Source: Sipunculus nudus
Taxonomy: Eukaryota; Annelida; Sipuncula; Golfingiida; Sipunculidae
Reading direction: 5' to 3'
Assembly (NCBI GenBank): GCA_026874595.1
Contig: CM049308.1
Span: 53,703,624 to 53,767,623, forward strand
Length of the DNA stretch: 64,000 nucleotides
Shown here: positions 1 to 64,000 of the stretch, piece after piece
Layout: each line of letters opens with the position of its first letter
Numbering within the stretch: position 1 is the first letter of the stretch
Translations under genes and position numbers: made by a program
Notes under the pieces: model-generated
Databases searched by the model: none
What the model saw: the letters and a program-made list of their open reading frames with translations, nothing else
Told to the model about the DNA's origin: nothing

Positions 1-360
1 CTATTCAAGTTTTCATGCACCATCTTAATGCAAGGCTCACACACTGCCAGCTTGCCAGTCTTGACATGAGTGTGATGTAATCAGTCCACAGTAGCCAGGT
101 GCAACCACTGCAGTATCTGGGTCAGGCTGCCTGCAAAAACCTCTCTCTCTCTCTGTCTCTTCACCCCCCCCCCCCTCCCTTCCCCTCCACCTGGGCATCC
201 TCCCCCCCCCCCCCTGCCCCCTCCTCTCCTCACCTCCCCCCCCCCCCCACCCCATCCCACCACTCCCTTTCTCCTTCCCATTCTGTTGACAGACCTGTAA
301 CCACAGAGACTCCCCCACCACCCTACCCCTCTAATACAAAGGACTAATAAAGAAGATGAA
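1..360. repeat. Low-complexity pyrimidine/poly-C tract
   Basis: From about 140 to 290 the + strand is almost only C and T, with several C homopolymer runs and a (CT)n stretch. The open frames here on both strands are compositional: Gly-rich on minus, Pro/Ser-rich on plus. I see no coding evidence. C-runs like these recur at 26.28, 47.03 and 47.32 kb inside dispersed repeats. Confidence 0.8.
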
Positions 361-1430
361 AATTATAATTTCAATTCAAATGTGATAAAATATGTGTATC
401 AAATGTAATTGTTCATTGATATGTAAGAGATTTAATAAGGTAAAAATTATTTTGTAGCATTTCATATATCTAAAAGTTTGCTGGGCTTTGATATGAATAA
501 CACTGTTACACTTAGTTTATCAGGAATATTGGGCAAATTTTAATGGGATTCATTTTTAGCTCATATGTCCATATATTTTACTATTGAAAACTATTACATT
601 CGCACATTTTTGTTTGTGAAATATGTATCCCTTCATATAACACTGAAGCCCATTTTTCCTTATTGCCTCATTAAATGGTTTCAGGCAACAAGTTATATTT
701 ATTACACAATGCAAATGTGACTTATGCCTAATTGATGCACATCATATTTACTTTATATTTATGCTAATTTGATTTTTTACAGCATTTTATTTCAGTTAAT
801 AAATTAATTTTTATTATACTTTGGCTCATGTCCATAATTCCATTATTTACAGAATTCCTAATTTCTCTGGGTATGGTATATTTACATGCATATTCCAGTC
901 ACTTAGTAGAAATACCAAACTTCAAGACAATGTCATATTGAGGCTCCTACATCTTTCATGGAGTCCATAAAAGTGCTCAGTCAACATAATTTCCTTATTG
1001 CATTAATTAAGTGTTTTCACTACAATTTCCACATATTACAATGTTCAACATACACTTATCAGATTACATTTATGCTCATTAGAAAACTGAATGATTAAAA
1101 ATTTGTTTTACAGCATTTTATTGCAGTTAATAAATTTAATGTGTATTATAATACTTCAGCTTATCTCCTCTTCCTTCCCTGTTCTATAATTGACAGATGT
1201 TCATACTTTCCAATGGTTATTTTATATGCACATGTTATTGTCACATAGCTGAAATGATGATACTTCTAGAAATCTTTAATCATGAGAGACTTCTGCATCT
1301 TTGATATATGCACAGTATTAGTCAGCCAAATATATATTTAATAATTGATTATCAGCAGTTAGCAGGGCCATTTCGTCTGATCTTTTCAAAATATGAGGTT
1401 ATATATATATTTAAAATTTTTTCCCAAAAT
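361..1430. repeat. AT-rich DNA with two diverged ~330-bp related segments
   Basis: No gene is visible. Two segments around 770-850 and 1100-1170 share the phrase ACAGCATTTTATT followed by CAGTTAATAAATT and a similar downstream text, suggesting an old ~330-bp tandem duplication. The rest is AT-rich sequence without recognisable structure. Confidence 0.4.
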
Positions 1431-1986
1431 TCAGCTGAGCGATGTGACCCATGGGTCCCTTGTTATAGTCATCTGAGCTATAGCGATCACTCTTTGTCGT
1501 TGTCCGTCTGTCCATCCATTAACAGGGCACAAATTGTATCGCAGGTTCTTGGAATCTTCCTCACTTTACATCCAGGGGGGTCCATTAAAAATCTTCTTGG
1601 AAACCTGAACCTTATTAATGACCCACCATTTGAGTAAGAAGCATTTTGATTTTCAGGGTCCAGAGGTCAAAGATGAAGGTCCCAGGAGCCACATCTTTAA
1701 ATTGATTGTGGATGCACTGTAAATCAAATGTTTCATCCCAAACTTTACATCTTTCACACATGGTACTTGCCCAAAGTAGAAGAAATCTGTTGATTTTGAG
1801 GTGACTTGGTAAGAGGTATAGGTCACTGGACCCACTTTTTATAAAAGATTGTTGCAATAATAAAAAAGTTGCAAGTGCAAGGATAGTTCTCAGATTTTTT
1901 GGTCACAAGGTCATTGATTAAGGTCACAGGTAAAAATATCCTGATTGACAAATTCAGCTGAGCGTCGAGACCCAGGGGTCCCTAGT
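1429..1986 (+). mobile_element. Dispersed family A element, short copy, after the end of another copy
   Basis: At 1429-1462 an end block (TTCAGCTGAGCG...GGTCCCTTGTTA) finishes one copy of the family called A here. It is followed directly by a truncated start block (TCATCTGAGCTATAGCG, then GTCCGTCTGTCC). The second copy runs about 520 bp to its own end block at about 1948-1986. It carries no recognisable gene and appears non-autonomous. Confidence 0.6.
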
Positions 1987-2300
1987 TAGCTCAGCTGACT
2001 ATAAGTCATCTGAGCTATAGTCGTGGTCCATTGTCCGTCGTCCGCCTGTCTGTCCGTCCGTCTGGATGTCCGTCCGTGAGACTGGCACGTTTCGACACCA
2101 TTGGACCTACGAATCTGAAATTCGGCATACAGTTAGATGTCCCCAAAATCTCCTACCATGCCGAAAATTGGGAGGGCCAAAAAGTGCCATTTTGGGCCAT
2201 TTTGGGAATTCGATAATCATTTTCTCAAAATCTGTTCAGCAACAATCAAAGCACATTGTCATCTCCAGGATTGAAAACTGCTGCTTCTTTAATTGAACTG
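1987..2300 (+). mobile_element. Dispersed family A element, 5' part only
   Basis: Starts abruptly with TAGCTCAGCTGAC, followed by the palindromic TCATCTGAGCTA and repeated GTCCGTC. It abuts the end block of the preceding copy with no spacer. Similarity to other family A copies fades after roughly 300 bp and no matching end block follows, so it is probably truncated. The open frames over the GTCCGTC run are not coding. Confidence 0.55.
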
Positions 2301-3676
2301 GCTGTTCACTCAAGTGCAATTAGCCAGGCATGACCATTAGTGTCACTGTGATTGAAGTTAATATCAATTTAGGTGTGTAAACATCATTGTCAACTTATGG
2401 CTATAGTTGAAAAGTTTGTGGATAGGCCTAAAACTATGAACATGATTGCACGTAGGACCTGATCAGATAATCACCGCAGGTACACTCAATTGTTTGGGAG
2501 AGTCAGTATGAGTCCTGGCCTCCTGGGAATTTCCTCAAGCCAGTATCAGGCACATTGTCATTGGTAATTAACTACACTAAACAGACACACCCCTGGGTGT
2601 TTTGCCTATGCGCCCGGTGCGTTTATTAGGGAATATACAGTAAATGTTTTATTCCAGTATAAGCATCATTTTCCTCCAAACATTCGAAGTCGGTGCCGTG
2701 TCTATGAGTCAAGTCAGGACTTAGTCATTGCAGGCATAGTGAATGGAAATTTGTCATTTTAGAATAGGGTGTTAGAGTGGTGGTAGGGCCCAGGTTACTA
2801 TTACACACTAATAGTAAAATGCCTATGAACTTTCACCTGGTGATCTTAAATTTGACCTTGGATAACTTTGGACTTGGTCAAATTCAAGGTCAAATGGCAA
2901 TTGGCCCTGGGCTATTTCCCCAAAACCTGTTCAGTAGCTTTTGTTAATGCAACAATCAAACACCAATGACAGTGTTTTTCCCCAGTATAACTGTATAAGT
3001 GTTATTTTCCTTGAGTCTTTTGAAATGAGTGCTGTGTCTCTTCACCAGGTCAGGACATGAGTATTTTTTTGAGATTTCCGGTTTTTACCATTGCAGGCAT
3101 AGAGAATGAAACTTTTCCAACTTAAAATGAGCTGTTAGAGTGGTGCTAGGGCCTAGGTTTACCATTATGCACTTATCATGCTTATAGTAAATCACACATG
3201 CCCTACGTTATGTCCTCGAATTTGGCCTTGAAAGGTCGTTCTAAATGTCACTTGTTTGTTTGTTCAATCATTCATTGATGAGTATCTTTTTTTTAATTTT
3301 GAGCAGCTGAGGAACAAAGAATCATTCATTTTTTTTTTTTTAGGGGAAAAAAGGTCTAAGAGCCCAAAAGTGTTGCTCATTTTTGTTAGGTGTAATGTTT
3401 CTTATATGTACAGTACAGCTGTATTTTTTTCAATTGAATTTAGTGCAAATTTGATGGTAGCAATTTCCTGACAGACATAATTTCCTGAAACATTGATCCA
3501 GTAATCTACAGGGCCTTGGACCTTTCTTCCATGGGCATTTCAACCCCTGGCTTTATTGCATGATATCTGCATTGAATTCATTTCAAACTTCAAAACACAT
3601 GGCCATGATTGGCATATCAATTAGTATTGCACAATACAACCTCCCATGGAAAGTGCTTACAATCCCCACCATGATG
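2300..3676 (+). repeat. Diverged dispersed repeats (family B-like) and unique DNA
   Basis: Contains phrases that recur at 22.8 and 29.2 kb: CAATCAAAC...CAATGACA followed by TTTCCTTGA and GTCAGGAC, and a terminal phrase near 3505 (CTACAGGGCC) resembling the family B end. Two related sub-segments lie at about 2640-2900 and 2980-3250. No protein domain is visible. Confidence 0.45.
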
Positions 3677-6358
3677 AGATACCATATAAACCATGTATGG
3701 TAATATAAGTCAAACAGACCCTGCTGGGGATGAGATATTGTTGAGTCTTAGCTGTACTACTGGGACATAGATAAACCATGTATGGTAATATAAGTCAAAC
3801 AGACCCTGCTGGGGATGAGATATTGTTGAGTCCTATCTGTACTACTGGGACATGAGATAAACCATGTATGGTAATATAAGTCAAACAGACCCTGCTGGGG
3901 ATGAGATATTGTTGAGTCCTATTTGTACTACTGGGACATGAGATAAACCATGTATGGTAATATAAGTCAAACAGACCCTGCTGGGGGTCAGATATTGTTG
4001 AGTCCTAGCTGTACTACTGGGACATGAGCTAAACCATGTAAGGTAATATCAGTCAAACAGACCCTGCTGGGGATGAGATATTGTTGAGTCCTATCTGTAC
4101 TACTGGGACATGAGATAAACCATGTATGGAAAAATAAGTCAAACAGACCTTGCTGCGGGTGAGATATTGTTGAGTCCTATCTGTACTACTGTGACATGAG
4201 ATAAACCATGTATTGTAATATAAGTCAAACAGACCCTGCTGGGGATGAGATATTGTTGAGTCCTATCTGTTCTACTTGGACATGAGATAAACCATGTATG
4301 GTAATATAAGTCAAACAGACCCTGCTGGGGATGAGATATTGTTGAGTCCTATCTGTACTGCTGGGACATGAGATAAACCATGGATGAAAGTATAAGTCAA
4401 ACAGACCCTGCTGGGGATGAGATATTGTTGAGTCCTATCTGTACTACTGGGACATGAGATAAACCATGTATGGTAATATAAGTCAAACAGACCCTACTGG
4501 GGATGAGATATTGTGTAGTCCTATCTGTACTACTGGGAAATGAGATAAACCGTGAATGGTAATATAAGTCAAACAGACCCTGCTGAGGAGGAGATATTGT
4601 TGAGTCCTATCTGTACTACTGGGACACGAGATAAACTATGTATGGTAAAAAGGTCAAACAGACCCTGCTTGGGATGAGATATCGTTGAGTCCTATCTGTA
4701 CTGTTGGGACATTAGATAAACCATGGATGGTAATATAAGTCAAACAGACCCTGCTGGCGATGAGATATTGTTGAGTCCTATCTGTACTACTGGGATATGA
4801 GATAAACCATGTATGGTAATATAAGTCAAACAGACCCTGCTGGGGATGAGATATTGTTGAGTCATATCTGTATTTTGGGACATGAGATAAACCATGTATG
4901 GTAATATAAGTCAAACAGACCCTGCTGGGGATGGGATATCATTGAGTCTTAGCTGTACTACTGGGACATGAGATAAACCATGGATGGTAATATAAGTCAA
5001 ACAGACCCTGCTGGGGATGAGATATTGTTGAGTTTTATCTGTACTACTGGGACATGAGATAAACCATGTATGGTAAAAAGGTCAAACAGACCCTGCTGGG
5101 GATTAGATATTGTTGAGTCCTATCTGTACTACTGGGACATGAGCTAAGCCATGTATGATAATATCGGTCAAACAGACTCTGCTGGGGATGAGATATTGTT
5201 GAGTCCTATCTGTACCACTGGGACATGAGATAAACCATGAATGGAAATATAACTCAAACAGACCCTGCTGAGGATGAGATATTGTTGAGTCCTATCTGTA
5301 CCACTGGGACATGAGATAAACCATGGATGGTAATACAAGTCAAACAGACCCTGCTGGGGATGAGATATTGTTGAGTCCTATCTGTACTACTGGGACTTGA
5401 GATAAACCATGGATGGTAATATAAGTCAAACAGACCCTGCTGGGGATGAGATATTGTTGAGTCCTATCTGTACTACTGGGACATGAGATAAACCATGTAT
5501 GGTAAAAAGGTCAAACAGACCCTGCTGGGGATGAGATATTGTTGAGTCCTATCTGTACTACTGGGACATGAGCTAAACCATGTATGGTAATATAAGTCAA
5601 ACAGACCCTGCTGGGGATGAGATATTGTTGAGTCCTATCTGTACTCCTGGGACATGAGATAAACCATGGATGGTAATATAAGTCAAACAGACCCTGCTGG
5701 GGATGAGATATTGTTGAGCCCAATCTGTACTACTGGGACATGAGATAAACCATGTATGGTAATATAAGTCAAACAGACCCTGCTGGGGATGAGATATTGT
5801 TGAGTTTTATCTGTACTACTGGGACATGAGATAAACCATGTATGGTAATATAAGTCAAACAGACCCTGTTGGGGATGAGATATTGTTGAGTCCTATCTGT
5901 ACTCCTGGGACATGAGATAAACCATGGATGGTAATATAAGTCAAACAGACCCTGCTGGGGATGAGATATTGTTGAGTCCTATCTGTAATACTGGGACATG
6001 AGATAAACCATGTATGGTAATATAAGTCCAACAGACCCTGCTGAGGATGAGATATTGTTGAGTCCTATAGATCTGTACTACTGGGACTTGAGATAAACCA
6101 TGGATGGTAATATAAGTCAAACAGACCCTGCTGGGGATGAGATATTGTTGAGTCCTATCTGTACTACTGGGACATGAGATAAACCATGGATGATAATATA
6201 AGTCAAACAGACCCTGCTGGGGATGAGATATTGTTGAGTCTTATCTGTACTACTGGGACATGAGATAAACCATGTATCAAACAGACCTTGCTGAGGGTGA
6301 GATATTGTTGAGTCCTATCAGTACTACTGGGGCATGAGATAAACCATGTATGGTAATA
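3677..6358. repeat. 86-bp satellite, block 1 (about 31 units)
   Basis: Head-to-tail units contain GATAAACCATG, GGTAATATAAGTCAAACAG, CCCTGCTGGGGATGAGA, TATTGTTGAG and TACTACTGGGACATGA. Spacing between successive CAAACAG phrases is 86 bp, with an occasional 85. Copy number is block length divided by period. Units differ by scattered substitutions and small indels. The minus-strand open frames repeat peptides such as SCPSSTDRTQQYLI; because 86 is not a multiple of three they rotate through frames and are not genes. Confidence 0.95.
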
Positions 6359-7175
6359 GACCATTTCAGCATTACAAGCGCGCATGTGCGATGACTGACC
6401 TAGAGCCCAAGGTGAAAGGTCACCATTACCAAAACAAACTACATGCGGTCCTGACAACTTCTGCCGCTTCGTTTGTCAGACGCAGCAGATACACTGTGTT
6501 ACTTGTTTCTCGGGGTTTAACATGCCTCGTCCCAAACAAAGTCGTTAAACATTGTATCAATGGTACACATGGTTTGTAAAAACAGAGCCAGCTAGTCTGT
6601 GAAAAAACACAGGAAACCACATGTAAGTTGTGTGAGTTCTGATCAGTGAACGAAGGCACCAAGGCCGTGTCACGCGCATGTGGATGCAAGTTGCCAGCAG
6701 ATCGGCGCAGACATAAACAATTTTTGTTTAAAATAGTATAGACTACACTATATTCTAATTTATATATATATATATATATATATGTATATTTAAATCATAA
6801 CATGAATGACTGGAGAAAATTTTACTGATACTGATAGCGGTACATTGTTACAAATGTGTGAATTAATGACAACTTTAACAGCAGGGATTTCTGTCCAAAT
6901 AAGTTGTGTGGCTACGTTTAGTTTAATAGTTAATATTTATATAGTATTATAACAGCATTACTATAAGTATTAGTAATACTTTGAGCCTGCCTCTCTTTCG
7001 TAACATAGAAAAGAAACTTATAATCAGATATATATATGCATATATATAAATAATTTAATATATATATGTATATATATATACACACCTAGCCGTTACCATA
7101 TATTCTTGTTACATGTACTTATTGACAAATTTTTTACTCGCTATAATATATTAATTTACAACTACTTTTAATTTA

Positions 7176-7223
<48 letters not shown>

Positions 7224-8999
7224 CAGGGGGGGTCAGGCAAGTCTTATTTAGTTATGCCTGATGCCAAGTTTCTGGTAAGGAGTGAGCCATTTGATACCAA
7301 TGGGGAAAGGGGGGGGGGGGGGGGTGCATGAGAAAAAAGCATCATTGCAACATCCTCTAAATAACAATTATGTGCCATGCATCAAATTACAATATATAAA
7401 AAGCTATATTTTTTTCTGGCCTGTGCCATTGATTCGAATTAATCAGATTTAAATGGCATACTCTTGACCTTTTACTAATCTGTCAAATTTCTGTAGGTAG
7501 TGGATCAGTAGATATATATTTGATATTCAGTGTATCGGTGTGTATTGTGCTCTTGTCTAACAGCAGCTGGTCCAAAGCACTTGTATGAAGTAAAATTTAT
7601 TAATTTTATAGTAAAGGTATATTATTTTTAGCATACGTATTATACACTTTGTATTCTGAGGATTCTCAAGAATTGATTAGTGTTAAAACTCCATAAAAAC
7701 TATAAAATAGGAAAATGTAAGCTGAAAAAGGTGTATGCTATAAAAGGACTTCCATATAGTAAATATATTTGCTTTTTCCCCACTGCGTTTTATTCATGTT
7801 TAAATCGTTCAACTGACAGGTCATGTTTAAGTAAAAGGTTTATTTACTCGAAATGATCTGCTTTATTTGTGGTCCAGTAATATATATATATACGCCAGTA
7901 GCATAATTTATGTATAAATATTATATTTCTGCACTTGTTAAGAGATGACATTGACAAATCCATGAAAAGCTACCATACAAAAACTCTCTAATAATCATAT
8001 TTTATTAATTTCTTTGACACTTAAATATTTATCCCAGATCATGAAAGCGATAAACATCTTCAACAGAAGGCTAATAATATATATTACGCATTAACAGTGA
8101 CAAATAACAGGGTAAACAGTTATGTTTACAAGTTTTGCATTATAATATATTTTTTAATGTCTTGATATGCTCCCCAAAAGCTATATTATAATTTATATTT
8201 ACCATCCCATTACCCAAGAGTTAAAGACATTTTTGTAATTTTGAAATAACAATAATCTTGTCCAGCAGTTTTGGCTTTTGCATGCTGAACTGTGAAAATT
8301 TACGTGAAACATTTCCGTTTTGTCCATGACAGGGTCAGAGAGTTATCAGTATTCATTATTTCCTCAGTGATTATTGTGGATTTTTATTAGGAAATATAAA
8401 AATATTATTATTAAAGCATTATCTGGACTAAAGGGAATTATGTATTGAAATACTGGTCTTCAACATAACAGTATTATAATAAACTGTTAATTTTATTAAC
8501 ACAGAAATCATGACACTGAAAATTTGAGATAGTTATAAAGATGCATTTCGAGGAAAAAAAGTTTATCTAATCTAAATACTCATGATTCATAAATGGTTAC
8601 TAACCTTCATATAAAAGTGTTGACAAAGACATTTCTACATATAAATAAGTTAAATGTGAAGCACCGTCACGTGTCCACTTGAATATTTCACCAGTGTGAT
8701 TCTGTGAGCCACATGGAGTGATCGAGCGACTGCACAAGTGCCAGTATTTGTTACATTTTGTTTAAAAAGGCCAGCAGAAAAGCTCTAACCTACTTAGGAG
8801 CAATGTGTAACACTTATAAAGGGTGCCATTTTCTATGGGAGGAGTCCACTGAAAATATTAATAGATATATAGAAAGGGTTCGAACGTGACGTTTCACCAT
8901 TTCTGCATTGCACATGTCTGGTCAAAGAACGTGTTTTGGTAATGGTGACCTTTGACCCTGACTAGCATGCATTGCGAGTCGCGAGATGCTGAAATGGTC
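6359..8999. mobile_element. 2.64-kb non-coding TIR element within the satellite (copy 1)
   Basis: The left end reads GACCATTTCAGCA and the right end is its reverse complement TGCTGAAATGGTC. About 50 bp further in, the inverted similarity resumes with AAAGGTCACCATTACCAAAA, giving imperfect inverted termini of roughly 70 bp. The flanks are satellite, and TA sits at both junctions (a TA target duplication or part of the termini). The interior is very AT-rich with (AT)n runs near 6765, 7040 and 7180, a 16-G run at 7307-7324, and no ORF over about 90 codons. Best read as a non-autonomous DNA transposon of unidentified superfamily. Confidence 0.7.
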
Positions 9000-11046
9000 T
9001 ATATAAGTCAAACAGACACTGCTGGGGATATGATATTGTTGAGTCCTATCTGTACTACTGGGACATGAGATAAACAATGTATGGTAATATAAGTCAAACA
9101 GACACTGCTGGGGATATGATATTGAGTCCTATCTGTACTACTGGGACATGAAATAAACCATGGATGGTAATATAAGTCAAACAGACCCTGCTGGGGATGA
9201 GATATTGTTTAGTCCTAGCTGTACTACTGGGACATGAGATAAATCATGTATTGTAATATAAGCCAAACAGACCCTGCTGGGGATGAGATATTGTTGAGTC
9301 CTATCTGTACTACTGGGACATGAGATAAACCATGAATGATAATGTAAGTCAAACAGACCCTGCTGGGGATGAGATATTGTTGAGTCCTATCCTTAACACT
9401 GGGATATGAGATAAACCATGGATGGTAATACAAGTCAAACAGACCCTGCTGGGGATGAGATATTGTTGAGTCCTATCTGTACTACTTGGACTTGAGATAA
9501 ACCATGGATGGTAATATAAGTCAAACAGACCCTGCTGGGGGTCAGATATTGTTGAGTCCTAGCTGTACTACTGGGACATGAGATAAACCATGGATGAAAA
9601 TATATAAGTCAAACAGACCCTGCTGGGGATGAGATATTGTTGAGTCTTATCTGTACTACTGGGACATGAGATAAACCATGTATCAAAAAGACCTTGCTGA
9701 GGGTGAGATATTGTTGAGTCCTATCTGTACTACTGGGACATGAGATAAACCATGTATGGTAATATAAGTGAAACAGACACTGCTGGGGATATGATATTGT
9801 TGAGTCCTATCTGTACTACTGGGACATGAGATAAACCATTTATGGTAATATAAGTCAAACAGACACTGCTGGGGATATGATATTGTTGAGTCCTATCTGT
9901 ACTTCTGGGATATGAGATAAACCATGTATGGTAATATAAGTCAAACAGACCCTGCTGGGGATGAGATATTGTTTAGTCCTAGCTGTACTACTGGGACATG
10001 AGATAAACCATGTATGGTAATATAAGTCAAACAGACCCTACTGGGGATGAGATATTGTTGAGTCCTATCTGTACTACTGGGACATGAAATAAACCATGGA
10101 TAGTAATATAAGTCAAACAGACCCTGCTGGGGATGAGATATTGTTGAGTCCTTTCTGTACTACTGGGACATGAAATAAACCATGGATGGTAAAATAAGTC
10201 AAACAGACCCTGCTGGGGATGAGATATTGTTGAGTCCTATCTGTACTACTGGGACATGATATAAACCATGAATGGTAATGTAAGTCAAACAGACCCTGCT
10301 GGGGATGAGATATTGTTGAGTCCTATCTGTACTCCTGGGACATGAGATAAACCATGGATGGTAATATAAGTCAAACAGACCCTGCTGGGGATGAGATATT
10401 GTTGAGCCCAATCTGTACTACTGGGACATGAGATAAACCATGTATGGTAATATAAGTCAAACAGACCCTGCTGGGGATGAGATATTGTTGAGTTTTATCT
10501 GTACTACTGGGACATGAGATAAACCATGTATGGTAATATAAGTCAAACAGACCCTGTTGGGGATGAGATATTGTTGAGTCCTATCTGTACTCCTGGGACA
10601 TGAGATAAACCATGGATGGTAATATAAGTCAAACAGACCCTGCTGGGGATGAGATATTGTTGAGTCCTATCTGTAATACTGGGACATGAGATAAACCATG
10701 TATGGTAATATAAGTCCAACAGACCCTGCTGAGGATGAGATATTGTTGAGTCCTATAGATCTGTACTACTGGGACTTGAGATAAACCATGGATGGTAATA
10801 TAAGTCAAACAGACCCTGCTGGGGATGAGATATTGTTGAGTCCTATCTGTACTACTGGGACATGAGATAAACCATGGATGATAATATAAGTCAAACAGAC
10901 CCTGCTGGGGATGAGATATTGTTGAGTCTTATCTGTACTACTGGGACATGAGATAAACCATGTATCAAACAGACCTTGCTGAGGGTGAGATATTGTTGAG
11001 TCCTATCAGTACTACTGGGGCATGAGATAAACCATGTATGGTAATA
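9000..11046. repeat. 86-bp satellite, block 2 (about 24 units)
   Basis: Same satellite as at 3.7-6.4 kb, with local variants that mark individual units: GATATGATATTG instead of GATGAGATATTG near 9025 and 9112, a shortened unit at about 9684 (TATCAAAAAGACC), and an ATAGATC insertion near 10756. These variants recur in the same order in block 3, showing segmental rather than unit-by-unit amplification. Confidence 0.95.
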
Positions 11047-11863
11047 GACCATTTCAGCATTACAAGCGCGCATGTGCGATGACTGACCTAGAGCCCAAGG
11101 TGAAAGGTCACCATTACCAAAACAAACTACATGCGGTCCTGACAACTTCTGCCGCTTCGTTTGTCAGACGCAGCAGATACACTGTGTTACTTGTTTCTCG
11201 GGGTTTAACATGCCTCGTCCCAAACAAAGTCGTTAAACATTGTATCAATGGTACACATGGTTTGTAAAAACAGAGCCAGCTAGTCTGTGAAAAAACACAG
11301 GAAACCACATGTAAGTTGTGTGAGTTCTGATCAGTGAACGAAGGCACCAAGGCCGTGTCACGCGCATGTGGATGCAAGTTGCCAGCAGATCGGCGCAGAC
11401 ATAAACAATTTTTGTTTAAAATAGTATAGACTACACTATATTCTAATTTATATATATATATATATATATATGTATATTTAAATCATAACATGAATGACTG
11501 GAGAAAATTTTACTGATACTGATAGCGGTACATTGTTACAAATGTGTGAATTAATGACAACTTTAACAGCAGGGATTTCTGTCCAAATAAGTTGTGTGGC
11601 TACGTTTAGTTTAATAGTTAATATTTATATAGTATTATAACAGCATTACTATAAGTATTAGTAATACTTTGAGCCTGCCTCTCTTTCGTAACATAGAAAA
11701 GAAACTTATAATCAGATATATATATGCATATATATAAATAATTTAATATATATATGTATATATATATACACACCTAGCCGTTACCATATATTCTTGTTAC
11801 ATGTACTTATTGACAAATTTTTTACTCGCTATAATATATTAATTTACAACTACTTTTAATTTA

Positions 11864-11911
<48 letters not shown>

Positions 11912-13686
11912 CAGGGGGGGTCAGGCAAGTCTTATTTAGTTATGCCTGATGCCAAGTTTCTGGTAAGGAGTGAGCCATTTGATACCAATGGGGAAAGGGG
12001 GGGGGGGGGGGTGCATGAGAAAAAAGCATCATTGCAACATCCTCTAAATAACAATTATGTGCCATGCATCAAATTACAATATATAAAAAGCTATATTTTT
12101 TTCTGGCCTGTGCCATTGATTCGAATTAATCAGATTTAAATGGCATACTCTTGACCTTTTACTAATCTGTCAAATTTCTGTAGGTAGTGGATCAGTAGAT
12201 ATATATTTGATATTCAGTGTATCGGTGTGTATTGTGCTCTTGTCTAACAGCAGCTGGTCCAAAGCACTTGTATGAAGTAAAATTTATTAATTTTATAGTA
12301 AAGGTATATTATTTTTAGCATACGTATTATACACTTTGTATTCTGAGGATTCTCAAGAATTGATTAGTGTTAAAACTCCATAAAAACTATAAAATAGGAA
12401 AATGTAAGCTGAAAAAGGTGTATGCTATAAAAGGACTTCCATATAGTAAATATATTTGCTTTTTCCCCACTGCGTTTTATTCATGTTTAAATCGTTCAAC
12501 TGACAGGTCATGTTTAAGTAAAAGGTTTATTTACTCGAAATGATCTGCTTTATTTGTGGTCCAGTAATATATATATATACGCCAGTAGCATAATTTATGT
12601 ATAAATATTATATTTCTGCACTTGTTAAGAGATGACATTGACAAATCCATGAAAAGCTACCATACAAAAACTCTCTAATAATCATATTTTATTAATTTCT
12701 TTGACACTTAAATATTTATCCCAGATCATGAAAGCGATAAACATCTTCAACAGAAGGCTAATAATATATATTACGCATTAACAGTGACAAATAACAGGGT
12801 AAACAGTTATGTTTACAAGTTTTGCATTATAATATATTTTTTAATGTCTTGATATGCTCCCCAAAAGCTATATTATAATTTATATTTACCATCCCATTAC
12901 CCAAGAGTTAAAGACATTTTTGTAATTTTGAAATAACAATAATCTTGTCCAGCAGTTTTGGCTTTTGCATGCTGAACTGTGAAAATTTACGTGAAACATT
13001 TCCGTTTTGTCCATGACAGGGTCAGAGAGTTATCAGTATTCATTATTTCCTCAGTGATTATTGTGGATTTTTATTAGGAAATATAAAAATATTATTATTA
13101 AAGCATTATCTGGACTAAAGGGAATTATGTATTGAAATACTGGTCTTCAACATAACAGTATTATAATAAACTGTTAATTTTATTAACACAGAAATCATGA
13201 CACTGAAAATTTGAGATAGTTATAAAGATGCATTTCGAGGAAAAAAAGTTTATCTAATCTAAATACTCATGATTCATAAATGGTTACTAACCTTCATATA
13301 AAAGTGTTGACAAAGACATTTCTACATATAAATAAGTTAAATGTGAAGCACCGTCACGTGTCCACTTGAATATTTCACCAGTGTGATTCTGTGAGCCACA
13401 TGGAGTGATCGAGCGACTGCACAAGTGCCAGTATTTGTTACATTTTGTTTAAAAAGGCCAGCAGAAAAGCTCTAACCTACTTAGGAGCAATGTGTAACAC
13501 TTATAAAGGGTGCCATTTTCTATGGGAGGAGTCCACTGAAAATATTAATAGATATATAGAAAGGGTTCGAACGTGACGTTTCACCATTTCTGCATTGCAC
13601 ATGTCTGGTCAAAGAACGTGTTTTGGTAATGGTGACCTTTGACCCTGACTAGCATGCATTGCGAGTCGCGAGATGCTGAAATGGTC
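11047..13686. mobile_element. 2.64-kb TIR element, copy 2 (duplicate of 6359-8999)
   Basis: By eye the same sequence as the first copy, with the same flanking satellite units. The one length difference I found is the G homopolymer (16 versus 15). Since the flanks are shared, this copy arose by duplication of a satellite-plus-element segment and not by a second transposition. Confidence 0.75.
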
Positions 13687-16600
13687 TATATAAGTCAAAC
13701 AGACACTGCTGGGGATATGATATTGTTGAGTCCTATCTGTACTACTGGGACATGAGATAAACAATGTATGGTAATATAAGTCAAACAGACACTGCTGGGG
13801 ATATGATATTGAGTCCTATCTGTACTACTGGGACATGAAATAAACCATGGATGGTAATATAAGTCAAACAGACCCTGCTGGGGATGAGATATTGTTTAGT
13901 CCTAGCTGTACTACTGGGACATGAGATAAATCATGTATTGTAATATAAGCCAAACAGACCCTGCTGGGGATGAGATATTGTTGAGTCCTATCTGTACTAC
14001 TGGGACATGAGATAAACCATGAATGATAATGTAAGTCAAACAGACCCTGCTGGGGATGAGATATTGTTGAGTCCTATCCTTAACACTGGGATATGAGATA
14101 AACCATGGATGGTAATACAAGTCAAACAGACCCTGCTGGGGATGAGATATTGTTGAGTCCTATCTGTACTACTTGGACTTGAGATAAACCATGGATGGTA
14201 ATATAAGTCAAACAGACCCTGCTGGGGGTCAGATATTGTTGAGTCCTAGCTGTACTACTGGGACATGAGATAAACCATGGATGAAAATATATAAGTCAAA
14301 CAGACCCTGCTGGGGATGAGATATTGTTGAGTCTTATCTGTACTACTGGGACATGAGATAAACCATGTATCAAAAAGACCTTGCTGAGGGTGAGATATTG
14401 TTGAGTCCTATCTGTACTACTGGGACATGAGATAAACCATGTATGGTAATATAAGTGAAACAGACACTGCTGGGGATATGATATTGTTGAGTCCTATCTG
14501 TACTACTGGGACATGAGATAAACCATTTATGGTAATATAAGTCAAACAGACACTGCTGGGGATATGATATTGTTGAGTCCTATCTGTACTTCTGGGATAT
14601 GAGATAAACCATGTATGGTAATATAAGTCAAACAGACCCTGCTGGGGATGAGATATTGTTTAGTCCTAGCTGTACTACTGGGACATGAGATAAACCATGT
14701 ATGGTAATATAAGTCAAACAGACCCTACTGGGGATGAGATATTGTTGAGTCCTATCTGTACTACTGGGACATGAAATAAACCATGGATAGTAATATAAGT
14801 CAAACAGACCCTGCTGGGGATGAGATATTGTTGAGTCCTTTCTGTACTACTGGGACATGAAATAAACCATGGATGGTAAAATAAGTCAAACAGACCCTGC
14901 TGGGGATGAGATATTGTTGAGTCCTATCTGTACTACTGGGACATGATATAAACCATGAATGGTAATGTAAGTCAAACAGACCCTGCTGGGGATGAGATAT
15001 TGTTGAGTCCTATCTGTACTCCTGGGACATGAGATAAACCATGGATGGTAATATAAGTCAAACAGACCCTGCTGGGGATGAGATATTGTTGAGCCCAATC
15101 TGTACTACTGGGACATGAGATAAACCATGTATGGTAATATAAGTCAAACAGACCCTGCTGGGGATGAGATATTGTTGAGTTTTATCTGTACTACTGGGAC
15201 ATGAGATAAACCATGTATGGTAATATAAGTCAAACAGACCCTGTTGGGGATGAGATATTGTTGAGTCCTATCTGTACTCCTGGGACATGAGATAAACCAT
15301 GGATGGTAATATAAGTCAAACAGACCCTGCTGGGGATGAGATATTGTTGAGTCCTATCTGTAATACTGGGACATGAGATAAACCATGTATGGTAATATAA
15401 GTCCAACAGACCCTGCTGAGGATGAGATATTGTTGAGTCCTATAGATCTGTACTACTGGGACTTGAGATAAACCATGGATGGTAATATAAGTCAAACAGA
15501 CCCTGCTGGGGATATGATATTGTTGAGTCCTATCTGTACTACTGGGACATGAGATAAACAATGTATGGTAATATAAGTCAAACAGACACTGCTGGGGATA
15601 TGATATTGAGTCCTATCTGTACTACTGGGACATGAAATAAACCATGGATGGTAATATAAGTCAAACAGACCCTGCTGGGGATGAGATATTGTTTAGTCCT
15701 AGCTGTACTACTGGGACATGAGATAAATCATGTATTGTAATATAAGCCAAACAGACCCTGCTGGGGATGAGATATTGTTGAGTCCTATCTGTACTACTGG
15801 GACATGAGATAAACCATGAATGATAATGTAAGTCAAACAGACCCTGCTGGGGATGAGATATTGTTGAGTCCTATCCTTAACACTGGGATATGAGATAAAC
15901 CATGGATGGTAATACAAGTCAAACAGACCCTGCTGGGGATGAGATATTGTTGAGTCCTATCTGTACTACTTGGACTTGAGATAAACCATGGATGGTAATA
16001 TAAGTCAAACAGACCCTGCTGGGGGTCAGATATTGTTGAGTCCTAGCTGTACTACTGGGACATGAGATAAACCATGGATGAAAATATATAAGTCAAACAG
16101 ACCCTGCTGGGGATGAGATATTGTTGAGTCTTATCTGTACTACTGGGACATGAGATAAACCATGTATCAAAAAGACCTTGCTGAGGGTGAGATATTGTTG
16201 AGTCCTATCTGTACTACTGGGACATGAGATAAACCATGTATGGTAATATAAGTGAAACAGACACTGCTGGGGATATGATATTGTTGAGTCCTATCTGTAC
16301 TACTGGGACATGAGATAAACCATTTATGGTAATATAAGTCAAACAGACACTGCTGGGGATATGATATTGTTGAGTCCTATCTGTACTTCTGGGATATGAG
16401 ATAAACCATGTATGGTAATATAAGTCAAACAGACCCTGCTGGGGATGAGATATTGTTTAGTCCTAGCTGTACTACTGGGACATGAGATAAACCATGTATG
16501 GTAATATAAGTCAAACAGACCCTACTGGGGATGAGATATTGTTGAGTCCTATCTGTACTACTGGGACATGAAATAAACCATGGATAGTAATATAAGTCAA

Positions 16601-17556
16601 ACAGACCCTGCTGGGGATGAGATATTGTTGAGTCCTTTCTGTACTACTGGGACATGAAATAAACCATGGATGGTAAAATAAGTCAAACAGACCCTGCTGG
16701 GGATGAGATATTGTTGAGTCCTATCTGTACTACTGGGACATGATATAAACCATGAATGGTAATGTAAGTCAAACAGACCCTGCTGGGGATGAGATATTGT
16801 TGAGTCCTATCTGTACTACTGGGACATGAGATAAACCATGTATCAAAAAGACCTTGCTGAGGGTGAGATATTGTTGAGTCCTATCTGTACTACTGGGACA
16901 TGAGATAAACCATGTATGGTAATATAAGTGAAACAGACACTGCTGGGGATATGATATTGTTGAGTCCTATCTGTACTACTGGGACATGAGATAAACCATT
17001 TATGGTAATATAAGTCAAACAGACACTGCTGGGGATATGATATTGTTGAGTCCTATCTGTACTTCTGGGATATGAGATAAACCATGTATGGTAATATAAG
17101 TCAAACAGACCCTGCTGGGGATGAGATATTGTTTAGTCCTAGCTGTACTACTGGGACATGAGATAAACCATGTATGGTAATATAAGTCAAACAGACCCTA
17201 CTGGGGATGAGATATTGTTGAGTCCTATCTGTACTACTGGGACATGAAATAAACCATGGATAGTAATATAAGTCAAACAGACCCTGCTGGGGATGAGATA
17301 TTGTTGAGTCCTTTCTGTACTACTGGGACATGAAATAAACCATGGATGGTAAAATAAGTCAAACAGACCCTGCTGGGGATGAGATATTGTTGAGTCTTAT
17401 CTGTACTACTGGGACATGATATAAACCATGAATGGTAATGTAAGTCAAACAGACCCTGCTGGGGATGAGATATTGTTGAGTCCTATCTGTACTACTGGGA
17501 CATGAGATAAACCATGTATGGTAATATAAGTCAAACAGACCCTGCTGGGGATGAGC
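13687..17556. repeat. 86-bp satellite, block 3 (about 45 units)
   Basis: Begins as a copy of block 2. At about 15.50 kb it jumps back to the text of about 13.71 kb, giving an internal 1,797-bp duplication. At about 16.83 kb it jumps back again to the text of about 16.16 kb (roughly 675 bp). The array ends at about 17556, where the unit breaks after GATGAGCTATC into unrelated sequence. Confidence 0.95.
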
Positions 17557-18540
17557 TATCTGGTGGGAGATACTGACGCTAACACTGATAGCAAAAATAA
17601 TCATAACAGTGGAGTATACCAGTATATGTAGACAAATAATATAGAACTCTGGCTAAGTTTGGCATTTGGTAATTTCTTGTTCAATTATTTTTATTGAATG
17701 TTGATCCACCATCATTTTTATTGCTGTTATTCTAAATAGCATCATCAAAGATGATGCTTTACGTGCAAGACATAAGAAGATATTTCAGGAGAGTTCTCAT
17801 CCTGCCTTGTTTGCTTATATTATAATATTAGGAACCATTGCAGAATCATTGCAATTTTTTCTCTTTTTAGTTTATTTGCACAGTCAACTTGGCATTTGAA
17901 ATATTCGCTAGTCTGTTTCTATTCATTATTTTGACAGCTTTATGTCACCAATAGCAACCTTTTATGGAGGCTTGAATTAAAGGGTCTTTTGTTCTGTTTG
18001 ATGTTTCAGGCATGATGAAGTTCCTTGTTGGATTTAATCTAGACCATAAATATGAAAGAGCTCTTGTCCTTTATGATTTTCTGAATCTACCGGTTAACAG
18101 TCTACATTTTCTTGGCTATCATTCCATCATATTTCTAGAAGAACTCCACTACATTTTATTTATGGGAGTGACAAAGAACTGGTTCTGGATCAAGTTTGTC
18201 TATTGGTTCTGAAATCTCAAACATTGAGATTGCAGCGAGTACTTGCACCATGAGTATACAATTTTTGAGTGTGTGAGTAATATATTTTATGATTTGATCT
18301 CGACAATTAGGTGATTACCCAAATTACTAAAATTTGGAGAACTAAACTTCTCCAAACTAAAACTTTTGATAATACACTTGGTAGCTTAATGAATTTGGAA
18401 TGCATATATATATCCAGATATCAAGCTATATATTTTTTATAAGACTTTCTTCTGGTTTAGGTATTGACGATGTAATACTAAGCTAGAATCATTTACTGGC
18501 AGGATAAAAAGATAAATTATAGCAGTTTGCAGCATGATGA
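17557..18540. other. AT-rich unique DNA, no supported gene
   Basis: I see no recognisable domain here. An open frame at 18012-18212 follows a possible acceptor (TTTCAG at about 18005) and would encode a short hydrophobic peptide, but it has no family signature. The region could hold an unrecognised 5' exon of the SET gene. Confidence 0.3.
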
Positions 18541-18544
18541 TAAT

Positions 18545-18760
18545 GCGCCTCTGTGGCCGAGTGGGGATGCGTGTTGGCCTTTAAAACAGTGAAGCACAGA
18601 GTGTGGGAGGTCTGGGGTTTGCACCCAAGGCCAGCGGGAAGTAGATGGAGTTTTCATCCTGGTAGAAATACATAAGGTTTCTGTCTTGAAATTCAAAAAA
18701 TACCATCCGACTTGCGGTGGGCAAGACAGGCAGCATTGCGTATTACTTACATGTTGTCAC
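18545..18760 (+). mobile_element. tRNA-derived SINE
   Basis: Has RNA polymerase III promoter-like boxes in tRNA order: a box A-like TGGCCGAGTGG at 18554-18564, typical of Leu/Ser-type tRNA heads, and a box B-like GGTTTGCACCC at 18616-18626. The body continues past a tRNA length with non-tRNA sequence, which points to a SINE and not a functional tRNA gene. The acceptor stem does not close convincingly. Confidence 0.55.
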
Positions 18761-19540
18761 TTCTTGTTAGCACTCTGGCACTCGAAAAAAACTCGTTCAA
18801 ATGACTTCATATTTTTTATTGGGGTTATACCTATGTAAACCCAGGAATGCCAGGTTTTCCACATCTGCCACCAGTGATTTCTCGTTAGTGCTCGGGCTCT
18901 TGCAAAACTCATTCAAATGATTTCATGTTTGTTATGGGGTTACCTATGGTAAACTCTGGAACGCTATTGATTTTGGGTTATATCGGCCTATTGACACCTA
19001 TCTTAGGGCCCAAAACACCCTATTTTATGGGTAATTTCCACTAAAGTCCACTTATCTCGCATAAAATACTTTTAGAGGCTAGGTGTGTATTATTGGAAAT
19101 TATGTATGCTGATTATTTTGGTGCTGTTACATTTGACATTGACCTTGGGCTGAAAAAAAACTTATAATGCCTGTTTGGGGGGTTATTTCCACTTTTGAAA
19201 GCTCTAACACTCACAAAAGTGAATTGAATGTTTCCATATTTGATATGCAGGTTATCTATTGTAAGCCTTGTTCTGCTTTTGATTTTGGGCTATATTGGGC
19301 ATTCGCCCTGTTTTTGTAGCCCCCAAACCCCTATTTTGGGGGTTTCTTCCACTCGAGAACACTCTGGCGCTCACAAAACGGAATTATAAGCTTTCATGTT
19401 TGATATAGAGATCGACAATGGTGAACCCTGATCTGCTCTGGATTTTTGGCTATAAGCGGGCCAACTTGGCCTAAAAAAAACTAATTTGGGGGTTATTACA
19501 GCATATCTAGTTTCAGTGAACGGGATGGTGGGGTGGAACC
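18760..19540. repeat. Diverged tandem-like repeat segments
   Basis: At least four related segments start with a phrase like CACTCTGGC(A/G)CTC...AAA(A)CTC, followed by a 'GGTTAT...GTAAACC' phrase and 'TTTTGG(G)TTATATCGG'. They lie near 18770, 18890, 19200 and 19360. A related copy lies at 28.30-28.80 kb. No coding potential seen. Confidence 0.5.
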
Positions 19541-19921
19541 AAGACAGCTGAATGGCACTTTGATACAGATTGATATTCAATTATTGTAATCGGTTCAGCA
19601 AGTTCAGTACGCATATTCTTAGTAATCATGGTCATACTATTAATGTTATTTTGTGTATCACAGGGGGAGGTCAGATTCATTACCAATTGTTAGCGCATCC
19701 TGCAAACATGTGGATATGCTATGTGCAGGTTATCACAAATGCAATGTTTTTGTGTGTTCCTTACCCAATTTCAGAAAATTCTATCTTGTACAAAAGACCT
19801 AACATGCCTGGATATCATATAACTATGTTTTGATTCCATACAATCTACGAGTACAATGCCATTAAATTCCCTGCTAAAAAACACTAAAACATTGTATTTG
19901 TATTTGTGTCCATGTGTGCAG

Positions 19922-20009
19922 GATGCTCTTACAATAATTCTTCAAGAATCTGATTTCCCCCCATGTGTATGGATATTTTCAGATGGCAGCATGCAGATCA
20001 AGACGAAAG
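19922..20009 (+). CDS. Possible exon upstream of the SET domain
   Basis: Bounded by GTGTGCAG at the 5' side and AAAG|GTGAAT at the 3' side. Only one of its three frames is open (beginning DALTIILQESDF, ending MQIKTK). It ends in phase 1. The next exon, if it starts at 20467, needs phase 0; phases match if that exon instead uses the AG at 20475-20476, starting at 20477. Composition looks protein-like but I recognise no domain. Tentative. Confidence 0.3.
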
Positions 20010-20466
20010 GTGAATAATTCTTTTTTTTTGCCAAACTTAGTGTCAATTTTTGAACCAGGCTGTCCCAGTATCATTGGTTTCTCCTCCACATGTTGGTCAT
20101 GATATTGTGCAAAATTCAAAAGTTGTTTCTGCTGAGGACTTTAATATATGTGCTTTCTTTTTAAAAACTATAGATATACATGTCAGATAAAGTATCCTTA
20201 TTGTCATTAAAATTTGGAAAATTTTTATCTTTAAAATATGAACTCTCATCCAATTGTGTTCATATATTGTGTGTAGGATCTGAGTTAGAGTTCCTTAAGG
20301 AAATGTCTCTGATTCATTCCAAAATCTGTTGTTTTTTTTTTGTTATGAATGATTATGCAGTGAGAGGGAGGTTGGGAGTGGGGACAAGACATTCCTGCAT
20401 CATGTGCATTGGCGGATGCATTAATTGCCAATTTCTTGCTAATTTTGGTGTGCTATCATTTTGTAG

Positions 20467-20563
20467 AACAAGCAAGATCGTTTGGAGGACACAGAGATGC
20501 TGTTGAAAAAACTGGTAGAGAGGGATCCTGTTCATCTGTATATAAAAGATGTTGAAGGCATGG
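20467..20563 (+). CDS. SET-domain gene, exon with pre-SET/SET start
   Basis: Acceptor TTTTGTAG, donor ATGG|GTAAGT. Encodes an acidic, helical lead-in and then the start of the SET domain (HLYIKDVEGMG). The pattern of a short strand followed by V-E-G-x-G matches where KMT5A-like SET domains begin. It ends in phase 1, completing the G-K-G turn with the next exon. A second possible acceptor at 20475-20476 would shorten it by 10 bases. Confidence 0.65.
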
Positions 20564-23500
20564 GTAAGTTTTGGTTGCTTTCTCTCTAGATGTTAATATA
20601 TTTAAAGTCAAATTCAGACTTTGGAAATTTGCCTCTATGTTTCACCATTGTCCATTTCCTCACAGTAATTTATTTTTTTTTTTTTTGATAGGTAAAGGTT
20701 TATTCACAGATTCCATAATTCAAAATGGTGATTGGATCTGCGTCTATAGTAGATCGGAATTGATGGAAGGTGAAATTCCTGGTAATCGTGATTCCACCTA
20801 TTGCTATGAATTTCACTGGAGGAACAGCGTTTACTGGTTAGTATGTTTTATTATCTGCAGCCTGTGTATGATACGATTAATTAAACTTTTTGTTTTTACT
20901 GATTTTCAGAGATGACTCACAGTTTTGGTGACTGTGTACCTACATTAATAATATCTTATTTGAGAAAGAGTATGAAAGCTTCTTATTGTGATGATATTAA
21001 ATTATTAATTTGCTTTTATTCAGGTATGATGCCACACCCGTGGACAGTGGTGTTGGTCGGTTTGGGAATGATGCCTGGACTGGGACCGCAAAAAATTCAA
21101 AAATGAGACTGGAACCAGTTGGTGGGATTCCGTTTTTGTTCCTTCAAGCTACAAGAACCATAAACAAAAACGAGGAAATCAGATACGATTATGGCTTCAG
21201 TGAGAGTCCCTGGAGGTAAGATTAGTAATATTAGTGTTTGTGGCACATAGTTATTATAATCAGAGCAAATACCTTGTGTCCTTGCATTTAGTTTGAACTG
21301 TTCTTGCTTCTGCTGCTTCTGATGTGTATTTGATCATTCAGTAAATATGGTATGAAATATTTTGTTTTTCCAGGAAAAAATCCTACCTTGCTGAAAAGAT
21401 TTGGAAAAAGGTAAGAGTGTAAAAGTTAATTCTAGTATTTTCTAGCTCCCAGCTAACTATCACTTTTTTGTGCTATTGCCAAACATCTCTAACAGGACTG
21501 CATTAATTGACCTACTTCAGAATATAAGAATGAAGATGTTCAAGTTACATTTGACCTACTGTTTCTGATTGCTTACATATGTGTCATGAGTGTACATTAC
21601 ATTTGCAGAATATGCAACAAGTTGCAGGTATTTGTAGTCAAGTTTTCAGATTTTATCATGTTTATTAGTTTAAGTGTTGATTTATTATTCCAATCAAAAA
21701 CCATTTAAATTGAAAAGGAGTAATGTTACAAATTATACACATCACTTAGCTGAGAGCATCAAATCTCTTTGCATGATTGATTGGGACTGGTCTGGATTGG
21801 TGATTTTCCAGTTGCATGTAAAAAAAAATTATTGTTTGTTGGGCTTGTTGGGTTTTATTGAGATTGAAGAAGTTTTGTCATATTGCAAAGTGCTGCATTC
21901 AAATAGCATCAGAAACTTCAAGGAATATCAACATGATCTAACATTGTTAAATTGAGCACTGATGTTAACCAGCTTCATAATGTCTTCATATGAATCAGAG
22001 TCACTCTACTGAATTGAAGTTGGGGCCTGGGGAGAAATTTGATATATTTTACTTGAAAATATTCTATGTCCCAGTGCATTTATCTCAGTGGTTGCCATCA
22101 TATAAATTAAACAGGTAAATGCTACTTGAATTTGAACCAGTACTTCTATCCAGGAGCATATTCATTTGGTATTCTTTTTTACATTACCCACCGAAGATTC
22201 CGATAACCTATTGTCGTCAGGGTTTGTCCATCGTCTGTCTGTCTGTCGCGCTGTGTTTACCAGTAGTGCAATGTTGGGTACCCAACAGGCAAAAGTTAGC
22301 CAATGTGCTCAAAACACCTTTGTTGGTAACTGGGCAGAACCTACCCTAGAAAATATGGACATAGATTTGTCTAAAAAGTGTCTGGACTTTTCAGACAGAT
22401 ATAAATGGAAATAAGCTGGTGCTGCCACCTGGTGTGTATGAGTGATCCTCCTGCTGCGCATGCGCAGTTATTGATTGTTGGACAATATTTCATTGAAACT
22501 ACCAATCTCCACATCAGACACATAGGCATCCATGAATATCATCTGAACATAGTCCCATGGTGACACAGTGGCTAGTTATGGAGCAGTGCTTTTCATATAT
22601 GGGCCAAAACTTGGGGAAAATGCTGCTCAGAAATGGTGCATTTTCAATATGGGGTCAATTTTGAGACAAGCACTGCTTCATAACTACCCACTGTGTCATA
22701 ACTACCCACTGTGTCACCCTTGGACTATGTTCGAATGATAGGTATGAAGGCCTACAATAGACATGTGATGTGCCTCGGTGCCTAACTGTCGTCAGTAACT
22801 TTTTGTCATATTGTGACAATCAAACGCCCATGACAATGTCTTTCTCCAGTAGTGTCATTTTCCTTGAATTGATCGAAGTGGGTGCTCTGCTTCTGCATCA
22901 AGTCAGGACCTAGTAATTCTTTCGCATGTGCTTTAACATTGCAGGGATAACACATGGAACTTTTGTCGTGTTTCTCCGTTATGAGCATCATTATTGAGGT
23001 CACTGGATCCGGTAACCTACAGGGCCCTTGGTCCTATTTTTAGCTCAGCTGACTATAAGTCATCTGAGCTATAGTCGTGGTCCATTGTCCGTCGTCCGTC
23101 CGTCCGTCTGTCCATCGGTCCGTCCGTAGATGTGGCACGTTTTGAAACCGTAAGACCTAGGAATCCAAAATTCAGCATAATGTTAGATGTCCCCAAGATC
23201 TCCTACCAAGCCGAAAACAGGGTCTTTGCGACTTCATTCCTTTGAGAAATTAAGGAAAAACCTCAATTTTTTATTAAAAACCTATTTTCACACTTTAGGA
23301 CTGCCTTATATCAAAACCACTCATCTGTTTTTCCTCATATTTCCTATAAATAATCCTCTATATAATTCCTATGTACATGCCAGAAATTAGGTCTGTATTA
23401 TTTAATTTAAAAAAGTTATGGGCCCAAACATAATGCATTTTGTAAATAATCAGGAAAGAAATTTTATCACTTAACACAAAACTTGTTAAAGCTAAGCACT

Positions 23501-26500
23501 TTTTTTCCAGTAATATTACTTTTATTAATCAAAATTAAATTGTATACCCAAAATAAGATCAAAATCTTTTAAATTTTTAAAAATATTAACAAAAATAAAA
23601 AATTGGTACCTTAAATTTTGCCCAACTTTGACCATGGCACGTTTTTTTGCTGTAACTGCTGTGGATTTAATTTTCACAGCATGTTTTTGTTAGCATTTCA
23701 ACTGTTAACACCAAAAATTTGAAACCAGTTGATCAAAAACTGTAGATTTTATTCAAGTTTTCAAGCACCATGTCACATATTGCTAGTGTTATGCAGTTTG
23801 CTAGAGCTCAGCTCCCGAGCTTCAGCTCTAAGTTCCTTAAATTTGGCATACAGTTAGATTTCTCCAAAATCCCCTACCATGCCAAGAATTTGGTCACTAG
23901 GACTTAATTCCCTCGAGATATCAATGAAAAACTTCATTTTTCCATTAAAAACCCAATGTTACACTTTAAGACTGCCTAATATCAAAACCACTGATCTGAC
24001 TTTGATCATACATAATATACATATTTTTCTATACATTCACAATGCACATGCCAGAAATGATGTCAGTATTGTGTATTTTTTTAAGTTATGGGCCCAAACA
24101 TAATGCACTTTGTAAAAAAATCAAGAAATATATTTACTCCCTTAACAAGGGCATTGCTGAAGCTAGAGATCTTTTTTGTCAGGGATGTAACATTATTTAA
24201 TCAAGATTCAATTGAATACCCAAAATTAGTTCTGAATTTTTCAAATTTTATAAGTTATTAGTATAAATATAAAATTAGTACCTTAAATTTTTCCCAACTG
24301 TGACCATGGCACGTTTGTTTCCCGTGAGCACTGTTGATATAATTTTCATATCATGCACACATAAGGATTTCAGCTTTTTAGTTTAGAAAGCTGAAAGAAA
24401 TTTGCCAAATATTGTAGCTTTTATTAATGTTTTTTATGAGTTCCTGTCAGACTTTGGCTCTCTCCAGCCCCTCTTGAGTCACCTGTATGTCGACCTTGTT
24501 GACCTTTCATCAAATTATGCATGCTTGAGGGGAGAATCCAGGCAGCTTATGGCCAGCCACAGTTGATCCATGTGTTCAACCCAACTCATCTAGTAGTTTT
24601 AACCAACAACATAACAATAAACAATAAATTAATAAATTTTTATTGGTTTTTAATAACAAATTAAAGAAAAATAGAAAAGGAATTTGTTAGTTTATAATAA
24701 CAGGAAATTAACTTGCAGTTACTGATGATATAAGAATCTTGTATCGATGGGTAGAATGTCACATATTCCAAATAACACCATGCAGTCACCTATGGCATTT
24801 TTCAGTTCATTTTTAATGATAAAGAAGTAAATCATATTATTCATTACTAATCATTAAGGATTATATGAAGGAAATTAATGATAGACAAAGATGCAGTTGA
24901 TAATATTAATCTAGATTCCTACTGTGTCTAGTGTGTACATTGATGTGAAATTAGTCCAAAATGAATTTTTTACAGTTATTTTTTAATATAAATAAAAGCC
25001 ATAAAACCAGGTACTTATGATCATTATTTAAATGTGTGAATTTTGTATATTCTGGATTCTCAACATCATTGTTTGGTGAAAACTGAATAAATACCAGACA
25101 TGGTGCGAATACTTTGCAATTGTATTTAAACACGAATATGAATATGTACTCCATTATAAAATTTCTTTCATAAGAATGGGAATTCAGGTAAAAATGAAAG
25201 TATATGAATACTCGTGCAAATACTTTCAAAATGTATTCATGAATGCATTCATGAATATATTCTTGAATATTATTTTAATGATCATATCAGTTATATTTCA
25301 TTTTAAAAAATCATATGATTCTCTTATTATTTTTAATAAAAATTATATTTGGGACAATATTTGTAATTTTTTTAATAAATAGTTAAACTCTTATATTATA
25401 TGTTCTGCTTATAAGTTATATGGCCAAGTCAAAATCTGTGTGACAGTAGTACTCCATTTGTTAATAAAATAAATGAAATCAATCCTCTTCCCTGTCTCCA
25501 AAGATACTATCAAAATCATACATAAGCTAAACAACAACAACTCATAATACAGCTTATATTTATTACCACACAAAACCAGCATGTGCCTCATTTCTAAATA
25601 ATATTTTTTAATTAATAATTAATATATAGGTCCCTTGTTAAAATCCTATTTTCACACTTCAGGACTGCCTAATATCAAAACCACTCATCTGTTTGTCCTC
25701 ATATTTACTATAAATATTCCTCTATATAGTTCCTATGTACATGCCAGAAATTAAATCTGTAAAGTATAAATTCTTTAAGTTATGGGCCCAAACATAATGG
25801 ACTTTGTAAAAATTCAGGAAAAAATAATAACTCACTTAACATGAACAATTTTGAAACAAGAGTCTATTTTCTCAAGTATATAACTATGTTTAATTAAGAT
25901 TCAATTGTTTACCAAAAATTAGATCTGAATTTTGTAAATTTTTTAAGTTCTTAGCATAAAAAAAAAATCAGTACCTTAAATTTTGCCCAGCTTTGACCAT
26001 GGCACGTTTTTTTCCTGTAAGCACCATTGATTTAATTTTCACAGCGTGTAAACATAAATATTTAGTTTGTCTAAATCTGAAATTTGAAAATAAAAGCTTG
26101 AAAATTAAGCTGGTTATTGATTTTTTTTCTGTAGTCACTTGCTTTGATTACAGATGCAGGGTCCCACTCCAGGTCACTGGAAGTCAGCTATGCCAGGGTT
26201 TCTGATTTGTTACAGTCACTGGGGGAGATCCCCTGCTGTGACAGGTGTACAGTTATTCTCATATCACCACCCCAATCACCCCCCCCCCCCCCCCCCACGG
26301 CAAACCCAACCCACCAAGTGTTATGCAGTAATTGTTATTGTTTTCACTGTATCTCCTTAATTGTAATGCTGTTTCCACTCCGATATGCAAAAACTTTCCT
26401 TGAAAAAATAATTCAAGGTGTAATCCAGAAGAAGCAATGTTGTGTAATGTAGCATTTTTAAAGAAATCAATTTTCTTTTAAATGATTTTAACAAATATAA

Positions 26501-29500
26501 ATGAACCCATCAGTATGCTTTAATTATTATAAAATATGAAGCACATTATGGATAAATAAAGACACAATTAAAAATTGTGAAATCTAAATCAAGTATTATT
26601 TTTAGATATTTATTGTTTTGCAGATTTAAAAGATATATTTTTGTGGTAAAAAATAAATAAACATTTGTATGCATGATGTGGTGTTATCTGACAAGATTGA
26701 GATTTATGATGATGCAATTGAGAATTATGAATCAACTTTTATATTCAGATATATATGTTAAATTGGAAATGTATAAAAATATAAACTTAAATTAGAAAAT
26801 AATTGATAAAAAAATCAGGATTTAATACAAACATTTGTTCATTATTTTCCTGCCTCAGCAGAATTTGAGATCAGGCTTTGTTTGCCCTGTTTTATGTTGT
26901 TAATTAGCTATATTTTAACTGTATACATTTCATAAAAAAATACATATATATTTAATAATATATATTATACAAAAATAGATGCAATTGAACAAATGTGTAA
27001 ACTACTGAAATGTCAACAGTTAATCGAAAAACCAACTAATGATCATGGTAATAGTCCAGATCATTTGTTCACAAACTGCTCACATGCTTTAGTTTCAACA
27101 TTAGGAAACACATGGTCAGGTCACAAAATATTTTTTGCAACAATTTCTTGCTCATCAATACAAACCAATCATATAAACCAACCATGGCCTTTATTACCTC
27201 TTCCTCTTACACTTTATCTCCATTAGATATTATTTTAGATTTTTACCTTCAAGGTTAACGTCAGCTGAGCACAGAGACCCATAGGTCCCTTGTTTTTAAT
27301 ATTATAGTCAGATAATAACCATGGTAGTACAAAAAAATTCTTTTTAGTACACAATACACACAGTGCTCAATCCTTGACTTTTCATGTTTTTAATTCAATC
27401 ATTCTGGGCCCAAAAAGTGCCATTTCGAGCCATTTTGGGACTTTGAATGTGGTTTCCTCAAAATTTGTTCAGTCTGTGCGTGTCCCAGGTGTGACAGAAA
27501 TGGATGCTAAATTTTATTCATTTATTCAACATGTTCAAAGACTTTAGTAGTTTTGTAAATCCCTCTTTTGCAGGAATCAAATAGTAGACAATGTCTATAA
27601 TTTTTCAAGGTGTCATAATTCCTTGAATTCCTTGTTAAGTTGGTGCATGTGACCAGTCTGGACAGACATATTCCTTTAACGTGGACTTATATAGGAGATG
27701 GTACTTTGTCATGTTAGAGTGAACTTTAAGGGGTGCAAAAATCTAAATTATTAAGAATTTAACCTCAGATGAACTCTCAAAATCAAATTCAAGGTCAAGC
27801 TTTATGTAAAATCTGACGGTGTTCACGTCCTGATGGCAATAACTACTTACATATTCATGCTACAGGCTTAGGGATGGTATCCACAGTTAGCCTGGATGCA
27901 GTGTGGATGTGCACAGGCCACAGGACATTCGATATTTGATATTGACTTGAATTTTTCTGTCTCTTGAGAATCAGCAAAACATAGTCCTTCACTTTTAATG
28001 AAAAAAGTTGTCTAAAAGATACCAAAATTTCCCCGAATTCTGTAAATAGCAGTTTTGTTCCAAGCTAGATCATTCAATACACATGCTACATTTGCCCAAT
28101 TCCTGAAGGTTTTCCATCACACATAATCTTGTGCTGATTACATACATTTTAGTATCAACTATCTTTCTGAAAGGGGGAATGTTGAACTTTATTGTAACCC
28201 TGGACGAAAGTCAGGGTACTTCAGTGAAGCGGTTGTTGCGCGTCCACCACAGCACCTGCCGCAGACACTTCTTGTGTGCACTCTACCGATCACAAAACCC
28301 AACCAAATCATTTCATAATTGATACAGGCGTTACTTATGGTAAGTCCTGGATCGCTATTGATTTTGGGGGTATATCGGCCAATTAGTGTTCCTTTGGGTG
28401 GTTTAGAAACCCTTATCTCAGGAGTAAAATCTATGAAAGTGCATATATCTAACTCAAAATGGCTTCTACAGCCAGGGTATGTATTGTGGACATATAGGAA
28501 ATCATGTATACTGAACACGCTGGTGATGTAAAATATGACCTTGAACTTGACCTTGACCTTTGACGATGTTGACGTACCACTTTTTTGGGCGTAAGTTATA
28601 GAATTTCAGTTATCTTGCTTATATAATAGCACCTACAGCCAGAGTATGTATTAAAGACATATAGGGAATCATATGTGCTGAATACTTAGTTTGTTTATGT
28701 CAAATCTGACCTTGACCTTGAATCTAACAAACCCCTCTTTTGGCCATAATTTCCATAGACATAGCTGAACATGATGTTGATGTCAGATTAGATGTTGAAA
28801 TTGACCTTCATGTGTATTGATGCCACGGTGCTATGTGATATTAAGGAATGATGGATATTTGTTTATTTTATTATGCGGCGATGGACATAAGGGCATATGG
28901 ACATACACCCAAGCAATTGTGGGCAATCGATCATCACTCATTTATTCTATCTTTGCTGGATTCTTTATCTGTTGGTTCATTAAGTAACCAAATAACACTA
29001 TTAACTCATAACTTCATTTATTTATTAACACATGAATCGGTTAATAATACAATGTAACACTTAATCTGTCCATTTGTCTAATGTCAAGTAATAGCCCATC
29101 CAGTTTAACAGTATTTTTTTCTATGCCTAATATTTTTTTTTTGTTAAAAAATGTTTCGGTTTGATTCTCTTTTTTTCAAGCTACCAAAATATTGTTTATA
29201 TAACAATGACAATGTCTTTCTCCATTTTAAGAGTGATTTTTTTATTTTTAATTGCTCGAAGTCGGTGCCGTATACACGAGTAGAGTCAGGACTGAGCCAT
29301 TTTTCCAAGATTTCCTATTTTTAAAATCGCAGGGAAAGGGAATGAAACTTTGTCCTACTAGAATGAGCTAATAGAGTGGTGCTAGAGCCTAGGATACTAA
29401 TTACACACTTATAGCAATCCATATTATGCCCTTTCATGTGGTGACCTTGAATTTGACATTTGGTGACCTTGAAAGGTCAAATCCAAGGTGAGCAATGTCA

Positions 29501-32500
29501 AAATTTCAAAGATTGTTGTCTGAAACTACCAGTTAGATTATTTTAAAATTTGGTATGGAGCTTCCTCATGTTCCTCATGTTCCTTGGGACAACCATTGTT
29601 CACAGCTTTAAAATAGAAATATTAATATTAGTACTTTTAGGGGGGGGAGGTTACATCTCTGAAACTGCTACAGATATGGATGTAGTTACTATCGAACACA
29701 CACACACACACAGATTTGGGCTGCTCTCTCAAAAAAAAATTCCAATAACGATAACGTTTTTCTTATATTGTGGCAATCAAACACCCAGAGTACATGCCTG
29801 TATTTTTTTCAAGGGACATTGACAGATACTTATTTAAAGAAAGATGTAGGGTAACCTGCAGGGCCCGTGGCCCTATTTTTAACTCCCCCACGATAGCCCT
29901 TGAGCTATTGTTATGGGGCAGTGTCTGGCGTTGTCTTCGTCTTCGTTGTTAGCAATTTTTTCAAAGATCTTCTCCTCCAAAACTACTGGTTGGATTCCTT
30001 TCAAATTTGGTACAGAGCTTCCTGGAGACAATGTTTATCAAGTTTGTTCACAGTTTTCAAAAATTTTGATTTTTGAATTTTTTATGAATTTTGGAAATAC
30101 TGAAATTTTCCCTATATGTAGCATGAGGAGCAGTTTTCAAAGATCTTCTCTGAAACTACCAGTCGGGTTCCTTTCAAATTTGGTGTGTGGCTTCAGTGTC
30201 AGAGTATCTACAAAGATTGTTCATATTTTTTTAAGTGAAAAGGATTTTCAAATTTTTAATATATCAAAATATTTCTCCTTTCATCATGTTCATTGACCAT
30301 TTTATTACCTGTTGCATCCAATTTCCTGTGTGTGGCAAAATTTGGTGCAATACCGGTGAGCTAACAGGGCCGCTGGTCCTATTTTTTTTCTCTCACAGCA
30401 CACAAACAAGACAACTTGGCCAGTAGCGATCTGCCTCATGATGTTGGGATCACACCACCAATGGGAGTACACATGGAACCCAAAGTCTGGATTAACAGGT
30501 CATCCACTCCATCACTCGTACATGTCAACCCAGACAACTTTGCCAGTAATGATGAGCCTCATGATGATGGGACCTCAACTCCAATGGTAACAGCGTGCAG
30601 CATCCAGAAAGACAAGTCATCCACTCCTTCACTCATACAAATCAACCCAGACAACTTGGCCAGTAACGATGTGCCTCATGATGTTGGGACCTCAACACAA
30701 ATGGTAACAGAGTGCAGCATCCAGATTGACAGGTCATCCACTCCTTCACTCGTACAAATCAACCCAGACAACTTGGCCAGTAATGATCTGCCTCATGATG
30801 TTGAGACCTCAACGCCAATTGTAACAGAGTGCAGCATCCAGATTGACCAGTCACCCACTTCTTCACCCATACAAATCAACCCAGACAACTTAGCCAGTAA
30901 CGATCTGCCTTATGATGTTGGGACCTCAACGCCAATGGTAACTGAGTGCAGCATCCAGATTGACAAGTCATCCACTCCTTCACTCGTACAAGTCAGCCCA
31001 GACAACTTGGCCAGTAACGATGTGCCTCATGATGTTGGGACCTCAACGCCAATGGTAACAGAGTGCAGCATCCAGATTGACAGGTCATCCACTCCTTCAC
31101 TCATACAAATCAACCCAGACAACTTGGCCAGTAACGTTCTGCCTCATGATGTTGGGACCTCAAAGCCAATTGTAACAGAGTGCAGCATCCAGATTGACCA
31201 GCCACCCACTTCTTCACCCATACAAAAAAACCCAGACAACTTGGCCAGTAACGGTGTGCCTTATGATGTTGGGACCTCAACGACAATGGTAACAGAGTGC
31301 AGCATCCAGATTGACAAGTCATCAACTCGTTCACTCGTACAAGTCAACCCAGACAACTTGGCCAGTAACAATCTGCCTTATGATGTTGGGACCTCAATGC
31401 CAATGGTAACAGAGTCCAGCATCCAGATTGACCAGTCACCCACTTCTTCACTCGTACAAATCAACCCAGACAACTTGGCCAGTAACGATGTGCCTCATGA
31501 TGTTGGGACCTCAATGCCAATTGTAACAGAGTGCAGCATCCAGATTGACAAGTCATCCACTCCTTCACTCGTACAAGTCAACCCAGACAACTTGGCCGGT
31601 AACGATCTGCCTCTTGATGTTGGGATCTCAACGCCAATGGTAACAGAGTGCAGCATCCAGATTGACAGGTCATCCACTCCTTCACTTGTACAAGTCAACC
31701 CAGACAACTTGGCCAGTAACGATCTGCCTCATGATGTTGGAACCTCAACGCAAATGGTAACAGAGTGCAGCATCCAGATTGACCAGTCACCCACTTCTTC
31801 ACTCGTACAAATCAACCCAGACAACTTGGCCAGTAACGATCTGCCTTATGATGTTGGGACCTCAACGCCAATTGTAACAGAGTGCAGCATCCAGATTGAC
31901 AAGTCATCCACTCCTTCACTCGTACAAGTCAACCCAGACAACTTGGCCAGTAACAATGTACCTCATGATGTTAGGACCTCACAGCCAATGGTAACAAAGT
32001 GCAGTATCCAGATTGACCAGTCACCCACTTCTTCACTCGTACAAATCAGCCCAGACAACTTGGCCAGTAACGATCTGCCTTATGATGTTGGGACCTCAAC
32101 GCCAATGGTAACAGAGTGCAGCATCCAGATTGACAAGTCATCCACTCCTTCACTCGTACAAGTAAACCCAGACAACTTGGCCAGTAACAATCTGCCTTAT
32201 GATGTTGGGACCTCAACGCCAATGGTAACAGAGTCCAGCATCCAGATTGATCAGTCACCCACTTCTTCACTCGTACAAATCAGCCCAGACAACTTGGCCA
32301 GCAACGATGTGCCTCATGATGTTGGGACCTCAATGCCAATTGTAACAGAGTGCAGCATCCAGATTGACAAGTCATCCACTCCTTCACTCGTACAAGTCAA
32401 CCCAGACAACTTGGCCGGTAACGATCTGCCTCTTGATGTTGGGACCTCAACGCCAATGGTAACAGAGTGCAGCATCCAGATTGACAGGTCATCCACTCCT

Positions 32501-35500
32501 TCACTCGTACAAGTCAACCCAGACAACTTGGCCAGTAACGATCTGCCTCATGATGTTGGAACCTCAACGCCAATGGTAACAGAGTGCAGCATCCAGATTG
32601 ACCAGTCACCCACTTCTTCACTCGTACAAATCAACCTAGACAACTTGGCCAGTAACGATCTGCCTTATGATGTTGGGACCTCAACGCCAATTGTAACAGA
32701 GTGCAGCATCCAGATTGACAAGTCATCCACTCCTTCACTCGTACAAGTCAACCCAGACAACTTGGCCAGTAACGATGTGCCTCATGATGTTGGGACCTCA
32801 ATGCCAATGGTAACAGAGTGCAGCATCCAGATAGACAAGTCATCCACTCCTTCACTCGTACAAGTCAACCCAGACAACTTGGCCAGTAACAATCTGCCTT
32901 ATGATGTTGGGACCTCAACGCCAATGGTAACAGAGTGCAGCATCCAGATTGACAAGTCATCCACTCCTTTACTCGTACAAGTCAACCCAGACAACTTGGC
33001 CAGTAAAGATGTGCCTCATGATGTTGGGACCTCAACGCAAATGGTAACAGAGTGCAGCATCCAGATTGACAGGTCATCCACTCCTTCACTTGTACAAGTT
33101 AACCCAGACAACATGGCCAGTAACGATCTGCTTCATGATGTTACTCCACAGATTGTTGAAGATTTGCAAGGACCAGTCAACTATGATGCAGGTGAAATGT
33201 TTATCATAAATTTCAAAAGTATTGAATGTTCTTTTTTTGATAAAGGTTATTTAATCTAAAGTAAACTATTTATTAAGCACATGATCTTTTTAGAATGCCA
33301 GTATTATTTACAAGTATCTACACCATTACAGTATTCATGACACTGATATCGTGAAAAAAGTTTCTGACTAGCATATCCTTCATGACTTGCTAAAGAGCAG
33401 CCGTTCCTCGCATATGTTTTGAACAGGAATAGTTGAAATATTCCTGTACCACAAGGTATCCTTAGTCCAGGAACTCCCTCTACATAAGTTTTACAGAACA
33501 TGCAGGACTGATTACCATAGTGTTGAAAACATTTTGTCTGTTGCAGTTGAAGCCAGCGCTGACGATGATGCAGACAGTGACGTTTTTCCTATGCCTAACA
33601 TCTCCAGGGTAATTAGAACACACACTATCACAAAAGTGCAAACAAGGGTTCGCAAATTTAAAACTTTAAGATATTTTTGCCGCAACAGTGCATTGAGCTG
33701 AAAAACAAGTATGATATGAACAAATTCTGAAGATATTAAAAAATCACTGTTCCACAGGTTAACCTATGGCTTCAAAGGGTGAACAAAAAAATAAAAAAAA
33801 TTATCTTTGTTTGTGGGTTGGATATAAATATGGTTCAAGGAACTTTAGCTTTATAGATGATTGTGTTTATCACAGACGACGAAAACCTAGGCAAGATGTT
33901 GTAATATGGTAATAATGTTGATTTTCCACAGTTCCAAAGAAGAGACGAACAAATCATACAGCAGACAGAGGCAACCGTCACAGAACAAACAGAAGGCATT
34001 GAAATATGTAAGAATCAAATTGTACCTACCCCACTCACTGAAATACAACTTTCTGCCTTTTCTTCAGTCCTCATTAATATCAATTGTGACACTTAACAAA
34101 TAATTTCTATGACTGACTAGTTAGTAGCAATTTATTGTTTTTTCATATTTTCAGTTGAGTGGCTCTTCATTTTTGTTTTGATTACAGTCAACCATTTAAT
34201 CTATTTTACCATTTTCAGCGCAGAAATCACCAATCCTAGTGGATCAAACACTGAAAGAAGGTTTGAAACAACATTACTGTGTGTTCTGCCACAAACTTCA
34301 AAAGAAGATTTCGAGACACTTGTTGCAACAGCATACAAATGAACAGGAAATAGCAAAGTTGCCAGAACTACCAAAAGTGAAAGGGGAGCTATACTACAAA
34401 ATCAAGTCCCTTCGTGACAAGGTTTTGCATAAGCTAGAAAAACAAGGTGACTTTGAATACAACATGAATGTTCTAAAGGACAAAAAGGGAACATTACTGG
34501 TCTCCAGAAGACCAGCGGAGGACGGAAAACTTTTACACACAGATTATCTTCCATGTCGTTACTGTCTCGGATTTTACGTAAAAAAAGAAATTTGGAGGCA
34601 TGCGAAAACTTGCGAGCAAAGAGCCAATTTATTACCAAATAGTCCGGATGAGAGAAAGGAAGAAAGGACATTTACAAGGGACTGTGAATTGCTACTGTAT
34701 GGTGCCGGAGTGCGTCCAGAGTCCTGGACAGGAAGCGAGGATTGTGACCAAAACTTCCAAGTATATGTTCTCAACACCCTGCAGGAGGGAGATGTGGCAA
34801 GAGCGATTAGAAATGATTATTCCCTAAAGTTATTGGGCTCAGCATGGTACACCAAGCTGGGAAGAGCTTGAGCTTCAGAAATTCGAAGTAGACTGCGCCT
34901 TCTCGGCAGGCTGAAACTCGCTCTGATTGCGCAAAAGATCACCACAGACTTTGATATAACCAAGCCCTTCTTTTTGGTTATAAAACCTGACCTCTTCGAT
35001 AAAATTGCTTCTGCTGTCAAGTCTCTGGGGGTTGTGGCTTCTGGTGAAACTCTCAATGGGCTCCAGAGGTTTGAAAAGCCTGGAAACGTGGTGAAATTGG
35101 GACACTACCTTAAAAAGGTATTTGAGCCAACTACTGGATCTCCTGAAAGTTTTTGAACTTATGGATAAAACAACCATACTCTTCTCAACCATTTCAATTC
35201 TGGTTAATTTGTAATGTTTATTGTACTTTCATTAAAGTAATCTATCTGTCAACTATATACATAATAAAAATGAAATTAATCATTATATCTCAAGTAAAAC
35301 AATTTTTTAAGTGAGTCAATGTTTAATCAGTTTCACTCATAATGTCTGACCAGTAGCAATATTTAACGACTGCTATAAGAATCCACCTAGTTATCATTTC
35401 TAATCTAGCTCTTTGTCCTAAAAATTACTTCCTTATTATATGTTATTGCACAGACCTCCTTTGAGGAGGCCAAAAGCCTACACTCTGAGAGGTTATTTAT

Positions 35501-38500
35501 TCAATTGCAATTAATATCTTGGTAGGTAGATGGAATTCCCATAGGTAGATAAACATTATAGATGCTTCATGGTATCAGCCAAAACTTTTATCATAGTCAT
35601 GGACTCATAGTCTGGTTAATATATGAGCCAGTTAACTACTGTAGTCACAGAAGAAACTCCTTATAATCAAATGCTAATGCTGAACCTATTGGCAAATAAT
35701 AATGCTAATTATGTGTGTATGAATATAATATTCATTGCAATCACTTCTTGATCATTGTTTAAGCTGGCACTACTGAAGAAAGCACATGCAATACGACACC
35801 ACAACAACTCTGACAAGAACAATGCTTCAGACTTCCTGGAAATATTCAACAGTGAGTGGTCCGATAACCTTGCCAGTGTTGCTCGCCAGAATGCAGCAGA
35901 AATCAGATACAATAAGAAGGAGCATCTTCCCCTCACCAGTGACCTGATCAAACTGAAGGTATGTAGATTCTCAGGTACGCATATGATTTGTACTGTGTAG
36001 AATTATATTTATCTTAAAATGAATAGAGGATCTCATACGAGTTTCGATTTGTTATCAGATTTATGAAACGAGCCGAAGGATTCTCCATTTTAACGAGCTA
36101 AAGCTCGTTAAAATGGAGAATCTTTGGCAAGATTCATAAATCTGATAACAAATGGGAACAAATTTGAGATCCTATTTATCACATGACATTGAAAATAAAA
36201 AGATTTCATTGAAAAAAACAACAGTTTATTCCATAGCTTACCCTCCACAGTACTACAGGCTGATATGAGATTAGGGCACAGAATGATAATCCATGACCCC
36301 ATACTAGCCAGCTACCACCCATACTAGCCACCCGTGGCGCCCCCTAGTGGTCACAGCTAACAAGGCCAGCTCAGTACCTCCACCTGCTGGCCTTCTAGGC
36401 AATTGACCTCGGCGCATGTGCGCAGAAAATCATCCTCTCCTCCGTTTGCAGCCATCTTGCAAGGACTGTAGATTTTTGCTCTTGCCCTTTTGGATTGGTA
36501 TTTGTGTGGTTTTCAACATACAGGTTTGGACTATCCACCCACAGTTGTTCCCAGGAGTACAGTATAGTATAAAATTGACCCATTATTTTGTGTCTGCAGC
36601 AAAAGACACGCTACTGAGACTTGGTGGTAGATTCGCCCCGGCCCGGTATATGCTAAACCACCTATTATTGCTCACTCTATATACTTTGTTCTATACTTGT
36701 TTCTCGCATCCCTTGTCCGTAAATAACACTTCTAGTCCATAGTATATGTGTGATTCACTGTTCAGAGAGAACACTATCATGTCTTCTGTTTCGGAGGGAC
36801 CCATGACAAGGCATTCCTGTCCTTCGTGTTCATTGAAAACTTTGTGCAGGAGCGAGGTACACAATATGTGTTTTTATGCCCCCGCCACAAAGTGGCCGGG
36901 GCATATAGTTTTACCCATGTCCGTCATTACGTCCTTCCGTCCTTCCGAAATAAAACAGTTGTACGGACTTTTTTTCGCAATGCCTGCAGATACTGGCCAG
37001 ATTTTTGGTGTGTGGGCAGATAATGACCAGTTACAGATCGAGTTTGAGTTTCGTCCTGGTTAACTCCTTTTGACCGTTTGACGGCTCCTTAACTTAGAAA
37101 ATTTCATGAAAAATAGAAATTTTCATGACAAATACACATGTACGGACTTTTTTTCGCAATGCCTGCAGATATTGGCCTGATTTTTGGTGTGTGGGCAGAT
37201 AATGACCAGTTACAGATCTAGTTTGGGTTTCGTCCCAGTTGACCTACTTTTGACTGTTTTACGGCTCCTTAACTTAGAAAATTTCATGAAAAATATAAAT
37301 TTTCATGACTAATACACATGTACGGACTTTTTTTTCGCAGTGCCTGCAGATATTGGCCTGATTTTTGGTGTGTGGGCAGATAATGACCAGTTACAGATTG
37401 AGTTCGCGTTTCGTCCCAGTTGACCTATTTTTGACCGTTTAACGGCTCCTTAACTAAGAAAATTTCATGAAAAATATAAATTTTCATGACTAATACACAT
37501 GTACAGACTTTTTTTGCAATGCCTGCAGATATTGGCCTGATTTTTGGTGTGTAGGCAGATAATGACCAGTTACAGATCGAGTTCGCATTAAGTCCCCCTT
37601 GACCTACTTTTGACGGTTTTACGGCTCCTTAACTTAGAAAACTCCATGAAAAATATAAATTTTCATGACAAATACACATGTACGGATTTTTTTTCGCAGT
37701 GCCTGCAGATATTGGTCTGATTTTTGGTGTGTGGGCAGATAATGACCACTTACAGATCAAGTTCGCGTTTCGTCCCAATTGACCTACTTTTGACCATTTT
37801 ACGGCGCCTTAACTTAGAAAATTTCATGAAAAATATAAATTTTCATGACAAATACACATGTACTGACTTTTTTTTGCAATACCTGCAGATATTGGCCTCA
37901 TTTTTGGTGTGTGGGCAGATAATCACCAGTTACAGATTGAGTTCATGTTTTGTCCCAGTTGACCTACTTTTGACCGTTTCACGGTGGTCTAACATAGAAA
38001 ATTTCATAAAAAAGTGCACATGTACGGACTTTTTTTCGCAATGCCTGCAGATACAGGTTTGATTTTTGGTGTGTAGGCAGATAATGACCAGTTACAGATC
38101 AAGTTCTTGTTTTGTCTCATTTGACCTACTTTTGACCATTTGACTGCTCCTGAACATAGAAAGTTTCATGAAAAATAGAAGATTTCATAACAAATGCAAA
38201 TGTACCAACTTTTTTTCCTCAATGCCTGCAAATACCACCCTGATTTTTTATGTGTGAGCAGATAATGACAGTTGCAGATCGAGTTTGCGTTTCATCCCCG
38301 TTGACCTACTTTTCATTGTCTTGCGGCTCCTAAACATACAAAATTTCATGAAAGACAGAAATTTTTATGGAAAATGCACATGTATGGACTTTTTTTCACA
38401 GTGCCTGCAGATACTGGCCTGATTTTTGGTGTGTTGCTTGATAATGACCCATAACAGATCGAGTTTGCATTTTGCCCTTGTTGACCTACTTTTGACCATA

Positions 38501-41500
38501 TGACCCCTCCTGAACTTAAAATTTTTTTTCAAAATTTACCAAATGTTTCTAATTTGCCCCCGGCGGGGGCATTCGTGTTGTTCCGACACATCTAGTTATT
38601 GCCTCTATCATGGGCCCCTCACAATCAGAGACTTGAGATGTTCTCTTTGCACCAATTGAACCGCCAAACATTTTGTGGCAGCCACGGTGAAGTATTCAGA
38701 GTCCCCCTAAGCCAAGCTTAATGCCATCGAACTTCAGAGGAGGGAGCAGGGACTCACTACGCAGGACCCCACCCTTGTCCAGGAGGAGGTGGCCGTGGAC
38801 CCTGCCAAGACCTCTGTTCATGTCCTGATGGATGTGACTGAGGATCCCCCACCCCTTTCCCCTTCTGCCTCCTCCTGGATTCTCGCCTATTACTCCAGCA
38901 TTCCTGCAAGCCAATATCCTGGCGGTGTTGCAGTCTCTAGGGGTAGGTATACCCCCAGTTGCTGAGTCTTGGGTGAAGAGGAAGGATTCGGGTGAAGGAA
39001 TGCCTCACGATTCTTTTTCCATGACTTCCTCTTGGAAGGCCAAGAAGAAGAAGAAAGTTCCTTCCTCTTCGGTTGGAGAGTTAACCTCGAAGGCGAGTGA
39101 CTCTGTTCCGTAGGCATCTGTGCGACCGAGTGCTGGTTGACAGACGGGCAGATCTATGAATATGGTTAGCTCTGATGCCCAACCAGGGGCCTCCCTGAGC
39201 AATACTACGGCCGTAGATTCTGCTGGTAGCTTTGCTACTACTGAGGGCGGCCGTCTCCTCGATCGAAGAACGGCCGTTTCTCTTCCCCTTGCAGCCCTTT
39301 GTGGACAGCCAGGGGGTGTGTCACCCTCAGCAAGCCGGGCTGGCGGCCTCAGCTGCAGGGAGAGACATGCATGGCCTGCTGGGTGCAGCCAGGCTACCAG
39401 GTGCTATGTCAGCTCACAGGAGCGTGACCGCTACACATGGCCATGATCCGATGGTAAGCAGCGTGTCTATGGCCTCTACTCAATCGAGTAGTGGCTGAGA
39501 TACAATCAAGGGGTCGCTCCGAGACCCTGATTCTTCAGGTGACGGGTAGATGACAGGGGACAGAAAATCTGCCTTCAAGTTGGTGATTCAAGAGATCGCT
39601 AGACTTATGGGTCTACCACCTGTAGTGCAGAAGGTTTCTACAGAATATGGCCGATTCGCGGCTACTCCTGAGAAACCGCTCATTTCCCTCCCCATGGCTG
39701 ATCACCTGGTTAAACACAGTTGTGATATTAATCAGAAGGCGATGACAAAGAAGGAAGTTGGTTGCTAGGAGTCAATATTTCCTTCATTGTCCATCAAGGG
39801 CCGAGCGGCTGTAACATATGCCTCAGCACCCACTGAGAGCTATGTTTCGAAACCGTCAGGAGATGACGAGCATGTAGGCCTCCTTCCTTAGAAGAAGGAC
39901 GTCAGTTCCCATGAAGATGTCTAGGCTTACTTCATGGCAGTCTGCTGGTAACCATCCCATGGGCCAGTTGTCGACGGCGGATCCACCTGACCAATTTGGT
40001 GCAGGATATTCTCATTGAAGCTGAGCTACCAGAGGCTGTGACAGAGAGGGCCCAGACTGCTCAGCTCTGGATGTCCTCCTGTCCACAATTCATAGTGCTG
40101 AGAAGGTTTCAGCCTCTCTTTCAGCACATATGAATTTGACAGCCCTGGAAGCTGATCTACGTCTTATAGATGTCAGCGAGGTCGATGCGGCCGAGCTGAG
40201 ATCTAAGCCGCTTTTTTTGGGCAACACCTTTGGGGGAGTCCCACGATTGTCTGTTCTCCAGATGAGACAGAATGGTAGGGATGAGGCTTTCCTTAGCCAT
40301 GTGGCTAAAGCAAAAGCCCCTGCCTCAAAAGGCACGTAAAAAAAGTCAGCCAAGTTGGCTATGGCTTCTTCGACTGCTTCCCAGCAGCAACAGCAGCAGC
40401 CCTTTTGTCCCTCTGACCCCCCCAAAGTGGGGGGGGCAAGGGCAAGGGCGGATGTGGATGCAATTCCCAAGCCAAATCGTCCTGACTTGGTGGCACTTGG
40501 GTCTGGTGGAGTAGGTACTATGCACCCAGAGGATTTTATAGTACCAACACCAGGACCCATAGGGGGTCGTCTTGCACTGTTCGAAAACAGATGGCAAGAA
40601 CTCGTGACCACAGAAAAGATACTCGTCATGTGGACAAAAGAGGGACTTTGCTCGACGTGGAAAGTGGACAGACCACTGCTCAGACAAGCATGATGGCAGT
40701 TCCCACTCCCCTCAGACCACGAGAGATTAGAGCATTTGGACAAAGAGATGTCAGATCTTGTGTCCAAACGAGCGATTGAACTGGTTCAGAATCCAAAAGA
40801 AGTCATCCCAAGATTCAAGATGGAATCTGCACTCATGATTCAACGATCAGTTTCGCAGTGCAAGTGGGCCATAAGCATTGATATCAAGGATGCTTATCTT
40901 CACATGCAGATACACCACAGTTCAAGGAAATACCTCAAACTCAGGTATTGCGATCGAGTGTATCAGTTCAGGGTACTGCCATTTAGAGTGGCCACCCGTA
41001 TTATCCGGTCGTTGGCAGCCAATTTTCGATCGAGGAGGATTCATTTCCGCCATTACATCAACGATTGGCTGATAGTAGCAGATTCTCCACAACAGACGGC
41101 GGATCATGCCTCTTACGTGATCAGGCCTTCTCTCCAATTAGGGTGGCTTCCCAATTGGGAGAAGTCGAACCTACTCCCACTCAGAAGTTGGAGTATATAG
41201 GAGTGTTGTACGATCTAGAAGTGGGGGTTGCTGAACCCCCACGCCAGAGGGTAGGGAAAAAATATCTTCTCATCGACAAACTGTTAACGATCAGATCGAC
41301 ATCAGCTTGTCGAATATTATCCCTCATAGGTCTGTTGGTATCCGTCGAAAAGCAAGTCCCGTTCGGGCGTTGCTTCCTTCGCCCGATACAGTGGTGTCTT
41401 GCCCTACAGTGGCACATTTTGACAGACCCACTCGATCGTCCAGTATTATTAGACGATCGGGCAATGGAGACACTCCGATGGTGACGCAACCCAGTCAACA

Positions 41501-44500
41501 TGGACAGGGGCATGTCACTCAGCGATTACATACTGGACAACAAGCTTTTCACTGATGCATCCGAGCTAGCTTGGGGAGCTCATCTGGACAAGATGGAGCT
41601 GTCGCAGAGGTGAACACCTTCAGACAGACAGTTTCACATCAGTGTCCTAGAGCTGAAGGCGGTGACGCGTGCCTACGATCGATGGGCTGATCGATATCCG
41701 AACGGCACCGAGCGGTTGATCTACACGGACAAGACGACGGTCGTAGCGCATATCAACAAGCAGGGAGGGACAAAGTCCCTAGACCTCTGCTTGGAGGCAG
41801 AGGCCTTGATACGATCAATGTGGGCGCACGGACATCTTATCAAGGCCAGACATCTGCCTGGCAAACGCAGCGTTTTGGCAGACGCACTCTCAATGGTACT
41901 GAGTGGAGTGTGTCACCACAAATATTCCAGGCTCTGTGTGGGGTATTCAGGACACTGAACATAGACCATTTTGCAAAGTCCAAAAATACCAAACTGCCCG
42001 CTTATTGCTCACCCCTTCCAGAGGACGGCGCCCTGGCGATGGACTCTATGGCGATCAGTTGGGACGGGATATACGCTGACGCACATCCCCCGACCGGCTT
42101 TCTGACCGAGGTTCTACACAAGGTAGCCCGGTCAAACTGCATGGTGCTTCTCAAAGCTCCCAAGTATCCAACATAGCTGTGGTATCCAATTCTTCTCAGT
42201 CTGTTAGTGGACACTCCCAGGGAGCTGCCACTACGATGCAGACTGCTCAAGCAACCAGGTCGAGATATCTTTCACGATTACATAGAGGAACTGTGCCTGC
42301 ATGTGTGGATGCTATCCAGCGATCCTTCCAGGAGGCAGGTTTTCCTAGAGACGTGTCTAGACATTTATCCAGGAAGAACCGACAGTCCTCCACTTGCACT
42401 TATGAAGCCAAGTTGCGAGTATTCATTCGTTGGTGTGACGGAAAGCAAATCGATCTGTTCTCTGCCCCTCTAAACGATTTATATCATTCCTTTGCTACCT
42501 GTTTGCTAGGGTTAAGCTAAAGCCAGCAACAATCGAGGGCTAAAGGGCCATGCTAAATCCGATCTATAGGGCGAGAGGAATACTAGCTGTGCTTGTAGAT
42601 CTTTCCTTTTGTGCCATACTATCAGATTTACTGGCATCATTTAGAACACGATGCCCACGTCAAGCGCCACAGCATCCAGACTGGGACGTTGCGTTCGTTT
42701 GATACACTTTGACACATGCCCCATGGGAGCCTCTGGAGTCAGTCTCCATTAAAAGACTCACACTCAAGACATTTTTTCTTGTGTTGCTGGCTAGCGGCTG
42801 TCGACGGTCAGATGGGCCTGACGGAGCCACTATACTATTTTCTGAGTGTGGCTTCCTCCCAAGACCAGAGCAACCACCATGGGTGATCAAGCCTTCTCTC
42901 CGATCATTATTCTTATCACTCGCCCAGGACGTCGGTCCTGCGGAGTTGGATGCCCTCCTGTGTCCAGTACGAGCAATAAGGATGTATGTTCGTCGTACTA
43001 ATCCTTTCTGTCGTGATGTCACAGACTCTTTATATCTTTTCAGCCTACACGTACCACTAATATCACTAATAGTACTCTGTCTCTTTGGGTGAAATTATTG
43101 GTCCGTTTGGTCTATACCAAGACTGGGGCTGAGTCCTGCGATATTTACCTTATCACGGCACACCAAGTCTGGCACGTCTCTCGCTGCACGTGTGGGGACA
43201 CCTATGGATATGATTGTCCGAGCTGGTATGTGGACAAACCCTTATACATTCATTTCATATTACCTGCGGCTGAGCTACTATCTCAGTCTGGGCGCTTTAG
43301 GCTGGGCCCCATCATTGTGGCCCCGGCCACAGTCCCCCCCTCCATAGCATGGTATATGGGCTCGACGGAGCCTCATCTTCCACTGGCTTGATCGCAATGG
43401 GGTCATGAATTACCATTCTGCGCGCTAATCTTGGATCAGCCTGTATTACTGTAGAGGTAAGTATGGCAATAAACCACAAAATTACGTTGAAATTTTGTAA
43501 ATTTTCCAAAGGAAAAGTTGCCAGAAATTGTTGAAAAAAAGTAACAATGTATTTGATCATGACGTCATTTTTATAGCCAATGAGAAGTGGCGCTCAAGTG
43601 TTATTAGACGTGTGTAACATCGAAAATATTATGTGGGGTTATAAGATCGAAAAACACCCATGTCATGTGATGAAAATATATATTCCTTCATCATGGTTCA
43701 AGTTTCGTGAAAGTGAATTTGCCTGGGAAACTTACCTGGAAATAAAATTGGCACAATCAGTATGGTGTGCTTTCGTAACAAGCCGAGCTTGACCACCACG
43801 GCAAGGCACACACCTTTTGGCCAAGTATCTTTCTTGGTGACCAGGAAAGAGACTTATACATGACTACTGACAAAACCATGTACAAATCAGAAAGCTGGTT
43901 CAAGACTGCTGTCACAAAAGAAAGCTTCCAATTTTAATTTCGCCTAGTGGTGTTTATCGCATTCTTATTCTGTGTGCTACTGAAATGAAGTTTTGTACAC
44001 AGGAGCTGCTTCTGTGTTTTTGTGTACTCGCAGTCTTGATACTTAACTCTAAATCATGCCTTAACTACATGAAAACTTAATTACTGAGGTAAAGCAAGGT
44101 GCATACAATAAACTCTTGTTATAACAAATACAAAAGGATCACCAGGATCACTTGGTTTTGAAAGAAGTTTGTTATAAAAGTCCTTTTTTTAAAATGGAAA
44201 AAGGTGTAGTTGGGACCTGAATTTTTTCCTGGAGTTTGTTATAGCAAGACTTCACTGCTCTATTTTTAGTGATGATCAGAATATTTAGAAAATGATCATT
44301 ACAAGTGTTAATGCTTTGGCTCAGGTGATACACTAGCATAAGTCTACTGTTAAATCAAATGTCCATTCATGTATGTTTACTTGAGCCGGGTAGGCTAAAA
44401 ATTCATTCCATTTAAAATGATCATACATGTCCTGTTTTCACAGAATTATATGGATGAAAGGCTCAAAGAGCTTCTCCCAAAGCTAAAAGAGAGTGACCAG

Positions 44501-47500
44501 GATTGGGCTGAGGTGGCGTCACTCACTCTGGCAAGACTAATCCTCTTCAATAAGAGGAGGGGTGAGGAGCCTGCAAAACTCAGAATCCAAAGCTTTTTGG
44601 AGAGACCAACATGGCAAAATGCTAACGAAGAACTTATAAATACTTTGCAACCACTGGAACAGGAATTGATGAAAAGGTGAGTCAAGTATTATTTCTCGAA
44701 ACTGAATTGAGTCTGTTTCATTTGTTGCAAGTGTGTATATTTTTAAGACTCCATTTCTATGGAAAGCCATCATTCAAGGGACCTTCTTTCTCCTCTTGAC
44801 ATGAAGAAGACTCTGTCTGACCTATACATCATATTTGTTTAATTTGTACTTTAGCAGGAAAACCACTCCAATTAACATGATTAAGCTCTTCTCTGTAGTC
44901 TGTGAGTCTACAAACCATTTTATAACATGTTTTTTTTTCATTTTTGGATATAACAGAATGGATATGGTTGAGGTGATCGGTAAAAAGAACAGGAAGGTGG
45001 CCATCTTGCTACCACCGCTATTGAGAGATGCCATACAGATACTGATATCATGGAGGCAGAAGTCCACAAATCCTTATGTTTTTGCCAAGGTACTTTGTGA
45101 TCAACTGATCATGTTTCACATTAAACATTGTTTAATGTATGTGTTATGATGCCTTATCACAATGTTGGTTAATGTCCGACAGTTTGGAAACTAAATATGC
45201 TTGTGTCCACATAATCTGATCAATTTGATGGGTTGAAAAAAACTCAGAAATTCTGAATGAGCAAAAAGCATAATATAAGATAATAATATAATATGGCCAA
45301 ATAAGTGTTACTGTGCATTTGTTTCTGCCCTCAAAAGCATACTGCATTTTTTGAAATGGTTGAAAAATGGCCAATCTTTAAAAATTTGTAGTCATTCTAT
45401 CATCCATTGATCAAGTACCGGTAAACATGTTTTCTGCAACACCAACTGTTGACTTACTGTGAATTAATTTCTCTTAGAATTCCAATGATACCCACATGCG
45501 AGGATATGACTGCCTCAAAACAGCCTGTGCCAGAGCTGACCTGAAGATGCCTGGTTTGGTTACAAGTACCAAGCTCCGCAAATACATGGCGACAGTTTCA
45601 CAGGTCTGGACTTATTGTACCACACATCAAACGTCTAGATTTTATTTCAATGAGACAATTTTAATGAATTTCACCATTAATTTTGAAACAAGTGCTTCTG
45701 AAACACATCAAAACGAATTGACTTCACATTTGGTCATGTTGGTGTGTACAATTTGATCAAATCTTAGTTAGCCCCCTAGTTAACATTATTAGGAGGTCCT
45801 TATAAATGCTGCGAGCTCTAGTGGTTATTGCGACTCTGTGTCCAACTATCAAAAACAAACAGAACCAGGCATGGTTCTGGTCAACCAGTCATGCATGACT
45901 TGGTGTATAGACTCAATAATTTACTGACATTTCAAACATATTTTAAACATTTTGTGAGATAAATCAGTAATCAATAACAGGTCAAATTTGTGCAAAAATT
46001 TATAATATTTGGTATGACATGAACAAAATGCACAATTACTGATAAATATTGATATTATTACTGTTTAAAAAAGTACCACTATAATCTGAAAATATTGAAT
46101 AACCTACATTCTCGGAAATCATTTTTTTAGCGTGGAATCCAAACACCAAGTCATGTATGACCGAAGCACTGTCTAGTTTTTAGCTCAGCTGACTATAAGT
46201 CATCTGAGCTATAGTCGTGGTCCTTTGACCGTCATCCATCCGGCCGTTAACAGGGCACATTTTAAAACTGTAAGACCTACGAATCCAAAATTATACATAC
46301 CATTAGATGTTCCCAAAATCTCCTACCATACCGAAAATTGGGTCATTAGGACTTCGTTCCTTTGAGATACTAAGGAAAAACCTCCGTTTTTCATAAAAAA
46401 GCCATTGTTACACTTCAAGGCTGCCTAATACTTAAAACCACTGATCTGTTCTTGGTCATATTTAGTATATTTAGTATTCATATTCTTCCATACATTTTCT
46501 ATGAACATACCAAAAATTAGGTCAGTATGGGGTATTATTTTGAAGTTATGGGCCCAAATATAATGCAATTTTTAAAAAATCAGGAAATATATTAACTCAC
46601 CTAGCGTGAGAATTGCTGAAGCTGGAGACTTTTTTTTTCAGGAATATAACTTTATTTAATCAAGATTCAATGATTTCCCCAAAATTAGATCTAAATTTTG
46701 CAAATTTTTCAAGTTATTAGCATAAATAAAAAATTAATACCTTAAATTTTGTCCAACTTTGGGAATGGCAGGTTTTTTTTCTGTAAGCACTTTTGATTTA
46801 ATTTTCACAGCATATATACATAAGGATTTAATCTTTTAAAATCTGAAATTTCAAAGGAATTGATAGAAAAGAGTAGCTTTTATTCAAGTTTTCATACACC
46901 ATGTCAAGTGTTGTTGACCTCAGGCCTACCTAGTAGAACAGCCATCACTTGCATTATGTAACCCACCCCAGGCAGCTTGCCTCAGGCTCAGCTTGGCCAC
47001 TACTAGTAGGCTTCCCCTCTGCCCTGCACTCCCCCCCCCCCCCCACCAGATGTTGCATTAACTAGATGAATGTTATAATTTTCTGTATTTTATTTTATTC
47101 ATGGCTATGCTACATTTTACTAGTAGATTTTGTATTGTACCACCAGGGTTACTATGATTAAATTTTGTATCCTGTATGTTTATGCAAAGGTGTTGTTTAT
47201 TTCTTCTCTCCACTGAGTATTTGTTTAGGACAATATTCTTCTGGCAACTGCATAAAATTTATAACTGGTAAATAAAGAAATAAATATACAGAGTTACAAA
47301 GGTGTTTTTAAACTCTCATCCTCCCCCCCCCCCCCCCAATCAGGTTAAACAGCTGAGTCCCCATGTAACCCTTCACCACCACACAACACCAGATTTTGAG
47401 TCATCTCTTCTCTATAGTCACACTTAGACTCAGTCACTTCAGATTGTTTTCCTCTATAGGTCACCCTGATGTCCCATCAGTAACTACTTTGCTGAACTCC

Positions 47501-50500
47501 AAAGTTTTAGTCTCTCAAGTTGACCACAACCTGCCTATAGTGATCATGGGTGATTTCAATATTGACATTTCTAATATAATATATAACACCAAATTGACAC
47601 AATTATGTCAACTCTTTAATGTCAACAACTAGTCAGAGAACCAACCAATGACCATGGAAATACCATAGATCTTGTCTTTACTAACTGTTTAAATGCTTCA
47701 ATTTCAACATTAGAAAACACATGGTCAGATCACAAGATATTATTAGCAACAATCCCCCATTCTTCAATTCAGATCAAACATGGCAACTTCTCACAGCTTA
47801 ATCTACAATTTCTTCTCTATAGATACTTTTTGAGACATTCTGTTTCCTCTCTAATTCAGCAACAACTGCTTCCCAAACCATATAAGTTTTCTACTTTTCC
47901 ATAAATATTTTGATTTATTAAATGTGTATTTTATACTTGCAAATCTCCACTACCTTCCTCTGCAATTTACAACATCTGGTCATTCCCATTGCAATATTTT
48001 AGAAACACATTCATGTTCATATTTAAAATACTGATAACTATTCCGCTCAACTATATAATTAATACAAAAAATTACATCTGTCAAAATGCAATCTTACAGA
48101 CCTACATACAACAATAGTGACACAATTGTATCTGTCTCATTCAGCTGAGCGCGGTGACCCATGGGTCCCTTGTTATTAGTTTATCCCAGAACCTATTGTC
48201 GTCAGTTGTCATCCGTCTGTCTGTTAGCAGCAAGATCTCGGAAACTGCTCAGTAACCGTCTTTAATTTTGTCAACGTTTCTTGGCCTACGGTAATAGCAC
48301 AGACTTTTTTTTATTTCTTACTGAATCCTTTTGGACCATTTTGCGGGCCAAAAAGTGTCATTTTGGGACTTTGATTGTTGTTTTCTCAAAATCTGTTCTT
48401 TAATTTTTTTTTAATATTGCTGCAATCAAACCTTTATACCAATGTTTTTCTCCAAATTGGCCTTGAGTGACCTTGAAAGGTCAAACCCATGGTCACCAAT
48501 ATCAACATTTCAAAGATCTCCTTCTCAGACACTACCAGTCGGATTCTTCTAAATTTTAGTATGGAGCTTCCTTGAGACACTGTCTAGAAAAGGCTGCTCA
48601 CTGTTTTGAAAAATATTGATTATTAAAATTTTTTAATGAATTTTTGAAATAATAAAATTTTTCCATTTACTAAACATTGGAGATTTTTTTGAGCTTATAT
48701 CTCAGAATCTGTTACAGATATGGATGTAGTTAATATTGAGTGCATATATAATGTCATATATGGGCTTTCATTTGGTACTTCAACCTTGAAAGGTCAATTT
48801 TAAGGTAGCCAATGTCAAGACTTCAAAGATAATCTTCTTCAAAACTACAAATTGTATTCTTTTCAATATTGGTATGGAGCTTTCTTGGGATAGAAATCTT
48901 TGAAAAATTTCTATATTTTTAATTTTTTTTCTTTTCATGAGTCTTTTAAAAATTAAAATTTCCCCTTCACTTAACATAAGAAATTTTTTGGGGTGGGGGT
49001 GGGGCTATATCGCAGATGTGAATGTAGTTACTATTGAACATTTATCATGCTTATATAAACACATATTATAAGCTTTCATCTGGTACCATGATATCTGACC
49101 TTGAGTTCTCTTGAAAGGTCAAACCCAAGGTCACCAGACATCTTTTTGAAGACTTGGGCTGTTTTCTCAAAAAAAAATCATTAATGCTTTCCTCATAATT
49201 TGGCAATCAAACACCAGGTTAGTGCCCCTATTTTTTTTTCAAGGGACCTTTAAAATATTTTTTAAAAAAATCCAGGAACCTGGTATCCTACAAGGGCCGT
49301 GGCCCTATTTTATATGCTGGTTTGGCCTTTTATCAGACATGTTTATTTCTAAAAAGTACATTATTTTTCTTTTTTTTTGTTGCCAGATTATCGACATGAC
49401 TGAGATCGAGCTCCAAGAACTCGCTAGACATATGGGCCACGAGTTGGCTGTGCACAGACAGTTCTATCGTCTCCAAGAAGACGTTATTGAATTGGCGAAA
49501 GTTTCAAAGCTCTTACTGGCGGTGGAAAATGGCAAGGCCCATCGGTTTGCAGGCAAAAGTTTAGATGACATAGAGATGGAAGGTAATATTTTGCTATATT
49601 AACATTTGTATTTAGTCAATAGTTAATGCAGATACTTTAAATTAATGGAGGCAACGAAGCAACTATTTTTCTCATATCAACATCCTTCCTATAAAGGCCT
49701 AATAAAATTGGTGTAATACCTGCTTATATTGGTCTTCTTGGATGCAGTTTGGGATTGTGTAACAACTACTGCATTCACTAAATTCAGCACAATCCCTTCA
49801 CATACTGTGTCCTTTTCCAAATTTACATAGGCCTTGAAAATTTTAAATATTTATTAGACAGTGGTGCCCACGTGAAACAGTTCCATGGGCGTGGAGTGAC
49901 ACAAAATGGTTAGATTTCAGCAACTCCATTGGTTTTGCTAACATAGTGGCCGACAGCGAATATATGCCTTAGTTGAAGACTTGCACACCTTCCCTAATTA
50001 AGTTTCATTAAAATTATTCACTGACAGAGCTTGATGAGTCCCTTTGTTTGGAATCTACTGAGTATGCTGAGAGACCACCTGTGAACACACCAGACCCATT
50101 GGTGCCAGCTCCATCAACACGCACACCAGAGGAATCAAGCACTAGGCAAAGACCAGAAAGAGGTAGCACTTTTTATATTTCACCATCCTATTGCTATCAT
50201 TTTTGGTTAGGCTTTCTGTACAAGAGTGAATGGCAAATATGTCTCAAAAACAAAGCATATTCTGAAGACAGCCCCTGTTTATATAACATATATGAAAAAC
50301 ATACAAGAAATCATACACAGTGTCTTCTAACTGTGATTTTCCGTGATTTGTCCGTGATATGAAAGATGGCCGCCACGCCAGGTTTTGTACATATATAATT
50401 GCTATTAAAAGGCTTACAGAGTTGTTGATTGCAAGGCTGGAGACCATGGGAGGGGAGGGGGTTTGTTTGCTTAGCCCAGCCATTCACATTAGAATAGGCA

Positions 50501-53500
50501 GATCAGCAGGGAGTGAGGGTGGGGGCACATAGACTGTAGTAATAACATAGATGAGATATATGGGTAGAGTTACAACGCTTGCGCTTTTATTTAATGTACC
50601 ATGAATCCATGACATTCAACATGTTCAACCTTGAGTAAAAATAGCCAGAAATTCAAACTTTGACAAGAGTTTTTGCCAAATATTGTATTTGCCTTGTATT
50701 TGCCTTGTCAATTTCTTTCTTTCGACATGCCTTGTGACATGCCGGGTTGCCCAAGGCCTTTAGGCCTTAATGTCTAGTTGAATATTGAATTGGACAGAAA
50801 ATCTAGTAACCTGCATGAACCTATTTTTAGCTCAGCTGACTATAAGTCATCTGAGCTATAGTCGTGGTCCATTGTCCGTCGTCCGTCCGTCTGTCCGTCC
50901 GTCCGTCCGTCCGTAGATGTGGCACGTTTTGAAACCGTAAGACCTAGGAATCCAAAATTTGGCATAATGTTAGATGTCCCCAAGATCTCCTACCAAGCCG
51001 AAAACTGGGTCTTTGCAACTTCGTTCCTTTGAGAAATTAAGGAAAAACCTCAATTTTTTATCAAAAACCTATTTTCACACTTCAGGACTGCCTAATATCA
51101 AAACCACTCATCTGTTTTTCCTCATATTTACCATAAATATTCCTCTATATAGTTCCTATGTACATGCCAGAAATTATGTCTGTATTATTTAATTTAAAAA
51201 AGTTATGGGCCCAAACATAATGCATTTTGTAAAAAATCAGGAAAGATATTTGATCACTTAACACAAAAAATTTTAAAGCTATTGACCTTTTTTCCAGTAA
51301 TATAACTTTAATTAATCAAAATTAAATTGTATACCCAAAATTAGATGAAAATCTTTTAAATTTTCTAAAATATTAATAAAAATAAAAAATTGGTACCTTA
51401 AATTTTGCCCAACTTTGACCATGGCACGTTTTTTTCCTGTAAGTACTGTGGATTTAATTTTCACAGCATGTTTTTGTTAGCATTTCAACTGTTAACACCA
51501 AAAATTTGAAACCAGTTGATCAAAAACTGTAGATTTTAATAAGTTTTCAAGCACCATGTAACATATTGTTTACATCAAGCTAGTGTTATGCAGTTTGCAA
51601 GAGCTCAGCTCCCCAGCTTCAGCTCTTAGTTCCTTAAATTCGGCATACAGTTAGATGTCTCCAAAATCCCCTACCATGCCAAGAATTTGGTCACTAGGAC
51701 TTAATACCTTCGAGATATTAATGAAAAACTTCATTTTTCCATTAAAAACCCATTGTTACACTTCAAGACTGCCTAATATCAAAACCACTGATCTGACTTT
51801 AATCATAAATAATATAGATATTTTTCATTCTCTATGCACATGCCAGAATGATGTCAGTATTGCGTAATTGTTTTAAGTTATTGGCCCAAACATAATGCAC
51901 TTTGTAAAAAATCAAGAAATATATTTACTCCCTTAACGAGGGCATTGCTGAAGCTAGAGATTTTTTTGTCAGGGATGTAACATTATTTAATCAAGATTCA
52001 ATTGAATACCCAAAATTAGTTCTGAATTTTTCAAATTTTATAAGTTATTAGTATAAATATAAAATTAGTACCTTAAATTTTGCCCAACTGTGACCATGGC
52101 ACGTTTGTGTCCTGTGAGCACTGTTGATATAATTTTCATATCATGCACACATTAGGATTTCAGCTTTTTAGTTTAGAAAGCTGAAAGAAATTGGCCAAAA
52201 ATTGTAGCTTTTATTAATGTTTTTTATGAGACCCTGTCAGACTTTGGCTCTCTCCAGCCCCTCTTGAGTCACCTGTATGTTGACCTTGTTGACCTTTCAT
52301 CAAATTATGCACGCTTGAGGCGAGGCATACAGGAATCCAGGCAGCTTATGGCCAGCCACAGTTGATCCAGGTGTCCAACCCAACTCATCTAGTAGTTTTA
52401 ACCAACAACATAACAATAAACAATAAATTAATAAATTTTTATTGTTTTTAATAACAAGTTAAAGAAAAATAGAAAAGGAATTTGTTAGTTTATAATAACA
52501 GGAAATTAACTTGCAGTTACTGATGATATAAGAATCTTGTATCGATGGGTAGAATGTCACATATTCCAAATAACACCATGCAGTCACCTATGGCATTTTT
52601 CAGTTCAATTTTAATGATAAAGAAGTAAATCATATTATTCATTACTAATCATTAGGGATCATATGAAGGAAATTAATGATAGGCAAAGATGCAGTTGATA
52701 ATATTAATCTAGATTCCTACTGTGTCTAGTGTGTACATTGATGTGAAATTAGTCCAAAATGAATTTTTTACAGTTATTTTTTAATATAAATAAAAGCCAT
52801 AAAACCAGGTACTTATGATCATTATTTAAATGTGTGAATTTTGTATATTCTGGATTCTCAACATCATTGGTTGGTGAAACTGAATAAATACCAGACATGG
52901 TGCGAATACTTTGTAATTGTATTTAAATACGAATATGATTTTGTACTCCATTATAAAATTTCTTGCATAAAGAATAGGAATTCAGGTAAAAATGAAAGTA
53001 TATGAATACTCGTGCAAATACTTTTAAAATGTATTCATGAATGCATTCATGAATATATTCTTTAATATTATTTTAATAATCATATCAGTTATATTTCATT
53101 TTAAAAAATCATATGATTCTCTTATTATTTTTTATAAAAATTATATTTGGGACAATATTTGTAATTTTTTTTAATAAATAGTTAAACTCTTTTATTATAT
53201 GTTCTGCTTATAAGTTATATGGCCAAGTCAAAATCTGTGTGACAATAGTACTCCATTTGTTAATAAAATAAATGAAATCAATCCTCTTCCCTGTCTCCAA
53301 AGGTACTATCAAAATCATACATAAGCTAAACAACAACAACTCATAATACAGCTTATATTTATTACCACACAAAACCAGCATGTGCCTCATTTCTAAATAA
53401 TATTTTTTTATCATATATAACAGCTGAGCGTCGTGACCCATAGGTCCCTTGTTTGTTCTTTATCTTAGCAGTAGCCAAACGGAAGCACATGAGTGATGAT

Positions 53501-56500
53501 GAACAGGAAGATGACTCTGATAGCAATCTTTCCTTCAAGCTGGATGATAGTAAGTTCAAATACTGTGGTTGCCCATTGTTCGCGAGGTTTTTATTTTTGC
53601 GATATTCGCGAATGGTATATAATCACGAATATGAAACCCTCGGGAAGAAGCTGCCCTTTAATCGAGGATGAGCAAGAGGATATGATGCATCTGCAGGTTC
53701 TGCAAAAATTAACTAGAATACGGGTAGTCAACAAGCGACTACGTGTATCCGCCTAAATCAGAGTGGAACGAGTGAAGTGAGGCATGGATTAAGTGGCAAG
53801 GGGAAATAGAGTGAAGTGTTGCATATTAGCATGGATGTCTGCAGCCAAATTGTGTATGAAGGTTGCCACCCCTACCACAAAATCCAGAAAGCCGTCCCAG
53901 TTGTATACATATGCAAAATTTAAGGCAGATAAGTCAAACCACTACATGTATATGAGTGATTTTAGCCCGTGGCAGACAATCAGATGGACGCTGAGCAAAA
54001 ATGGTTGCAGGTGACGGCACCAGTTTTGCATATGATAAAGAGCTATGTGAGAACTATACACATGCAAAACTTTTGCCCAATCGGTCAAAAGGTTCCCAAG
54101 ATATGAGCTTGGATGTCTGCTGCATAAACTAGAATGCAGGTGGCTCCACCTGTCATAAAATCAAGAGAGCTGTCAGGGATGTATAAACCTGCAAAATTTT
54201 AGCCAGATATGTCAAATCACTGCCGAGATATGAGTGATTTTATCCCATGGCAGACAAACAGACAGGAGCTGTGCAAAAATGGCTGCAGGTGGCGCCACCA
54301 GTTTTGCATATGTTATAAAGCTCTCCAAGGGCTACATTTGTGCAAAAAAATTTTCCTGATCGGTCAAACGGTTTTCCGAGATATGAGCTTGGATGTCTGC
54401 AGCGTAAATGTGAATGAAGGTGGCGCCACCTGTCATAAAATCAGAAAAGCTATCCAGGATGTATACGCATGCAGAATTTCAGGTGAATTAGTCAAGTCAC
54501 TGCAGAGATATGAGTGGTTTTAACCCAAGGCAGACAAGCAGGTGGACACTGTGCAAACATGGTTGCAGGTGGCGCCACATTTTTTGTGTATGTTATAAAG
54601 CTCTCCAAGGGCTACATTTGTGCAAAAAAATTGTCCTGATCGGTCAAACGGTTCCCGAGATAATAGCTTGGATGTCTGCAGCGTAAACGTGAATGTAGGT
54701 GGCGCCACCTGTCACAAAATCGAAAAAGCTATCCAGGATGTATACGCATGCCAAATTTCAGATGAATTAGTCAAGTCACAGCAGAGATATGAGTGATTTT
54801 AACCCAAGGCAGACAAACAGATGGACACTGTGCAAACATGGTTGCAGGTGGCGCCACCATTTTTTGTGTATGTTATAAAGCTCTCCAAGGGCTACATTTG
54901 TGCAAAAAAATTTTCCTGATCCGTCAAACGGTTCCCGAGATATGAGCTTGGATGTCTGCAGCGTAAACGTGAATGTAGGTGGCGCCACCTGTCACAAAAT
55001 CAGAAAAGCTATCCAGGATGTATACGCATGCCAAATTTCTGGTGAATTAGTCAAGTCACTGCAGAGATATGAGTGATTTTAACCCAAGGCAGACGAACAG
55101 ATGGACACTTTGCAAACATGGTAGCAGGTGGTGCCACCATTTTTTGTGTATGTTATAAAGCTCTCCAAGGGCTATATTTGTGCAAAAAAAATTTCCTGAT
55201 CCGTCAAACGGTTCCCGAGATATGTGGGTTTATGTGTGGAAACAGACGCACAAACGGACGCAGAGCGCAGAGGAAAGGTCAGAGGTCAAAACAAAATCAG
55301 GGTGCAGCAGTTCACATGTGACCCAAACATAATCCCGGGTTTCGTAAAATTCCGCCCAGTGGTTACGGAGGAGTTCTCCGGAAACCAACGCAGCGGCGGC
55401 GTGCAGCTGAAAACTTAGTATCCGCAAAACTCTGTTTTGGCGGATACAATTAGTTTTCACACCTCTGAAAACATGGTTTGTAAATCAACAACATAATCTG
55501 AGGACGGTATCGCCACCTCATGCAAACACTTAATGATAATTGTCAAAACATCGATCATGAGACAGGTTATAATACAATGACTATAACGGTAATAAGTGAG
55601 GTATTGTGGGATTTATTTTTTTTTATTATAAATGTTAATATTAATGTACTTTGATTTCGTAGATTCTGGTGCAATCGCGAAAATGAAACCCTCGCAAAAC
55701 TTTCAAAAAGAAGAAATCGCAAAATTTCAGCCTCTCGAATATGAAGCCAACTACAGTATTGACTAATTACCTAATCATATATCATCATTGACGCCCACAT
55801 CCATGTAGTTACTACATGGATGTGGGTGTCACTGATGATATATGATAAGTAAGTAACGCCAATTTAGGTACAAAACAAACTTTTGAAAATATATTTTGAG
55901 CCTATTTCATTAAAAGTGGTCATAATAATTAAGTTTTGCAGAATATTTTAACTTTTTATTGGTGTGCAGTAAAATTGCTAATTTTGGTGGCTTATTTATT
56001 TGGTGCTACATACAAAACTAAACCTCTGCCAAAATAATCGCTATTTGTAAAATTCATCCAAACCACTAAATAAAAAACTATTTTGTGGTTCATGATTCAT
56101 TTGGCAGTACCAACAAAACTGCCAAATTTAATTTTTCTATCGAAATTTTTGCTCTGTAGTTAAAGTGTTACAATACATCAAAACAACTGAATGAAATCAC
56201 CACCAAATGTGCTTTAGGCGCCAACTGCCAAAATTAATAGCCACCAAAAATAGTCATTTTACAGTAAGCTTGATGTACCAACACTAGCAGCTGGTAAACT
56301 GACTGCCTACCAGGTCCTTGAGGAGTAGGGTTGGGATTGATGCTGTAAGATTGGTACTATAAGGGAAATAATTGGAGCTGGAATGAAGCGGGTGGAGGCT
56401 ATGGTGTTGAGGGGTAAATATAGTCACCTGTATTTGGCAAGGGTCATGGGGGCGGTAACAAGTATTGAGGTGGGAATCTTTGAGGGAAATGAGGTAGATG

Positions 56501-57831
56501 TGGAAGCCTCAGGTGTTAGGGCCCGTTCTACAGTATCATAGTGTTCAAAAGATTATTAGTACCCTCCTGTGTTTTCTAATGGGTCAGGGGTGCAGGTTGG
56601 CAGAAATTCAAATATCAATAATCATTTTAAACGTTAATTTCCAAAACCAGTTTTATTACTAGAACAATTTGAACAATTCCAAAGTTCAGTGTGTCTTTTA
56701 TTTTATGCTGATACAAAATGTTTGGTGCATTAAAAAACTGCAATTTACATCAGATTTGATATCCAGCTTACACTACTTTTTGTAAATCTTGGTTATGCCA
56801 TGTCTTTTCACACACATGCTGATATTTGAGAATTGTTTTAACTTTGAGTGTTCCATCTCTGCCTTTTCCAGCGAACACTCCAGATTCATCTTCAGATGAA
56901 GAGCCAACCTCACCAATAAAAGGTATGACATTTACCCTTATTACCAGCTGTAAGCTTTTATCTTAGAAAAATGTCAAGGATGTCTCCAGCAATTTTTTTT
57001 AATCTCTTACAAAAGTTTCAGCCTGACTCTTTTCCTCTTGTATCATATCCCCTTTTGTGTGAAGGGCTTTCAACACCTAAACTATTATTTTTCCTTACTT
57101 ATTTTTGGTGTGCACTAGAGCAGCCACAGAAAGCTTCCAAACAAAACTAAGACATCAAATAGGTTAACAGCCACCCATTTTAATGTCCACCTATCTGCCC
57201 TGCATTTTATGAGCCTAAGCAGAAACTAATCAGGAACTGTATATTGTCATATTTATTGGTTCAATTTTTGTGTTAGCTCAAAGATTGTGTTCACCTGTTA
57301 AACAGTTCATAGCGGGACATTTCACCAGTTAGAGAGACTCAAGCATATCATCTGTTTCGTAGCACTATAAATTATATTCAATACCTGAATTGTGTTGCAA
57401 AAAATACCTAAAATAATGACACAACCCTATGATAAATTCTCTGATAGATACAGCTCAGTTACTGCCTGAATGTCCCAACTCCGTTCAAAATTATGTCCCA
57501 AAAAGGTCTGGAAATAATGTCCCAACTCTCAAATGAAATTTAAGATAAATATATTGTCATATTGATTTCAGCTAAGAAGTCCACTCATGGAAAGCCACAG
57601 CCCAGAACCAAATGGACTGAGGCGGAAGTCACAGCCATAAAAACATCCTTACTACGGAAAGTCAGAATCAACAAACGCCCACCCACTAAAGCTGATGTGC
57701 TCACATGTGTTGCGGAACATCAAAGCTTGTCGGAGAGAACTTGGCTGTCAATAAAAAGCAAAACCTGGTCAATGTTCCAATATGACCAGAAAAAAAAATC
57801 CCAAATTGCCGCCAAGCTTTTGAAAATGTAG
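20467..57831 (+). CDS. Joined gene model: SET + repeat linker + zinc fingers + tyrosine-recombinase-like + Myb-like
   Basis: Seventeen exons on one strand. From 30399 to 57831 the thirteen exons join with compatible phases at all twelve internal junctions: phase 1, 0, 1, 0, 0, 2, 0, 0, 1, 1, 1, 1 in order. Domains in order: SET, 39-residue minisatellite, Cys/His motifs, helical core-binding-like region, recombinase catalytic region, acidic linker and Myb/SANT-like tail. I recall unnamed predicted proteins in fish, lancelets and invertebrates with similar SET starts and recombinase-like tails, which supports a shared family, but I have not verified this. The bridge from 21410 (phase 0) to 30399 (requires phase 1) is missing, so two adjacent genes remain possible. 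One in-frame TGA at 34869-34871 interrupts the model. Confidence 0.4.
20692..20836 (+). CDS. SET domain, N-terminal half
   Basis: Acceptor TTTTGATAG, donor TACTG|GTTAGT. Encodes GKGLFTDSIIQNGDWICVY and continues to YCYEFHW. This fits the opening of a KMT5A-type SET domain: a G-x-G-x-F turn binding S-adenosylmethionine, the G-D/E-F-(I/V)-x-x-Y strand, then the aromatic-rich Y-x-F strand. Phases (in 1, out 2) agree with both neighbours. Known SET enzymes methylate lysines on histones or other proteins; the substrate here cannot be inferred. Confidence 0.7.
21024..21215 (+). CDS. SET domain, C-terminal half (substrate and cofactor site)
   Basis: Acceptor TTTATTCAG, donor TGGAG|GTAAGA. Encodes WYDATPVDSGVGRFGNDAW and, further on, GGIPFLFLQATRTINKNEEI followed by RYDYG and SPWR. 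D-A-T, G-R-F/L-G-N, the hydrophobic strand ending in A-T/S-R-x-I, and E-E-I-x-Y-D-Y-G correspond to the second half of a SET domain. The catalytic tyrosine region (YDYG) is present. The canonical N-H-S knot motif is not conserved: the text reads GNDAWTG, then NSKM. KMT5A itself has NHS here, but several KMT5A-like paralogues I recall also lack it. Activity is therefore uncertain. Confidence 0.75.
21374..21410 (+). CDS. Post-SET exon
   Basis: A 37-base exon between TTTTTCCAG and AAAAAG|GTAAGA. It completes the Arg codon split at the previous donor and encodes a basic tail, RKKSYLAEKIWKK, ending in phase 0. Phases fit the upstream exon. What follows is unclear. A possible acceptor near 21496 would give only four codons before a stop, meaning a SET-only product; otherwise the gene continues towards 30.4 kb. 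Confidence 0.6.
21411..22180. other. Intron or intergenic DNA after the SET exons
   Basis: AT-rich, with no further SET-like exon recognised. The open frame at 21674-21955 has no domain signature and no good splice sites. A weak alternative terminal exon at about 21497-21511 is discussed with the post-SET exon. Confidence 0.3.
22181..23040 (+). mobile_element. Dispersed family B element
   Basis: Starts near a CCTATTGTCGTCAG phrase followed by CTGTCTGTCTGTC, and ends with GTAACCTACAGGGCCCTTGG followed by TCCTATTTTT, immediately in front of a family A start at 23041. Comparable ends occur at 29.85, 30.36 and 49.30 kb. Contains two copies of ACCCACTGTGTCA near 22685. No gene visible. Confidence 0.5.
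23041..25640 (+). mobile_element. Dispersed family A element, ~2.6-kb copy 1
   Basis: Begins TAGCTCAGCTGAC with the TCATCTGAGCTA palindrome and GTCCGTCCGTC run, and ends near GGTCCCTTGTTA at about 25627-25640. Nearly the same sequence recurs at 50828-53453. It contains two related ~620-bp sub-units (about 23190-23810 and 23830-24430), each with a CTACCA(A/T)GCC phrase, GCATGTACATGCC-like text and GACCATGGCACGTTT. The end block has lost its CAGCTGAGCG part. Non-coding. Confidence 0.7.
25641..27292 (+). mobile_element. Family A copy with endonuclease fragment, 5'-truncated
   Basis: Opens inside the family A body (the GGACTGCCTAATATCAAAAC phrase) and closes with a full end block at about 27261-27292 (CAGCTGAGCACAGAGACCC). 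It is joined directly to the preceding copy. A poly-C run lies at 26280-26297. The 3' third carries a decayed endonuclease reading frame, listed separately. Confidence 0.55.
26993..27226 (+). pseudogene. Fragment of AP-endonuclease domain from a non-LTR retrotransposon (copy 1)
   Basis: The frame includes EKPTNDHGNSPDHLFTNC and NTWSGHKIF. This corresponds to the end of an apurinic-type endonuclease: the D-x-(V/I)-F-T-N strand and a degenerate S-D-H motif (here S-G-H). The homologous stretch at 47.6-47.75 kb keeps S-D-H. Catalytic upstream motifs are absent, so it is non-functional. Confidence 0.5.
27293..29100. repeat. Mixed diverged repeats, no gene
   Basis: 27.40-27.48 kb has the phrase AAAAAGTGCCATTT shared with 2.19 and 48.36 kb. 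28.30-28.80 kb resembles the repeat segments at 18.8-19.4 kb. The frame at 28131-28322 lies partly in that repeat. I see no credible exon, although the missing link between the SET exons and 30.4 kb would have to be in this interval or just before it. Confidence 0.4.
29100..29877 (+). mobile_element. Dispersed family B element
   Basis: Shares with 2.9-3.2 kb and 22.8-23.0 kb the order: ACAATGTCTTTCTCCA, then a GTCAGGAC phrase, then GTGACCTTGAA phrases, and ends with AACCTGCAGGGCCCGTGG followed by CCCTATTTTT. A (CA)n run lies at about 29696-29711. Confidence 0.5.
29878..30390 (+). mobile_element. Short family B-like element just upstream of the minisatellite exon
   Basis: Starts right after the previous family B end (AACTCCCCCACGATAGCCC) and ends with GAGCTAACAGGGCCGCTGG followed by TCCTATTTTTTTT at about 30352-30389. 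Its terminal T-rich end runs straight into the acceptor TCTCTCACAG of the exon at 30399, so the element appears to supply the polypyrimidine tract. Confidence 0.5.
30399..33191 (+). CDS. Giant coding-minisatellite exon (39-residue repeats)
   Basis: A 2,793-base exon open throughout, with acceptor TCTCTCACAG and donor GATGCAG|GTGAAA. The apparent start at 30416 is a TTG; the frame runs open through the acceptor (HKQDNLAS), so this is an internal exon starting in phase 1. It encodes about 24 tandem 39-residue units of the pattern QID(K/R/Q)S(S/P)T(P/S)SLVQ, then (V/I)NPDNLASND(L/V)P and (H/Y)DVGTSTPMVTECS. It is rich in Ser, Thr, Pro and Asp and predicted disordered. Unit type alternates (DK, DR, DQ). 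A seven-unit block is duplicated 819 bases apart (31.49 kb versus 32.31 kb). I do not recognise the repeat as a known domain. The sequence after the last unit is VTPQIVEDLQGPVNYDA. Confidence 0.75.
33547..33608 (+). CDS. Small acidic exon
   Basis: Bounded by TCTGTTGCAG and TCCAGG|GTAATT. Enters in phase 1 and leaves in phase 0. Encodes an Asp-rich segment (VEASADDDADSDVF) continuing to MPNISR. It continues the disordered linker between the minisatellite and the zinc-finger exon. Exon status rests on splice sites and phase compatibility with both neighbours. Confidence 0.6.
33932..34007 (+). CDS. Small Gln/Thr-rich linker exon
   Basis: Bounded by GATTTTCCACAG and ATAT|GTAAGA. Phase 0 in, phase 1 out. 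Encodes FQRRDEQIIQQTEATVTEQT and GIEI. Phases fit the flanking exons exactly and the frame has no stop. No domain; linker. Confidence 0.6.
34219..35117 (+). CDS. Zinc-finger-like exon, interrupted by one in-frame TGA
   Basis: Acceptor TTTTCAG, donor AAAAAG|GTATTT; 899 bases in a single frame except TGA at 34869-34871. Contains CVFC...H(4)H (Cys codons from about 34278; HYCVFCHKLQKKISRHLLQQ then H), a C2H2-like finger. About 90 residues later comes CRYC...WRHAKTC, a CCHC-type finger, near 34552-34615. After the TGA the same frame resumes with ASEIRSRLRLLGRLKLAL and continues to FEKPGNVVKLGHYLKK. The resumption without frame change, and with sequence that fits the same helical region, indicates a point nonsense change. 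It could be a pseudogene, a sequencing error or readthrough. Fingers of this kind commonly bind DNA; the role here is inferred. Confidence 0.7.
34869..34871 (+). other. In-frame TGA stop within the zinc-finger exon
   Basis: Sequence context is GGA AGA GCT TGA GCT TCA. The frame is identical on both sides, and no obvious intron removes it: GT-AG pairs around it would give an intron far shorter than the others in this gene. It would truncate the protein before the recombinase-like domain. Confidence 0.85.
35118..35763. other. Intron, no repeat recognised
   Basis: Bounded by donor GTATTT and the acceptor ATTGTTTAAG. AT-rich; no element ends or coding sequence seen. Confidence 0.5.
35764..35958 (+). 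CDS. Core-binding-like helical exon
   Basis: Bounded by CATTGTTTAAG and CTGAAG|GTATGT; exactly 65 codons, phase 0 on both sides. Encodes ALLKKAHAIRHHNNSDKNNA and then DFLEIFNSEWSDNLASVARQ, ending LPLTSDLIKLK. The pattern of W, spaced small residues and a closing L-P-L-T-x-D is compatible with the helical N-terminal core-binding domain that precedes the catalytic domain in tyrosine recombinases. This assignment rests on position and pattern only. Confidence 0.65.
36027..36173. repeat. Long palindrome / hairpin
   Basis: Two arms of about 70 bases pair around CGAGCTAAAGCTCG near 36100. Left arm phrases AGGATCTCA, TTTGTTATCAGATTTATGAA and TTCTCCATTTTAACGAGCT are matched inverted by AGCTCGTTAAAATGGAGAA, TTCATAAATCTGATAACAAA and TGAGATCCT. 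It looks like a palindromic MITE or foldback element, next to the left end of the DIRS-type element. Confidence 0.8.
36225..36300 (+). repeat. DIRS left inverted terminal repeat
   Basis: Reads TTTATTCCATAGCTTACC, then TACAGGCTGATATGAGATTA and ends CCATGACCCC. It is the diverged reverse complement of 43399-43473. Confidence 0.75.
36746..36870 (+). pseudogene. DIRS gag-like ORF, 5' piece
   Basis: Starts at ATG 36746, or more likely 36779. Includes RHSCPSCSLKTLCRSEVHNM, a cysteine pattern of the kind seen at the beginning of DIRS gag-like proteins. The frame is cut at about 36871, where a repeat element is inserted. Confidence 0.5.
36871..38597 (+). mobile_element. Repeat element inserted in DIRS gag, carrying a 180-bp minisatellite
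   Basis: The left edge has TATGCCCCCGCCACAAAGTG followed by GCCGGGGCATA, a GC-rich stem, then GTCCTTCCGTCC. The right edge has GCCCCCGGCGGGGGC followed by ATTCG...CATCTAGT. It interrupts the gag-like text, so it is younger than the DIRS insertion. Repeats opening with ATGCCCCCG...GGGGGCAT are familiar to me from bivalve genomes (inference). Confidence 0.6.
36950..38530 (+). repeat. 180-bp tandem repeat, about nine units
   Basis: The phrase TACGGACTTTTTTTCGCA, or a variant, recurs at about 36961, 37141, 37321, 37501, 37681, 37861, 38024, 38204 and 38382. Each unit also has GATTTTTGGTGTGTGGGCAG, ATAATGACCAGTTACAGAT and TTGACCTACTTTTGACC. Open frames across it (e.g. 37724-38062) are repeat shadows. 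Confidence 0.9.
38598..40735 (+). pseudogene. DIRS gag-like region, 3' piece, degenerate
   Basis: Broken frames include a Lys-rich segment (SSWKAKKKKKVPSSSVG near 39030) and a stretch with VIQEIARLMGLPPVVQKVST near 39590. Another reads VDAAELRSKPLFLGNTFGGV near 40160. The last phrases resemble the conserved end of DIRS gag, upstream of a QQQQQ-rich spacer at 40384-40400. Multiple stops and frame changes. Confidence 0.45.
40736..41484 (+). pseudogene. DIRS reverse transcriptase, frameshifted
   Basis: First frame (40736-41165): ISIDIKDAYLHMQIHHSSRK, then YQFRVLPF and HYINDWLIVAD, then LGWLPNWEKS. These are RT motifs: palm D in D-x-K-D-A-Y, and the Y-x-D-D box, here Y-I-N-D, so the first catalytic Asp is lost. 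The frame then changes near 41165 and continues with QKLEYIGVLYDLEVG in the connection region. It ends at TGA 41482-41484. Inactive. Confidence 0.75.
41485..41958 (+). pseudogene. DIRS RNase H domain
   Basis: Same frame as the RT 3' part. NKLFTDASELAWGAHL, then VLELKAVTRAY, then IYTDKTTVVAHINKQGG and LPGKRSVLADALS are the RNase H motifs, with acidic residues D, E, D and D in order. A TGA at about 41609-41611 breaks the domain between the first and second motifs. Confidence 0.7.
41820..42300 (+). pseudogene. DIRS segment after RNase H
   Basis: A shifted frame reads EWSVSPQIFQALC, then SWDGIYADAHPPTGFLTEVL, then MVLLKAPKYPT followed by a stop and LLVDTPRELPL. DIRS polyproteins usually have this W-S-x-x-P, F-x-P-P, (V/I)-L-L-x-A-P and P-R-x-L-P order between RNase H and the recombinase. 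Confidence 0.6.
42301..43391 (+). pseudogene. DIRS tyrosine recombinase, degenerate
   Basis: YEAKLRVFIRWC near 42400 fits the core-binding region. LTLKTFFLVLLASGCRRSDG near 42750 contains the box I arginine. LDALLCPVRAIRMYVRRT follows near 42945. After a frameshift, ITAHQVWHVSRC near 43152 corresponds to box II with the sequence decayed. The end SQSGRFRLGPIIVAPATVPP near 43290 resembles the C-terminus of DIRS recombinases. No intact catalytic set. Confidence 0.55.
43399..43473 (-). repeat. DIRS right inverted terminal repeat
   Basis: Begins GGGGTCATGAATTACC and ends GTAAGTATGGCAATAAA. Its reverse complement aligns over about 75 bases with the left repeat, with scattered substitutions. Confidence 0.75.
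43474..44112. other. Intron sequence; short unidentified coding-like fragment
   Basis: At about 43780-43938 an open frame reads DHHGKAHTFWPSIFLGDQE and further, ending SFQF before a TAA. It starts after a stop, has no splice sites and I do not recognise it. It could be a remnant of a transposon. The remainder shows nothing notable. Confidence 0.25.
44113..44250. mobile_element. Small MITE-like element
   Basis: Short inverted termini: TCTTGTTATAACAAA on the left and TTTGTTATAGCAAGA on the right (one mismatch). They enclose about 110 bases with a poly-T run. No coding capacity. Confidence 0.5.
44444..44676 (+). CDS. Recombinase-like domain, box I exon
   Basis: Acceptor TGTTTTCACAG, donor AAAAG|GTGAGT, phase 0 in and 2 out. 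A helical start (NYMDERLKELLPKL) is followed by VASLTLARLILFNKRRGEEP. L-x-x-F-N-x-R-R-x-x-E sits where tyrosine recombinases have the box I motif T-G-x-R-x-x-E; candidate catalytic Arg codons are 44555-44557 and 44558-44560. The helix that follows (LRIQSFLERP) fits the same fold. Confidence 0.7.
44957..45089 (+). CDS. Recombinase-like domain, beta-hairpin Lys exon
   Basis: Acceptor GGATATAACAG, donor GCCAAG|GTACTT. Phase 2 in, 0 out. Encodes MDMVEVIGKKNRKVAILLPP, continuing to a helix with DAIQILISWRQ and ending NPYVFAK. G-K-K-x-R-K-V-x-I-L-x-P corresponds to the beta2-beta3 hairpin of tyrosine recombinases, which carries the catalytic Lys (codons 44982-44987 and 44994-44996 are candidates). 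Confidence 0.7.
45478..45603 (+). CDS. Recombinase-like domain, box II exon
   Basis: Acceptor TTTCTCTTAG, donor TCACAG|GTCTGG; 42 codons, phase 0 both sides. Encodes MRGYDCLKTACARADLKMPG and then STKLRKYMATVSQ. S/T-x-L-R-(K/H)-x-x-A-T matches box II (H-x-L-R-H-x-x-A-T) with the usual His replaced by Thr; the Arg codon is 45577-45579. Confidence 0.75.
45604..46180. other. Intron, no identified element
   Basis: AT-rich. Two references to the phrase CAAGTCATG(T/C)ATGA (reverse TCATGCATGACTTGG at about 45890, CAAGTCATGTATGACC at about 46146) form widely spaced inverted ends, so a small TIR element of about 300 bp (45850-46175) may be present, adjacent to the family A start at 46181. Confidence 0.35.
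46181..48174 (+). mobile_element. Dispersed family A element, complete ~2.0-kb copy
   Basis: Full start block (TAGCTCAGCTGACTATAAGT, palindromic TCATCTGAGCTA) and full end block (CAGCTGAGCGCGGTGACCC, GGTCCCTTGTTA). Body phrases match the copies at 23.0 and 50.8 kb in the first 750 bases. It then carries C-runs at 47030 and 47322 and an endonuclease fragment. Located in the intron between exons ending 45603 and starting 49387. Confidence 0.65.
47455..47790 (+). pseudogene. Fragment of AP-endonuclease domain from a non-LTR retrotransposon (copy 2)
   Basis: Encodes LVSQVDHNLPIVIMGDFNID. G-D-F-N is the conserved core of apurinic-type endonucleases of LINE elements. After a stop at about 47632, a second frame has a PTNDHGNT-like segment and NTWSDHKIL, the S-D-H catalytic motif. 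Truncated and frame-broken. Homologous to the fragment at 26993-27226. Confidence 0.6.
48175..49312 (+). mobile_element. Dispersed family B element
   Basis: Starts CCTATTGTCGTCAG with CCGTCTGTCTGTTAG and ends TATCCTACAAGGGCCGTGGC then CCTATTTTA. Internal halves both contain 'GACCTTGAAAGGTCAA' and 'TCTTCTTC...AAACTAC' phrases, so it has an internal duplication. It lies directly after the family A copy, without spacer. Confidence 0.55.
49387..49582 (+). CDS. Recombinase-like domain, box III and tyrosine exon
   Basis: Acceptor TTTTTTGTTGCCAG, donor GGAAG|GTAATA. Phase 0 in, 1 out. Encodes EIELQELARHMGHELAVHRQ then FYRL. L-x-x-x-M-G-H with a downstream His and F-Y-R matches box III plus the nucleophile of tyrosine recombinases: the His codon of G-H is 49438-49440, a second His 49453-49455 and the Tyr 49465-49467. 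A C-terminal helix follows (VIELAKVSKLLLAVENG) with a tail (SLDDIEME). Together with the preceding exons, Arg, Lys, Arg, His and Tyr positions are all occupied. Confidence 0.75.
50028..50162 (+). CDS. Acidic/Pro-rich linker exon
   Basis: Acceptor TTCACTGACAG, donor AGAG|GTAGCA. Phase 1 on both sides. Encodes ELDESLCLESTEYAERPPVN, then TPDPLVPAPSTRTPEES, ending RQRPER. Predicted disordered. Phase compatibility with the exon before and after is exact. Confidence 0.65.
50163..50827. other. Intron, no identified element
   Basis: Contains a G-rich stretch at 50446-50530 and an inverted phrase pair GCATGTCACAAGG near 50730. A family B-like end remnant (AACCTGCATGAACCTATTTT) precedes the family A start at 50828. 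Confidence 0.35.
50828..53453 (+). mobile_element. Dispersed family A element, complete ~2.6-kb copy 2
   Basis: Start block TAGCTCAGCTGAC with palindrome, a run of about ten GTCC(G) units at 50875-50920, and complete end block CAGCTGAGCGTCGTGACCC plus GGTCCCTTGTT at 53421-53453. Nearly the same as 23041-25640 throughout, so the two copies are recent relatives. Its 3' end lies only about 18 bp from the acceptor of the exon at 53472. Confidence 0.75.
53472..53549 (+). CDS. 78-bp acidic exon between two transposable elements
   Basis: Acceptor TTAGCAG, donor GATGATA|GTAAGT. Phase 1 on both sides. Encodes VAKRKHMSDDEQEDDSDSN and LSFKLDD: a basic K-R-K-H start, possibly part of a nuclear localisation signal, followed by a Ser/Asp/Glu-rich stretch that would suit casein kinase 2 (inference). 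An element ends 18 bp upstream and another starts 11 bp downstream. Confidence 0.6.
53561..55758. mobile_element. 2.2-kb TIR element with internal 280-bp tandem repeats
   Basis: Left end TACTGTGGTTGCCC, then TTCGCGAGG and TTTTTGCGATATTCGCGAA. The right end mirrors it with TCGCAAAATTT, CCTCTCGAATATGAAGCC and CTACAGTA. The inverted ends extend about 80-100 bases with divergence. The interior holds the tandem repeats and no transposase. Non-autonomous DNA transposon. Confidence 0.65.
53830..55235 (+). repeat. 280-bp tandem repeat, about five units
   Basis: GGATGTCTGC recurs at about 53833, 54111, 54391, 54670 and 54950, spacing 279-280 bp. Each unit has two copies of the palindrome GGTGGCGCCACC or a variant, plus TTATAAAGCTCTCCAAGGGC and GGTCAAACGGTTCCCGAGAT. 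The frames on both strands (e.g. 54520-54708, 54776-54988) repeat with the units and are not genes. Confidence 0.9.
55767..55855. repeat. Near-perfect 44-bp-arm hairpin
   Basis: Left arm ATATATCATCATTGACGCCC then ACATCCATGTAG. Right arm CTACATGGATGT then GGGTGTCACTGATGATATAT. The central loop is only a few bases. Only a few mismatches. Sits directly after the TIR element. Confidence 0.85.
55859..56871. other. Intron, no identified gene
   Basis: AT-rich up to 56.3 kb with recurrent 'CAAAACTGCCAAA/ACCACCAAAT' text, then a purine-rich patch at 56.32-56.53 kb (GGGTTGGGATTG, GGGTGGAGG). No element ends recognised. Ends with the acceptor TTTTCCAG. Confidence 0.35.
56872..56922 (+). CDS. 51-bp Ser/Glu-rich exon
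   Basis: Acceptor CTGCCTTTTCCAG, donor AAAAG|GTATGA. Phase 1 on both sides. Encodes TNTPDSSSDEEPTSPIK, a likely phosphorylated acidic linker (inference). Small size makes it less certain, but phase and splice sites match the neighbours. Confidence 0.6.
56923..57571. other. Intron, no identified element
   Basis: AT-rich, with TGTCCCAACTC repeated twice near 57471 and 57514. Nothing else recognised. Confidence 0.35.
57572..57831 (+). CDS. Terminal exon: Myb/SANT-like domain
   Basis: Acceptor TTGATTTCAG, phase 1 in. The stop TAG is 57829-57831. The upstream ATG at 57562 lies in the intron and is not the start. Encodes KPQPRTKWTEAEVTAIKTSL, then a basic turn, LTCVAEHQSLSERTWLSIKS and KTWSMFQ. 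The spaced aromatic positions (W-T-E-x-E near the start, R-T-W-x-x-I-K-x-x-x-W at the end) fit a Myb/SANT-like three-helix domain, which could bind DNA or histone tails. The basic C-terminus ends KKKSQIAAKLLKM. No AATAAA is obvious within 200 bp downstream. Confidence 0.65.
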
Positions 57832-59318
57832 GAAAACCAGTGAAAAGTTTGAGTTTGTGGACTCGTGATAAATGTGCAATTCTTACAAGAAATTGGAAAG
57901 TTCAAGATAATTTTTCTGATGACAAGAAAGTTCTTCTTTATTTAAAAGAAATACTCTGATTTTAAAAATATATTCTCAGTCTAACAAGGAAAGCAGTTTT
58001 TAGCGAACCTGTGAGCTTATGCGATGGTGCAGCGTCGTGTGTCGTGCGTCGTCTGTACGTTAACCATAGCTATCTCAAAAATGGCAGGAGCTAGCATCAC
58101 AAAATTTTTTGCAAAAGATCAGTCATCTGAAAAACTAGAACAGTTTTTCTTTATTTTTTGGCTAACTGCATTTTCTTAGATATTATAGAGAAAAAGCTTA
58201 AAAACCTTTAAAAATCTTCTTCTCTGAAACTGTCCAGCCAAATTGTCCAATATTTCACAGTAATGTTCCCTGGAACATTCTCAAGTTTGTTCGAATGGTT
58301 CCAGTTTGGTGATTTTTGGCCAAGTAACAGGAAGTTGAACTTAGTCATCTGCATGCTAAAATTACAATCTCGGAAATGGCTGGAGCTATCATCAGCAAAT
58401 TTTATGCCCATTTTGGTCACATAAGTCATATCTGAAATTGAGGTATTGGTGGCGCCACCTGCGTTGGTCTTTTTTTTACGGGGGGTCAACGGTGCCTGAA
58501 GGATATGGAGGGCTACAAAGAACTTCTTCTCTGAAACCGTAAAGCCAAATTGTTTGATATTGCACAGAAATGCTCCTAGGGTAGTGCTTTCTTAAGTTTG
58601 TTCAAATGGTCTCTGTTCAATGACCTATTTTTCTACATTTTAGAGCTGATTATAGAAAAACACTTAGATGCTTATTACTCAGGAACCATTTGGTGGATTT
58701 TCACAAACTTACTATGATTATTGGGACTGATAGTCTGTACCTGCTATACAAGTTTGGTGGCCCCACCTGCAATTTCTGATTTTTTATTGAATTTTTCTTG
58801 GATTTTTCAACTTTGGCCTTGTGAGCGGGATATCTCTAAAAGGATTCAAAAAAGGAATTTTATTTCTTTGGTGAAGATGTATATCGACAAAAATCTCGTT
58901 CAGGTTCAAAGATGGGTGACCTTGACCTACTTTTCAAGGTCACAGAGCTTATAATAGAATAAAAACTTAGAAGCTTGTTTGGTGGATTGTTATGAATCAT
59001 GGTACAAACCTCTCCATTTTAAATTTATAACTGAGACATGTACAGATATACATCCATGTGAGAACAGATATTTAGTACTTGTTACTGTTACCACCTCTAA
59101 ACACTGTTCTTTTGGCTGAGGGCTTTTGTCAGCTTCTGCTGATATTCTAGTTTACCGAGTTATGGGAAGCCAAATGAAATAGCAGCCTATTTTTGCTTAG
59201 AGGCTACAAAGATCTTCTTCTCAAAAACCACTGGGCCAAATTCTTTAAACTTACACATGAATGATCCTTAGATGTTGATAATTCAAGTTTGTTCAAATGG
59301 TTTTGATTCAGTGATTTT
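57832..59318. repeat. 3'-flanking dispersed repeats
   Basis: At about 57998 an element-like start (TTTTAGCGAACCTGTGAGC, then GTCGTGTGTCGTGCGTCGTC) begins. 58200-58480 resembles 61330-61600: shared phrases CTGAAACTGTCCAGCCAAAT, GGAAGTTGAACTTAGTCATC and GGTGGCGCCACC-type text. Non-coding. Confidence 0.5.
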
Positions 59319-61286
59319 TAGCTCAGCTGACTGAAAGTCATCTGAGCTATAGCGATCACTCTTTGTCCGTCGTCCGTCTGTCCATCCGTTAACCAGGCAC
59401 AAATCGTAACCGCTGGACCTAAAACCTTGTAACTTGGCATTCTGAGAGGTCCATGAAAAATCTCCTTGGAAACCAGAAATTAGGTCTCTGTTACCCATAT
59501 CCAAGCTATGGGGCCCCAAATAACCCCCCAGAAAAGTAAAAAATTTCATACAAAAACATCAATATCTCATTAACTACATCAATGATGGTCATGATTTTTT
59601 GCATACATATTGATCATGAGATGTTCCATCAGTTCCTGCAGAATGGTGGAGCCACCTGTATTTTTCGATGTTTTACAAATTTTTTTCTCTATTTTTGAGA
59701 CCTTTAAAAATGTGAACATCTATTAACAAGGCACAAATTGTAAAGACTGGACCTAGAATCTTCATTCTTGAGACATTTAGAGGTCAATGAAAAAATGTCC
59801 ATGGAAACCAGAAATTAGGTCTCTGTTACCCATATCCTTTGAGCTATGGGGCCCCGAAGTACCACCCAGAATAGTCAAAAATTTCATACAAAAACTTCAA
59901 TATCTCATTAACTACATTACTGATGGTCATGATTTTTTGCATGGATATTGATCATGGAGTGTTTCATCAGTTCTGCAGACTGGTGGCGCCACCTGTATTT
60001 TTTCAATTTTTACGAATTTTTTTCTCTATTTTTGAGACCTCTGAAGATGCAGTCATCTGTTAACAGGGCACAAATCGTAACGACTGGACCTAGAATCTTC
60101 TCTCTTGACATGCAGAGAGGCCCATAAAAAGTCTCCTTGGAAACCTGAAATTAGGTCTCTGTTACCCATAACCTCTGAGCTATGGGGCTCCGAAGTACCC
60201 CCCAGAATAATGGAAAATTTTATACAAAAGTTCAAGTAACTGATCAACTATTGCATTGATCACCATGATTCTTTGCATTGATTTTGATCATGGGGTGTTT
60301 CATCAGTTTCTGCAGACTGGTGGTGCCACCTGTATTTTTTTTATTTTTACGTGTTTTTTCTCTATTTTTGAGACATTAAAAGATGCGGTCATCGGTTAAC
60401 ATGGCACAAATCCTAATGACTGGACCTAGAATCGTCTCTCTTGACATGCAGGGAGGCCCATGAAAAGTCTCCTTGGAAACCTGAAACTAGGTCTCTGTTA
60501 CCCATAACCTCTGAGCTATGGGGCTCAGAAGTACCCCCCAGAATAATGGAAAATTTGATATAAAAGCTCAAATATTTGAAAAACTATTGCATTGATCACC
60601 ATGATTCTTTGTATGGATATTGATCATGGGATATTTCATCAGTTTCTGCAGTCTGGTGGCGCAACCTAAATTTTTTCGATTTTTACAAATTATTTTCTCT
60701 ATTTATGAGACCTTAAGATGGGGTCATCTGTTAACAGGGCACAAATTGTAACGCCTGGACCTAGAATCTTCTCTCTTGAAAAGCAGGGAGGCCCATTAAA
60801 AGTCTCCTTAGAAACTTAGAAAAAGGTCTCTGTTACCCATTTTCTTCGAGCTATGGGGCTCCCAAGTACCCCCCAGAATGATGGAAAATTTGATACAAAA
60901 GCTCAAGTATCTGAAAAACTATTGCAATGATCACCATAATTCTTTGCACAGATATTGATCTTGGAATGTTTCATCAGTTTCTGCAGTCGGATGGCGCCAC
61001 TGGTATTTTTTCAATTTTTACGAATTTTACAGGGCACAAATCGTAATGAGTTTGGTATGTTGATTTATCATTTATTCATTGTCTGTGCATTCCAGAACAA
61101 AAAAAAACCTTGCAGTTCCACTTTATTTCTAGTCTGTATGCGCAACATGCTGTTACCAGCAAAATTTAATTCTTGCAATACCAGTTAAAACTAATGTCTG
61201 ATGACTACATATTCATTAGATTTTGCATGCAAAACATGCTTGTAATTCAAGTTCAGCTGAGCGTCATGGCCCATGGGCCTCTTGTT
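59319..61286 (+). mobile_element. Dispersed family A element with ~335-bp internal repeats
   Basis: Start block TAGCTCAGCTGACTGAAAGT plus palindrome TCATCTGAGCTA, end block TTCAGCTGAGCGTCATGGCC and GGGCCTCTTGTTA. It shares the ends of the other family A copies, but its body is a tandem repeat, so the ends are associated with different interiors. Confidence 0.7.
59388..61060 (+). repeat. ~335-bp tandem repeat, about five units
   Basis: The phrase TTAAC(A/C)(G/A)GGCACAAAT recurs at about 59388, 59723, 60059, 60395 and 60730, with a truncated one near 61029. Each unit includes GGTCTCTGTTACCCAT, GAGCTATGGGGC, TACC(C)CCCAGAAT and, near the end, a GGTGG(C)GCCACC variant. Confidence 0.9.
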
Positions 61287-62190
61287 ATAGATTTTATACA
61301 GGAAAAGCTAAAAAAATAAAAATATCTACTTCTCTGAAACTGTCCAGCCAAATTGTCCAGTATTTCATAAGAATGATCCCTGGGACAATCTCTCTCAATT
61401 TTGTTTAAATGGTTCGAGTTTGGTGATTTTTGGCCGAGTTTTAGGAGGTTGAACTTAGTCATCTGTCCAAAAAAGGCATACTAAACTTAAAATCTGAGAA
61501 ACGGCTTGAGCTATCATCACCAAATTTTATGCCAATGTCTGTCACATGAGTCATATCAGAAATTGAGGTGTAGGTGAGGCTACCTTCATTGATCTGTTTC
61601 TTTATGAGCAAAAATGTAATTTTGGATTCTTCTAGCTTATACACTGTTTTTATTATGTAAATGTTAAGCTGATTGGTTTAAACTTTACAAGAATTATTCT
61701 ATGGTAGGGTTCTGTCAGTTTTACAAGGATAAATTGGGCAAATGCAGCTTTAAAAAAGCAGTGTATTCAATTGAAAAAGGCATTCAGATTTGGCAAGATG
61801 CCAAGTTTCAACATGCAGAGTCTAGAGGTCAACCAGTGCTTGCACCTGTTGTGTGCTTGGTAGGCAGGCTATTTTTAGACTGCCAGGGCAAAAGGTCACT
61901 AAGTGCAAGTGCCCCCAGATATAGGTCAAGAGCCAGTCACTTTACACTCAGACTGCCAGAGGTCAAAAGCTAGGTCAGCTCGATGCCCCATGTAGGCTGT
62001 GGGCAGTTCCTCCCTGCCTTCAGACATGGATACTCTCAGGGGTCATAAGTTCAGTTGCAGTTCTTCAAACAAGGCTGGGAGCTATTGTTGGCTGCTCTAA
62101 GTCTTTGGTGACATATAAAATCTGTGTATTGATTAAGGGAGGAAAATTGTTTCATTACAAAACAGCACTGGATATGGCAAGGGTCAAAAA
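61287..62190. repeat. Flanking repeats, no gene
   Basis: The first 330 bp are a diverged copy of 58.20-58.48 kb. The frame at 61701-61973 lies in unique-looking sequence without domain signature, and AGAGGTCA and GGTCAAAAG phrases recur in it. I do not support it as a gene. Confidence 0.4.
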
Positions 62191-62199
62191 GTATTATAC

Positions 62200-62895
62200 A
62201 GATTTCTTTCATATTATGCATGTATATAGATATGGATTATGGAATTAGGTATGGCTTGATTTTAAATTTTTGATTTAATTTCAATTTAATTTTAAAAAAT
62301 AATACAGATTTCTCTCATTATGCATGTATATAGATATGGGTTATGGAATGAGATATTTAAATATAAATTTAATTTTAAATTAAATTTAAATTAAAATTTA
62401 AAAAATTTAAATCTTCCTTTTTTTTATCTTCTGCAGAATACAAATGGCACCATTTTGTGTCATTTTCTTGCTGCCGCTTAAATTTTAATTTTAATTTAAT
62501 TTTTTTTATTTTAATTTTTTTAGTCTTTGATATTATGGAATGAGATGCATGTATATAGGTAAATAGATATGGATTATGGAATAAGGTATTGCTAAATTTA
62601 AATTTAATTTTTAATTTATTTTCAATTTAATTTTAAAAAAATAATACAAATTTCTCTCATTATGCATGTATATAGATATGGGTTATGGAATGAGGTATAT
62701 TTAAATTTAATTTTAAATTTTAAATTAAATTTAAATTAAAATTTAAAAAATTTAAATCTTCCTTTTTTTATCTTCGGCAGAATACAAATGGCACCATCTT
62801 GTGTCATTTTCTTGCTACCGCTTGAATTTAAATTTTAATTTTGATTTAAATTTAATTTTTTTTATTTTAATTTTTTTTAATCTTTGATAGTATGG
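62200..62895. repeat. Two ~350-bp tandem AT-rich units
   Basis: 62200-62540 and 62545-62895 share, in order, ATGCATGTATATAGATATGG, TTAAAT/ATTTAA runs, ATCTTC(T/G)GCAGAATACAAAT and GGCACCAT(T/C)TTGTGTCATTT. Strongly A/T-biased with palindromic AAATTTAAATT text. Confidence 0.85.
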
Positions 62896-62929
62896 AATGA
62901 GATATATTTAAATTGGGGTCATGACCTTG

Positions 62930-63690
62930 ACTATGAAAGTGACCTTGACCTTGAATATTTCCATATTTGGTAAAAAAATTTACAAAATCTGAAATGTCTA
63001 AGTAATTGGATTGATAAAAAAACTAAATTGACCCAAGATCTTGGATAGCTTTATTTTTTTTAAGTTTAAAACAAAATTTTAATTGAAATATAACATTTTA
63101 TCATTTATGTGACAAGTGGCGCCACCTACATATACCTTTACATTGCAGACATTCATGCTGATATCTCAGGACTCGTTGGACCAATCAGCCTGAAATTTTG
63201 CACATTTATACATTTAATATAGCGCTTAATCATTATGTGACAGGTGGCACCATCTAAATTTCCTTTTCACACAGAGGCCATCTGTTTGTCTGCCTTGGGA
63301 TAAAATGATGCATATTTCTGTAGTTTTTGGCCTTATTAACCAGAAATTTTGCACGTTTATACATCTTGAAAAGTTTTATCTTTTAGGTGACAGGTGGTGC
63401 CACCTACATATACACTTACACTGCAGACTCGAGACTCGTTGGACCAACCAGCCTGAAATTTTGCACGTTTAGAGCTCACCTCTGTATGATACCCAAAACT
63501 GGTGGTGCCATCTGCCACCATTTTTGCACAATGTCAATGTTTGTCTGCCTCATGATGAAATCATGCATACCTCTGCAATGGTTTAAATTATCTGCCTGAA
63601 ATTTGGCATGTATATATGTGTTGGATAGATTGCAGGTGGCGCCACCTCCCATGGTAATGTGCAACACATATCTCGCTCCATTTCCCTTGA
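62930..63690. repeat. Short-period repeats with GGTGGCGCCACC palindromes
   Basis: GTGGCGCCACCTACATATA-type phrases occur at about 63117, 63243, 63392, 63500 and 63635, each followed by GCAGAC, then a 'GACCAA(T/C)CAGCCTGAAATTT' or 'TGCCTGAAATTT' phrase and TTGCACGTTTATAC. Diverged tandem or interspersed units of the same broad kind as 53.8-55.2 kb. Confidence 0.7.
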
Positions 63691-64000
63691 CCACTAAATC
63701 CATGCATCACTTCACCCGTACCACTGATTTTGGCTAATACACAGTCACTTGTCGACTCTCTGTATTCTAGTTGTTGATTGTACTTGGGTTCAAAATATTT
63801 AGTACTTGCATTGTACATATACATGTAACATGTACTTCAAAAGAAATGGTCCAGCAAGGAAGCAGTATACTTTGTGTATATCCCATTGCACAGGTTTGCA
63901 TTAGGCCTGTAGGCCTTGTTCAAATTTACAAGAGATTATTGTTTATCATGCATGTTGTCTTTTGTGAACAGAGTAAATCATACCTGTACTTTGCTTTGAG

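Follow-up and report, generated by a model that had tools for sequence, protein, structure and literature searches.

A SET-domain module and, on the same strand, a zinc-finger-like gene with a tyrosine-recombinase (YR) domain were found in the window, that is, the whole 64,000-nucleotide stretch of Sipunculus nudus DNA analysed here, and this succession of a SET module and a recombinase-fold gene agrees with the initial annotation. Both parts are split by introns, the YR domain retains the active-site Tyr, related copies occur elsewhere in the genome, and the window copy carries an in-frame stop codon. Our reading, which we hold at about even confidence, is that the window contains a member of an undescribed, gene-like family derived from a tyrosine recombinase, in which a repeat-rich N-terminal region is followed by two zinc-finger-like motifs and a YR-type domain; the odds that this member is joined to the SET module are themselves even. 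Most likely, the recombinase family is of host type and has been domesticated, and a SET module may be present in one of its branches.

The SET module lies at 20467-21410 on the plus strand, where splice-phase reading joined four exons in phase across three introns, all of them GT-AG (3/3). Exon 1 (20467..20563; NKQDRLED...IKDVEGMG) ends at a GT donor in a phase that suits exon 2 (20692..20836; GKGLFTDSII...NSVYW), exon 3 (21024..21215) carries an altered Asn-His motif (GRFGNDAW) together with YDYG, and exon 4 (21374..21410; KKSYLAEKIWKK) closes at a near-consensus donor, AAG/GTAAG. The joined reading runs for 156 codons without a stop, or 157 when the last base of exon 4 is counted, and the probability of finding no stop in 157 codons, as expected from base composition, is 2e-5. 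The joined peptide matched the Pfam SET profile over its full length (E 5.1e-9, 36.9 bits against a cut-off of 22.4, positions 1-105 of 105), which places it among the SET domain proteins; this match supports exons 2 and 3. The best PDB match of the peptide, which also supports exon 3, was KMT5A (E 9.4e-10). The in-phase join and these two matches bear out the earlier claim that four phase-compatible exons give a KMT5A-like SET domain.

KMT5A (SETD8, PR-Set7), an H4K20 methyltransferase, shares the full-length SET domain and YDYG with the window SET. However, KMT5A has Asn-His-Ser (GRLINHS), whereas the window SET has Asn-Asp-Ala (GRFGNDA) and a SET relative on C13 has Asn-Asp-Ser (C-labels are contigs and L-labels are family loci of the genome searched, 1.43 Gb in 153 contigs). 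Since the intact Asn-His-Ser is absent from GRFGNDA, the window SET was rejected as a KMT5A orthologue. Asn-Asp in this motif, which we take to bear on methyltransferase activity, is present in both the window SET and the C13 relative, and the change therefore probably predates the window locus.

Downstream of the SET module, six exons at 34219-49582 on the plus strand form an in-phase chain of 593 codons that contains a single stop, compared with about 39 stops expected from base composition, and all six are preceded by AG and followed by GT (6/6). The zinc-finger-like exon (34219..35117; CxxC...RH, CRYC...RH..C), which has a 98% copy on C5, is followed by an exon that lies between the zinc-finger and recombinase regions (35764..35958) and by four YR exons. 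YR exon 1 (44444..44676) holds NKRRGEE, in which a candidate for the first active-site Arg was located by eye. Exons 2 to 4, which were supported by profile alignment in addition to the phase chain, hold the beta-hairpin Lys (IGKKNRKV; 44957..45089), the HxxR box with Thr for His (TSTKLRKYMAT; 45478..45603) and the GH...Tyr stretch (MGHELAVHRQFYR; 49387..49582), respectively. The phase test took in 6 of the 13 exons first proposed, those not in the chain being the repeat open reading frame (ORF; 30365-33259) and the exons located around 33.5, 34.0, 50.1, 53.5 and 57.6 kb. Thirteen phase-compatible exons had been described; the six with the zinc-finger-like motifs and the YR fold did join in phase, but an in-frame TGA at 34869..34871, within the zinc-finger-like exon, had gone unreported.

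The frame is open at 34869-34871 in the sister copy on C5, so the TGA looks like a loss in the window copy, which, because of this stop, does not encode the full protein as read. The C5 copy is without the recombinase half in the C5 stretch compared, and one of its exons has a 7-base gap. As read, neither the window copy nor the C5 copy encodes a complete protein. The window copy is probably a pseudogene, or yields a protein shortened before the recombinase part. Between the window, which lies on C3, and C5, the zinc-finger-like exon shows few changes (8 codons differ synonymously, 4 non-synonymously and 1 by a stop), as counted within the exon up to the in-frame codon gap, with one codon preceding the exon excluded.

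The assignment of the domain to the YR fold was approached by profile-profile comparison. When six family members were aligned by hhalign with four XerC/D-type recombinases, a probability of 93 and an E-value of 3.3e-7 were obtained over 113 columns. The aligned columns extend from the hairpin Lys as far as the region of the Tyr, with the Lys, LRK and GH in register and the Tyr one column off. Re-run with controls, the comparison gave a score of 47.4, while the highest score among 100 column shuffles was 19.7 and that of the reversed profile 15.2; the score was 57.2 without the window row and only 22.2 for the window YR sequence alone. Furthermore, a typed family consensus matched the integrase profile PHROG_216 at E 4.4e-5, and the window member matched it at 0.0091. 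By in-register profile similarity the domain thus falls within the tyrosine recombinase fold, and the recombinase-like domain of the initial annotation stands.

No Pfam recombinase family (DUF3504, Phage_integrase) was matched in the window peptides, the L003 and L008 frames, the three-member alignment A1 or the typed consensus, and Pfam, NCBIfam and PDB sequence searches gave no credible match for the YR part. The 14 pattern matches in viral contigs yielded no confirmed relative (0 of 14), and prokaryote genomes gave, among the matches listed, one 19-residue match that was judged to be due to chance.

The active-site residues were counted by eye in the six rows of alignment A2 and in L026, that is, in 7 members of about 24 loci. 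The active-site Tyr is kept in all seven (7/7), the second Arg in 6/7 (Gly in L005) and the His of GH in 6/7 (Asn in L028). The hairpin Lys is present in 6/6 members; the first Arg, which falls beyond the alignment and was located by eye, is present in all six members that cover its site. The His of HxxR was found in none of the seven, being replaced by Thr in six and by Ser in L027. A classification as an active tyrosine recombinase with a complete R-H-R-Y tetrad was rejected because this His is absent in 7/7. Taken together, the profile score, the PHROG match and the residue counts support, at the level of sequence, a predicted YR fold for the family. XerC/XerD-type recombinases share with it the profile match and the register of the Lys, LRK and GH; unlike them, the family has Thr or Ser for the HxxR His, a zinc-finger-like N-terminal part, many introns and an animal host.

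Regarding narrower labels, DIRS/Ngaro retrotransposons also encode YRs, and a DIRS-like remnant lies in an intron of the zinc-finger/YR gene; unlike DIRS/Ngaro elements, however, the six zinc-finger/YR exons are without a reverse transcriptase. Direct profile comparison with this remnant and with three DUF3504 loci, two of which were read in the wrong frame, was uninformative, since the XerC/D profile matched none of them either. The proposed Crypton-like character found no support, as none of the members scanned matched Pfam DUF3504; the nine DUF3504 matches in the genome, among the matches listed, all lie away from the family loci. The Crypton-derived DUF3504 genes (KCTD1, KIAA1958, ZMYM2/3/4, QRICH1, WOC) are likewise animal genes that contain introns, encode a YR-derived domain and are likely domesticated, but according to PMC3212892 they have lost the active-site Tyr and the second Arg, which the zinc-finger/YR family keeps in 7/7 and 6/7 of the members read, respectively. 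The putative last exon with a stop (57562..57831, plus strand), which lies outside the chain and is near-identical on C14 and C10, had been described as a Myb/SANT-like tail. This label found no support: there was no Pfam Myb/SANT match, and the single-sequence structure model, a low-confidence one of three helices with a mean pLDDT of 68.7, gave no Foldseek match at E <= 0.001.

The repeat ORF (30365..33259, plus strand; 964 codons), an open frame outside the chain, is a possible N-terminal region of the YR gene. It consists of a 117-bp (39-aa) tandem unit in about 23 copies with no internal stop, and repeat-rich N-terminal regions are also present in two intron-bearing paralogues, L026 and L028. 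In 21 of the 23 units, the changes from consensus were 102 non-synonymous versus 18 synonymous; this ratio of 5.7, compared with about 2.8 expected, gives no sign of purifying selection. The C5 duplicate of the repeat ORF has fewer 39-residue units than the window. The retroelement remnant occupies 38596..43540 (plus strand), outside the gene, in the intron at 35.96-44.44 kb. It contains a reverse transcriptase match (RVT_1, E 3.1e-7) at 40694-41197, and we take it to be of the DIRS type. Since pieces of the remnant also occur in the C5 and C10 duplicates, the insertion probably preceded the duplication.

Roughly 24 family loci were found in the genome after collapsing at 100 kb, a rough count that includes the window, its duplicates and some weak matches, with only the best candidates scored. 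Introns run across the zinc-finger/YR body in the window, L026, L027 and L028, and long open frames are present in the intron-bearing paralogues L026, which is on C8, and L028. The body is intron-free in L003, L005, L024 and L025, all of which are damaged or incomplete. In L025 (C14:14914500-14922500), positions 640-7138 hold three head-to-tail bodies, 90-93% alike, with a unit of about 2.16 kb. Another two intron-bearing paralogues, L006 (C10:73.34 Mb) and L008 (C17:2.915 Mb), are separated by 3 substitutions across some 1.8 kb of coding sequence, and this near-identity points to a very recent duplication; L006 carries frame-shifting gaps. The family copies at C13 ~16268084-16269552 and C3 ~33880587-33882026 have 1.49 kb in common (91%) with abrupt ends, and the 3' end of the common stretch falls within the YR body.

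The window locus itself has partial duplicates at three places. The C5 duplicate matches the window at about 22.25-43.1 kb and then at 62.4-64 kb; the C14 duplicate matches it up to 18.26 kb and then at 43.8-64 kb, without 18.3-43.8 kb; the C10 duplicate matches 39.0-58.4 kb on one strand, and 40.7-44.6 kb is inverted in the part compared. The C10 copies, at C10:83001-101792 near the contig start, form an inverted pair, which may be a true palindrome or may have arisen in the assembly. Large arrays of an 86-bp satellite lie upstream of the SET exons in the window (3686-6358, 9001-11046 and 13688-17559), and the same satellite forms a long array on C14 directly ahead of the duplicated segment. 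The re-aligned duplicate stretches are 94-98% identical. Their exons differ by 0-7% and the remainder by 2-4%, and hence there is no clear extra conservation of the exons. A SET-peptide search of the genome located the SET exons in none of the three duplicates, and among the places examined only the window has SET, zinc-finger-like and YR parts all within 40 kb.

Whether the KMT5A-like SET exons open the transcription unit of the zinc-finger/YR gene is, in our judgement, evenly balanced. Joining is favoured by the common strand of the two parts. The donor sequence at SET exon 4, AAGGTAAG, occurs nowhere else on the plus strand of the window, and no AATAAA is met for 2.2 kb past this exon. This near-consensus donor and the distance to AATAAA stand against the alternative of two separate adjacent genes, a divergent KMT5A-like SET gene followed by a recombinase-derived zinc-finger gene, to which we give somewhat less than an even chance. 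In favour of that alternative, ATTAAA, a variant poly(A) signal, is present at 22106, 0.7 kb past the SET, and, if exon 4 is left unspliced, a stop is reached at the fourth codon past the donor, which would make a stand-alone SET gene possible. No linking exon was found at 21.4-30.4 kb among the matches listed. When 18.2-30.5 kb was compared with the SET loci at C13 and C3:57.5, the matches listed consisted of the SET exon and dispersed repeats, a comparison in which weaker common exons may have escaped notice. Separate genes are also favoured by the duplicates, since the C5 one begins past the SET and the C14 one is without the region that contains it, and by two intron-bearing paralogues without a SET within about 21 kb upstream (with a three-sequence profile, the SET exon was absent within about 20-21 kb upstream of the zinc-finger-like exon in 2/2 genes, on C8 and C17).

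The relatives of the SET module elsewhere in the genome bear on both readings. The relative at C13:16120444-16121280 matches the window SET at 38-44%, and a SET fragment at C3:57518791-57518898 matches the C13 SET at 81%. These two closest SET relatives lie near YR copies, which argues against separate genes: the C13 SET is about 147 kb upstream of a YR-family copy, and the C3:57.5 fragment is about 72 kb from YR copies, downstream of the nearest same-strand YR piece. If 24 YR loci were placed at random, distances this short would have a probability of 0.005 for C13 and 0.002 for C3:57.5; for C3:57.5 the value is 0.12 when the crowding of YR loci in that part of C3 is allowed for. The length of the C13 gap and the reversed order at C3:57.5 speak against joining. 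The YR pieces at C3:57.38 and 57.45 Mb match the C13 YR at 82 and 81% over about 70 residues, with 61-64% in adjoining pieces; given the similarity of both the YR and the SET pieces, a SET-YR pair may have duplicated together. On the other side, further SET places, on C7, C1 and C8:25.55 Mb, resemble the C13 SET peptide at 31-41% identity, about as closely as the window SET does (38%), and none of them is near a listed YR locus, so that two of the five other SET places, rather than all, lie near the family. Unnamed predicted animal proteins presumably resemble the joined gene at its start and its tail. In the joined protein, the zinc-finger-like and YR parts would bind DNA, and the SET part, with Asn-Asp in the window and on C13, would serve as a chromatin-contact module or a weak methyltransferase rather than as a normal KMT5A.

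A family of mobile elements (YR transposons) having captured a SET domain might account for about 24 genomic loci, many of whose matches contain stops, for the several intron-free bodies, one of them in a triple tandem array, for the abruptly ending 1.49 kb shared by the C13 and C3:33.88 Mb copies, and for the retained Tyr. However, borders judged by eye are acceptor-like before the compact body in C13 and C3:33.88 and donor-like after it in C14 and C11; the stretch common to C13 and C3:33.88 ends inside the YR body; the window locus has been copied as large segmental duplicates whose breakpoints differ; and no copy examined was seen with SET and YR in a single open frame. We therefore regard a SET-capturing element as quite improbable. 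Since several bodies contain introns and the partial copies are segmental duplicates without a SET, the gene-like family is favoured; of the mobile element and the domesticated gene between which the initial annotation had left the choice, the latter fits better.

No SET-YR combination was found in the literature searched by title and abstract opening, with subscription papers outside its scope, and within the same scope the earlier impression of an undescribed family is borne out. It seems unlikely, though not negligibly so, that animal host genes encode one protein with SET, zinc fingers and a Tyr-retaining YR domain, in which chromatin reading or writing would be coupled to DNA strand breakage and joining. 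The known Crypton-derived animal genes are without the active-site Tyr according to PMC3212892. Compared with them, a multi-member animal family, some members of which bear introns and long open frames, that keeps the Tyr, the Lys and mostly the Arg residues would be either a DNA-binding scaffold that happens to have kept the catalytic residues or, possibly, a new host protein that cleaves DNA. SETMAR combines a SET domain with a DDE transposase. If the SET module of the window belongs to the same transcription unit as the zinc-finger/YR gene, it would represent an independent methyltransferase-recombinase combination beside SETMAR.
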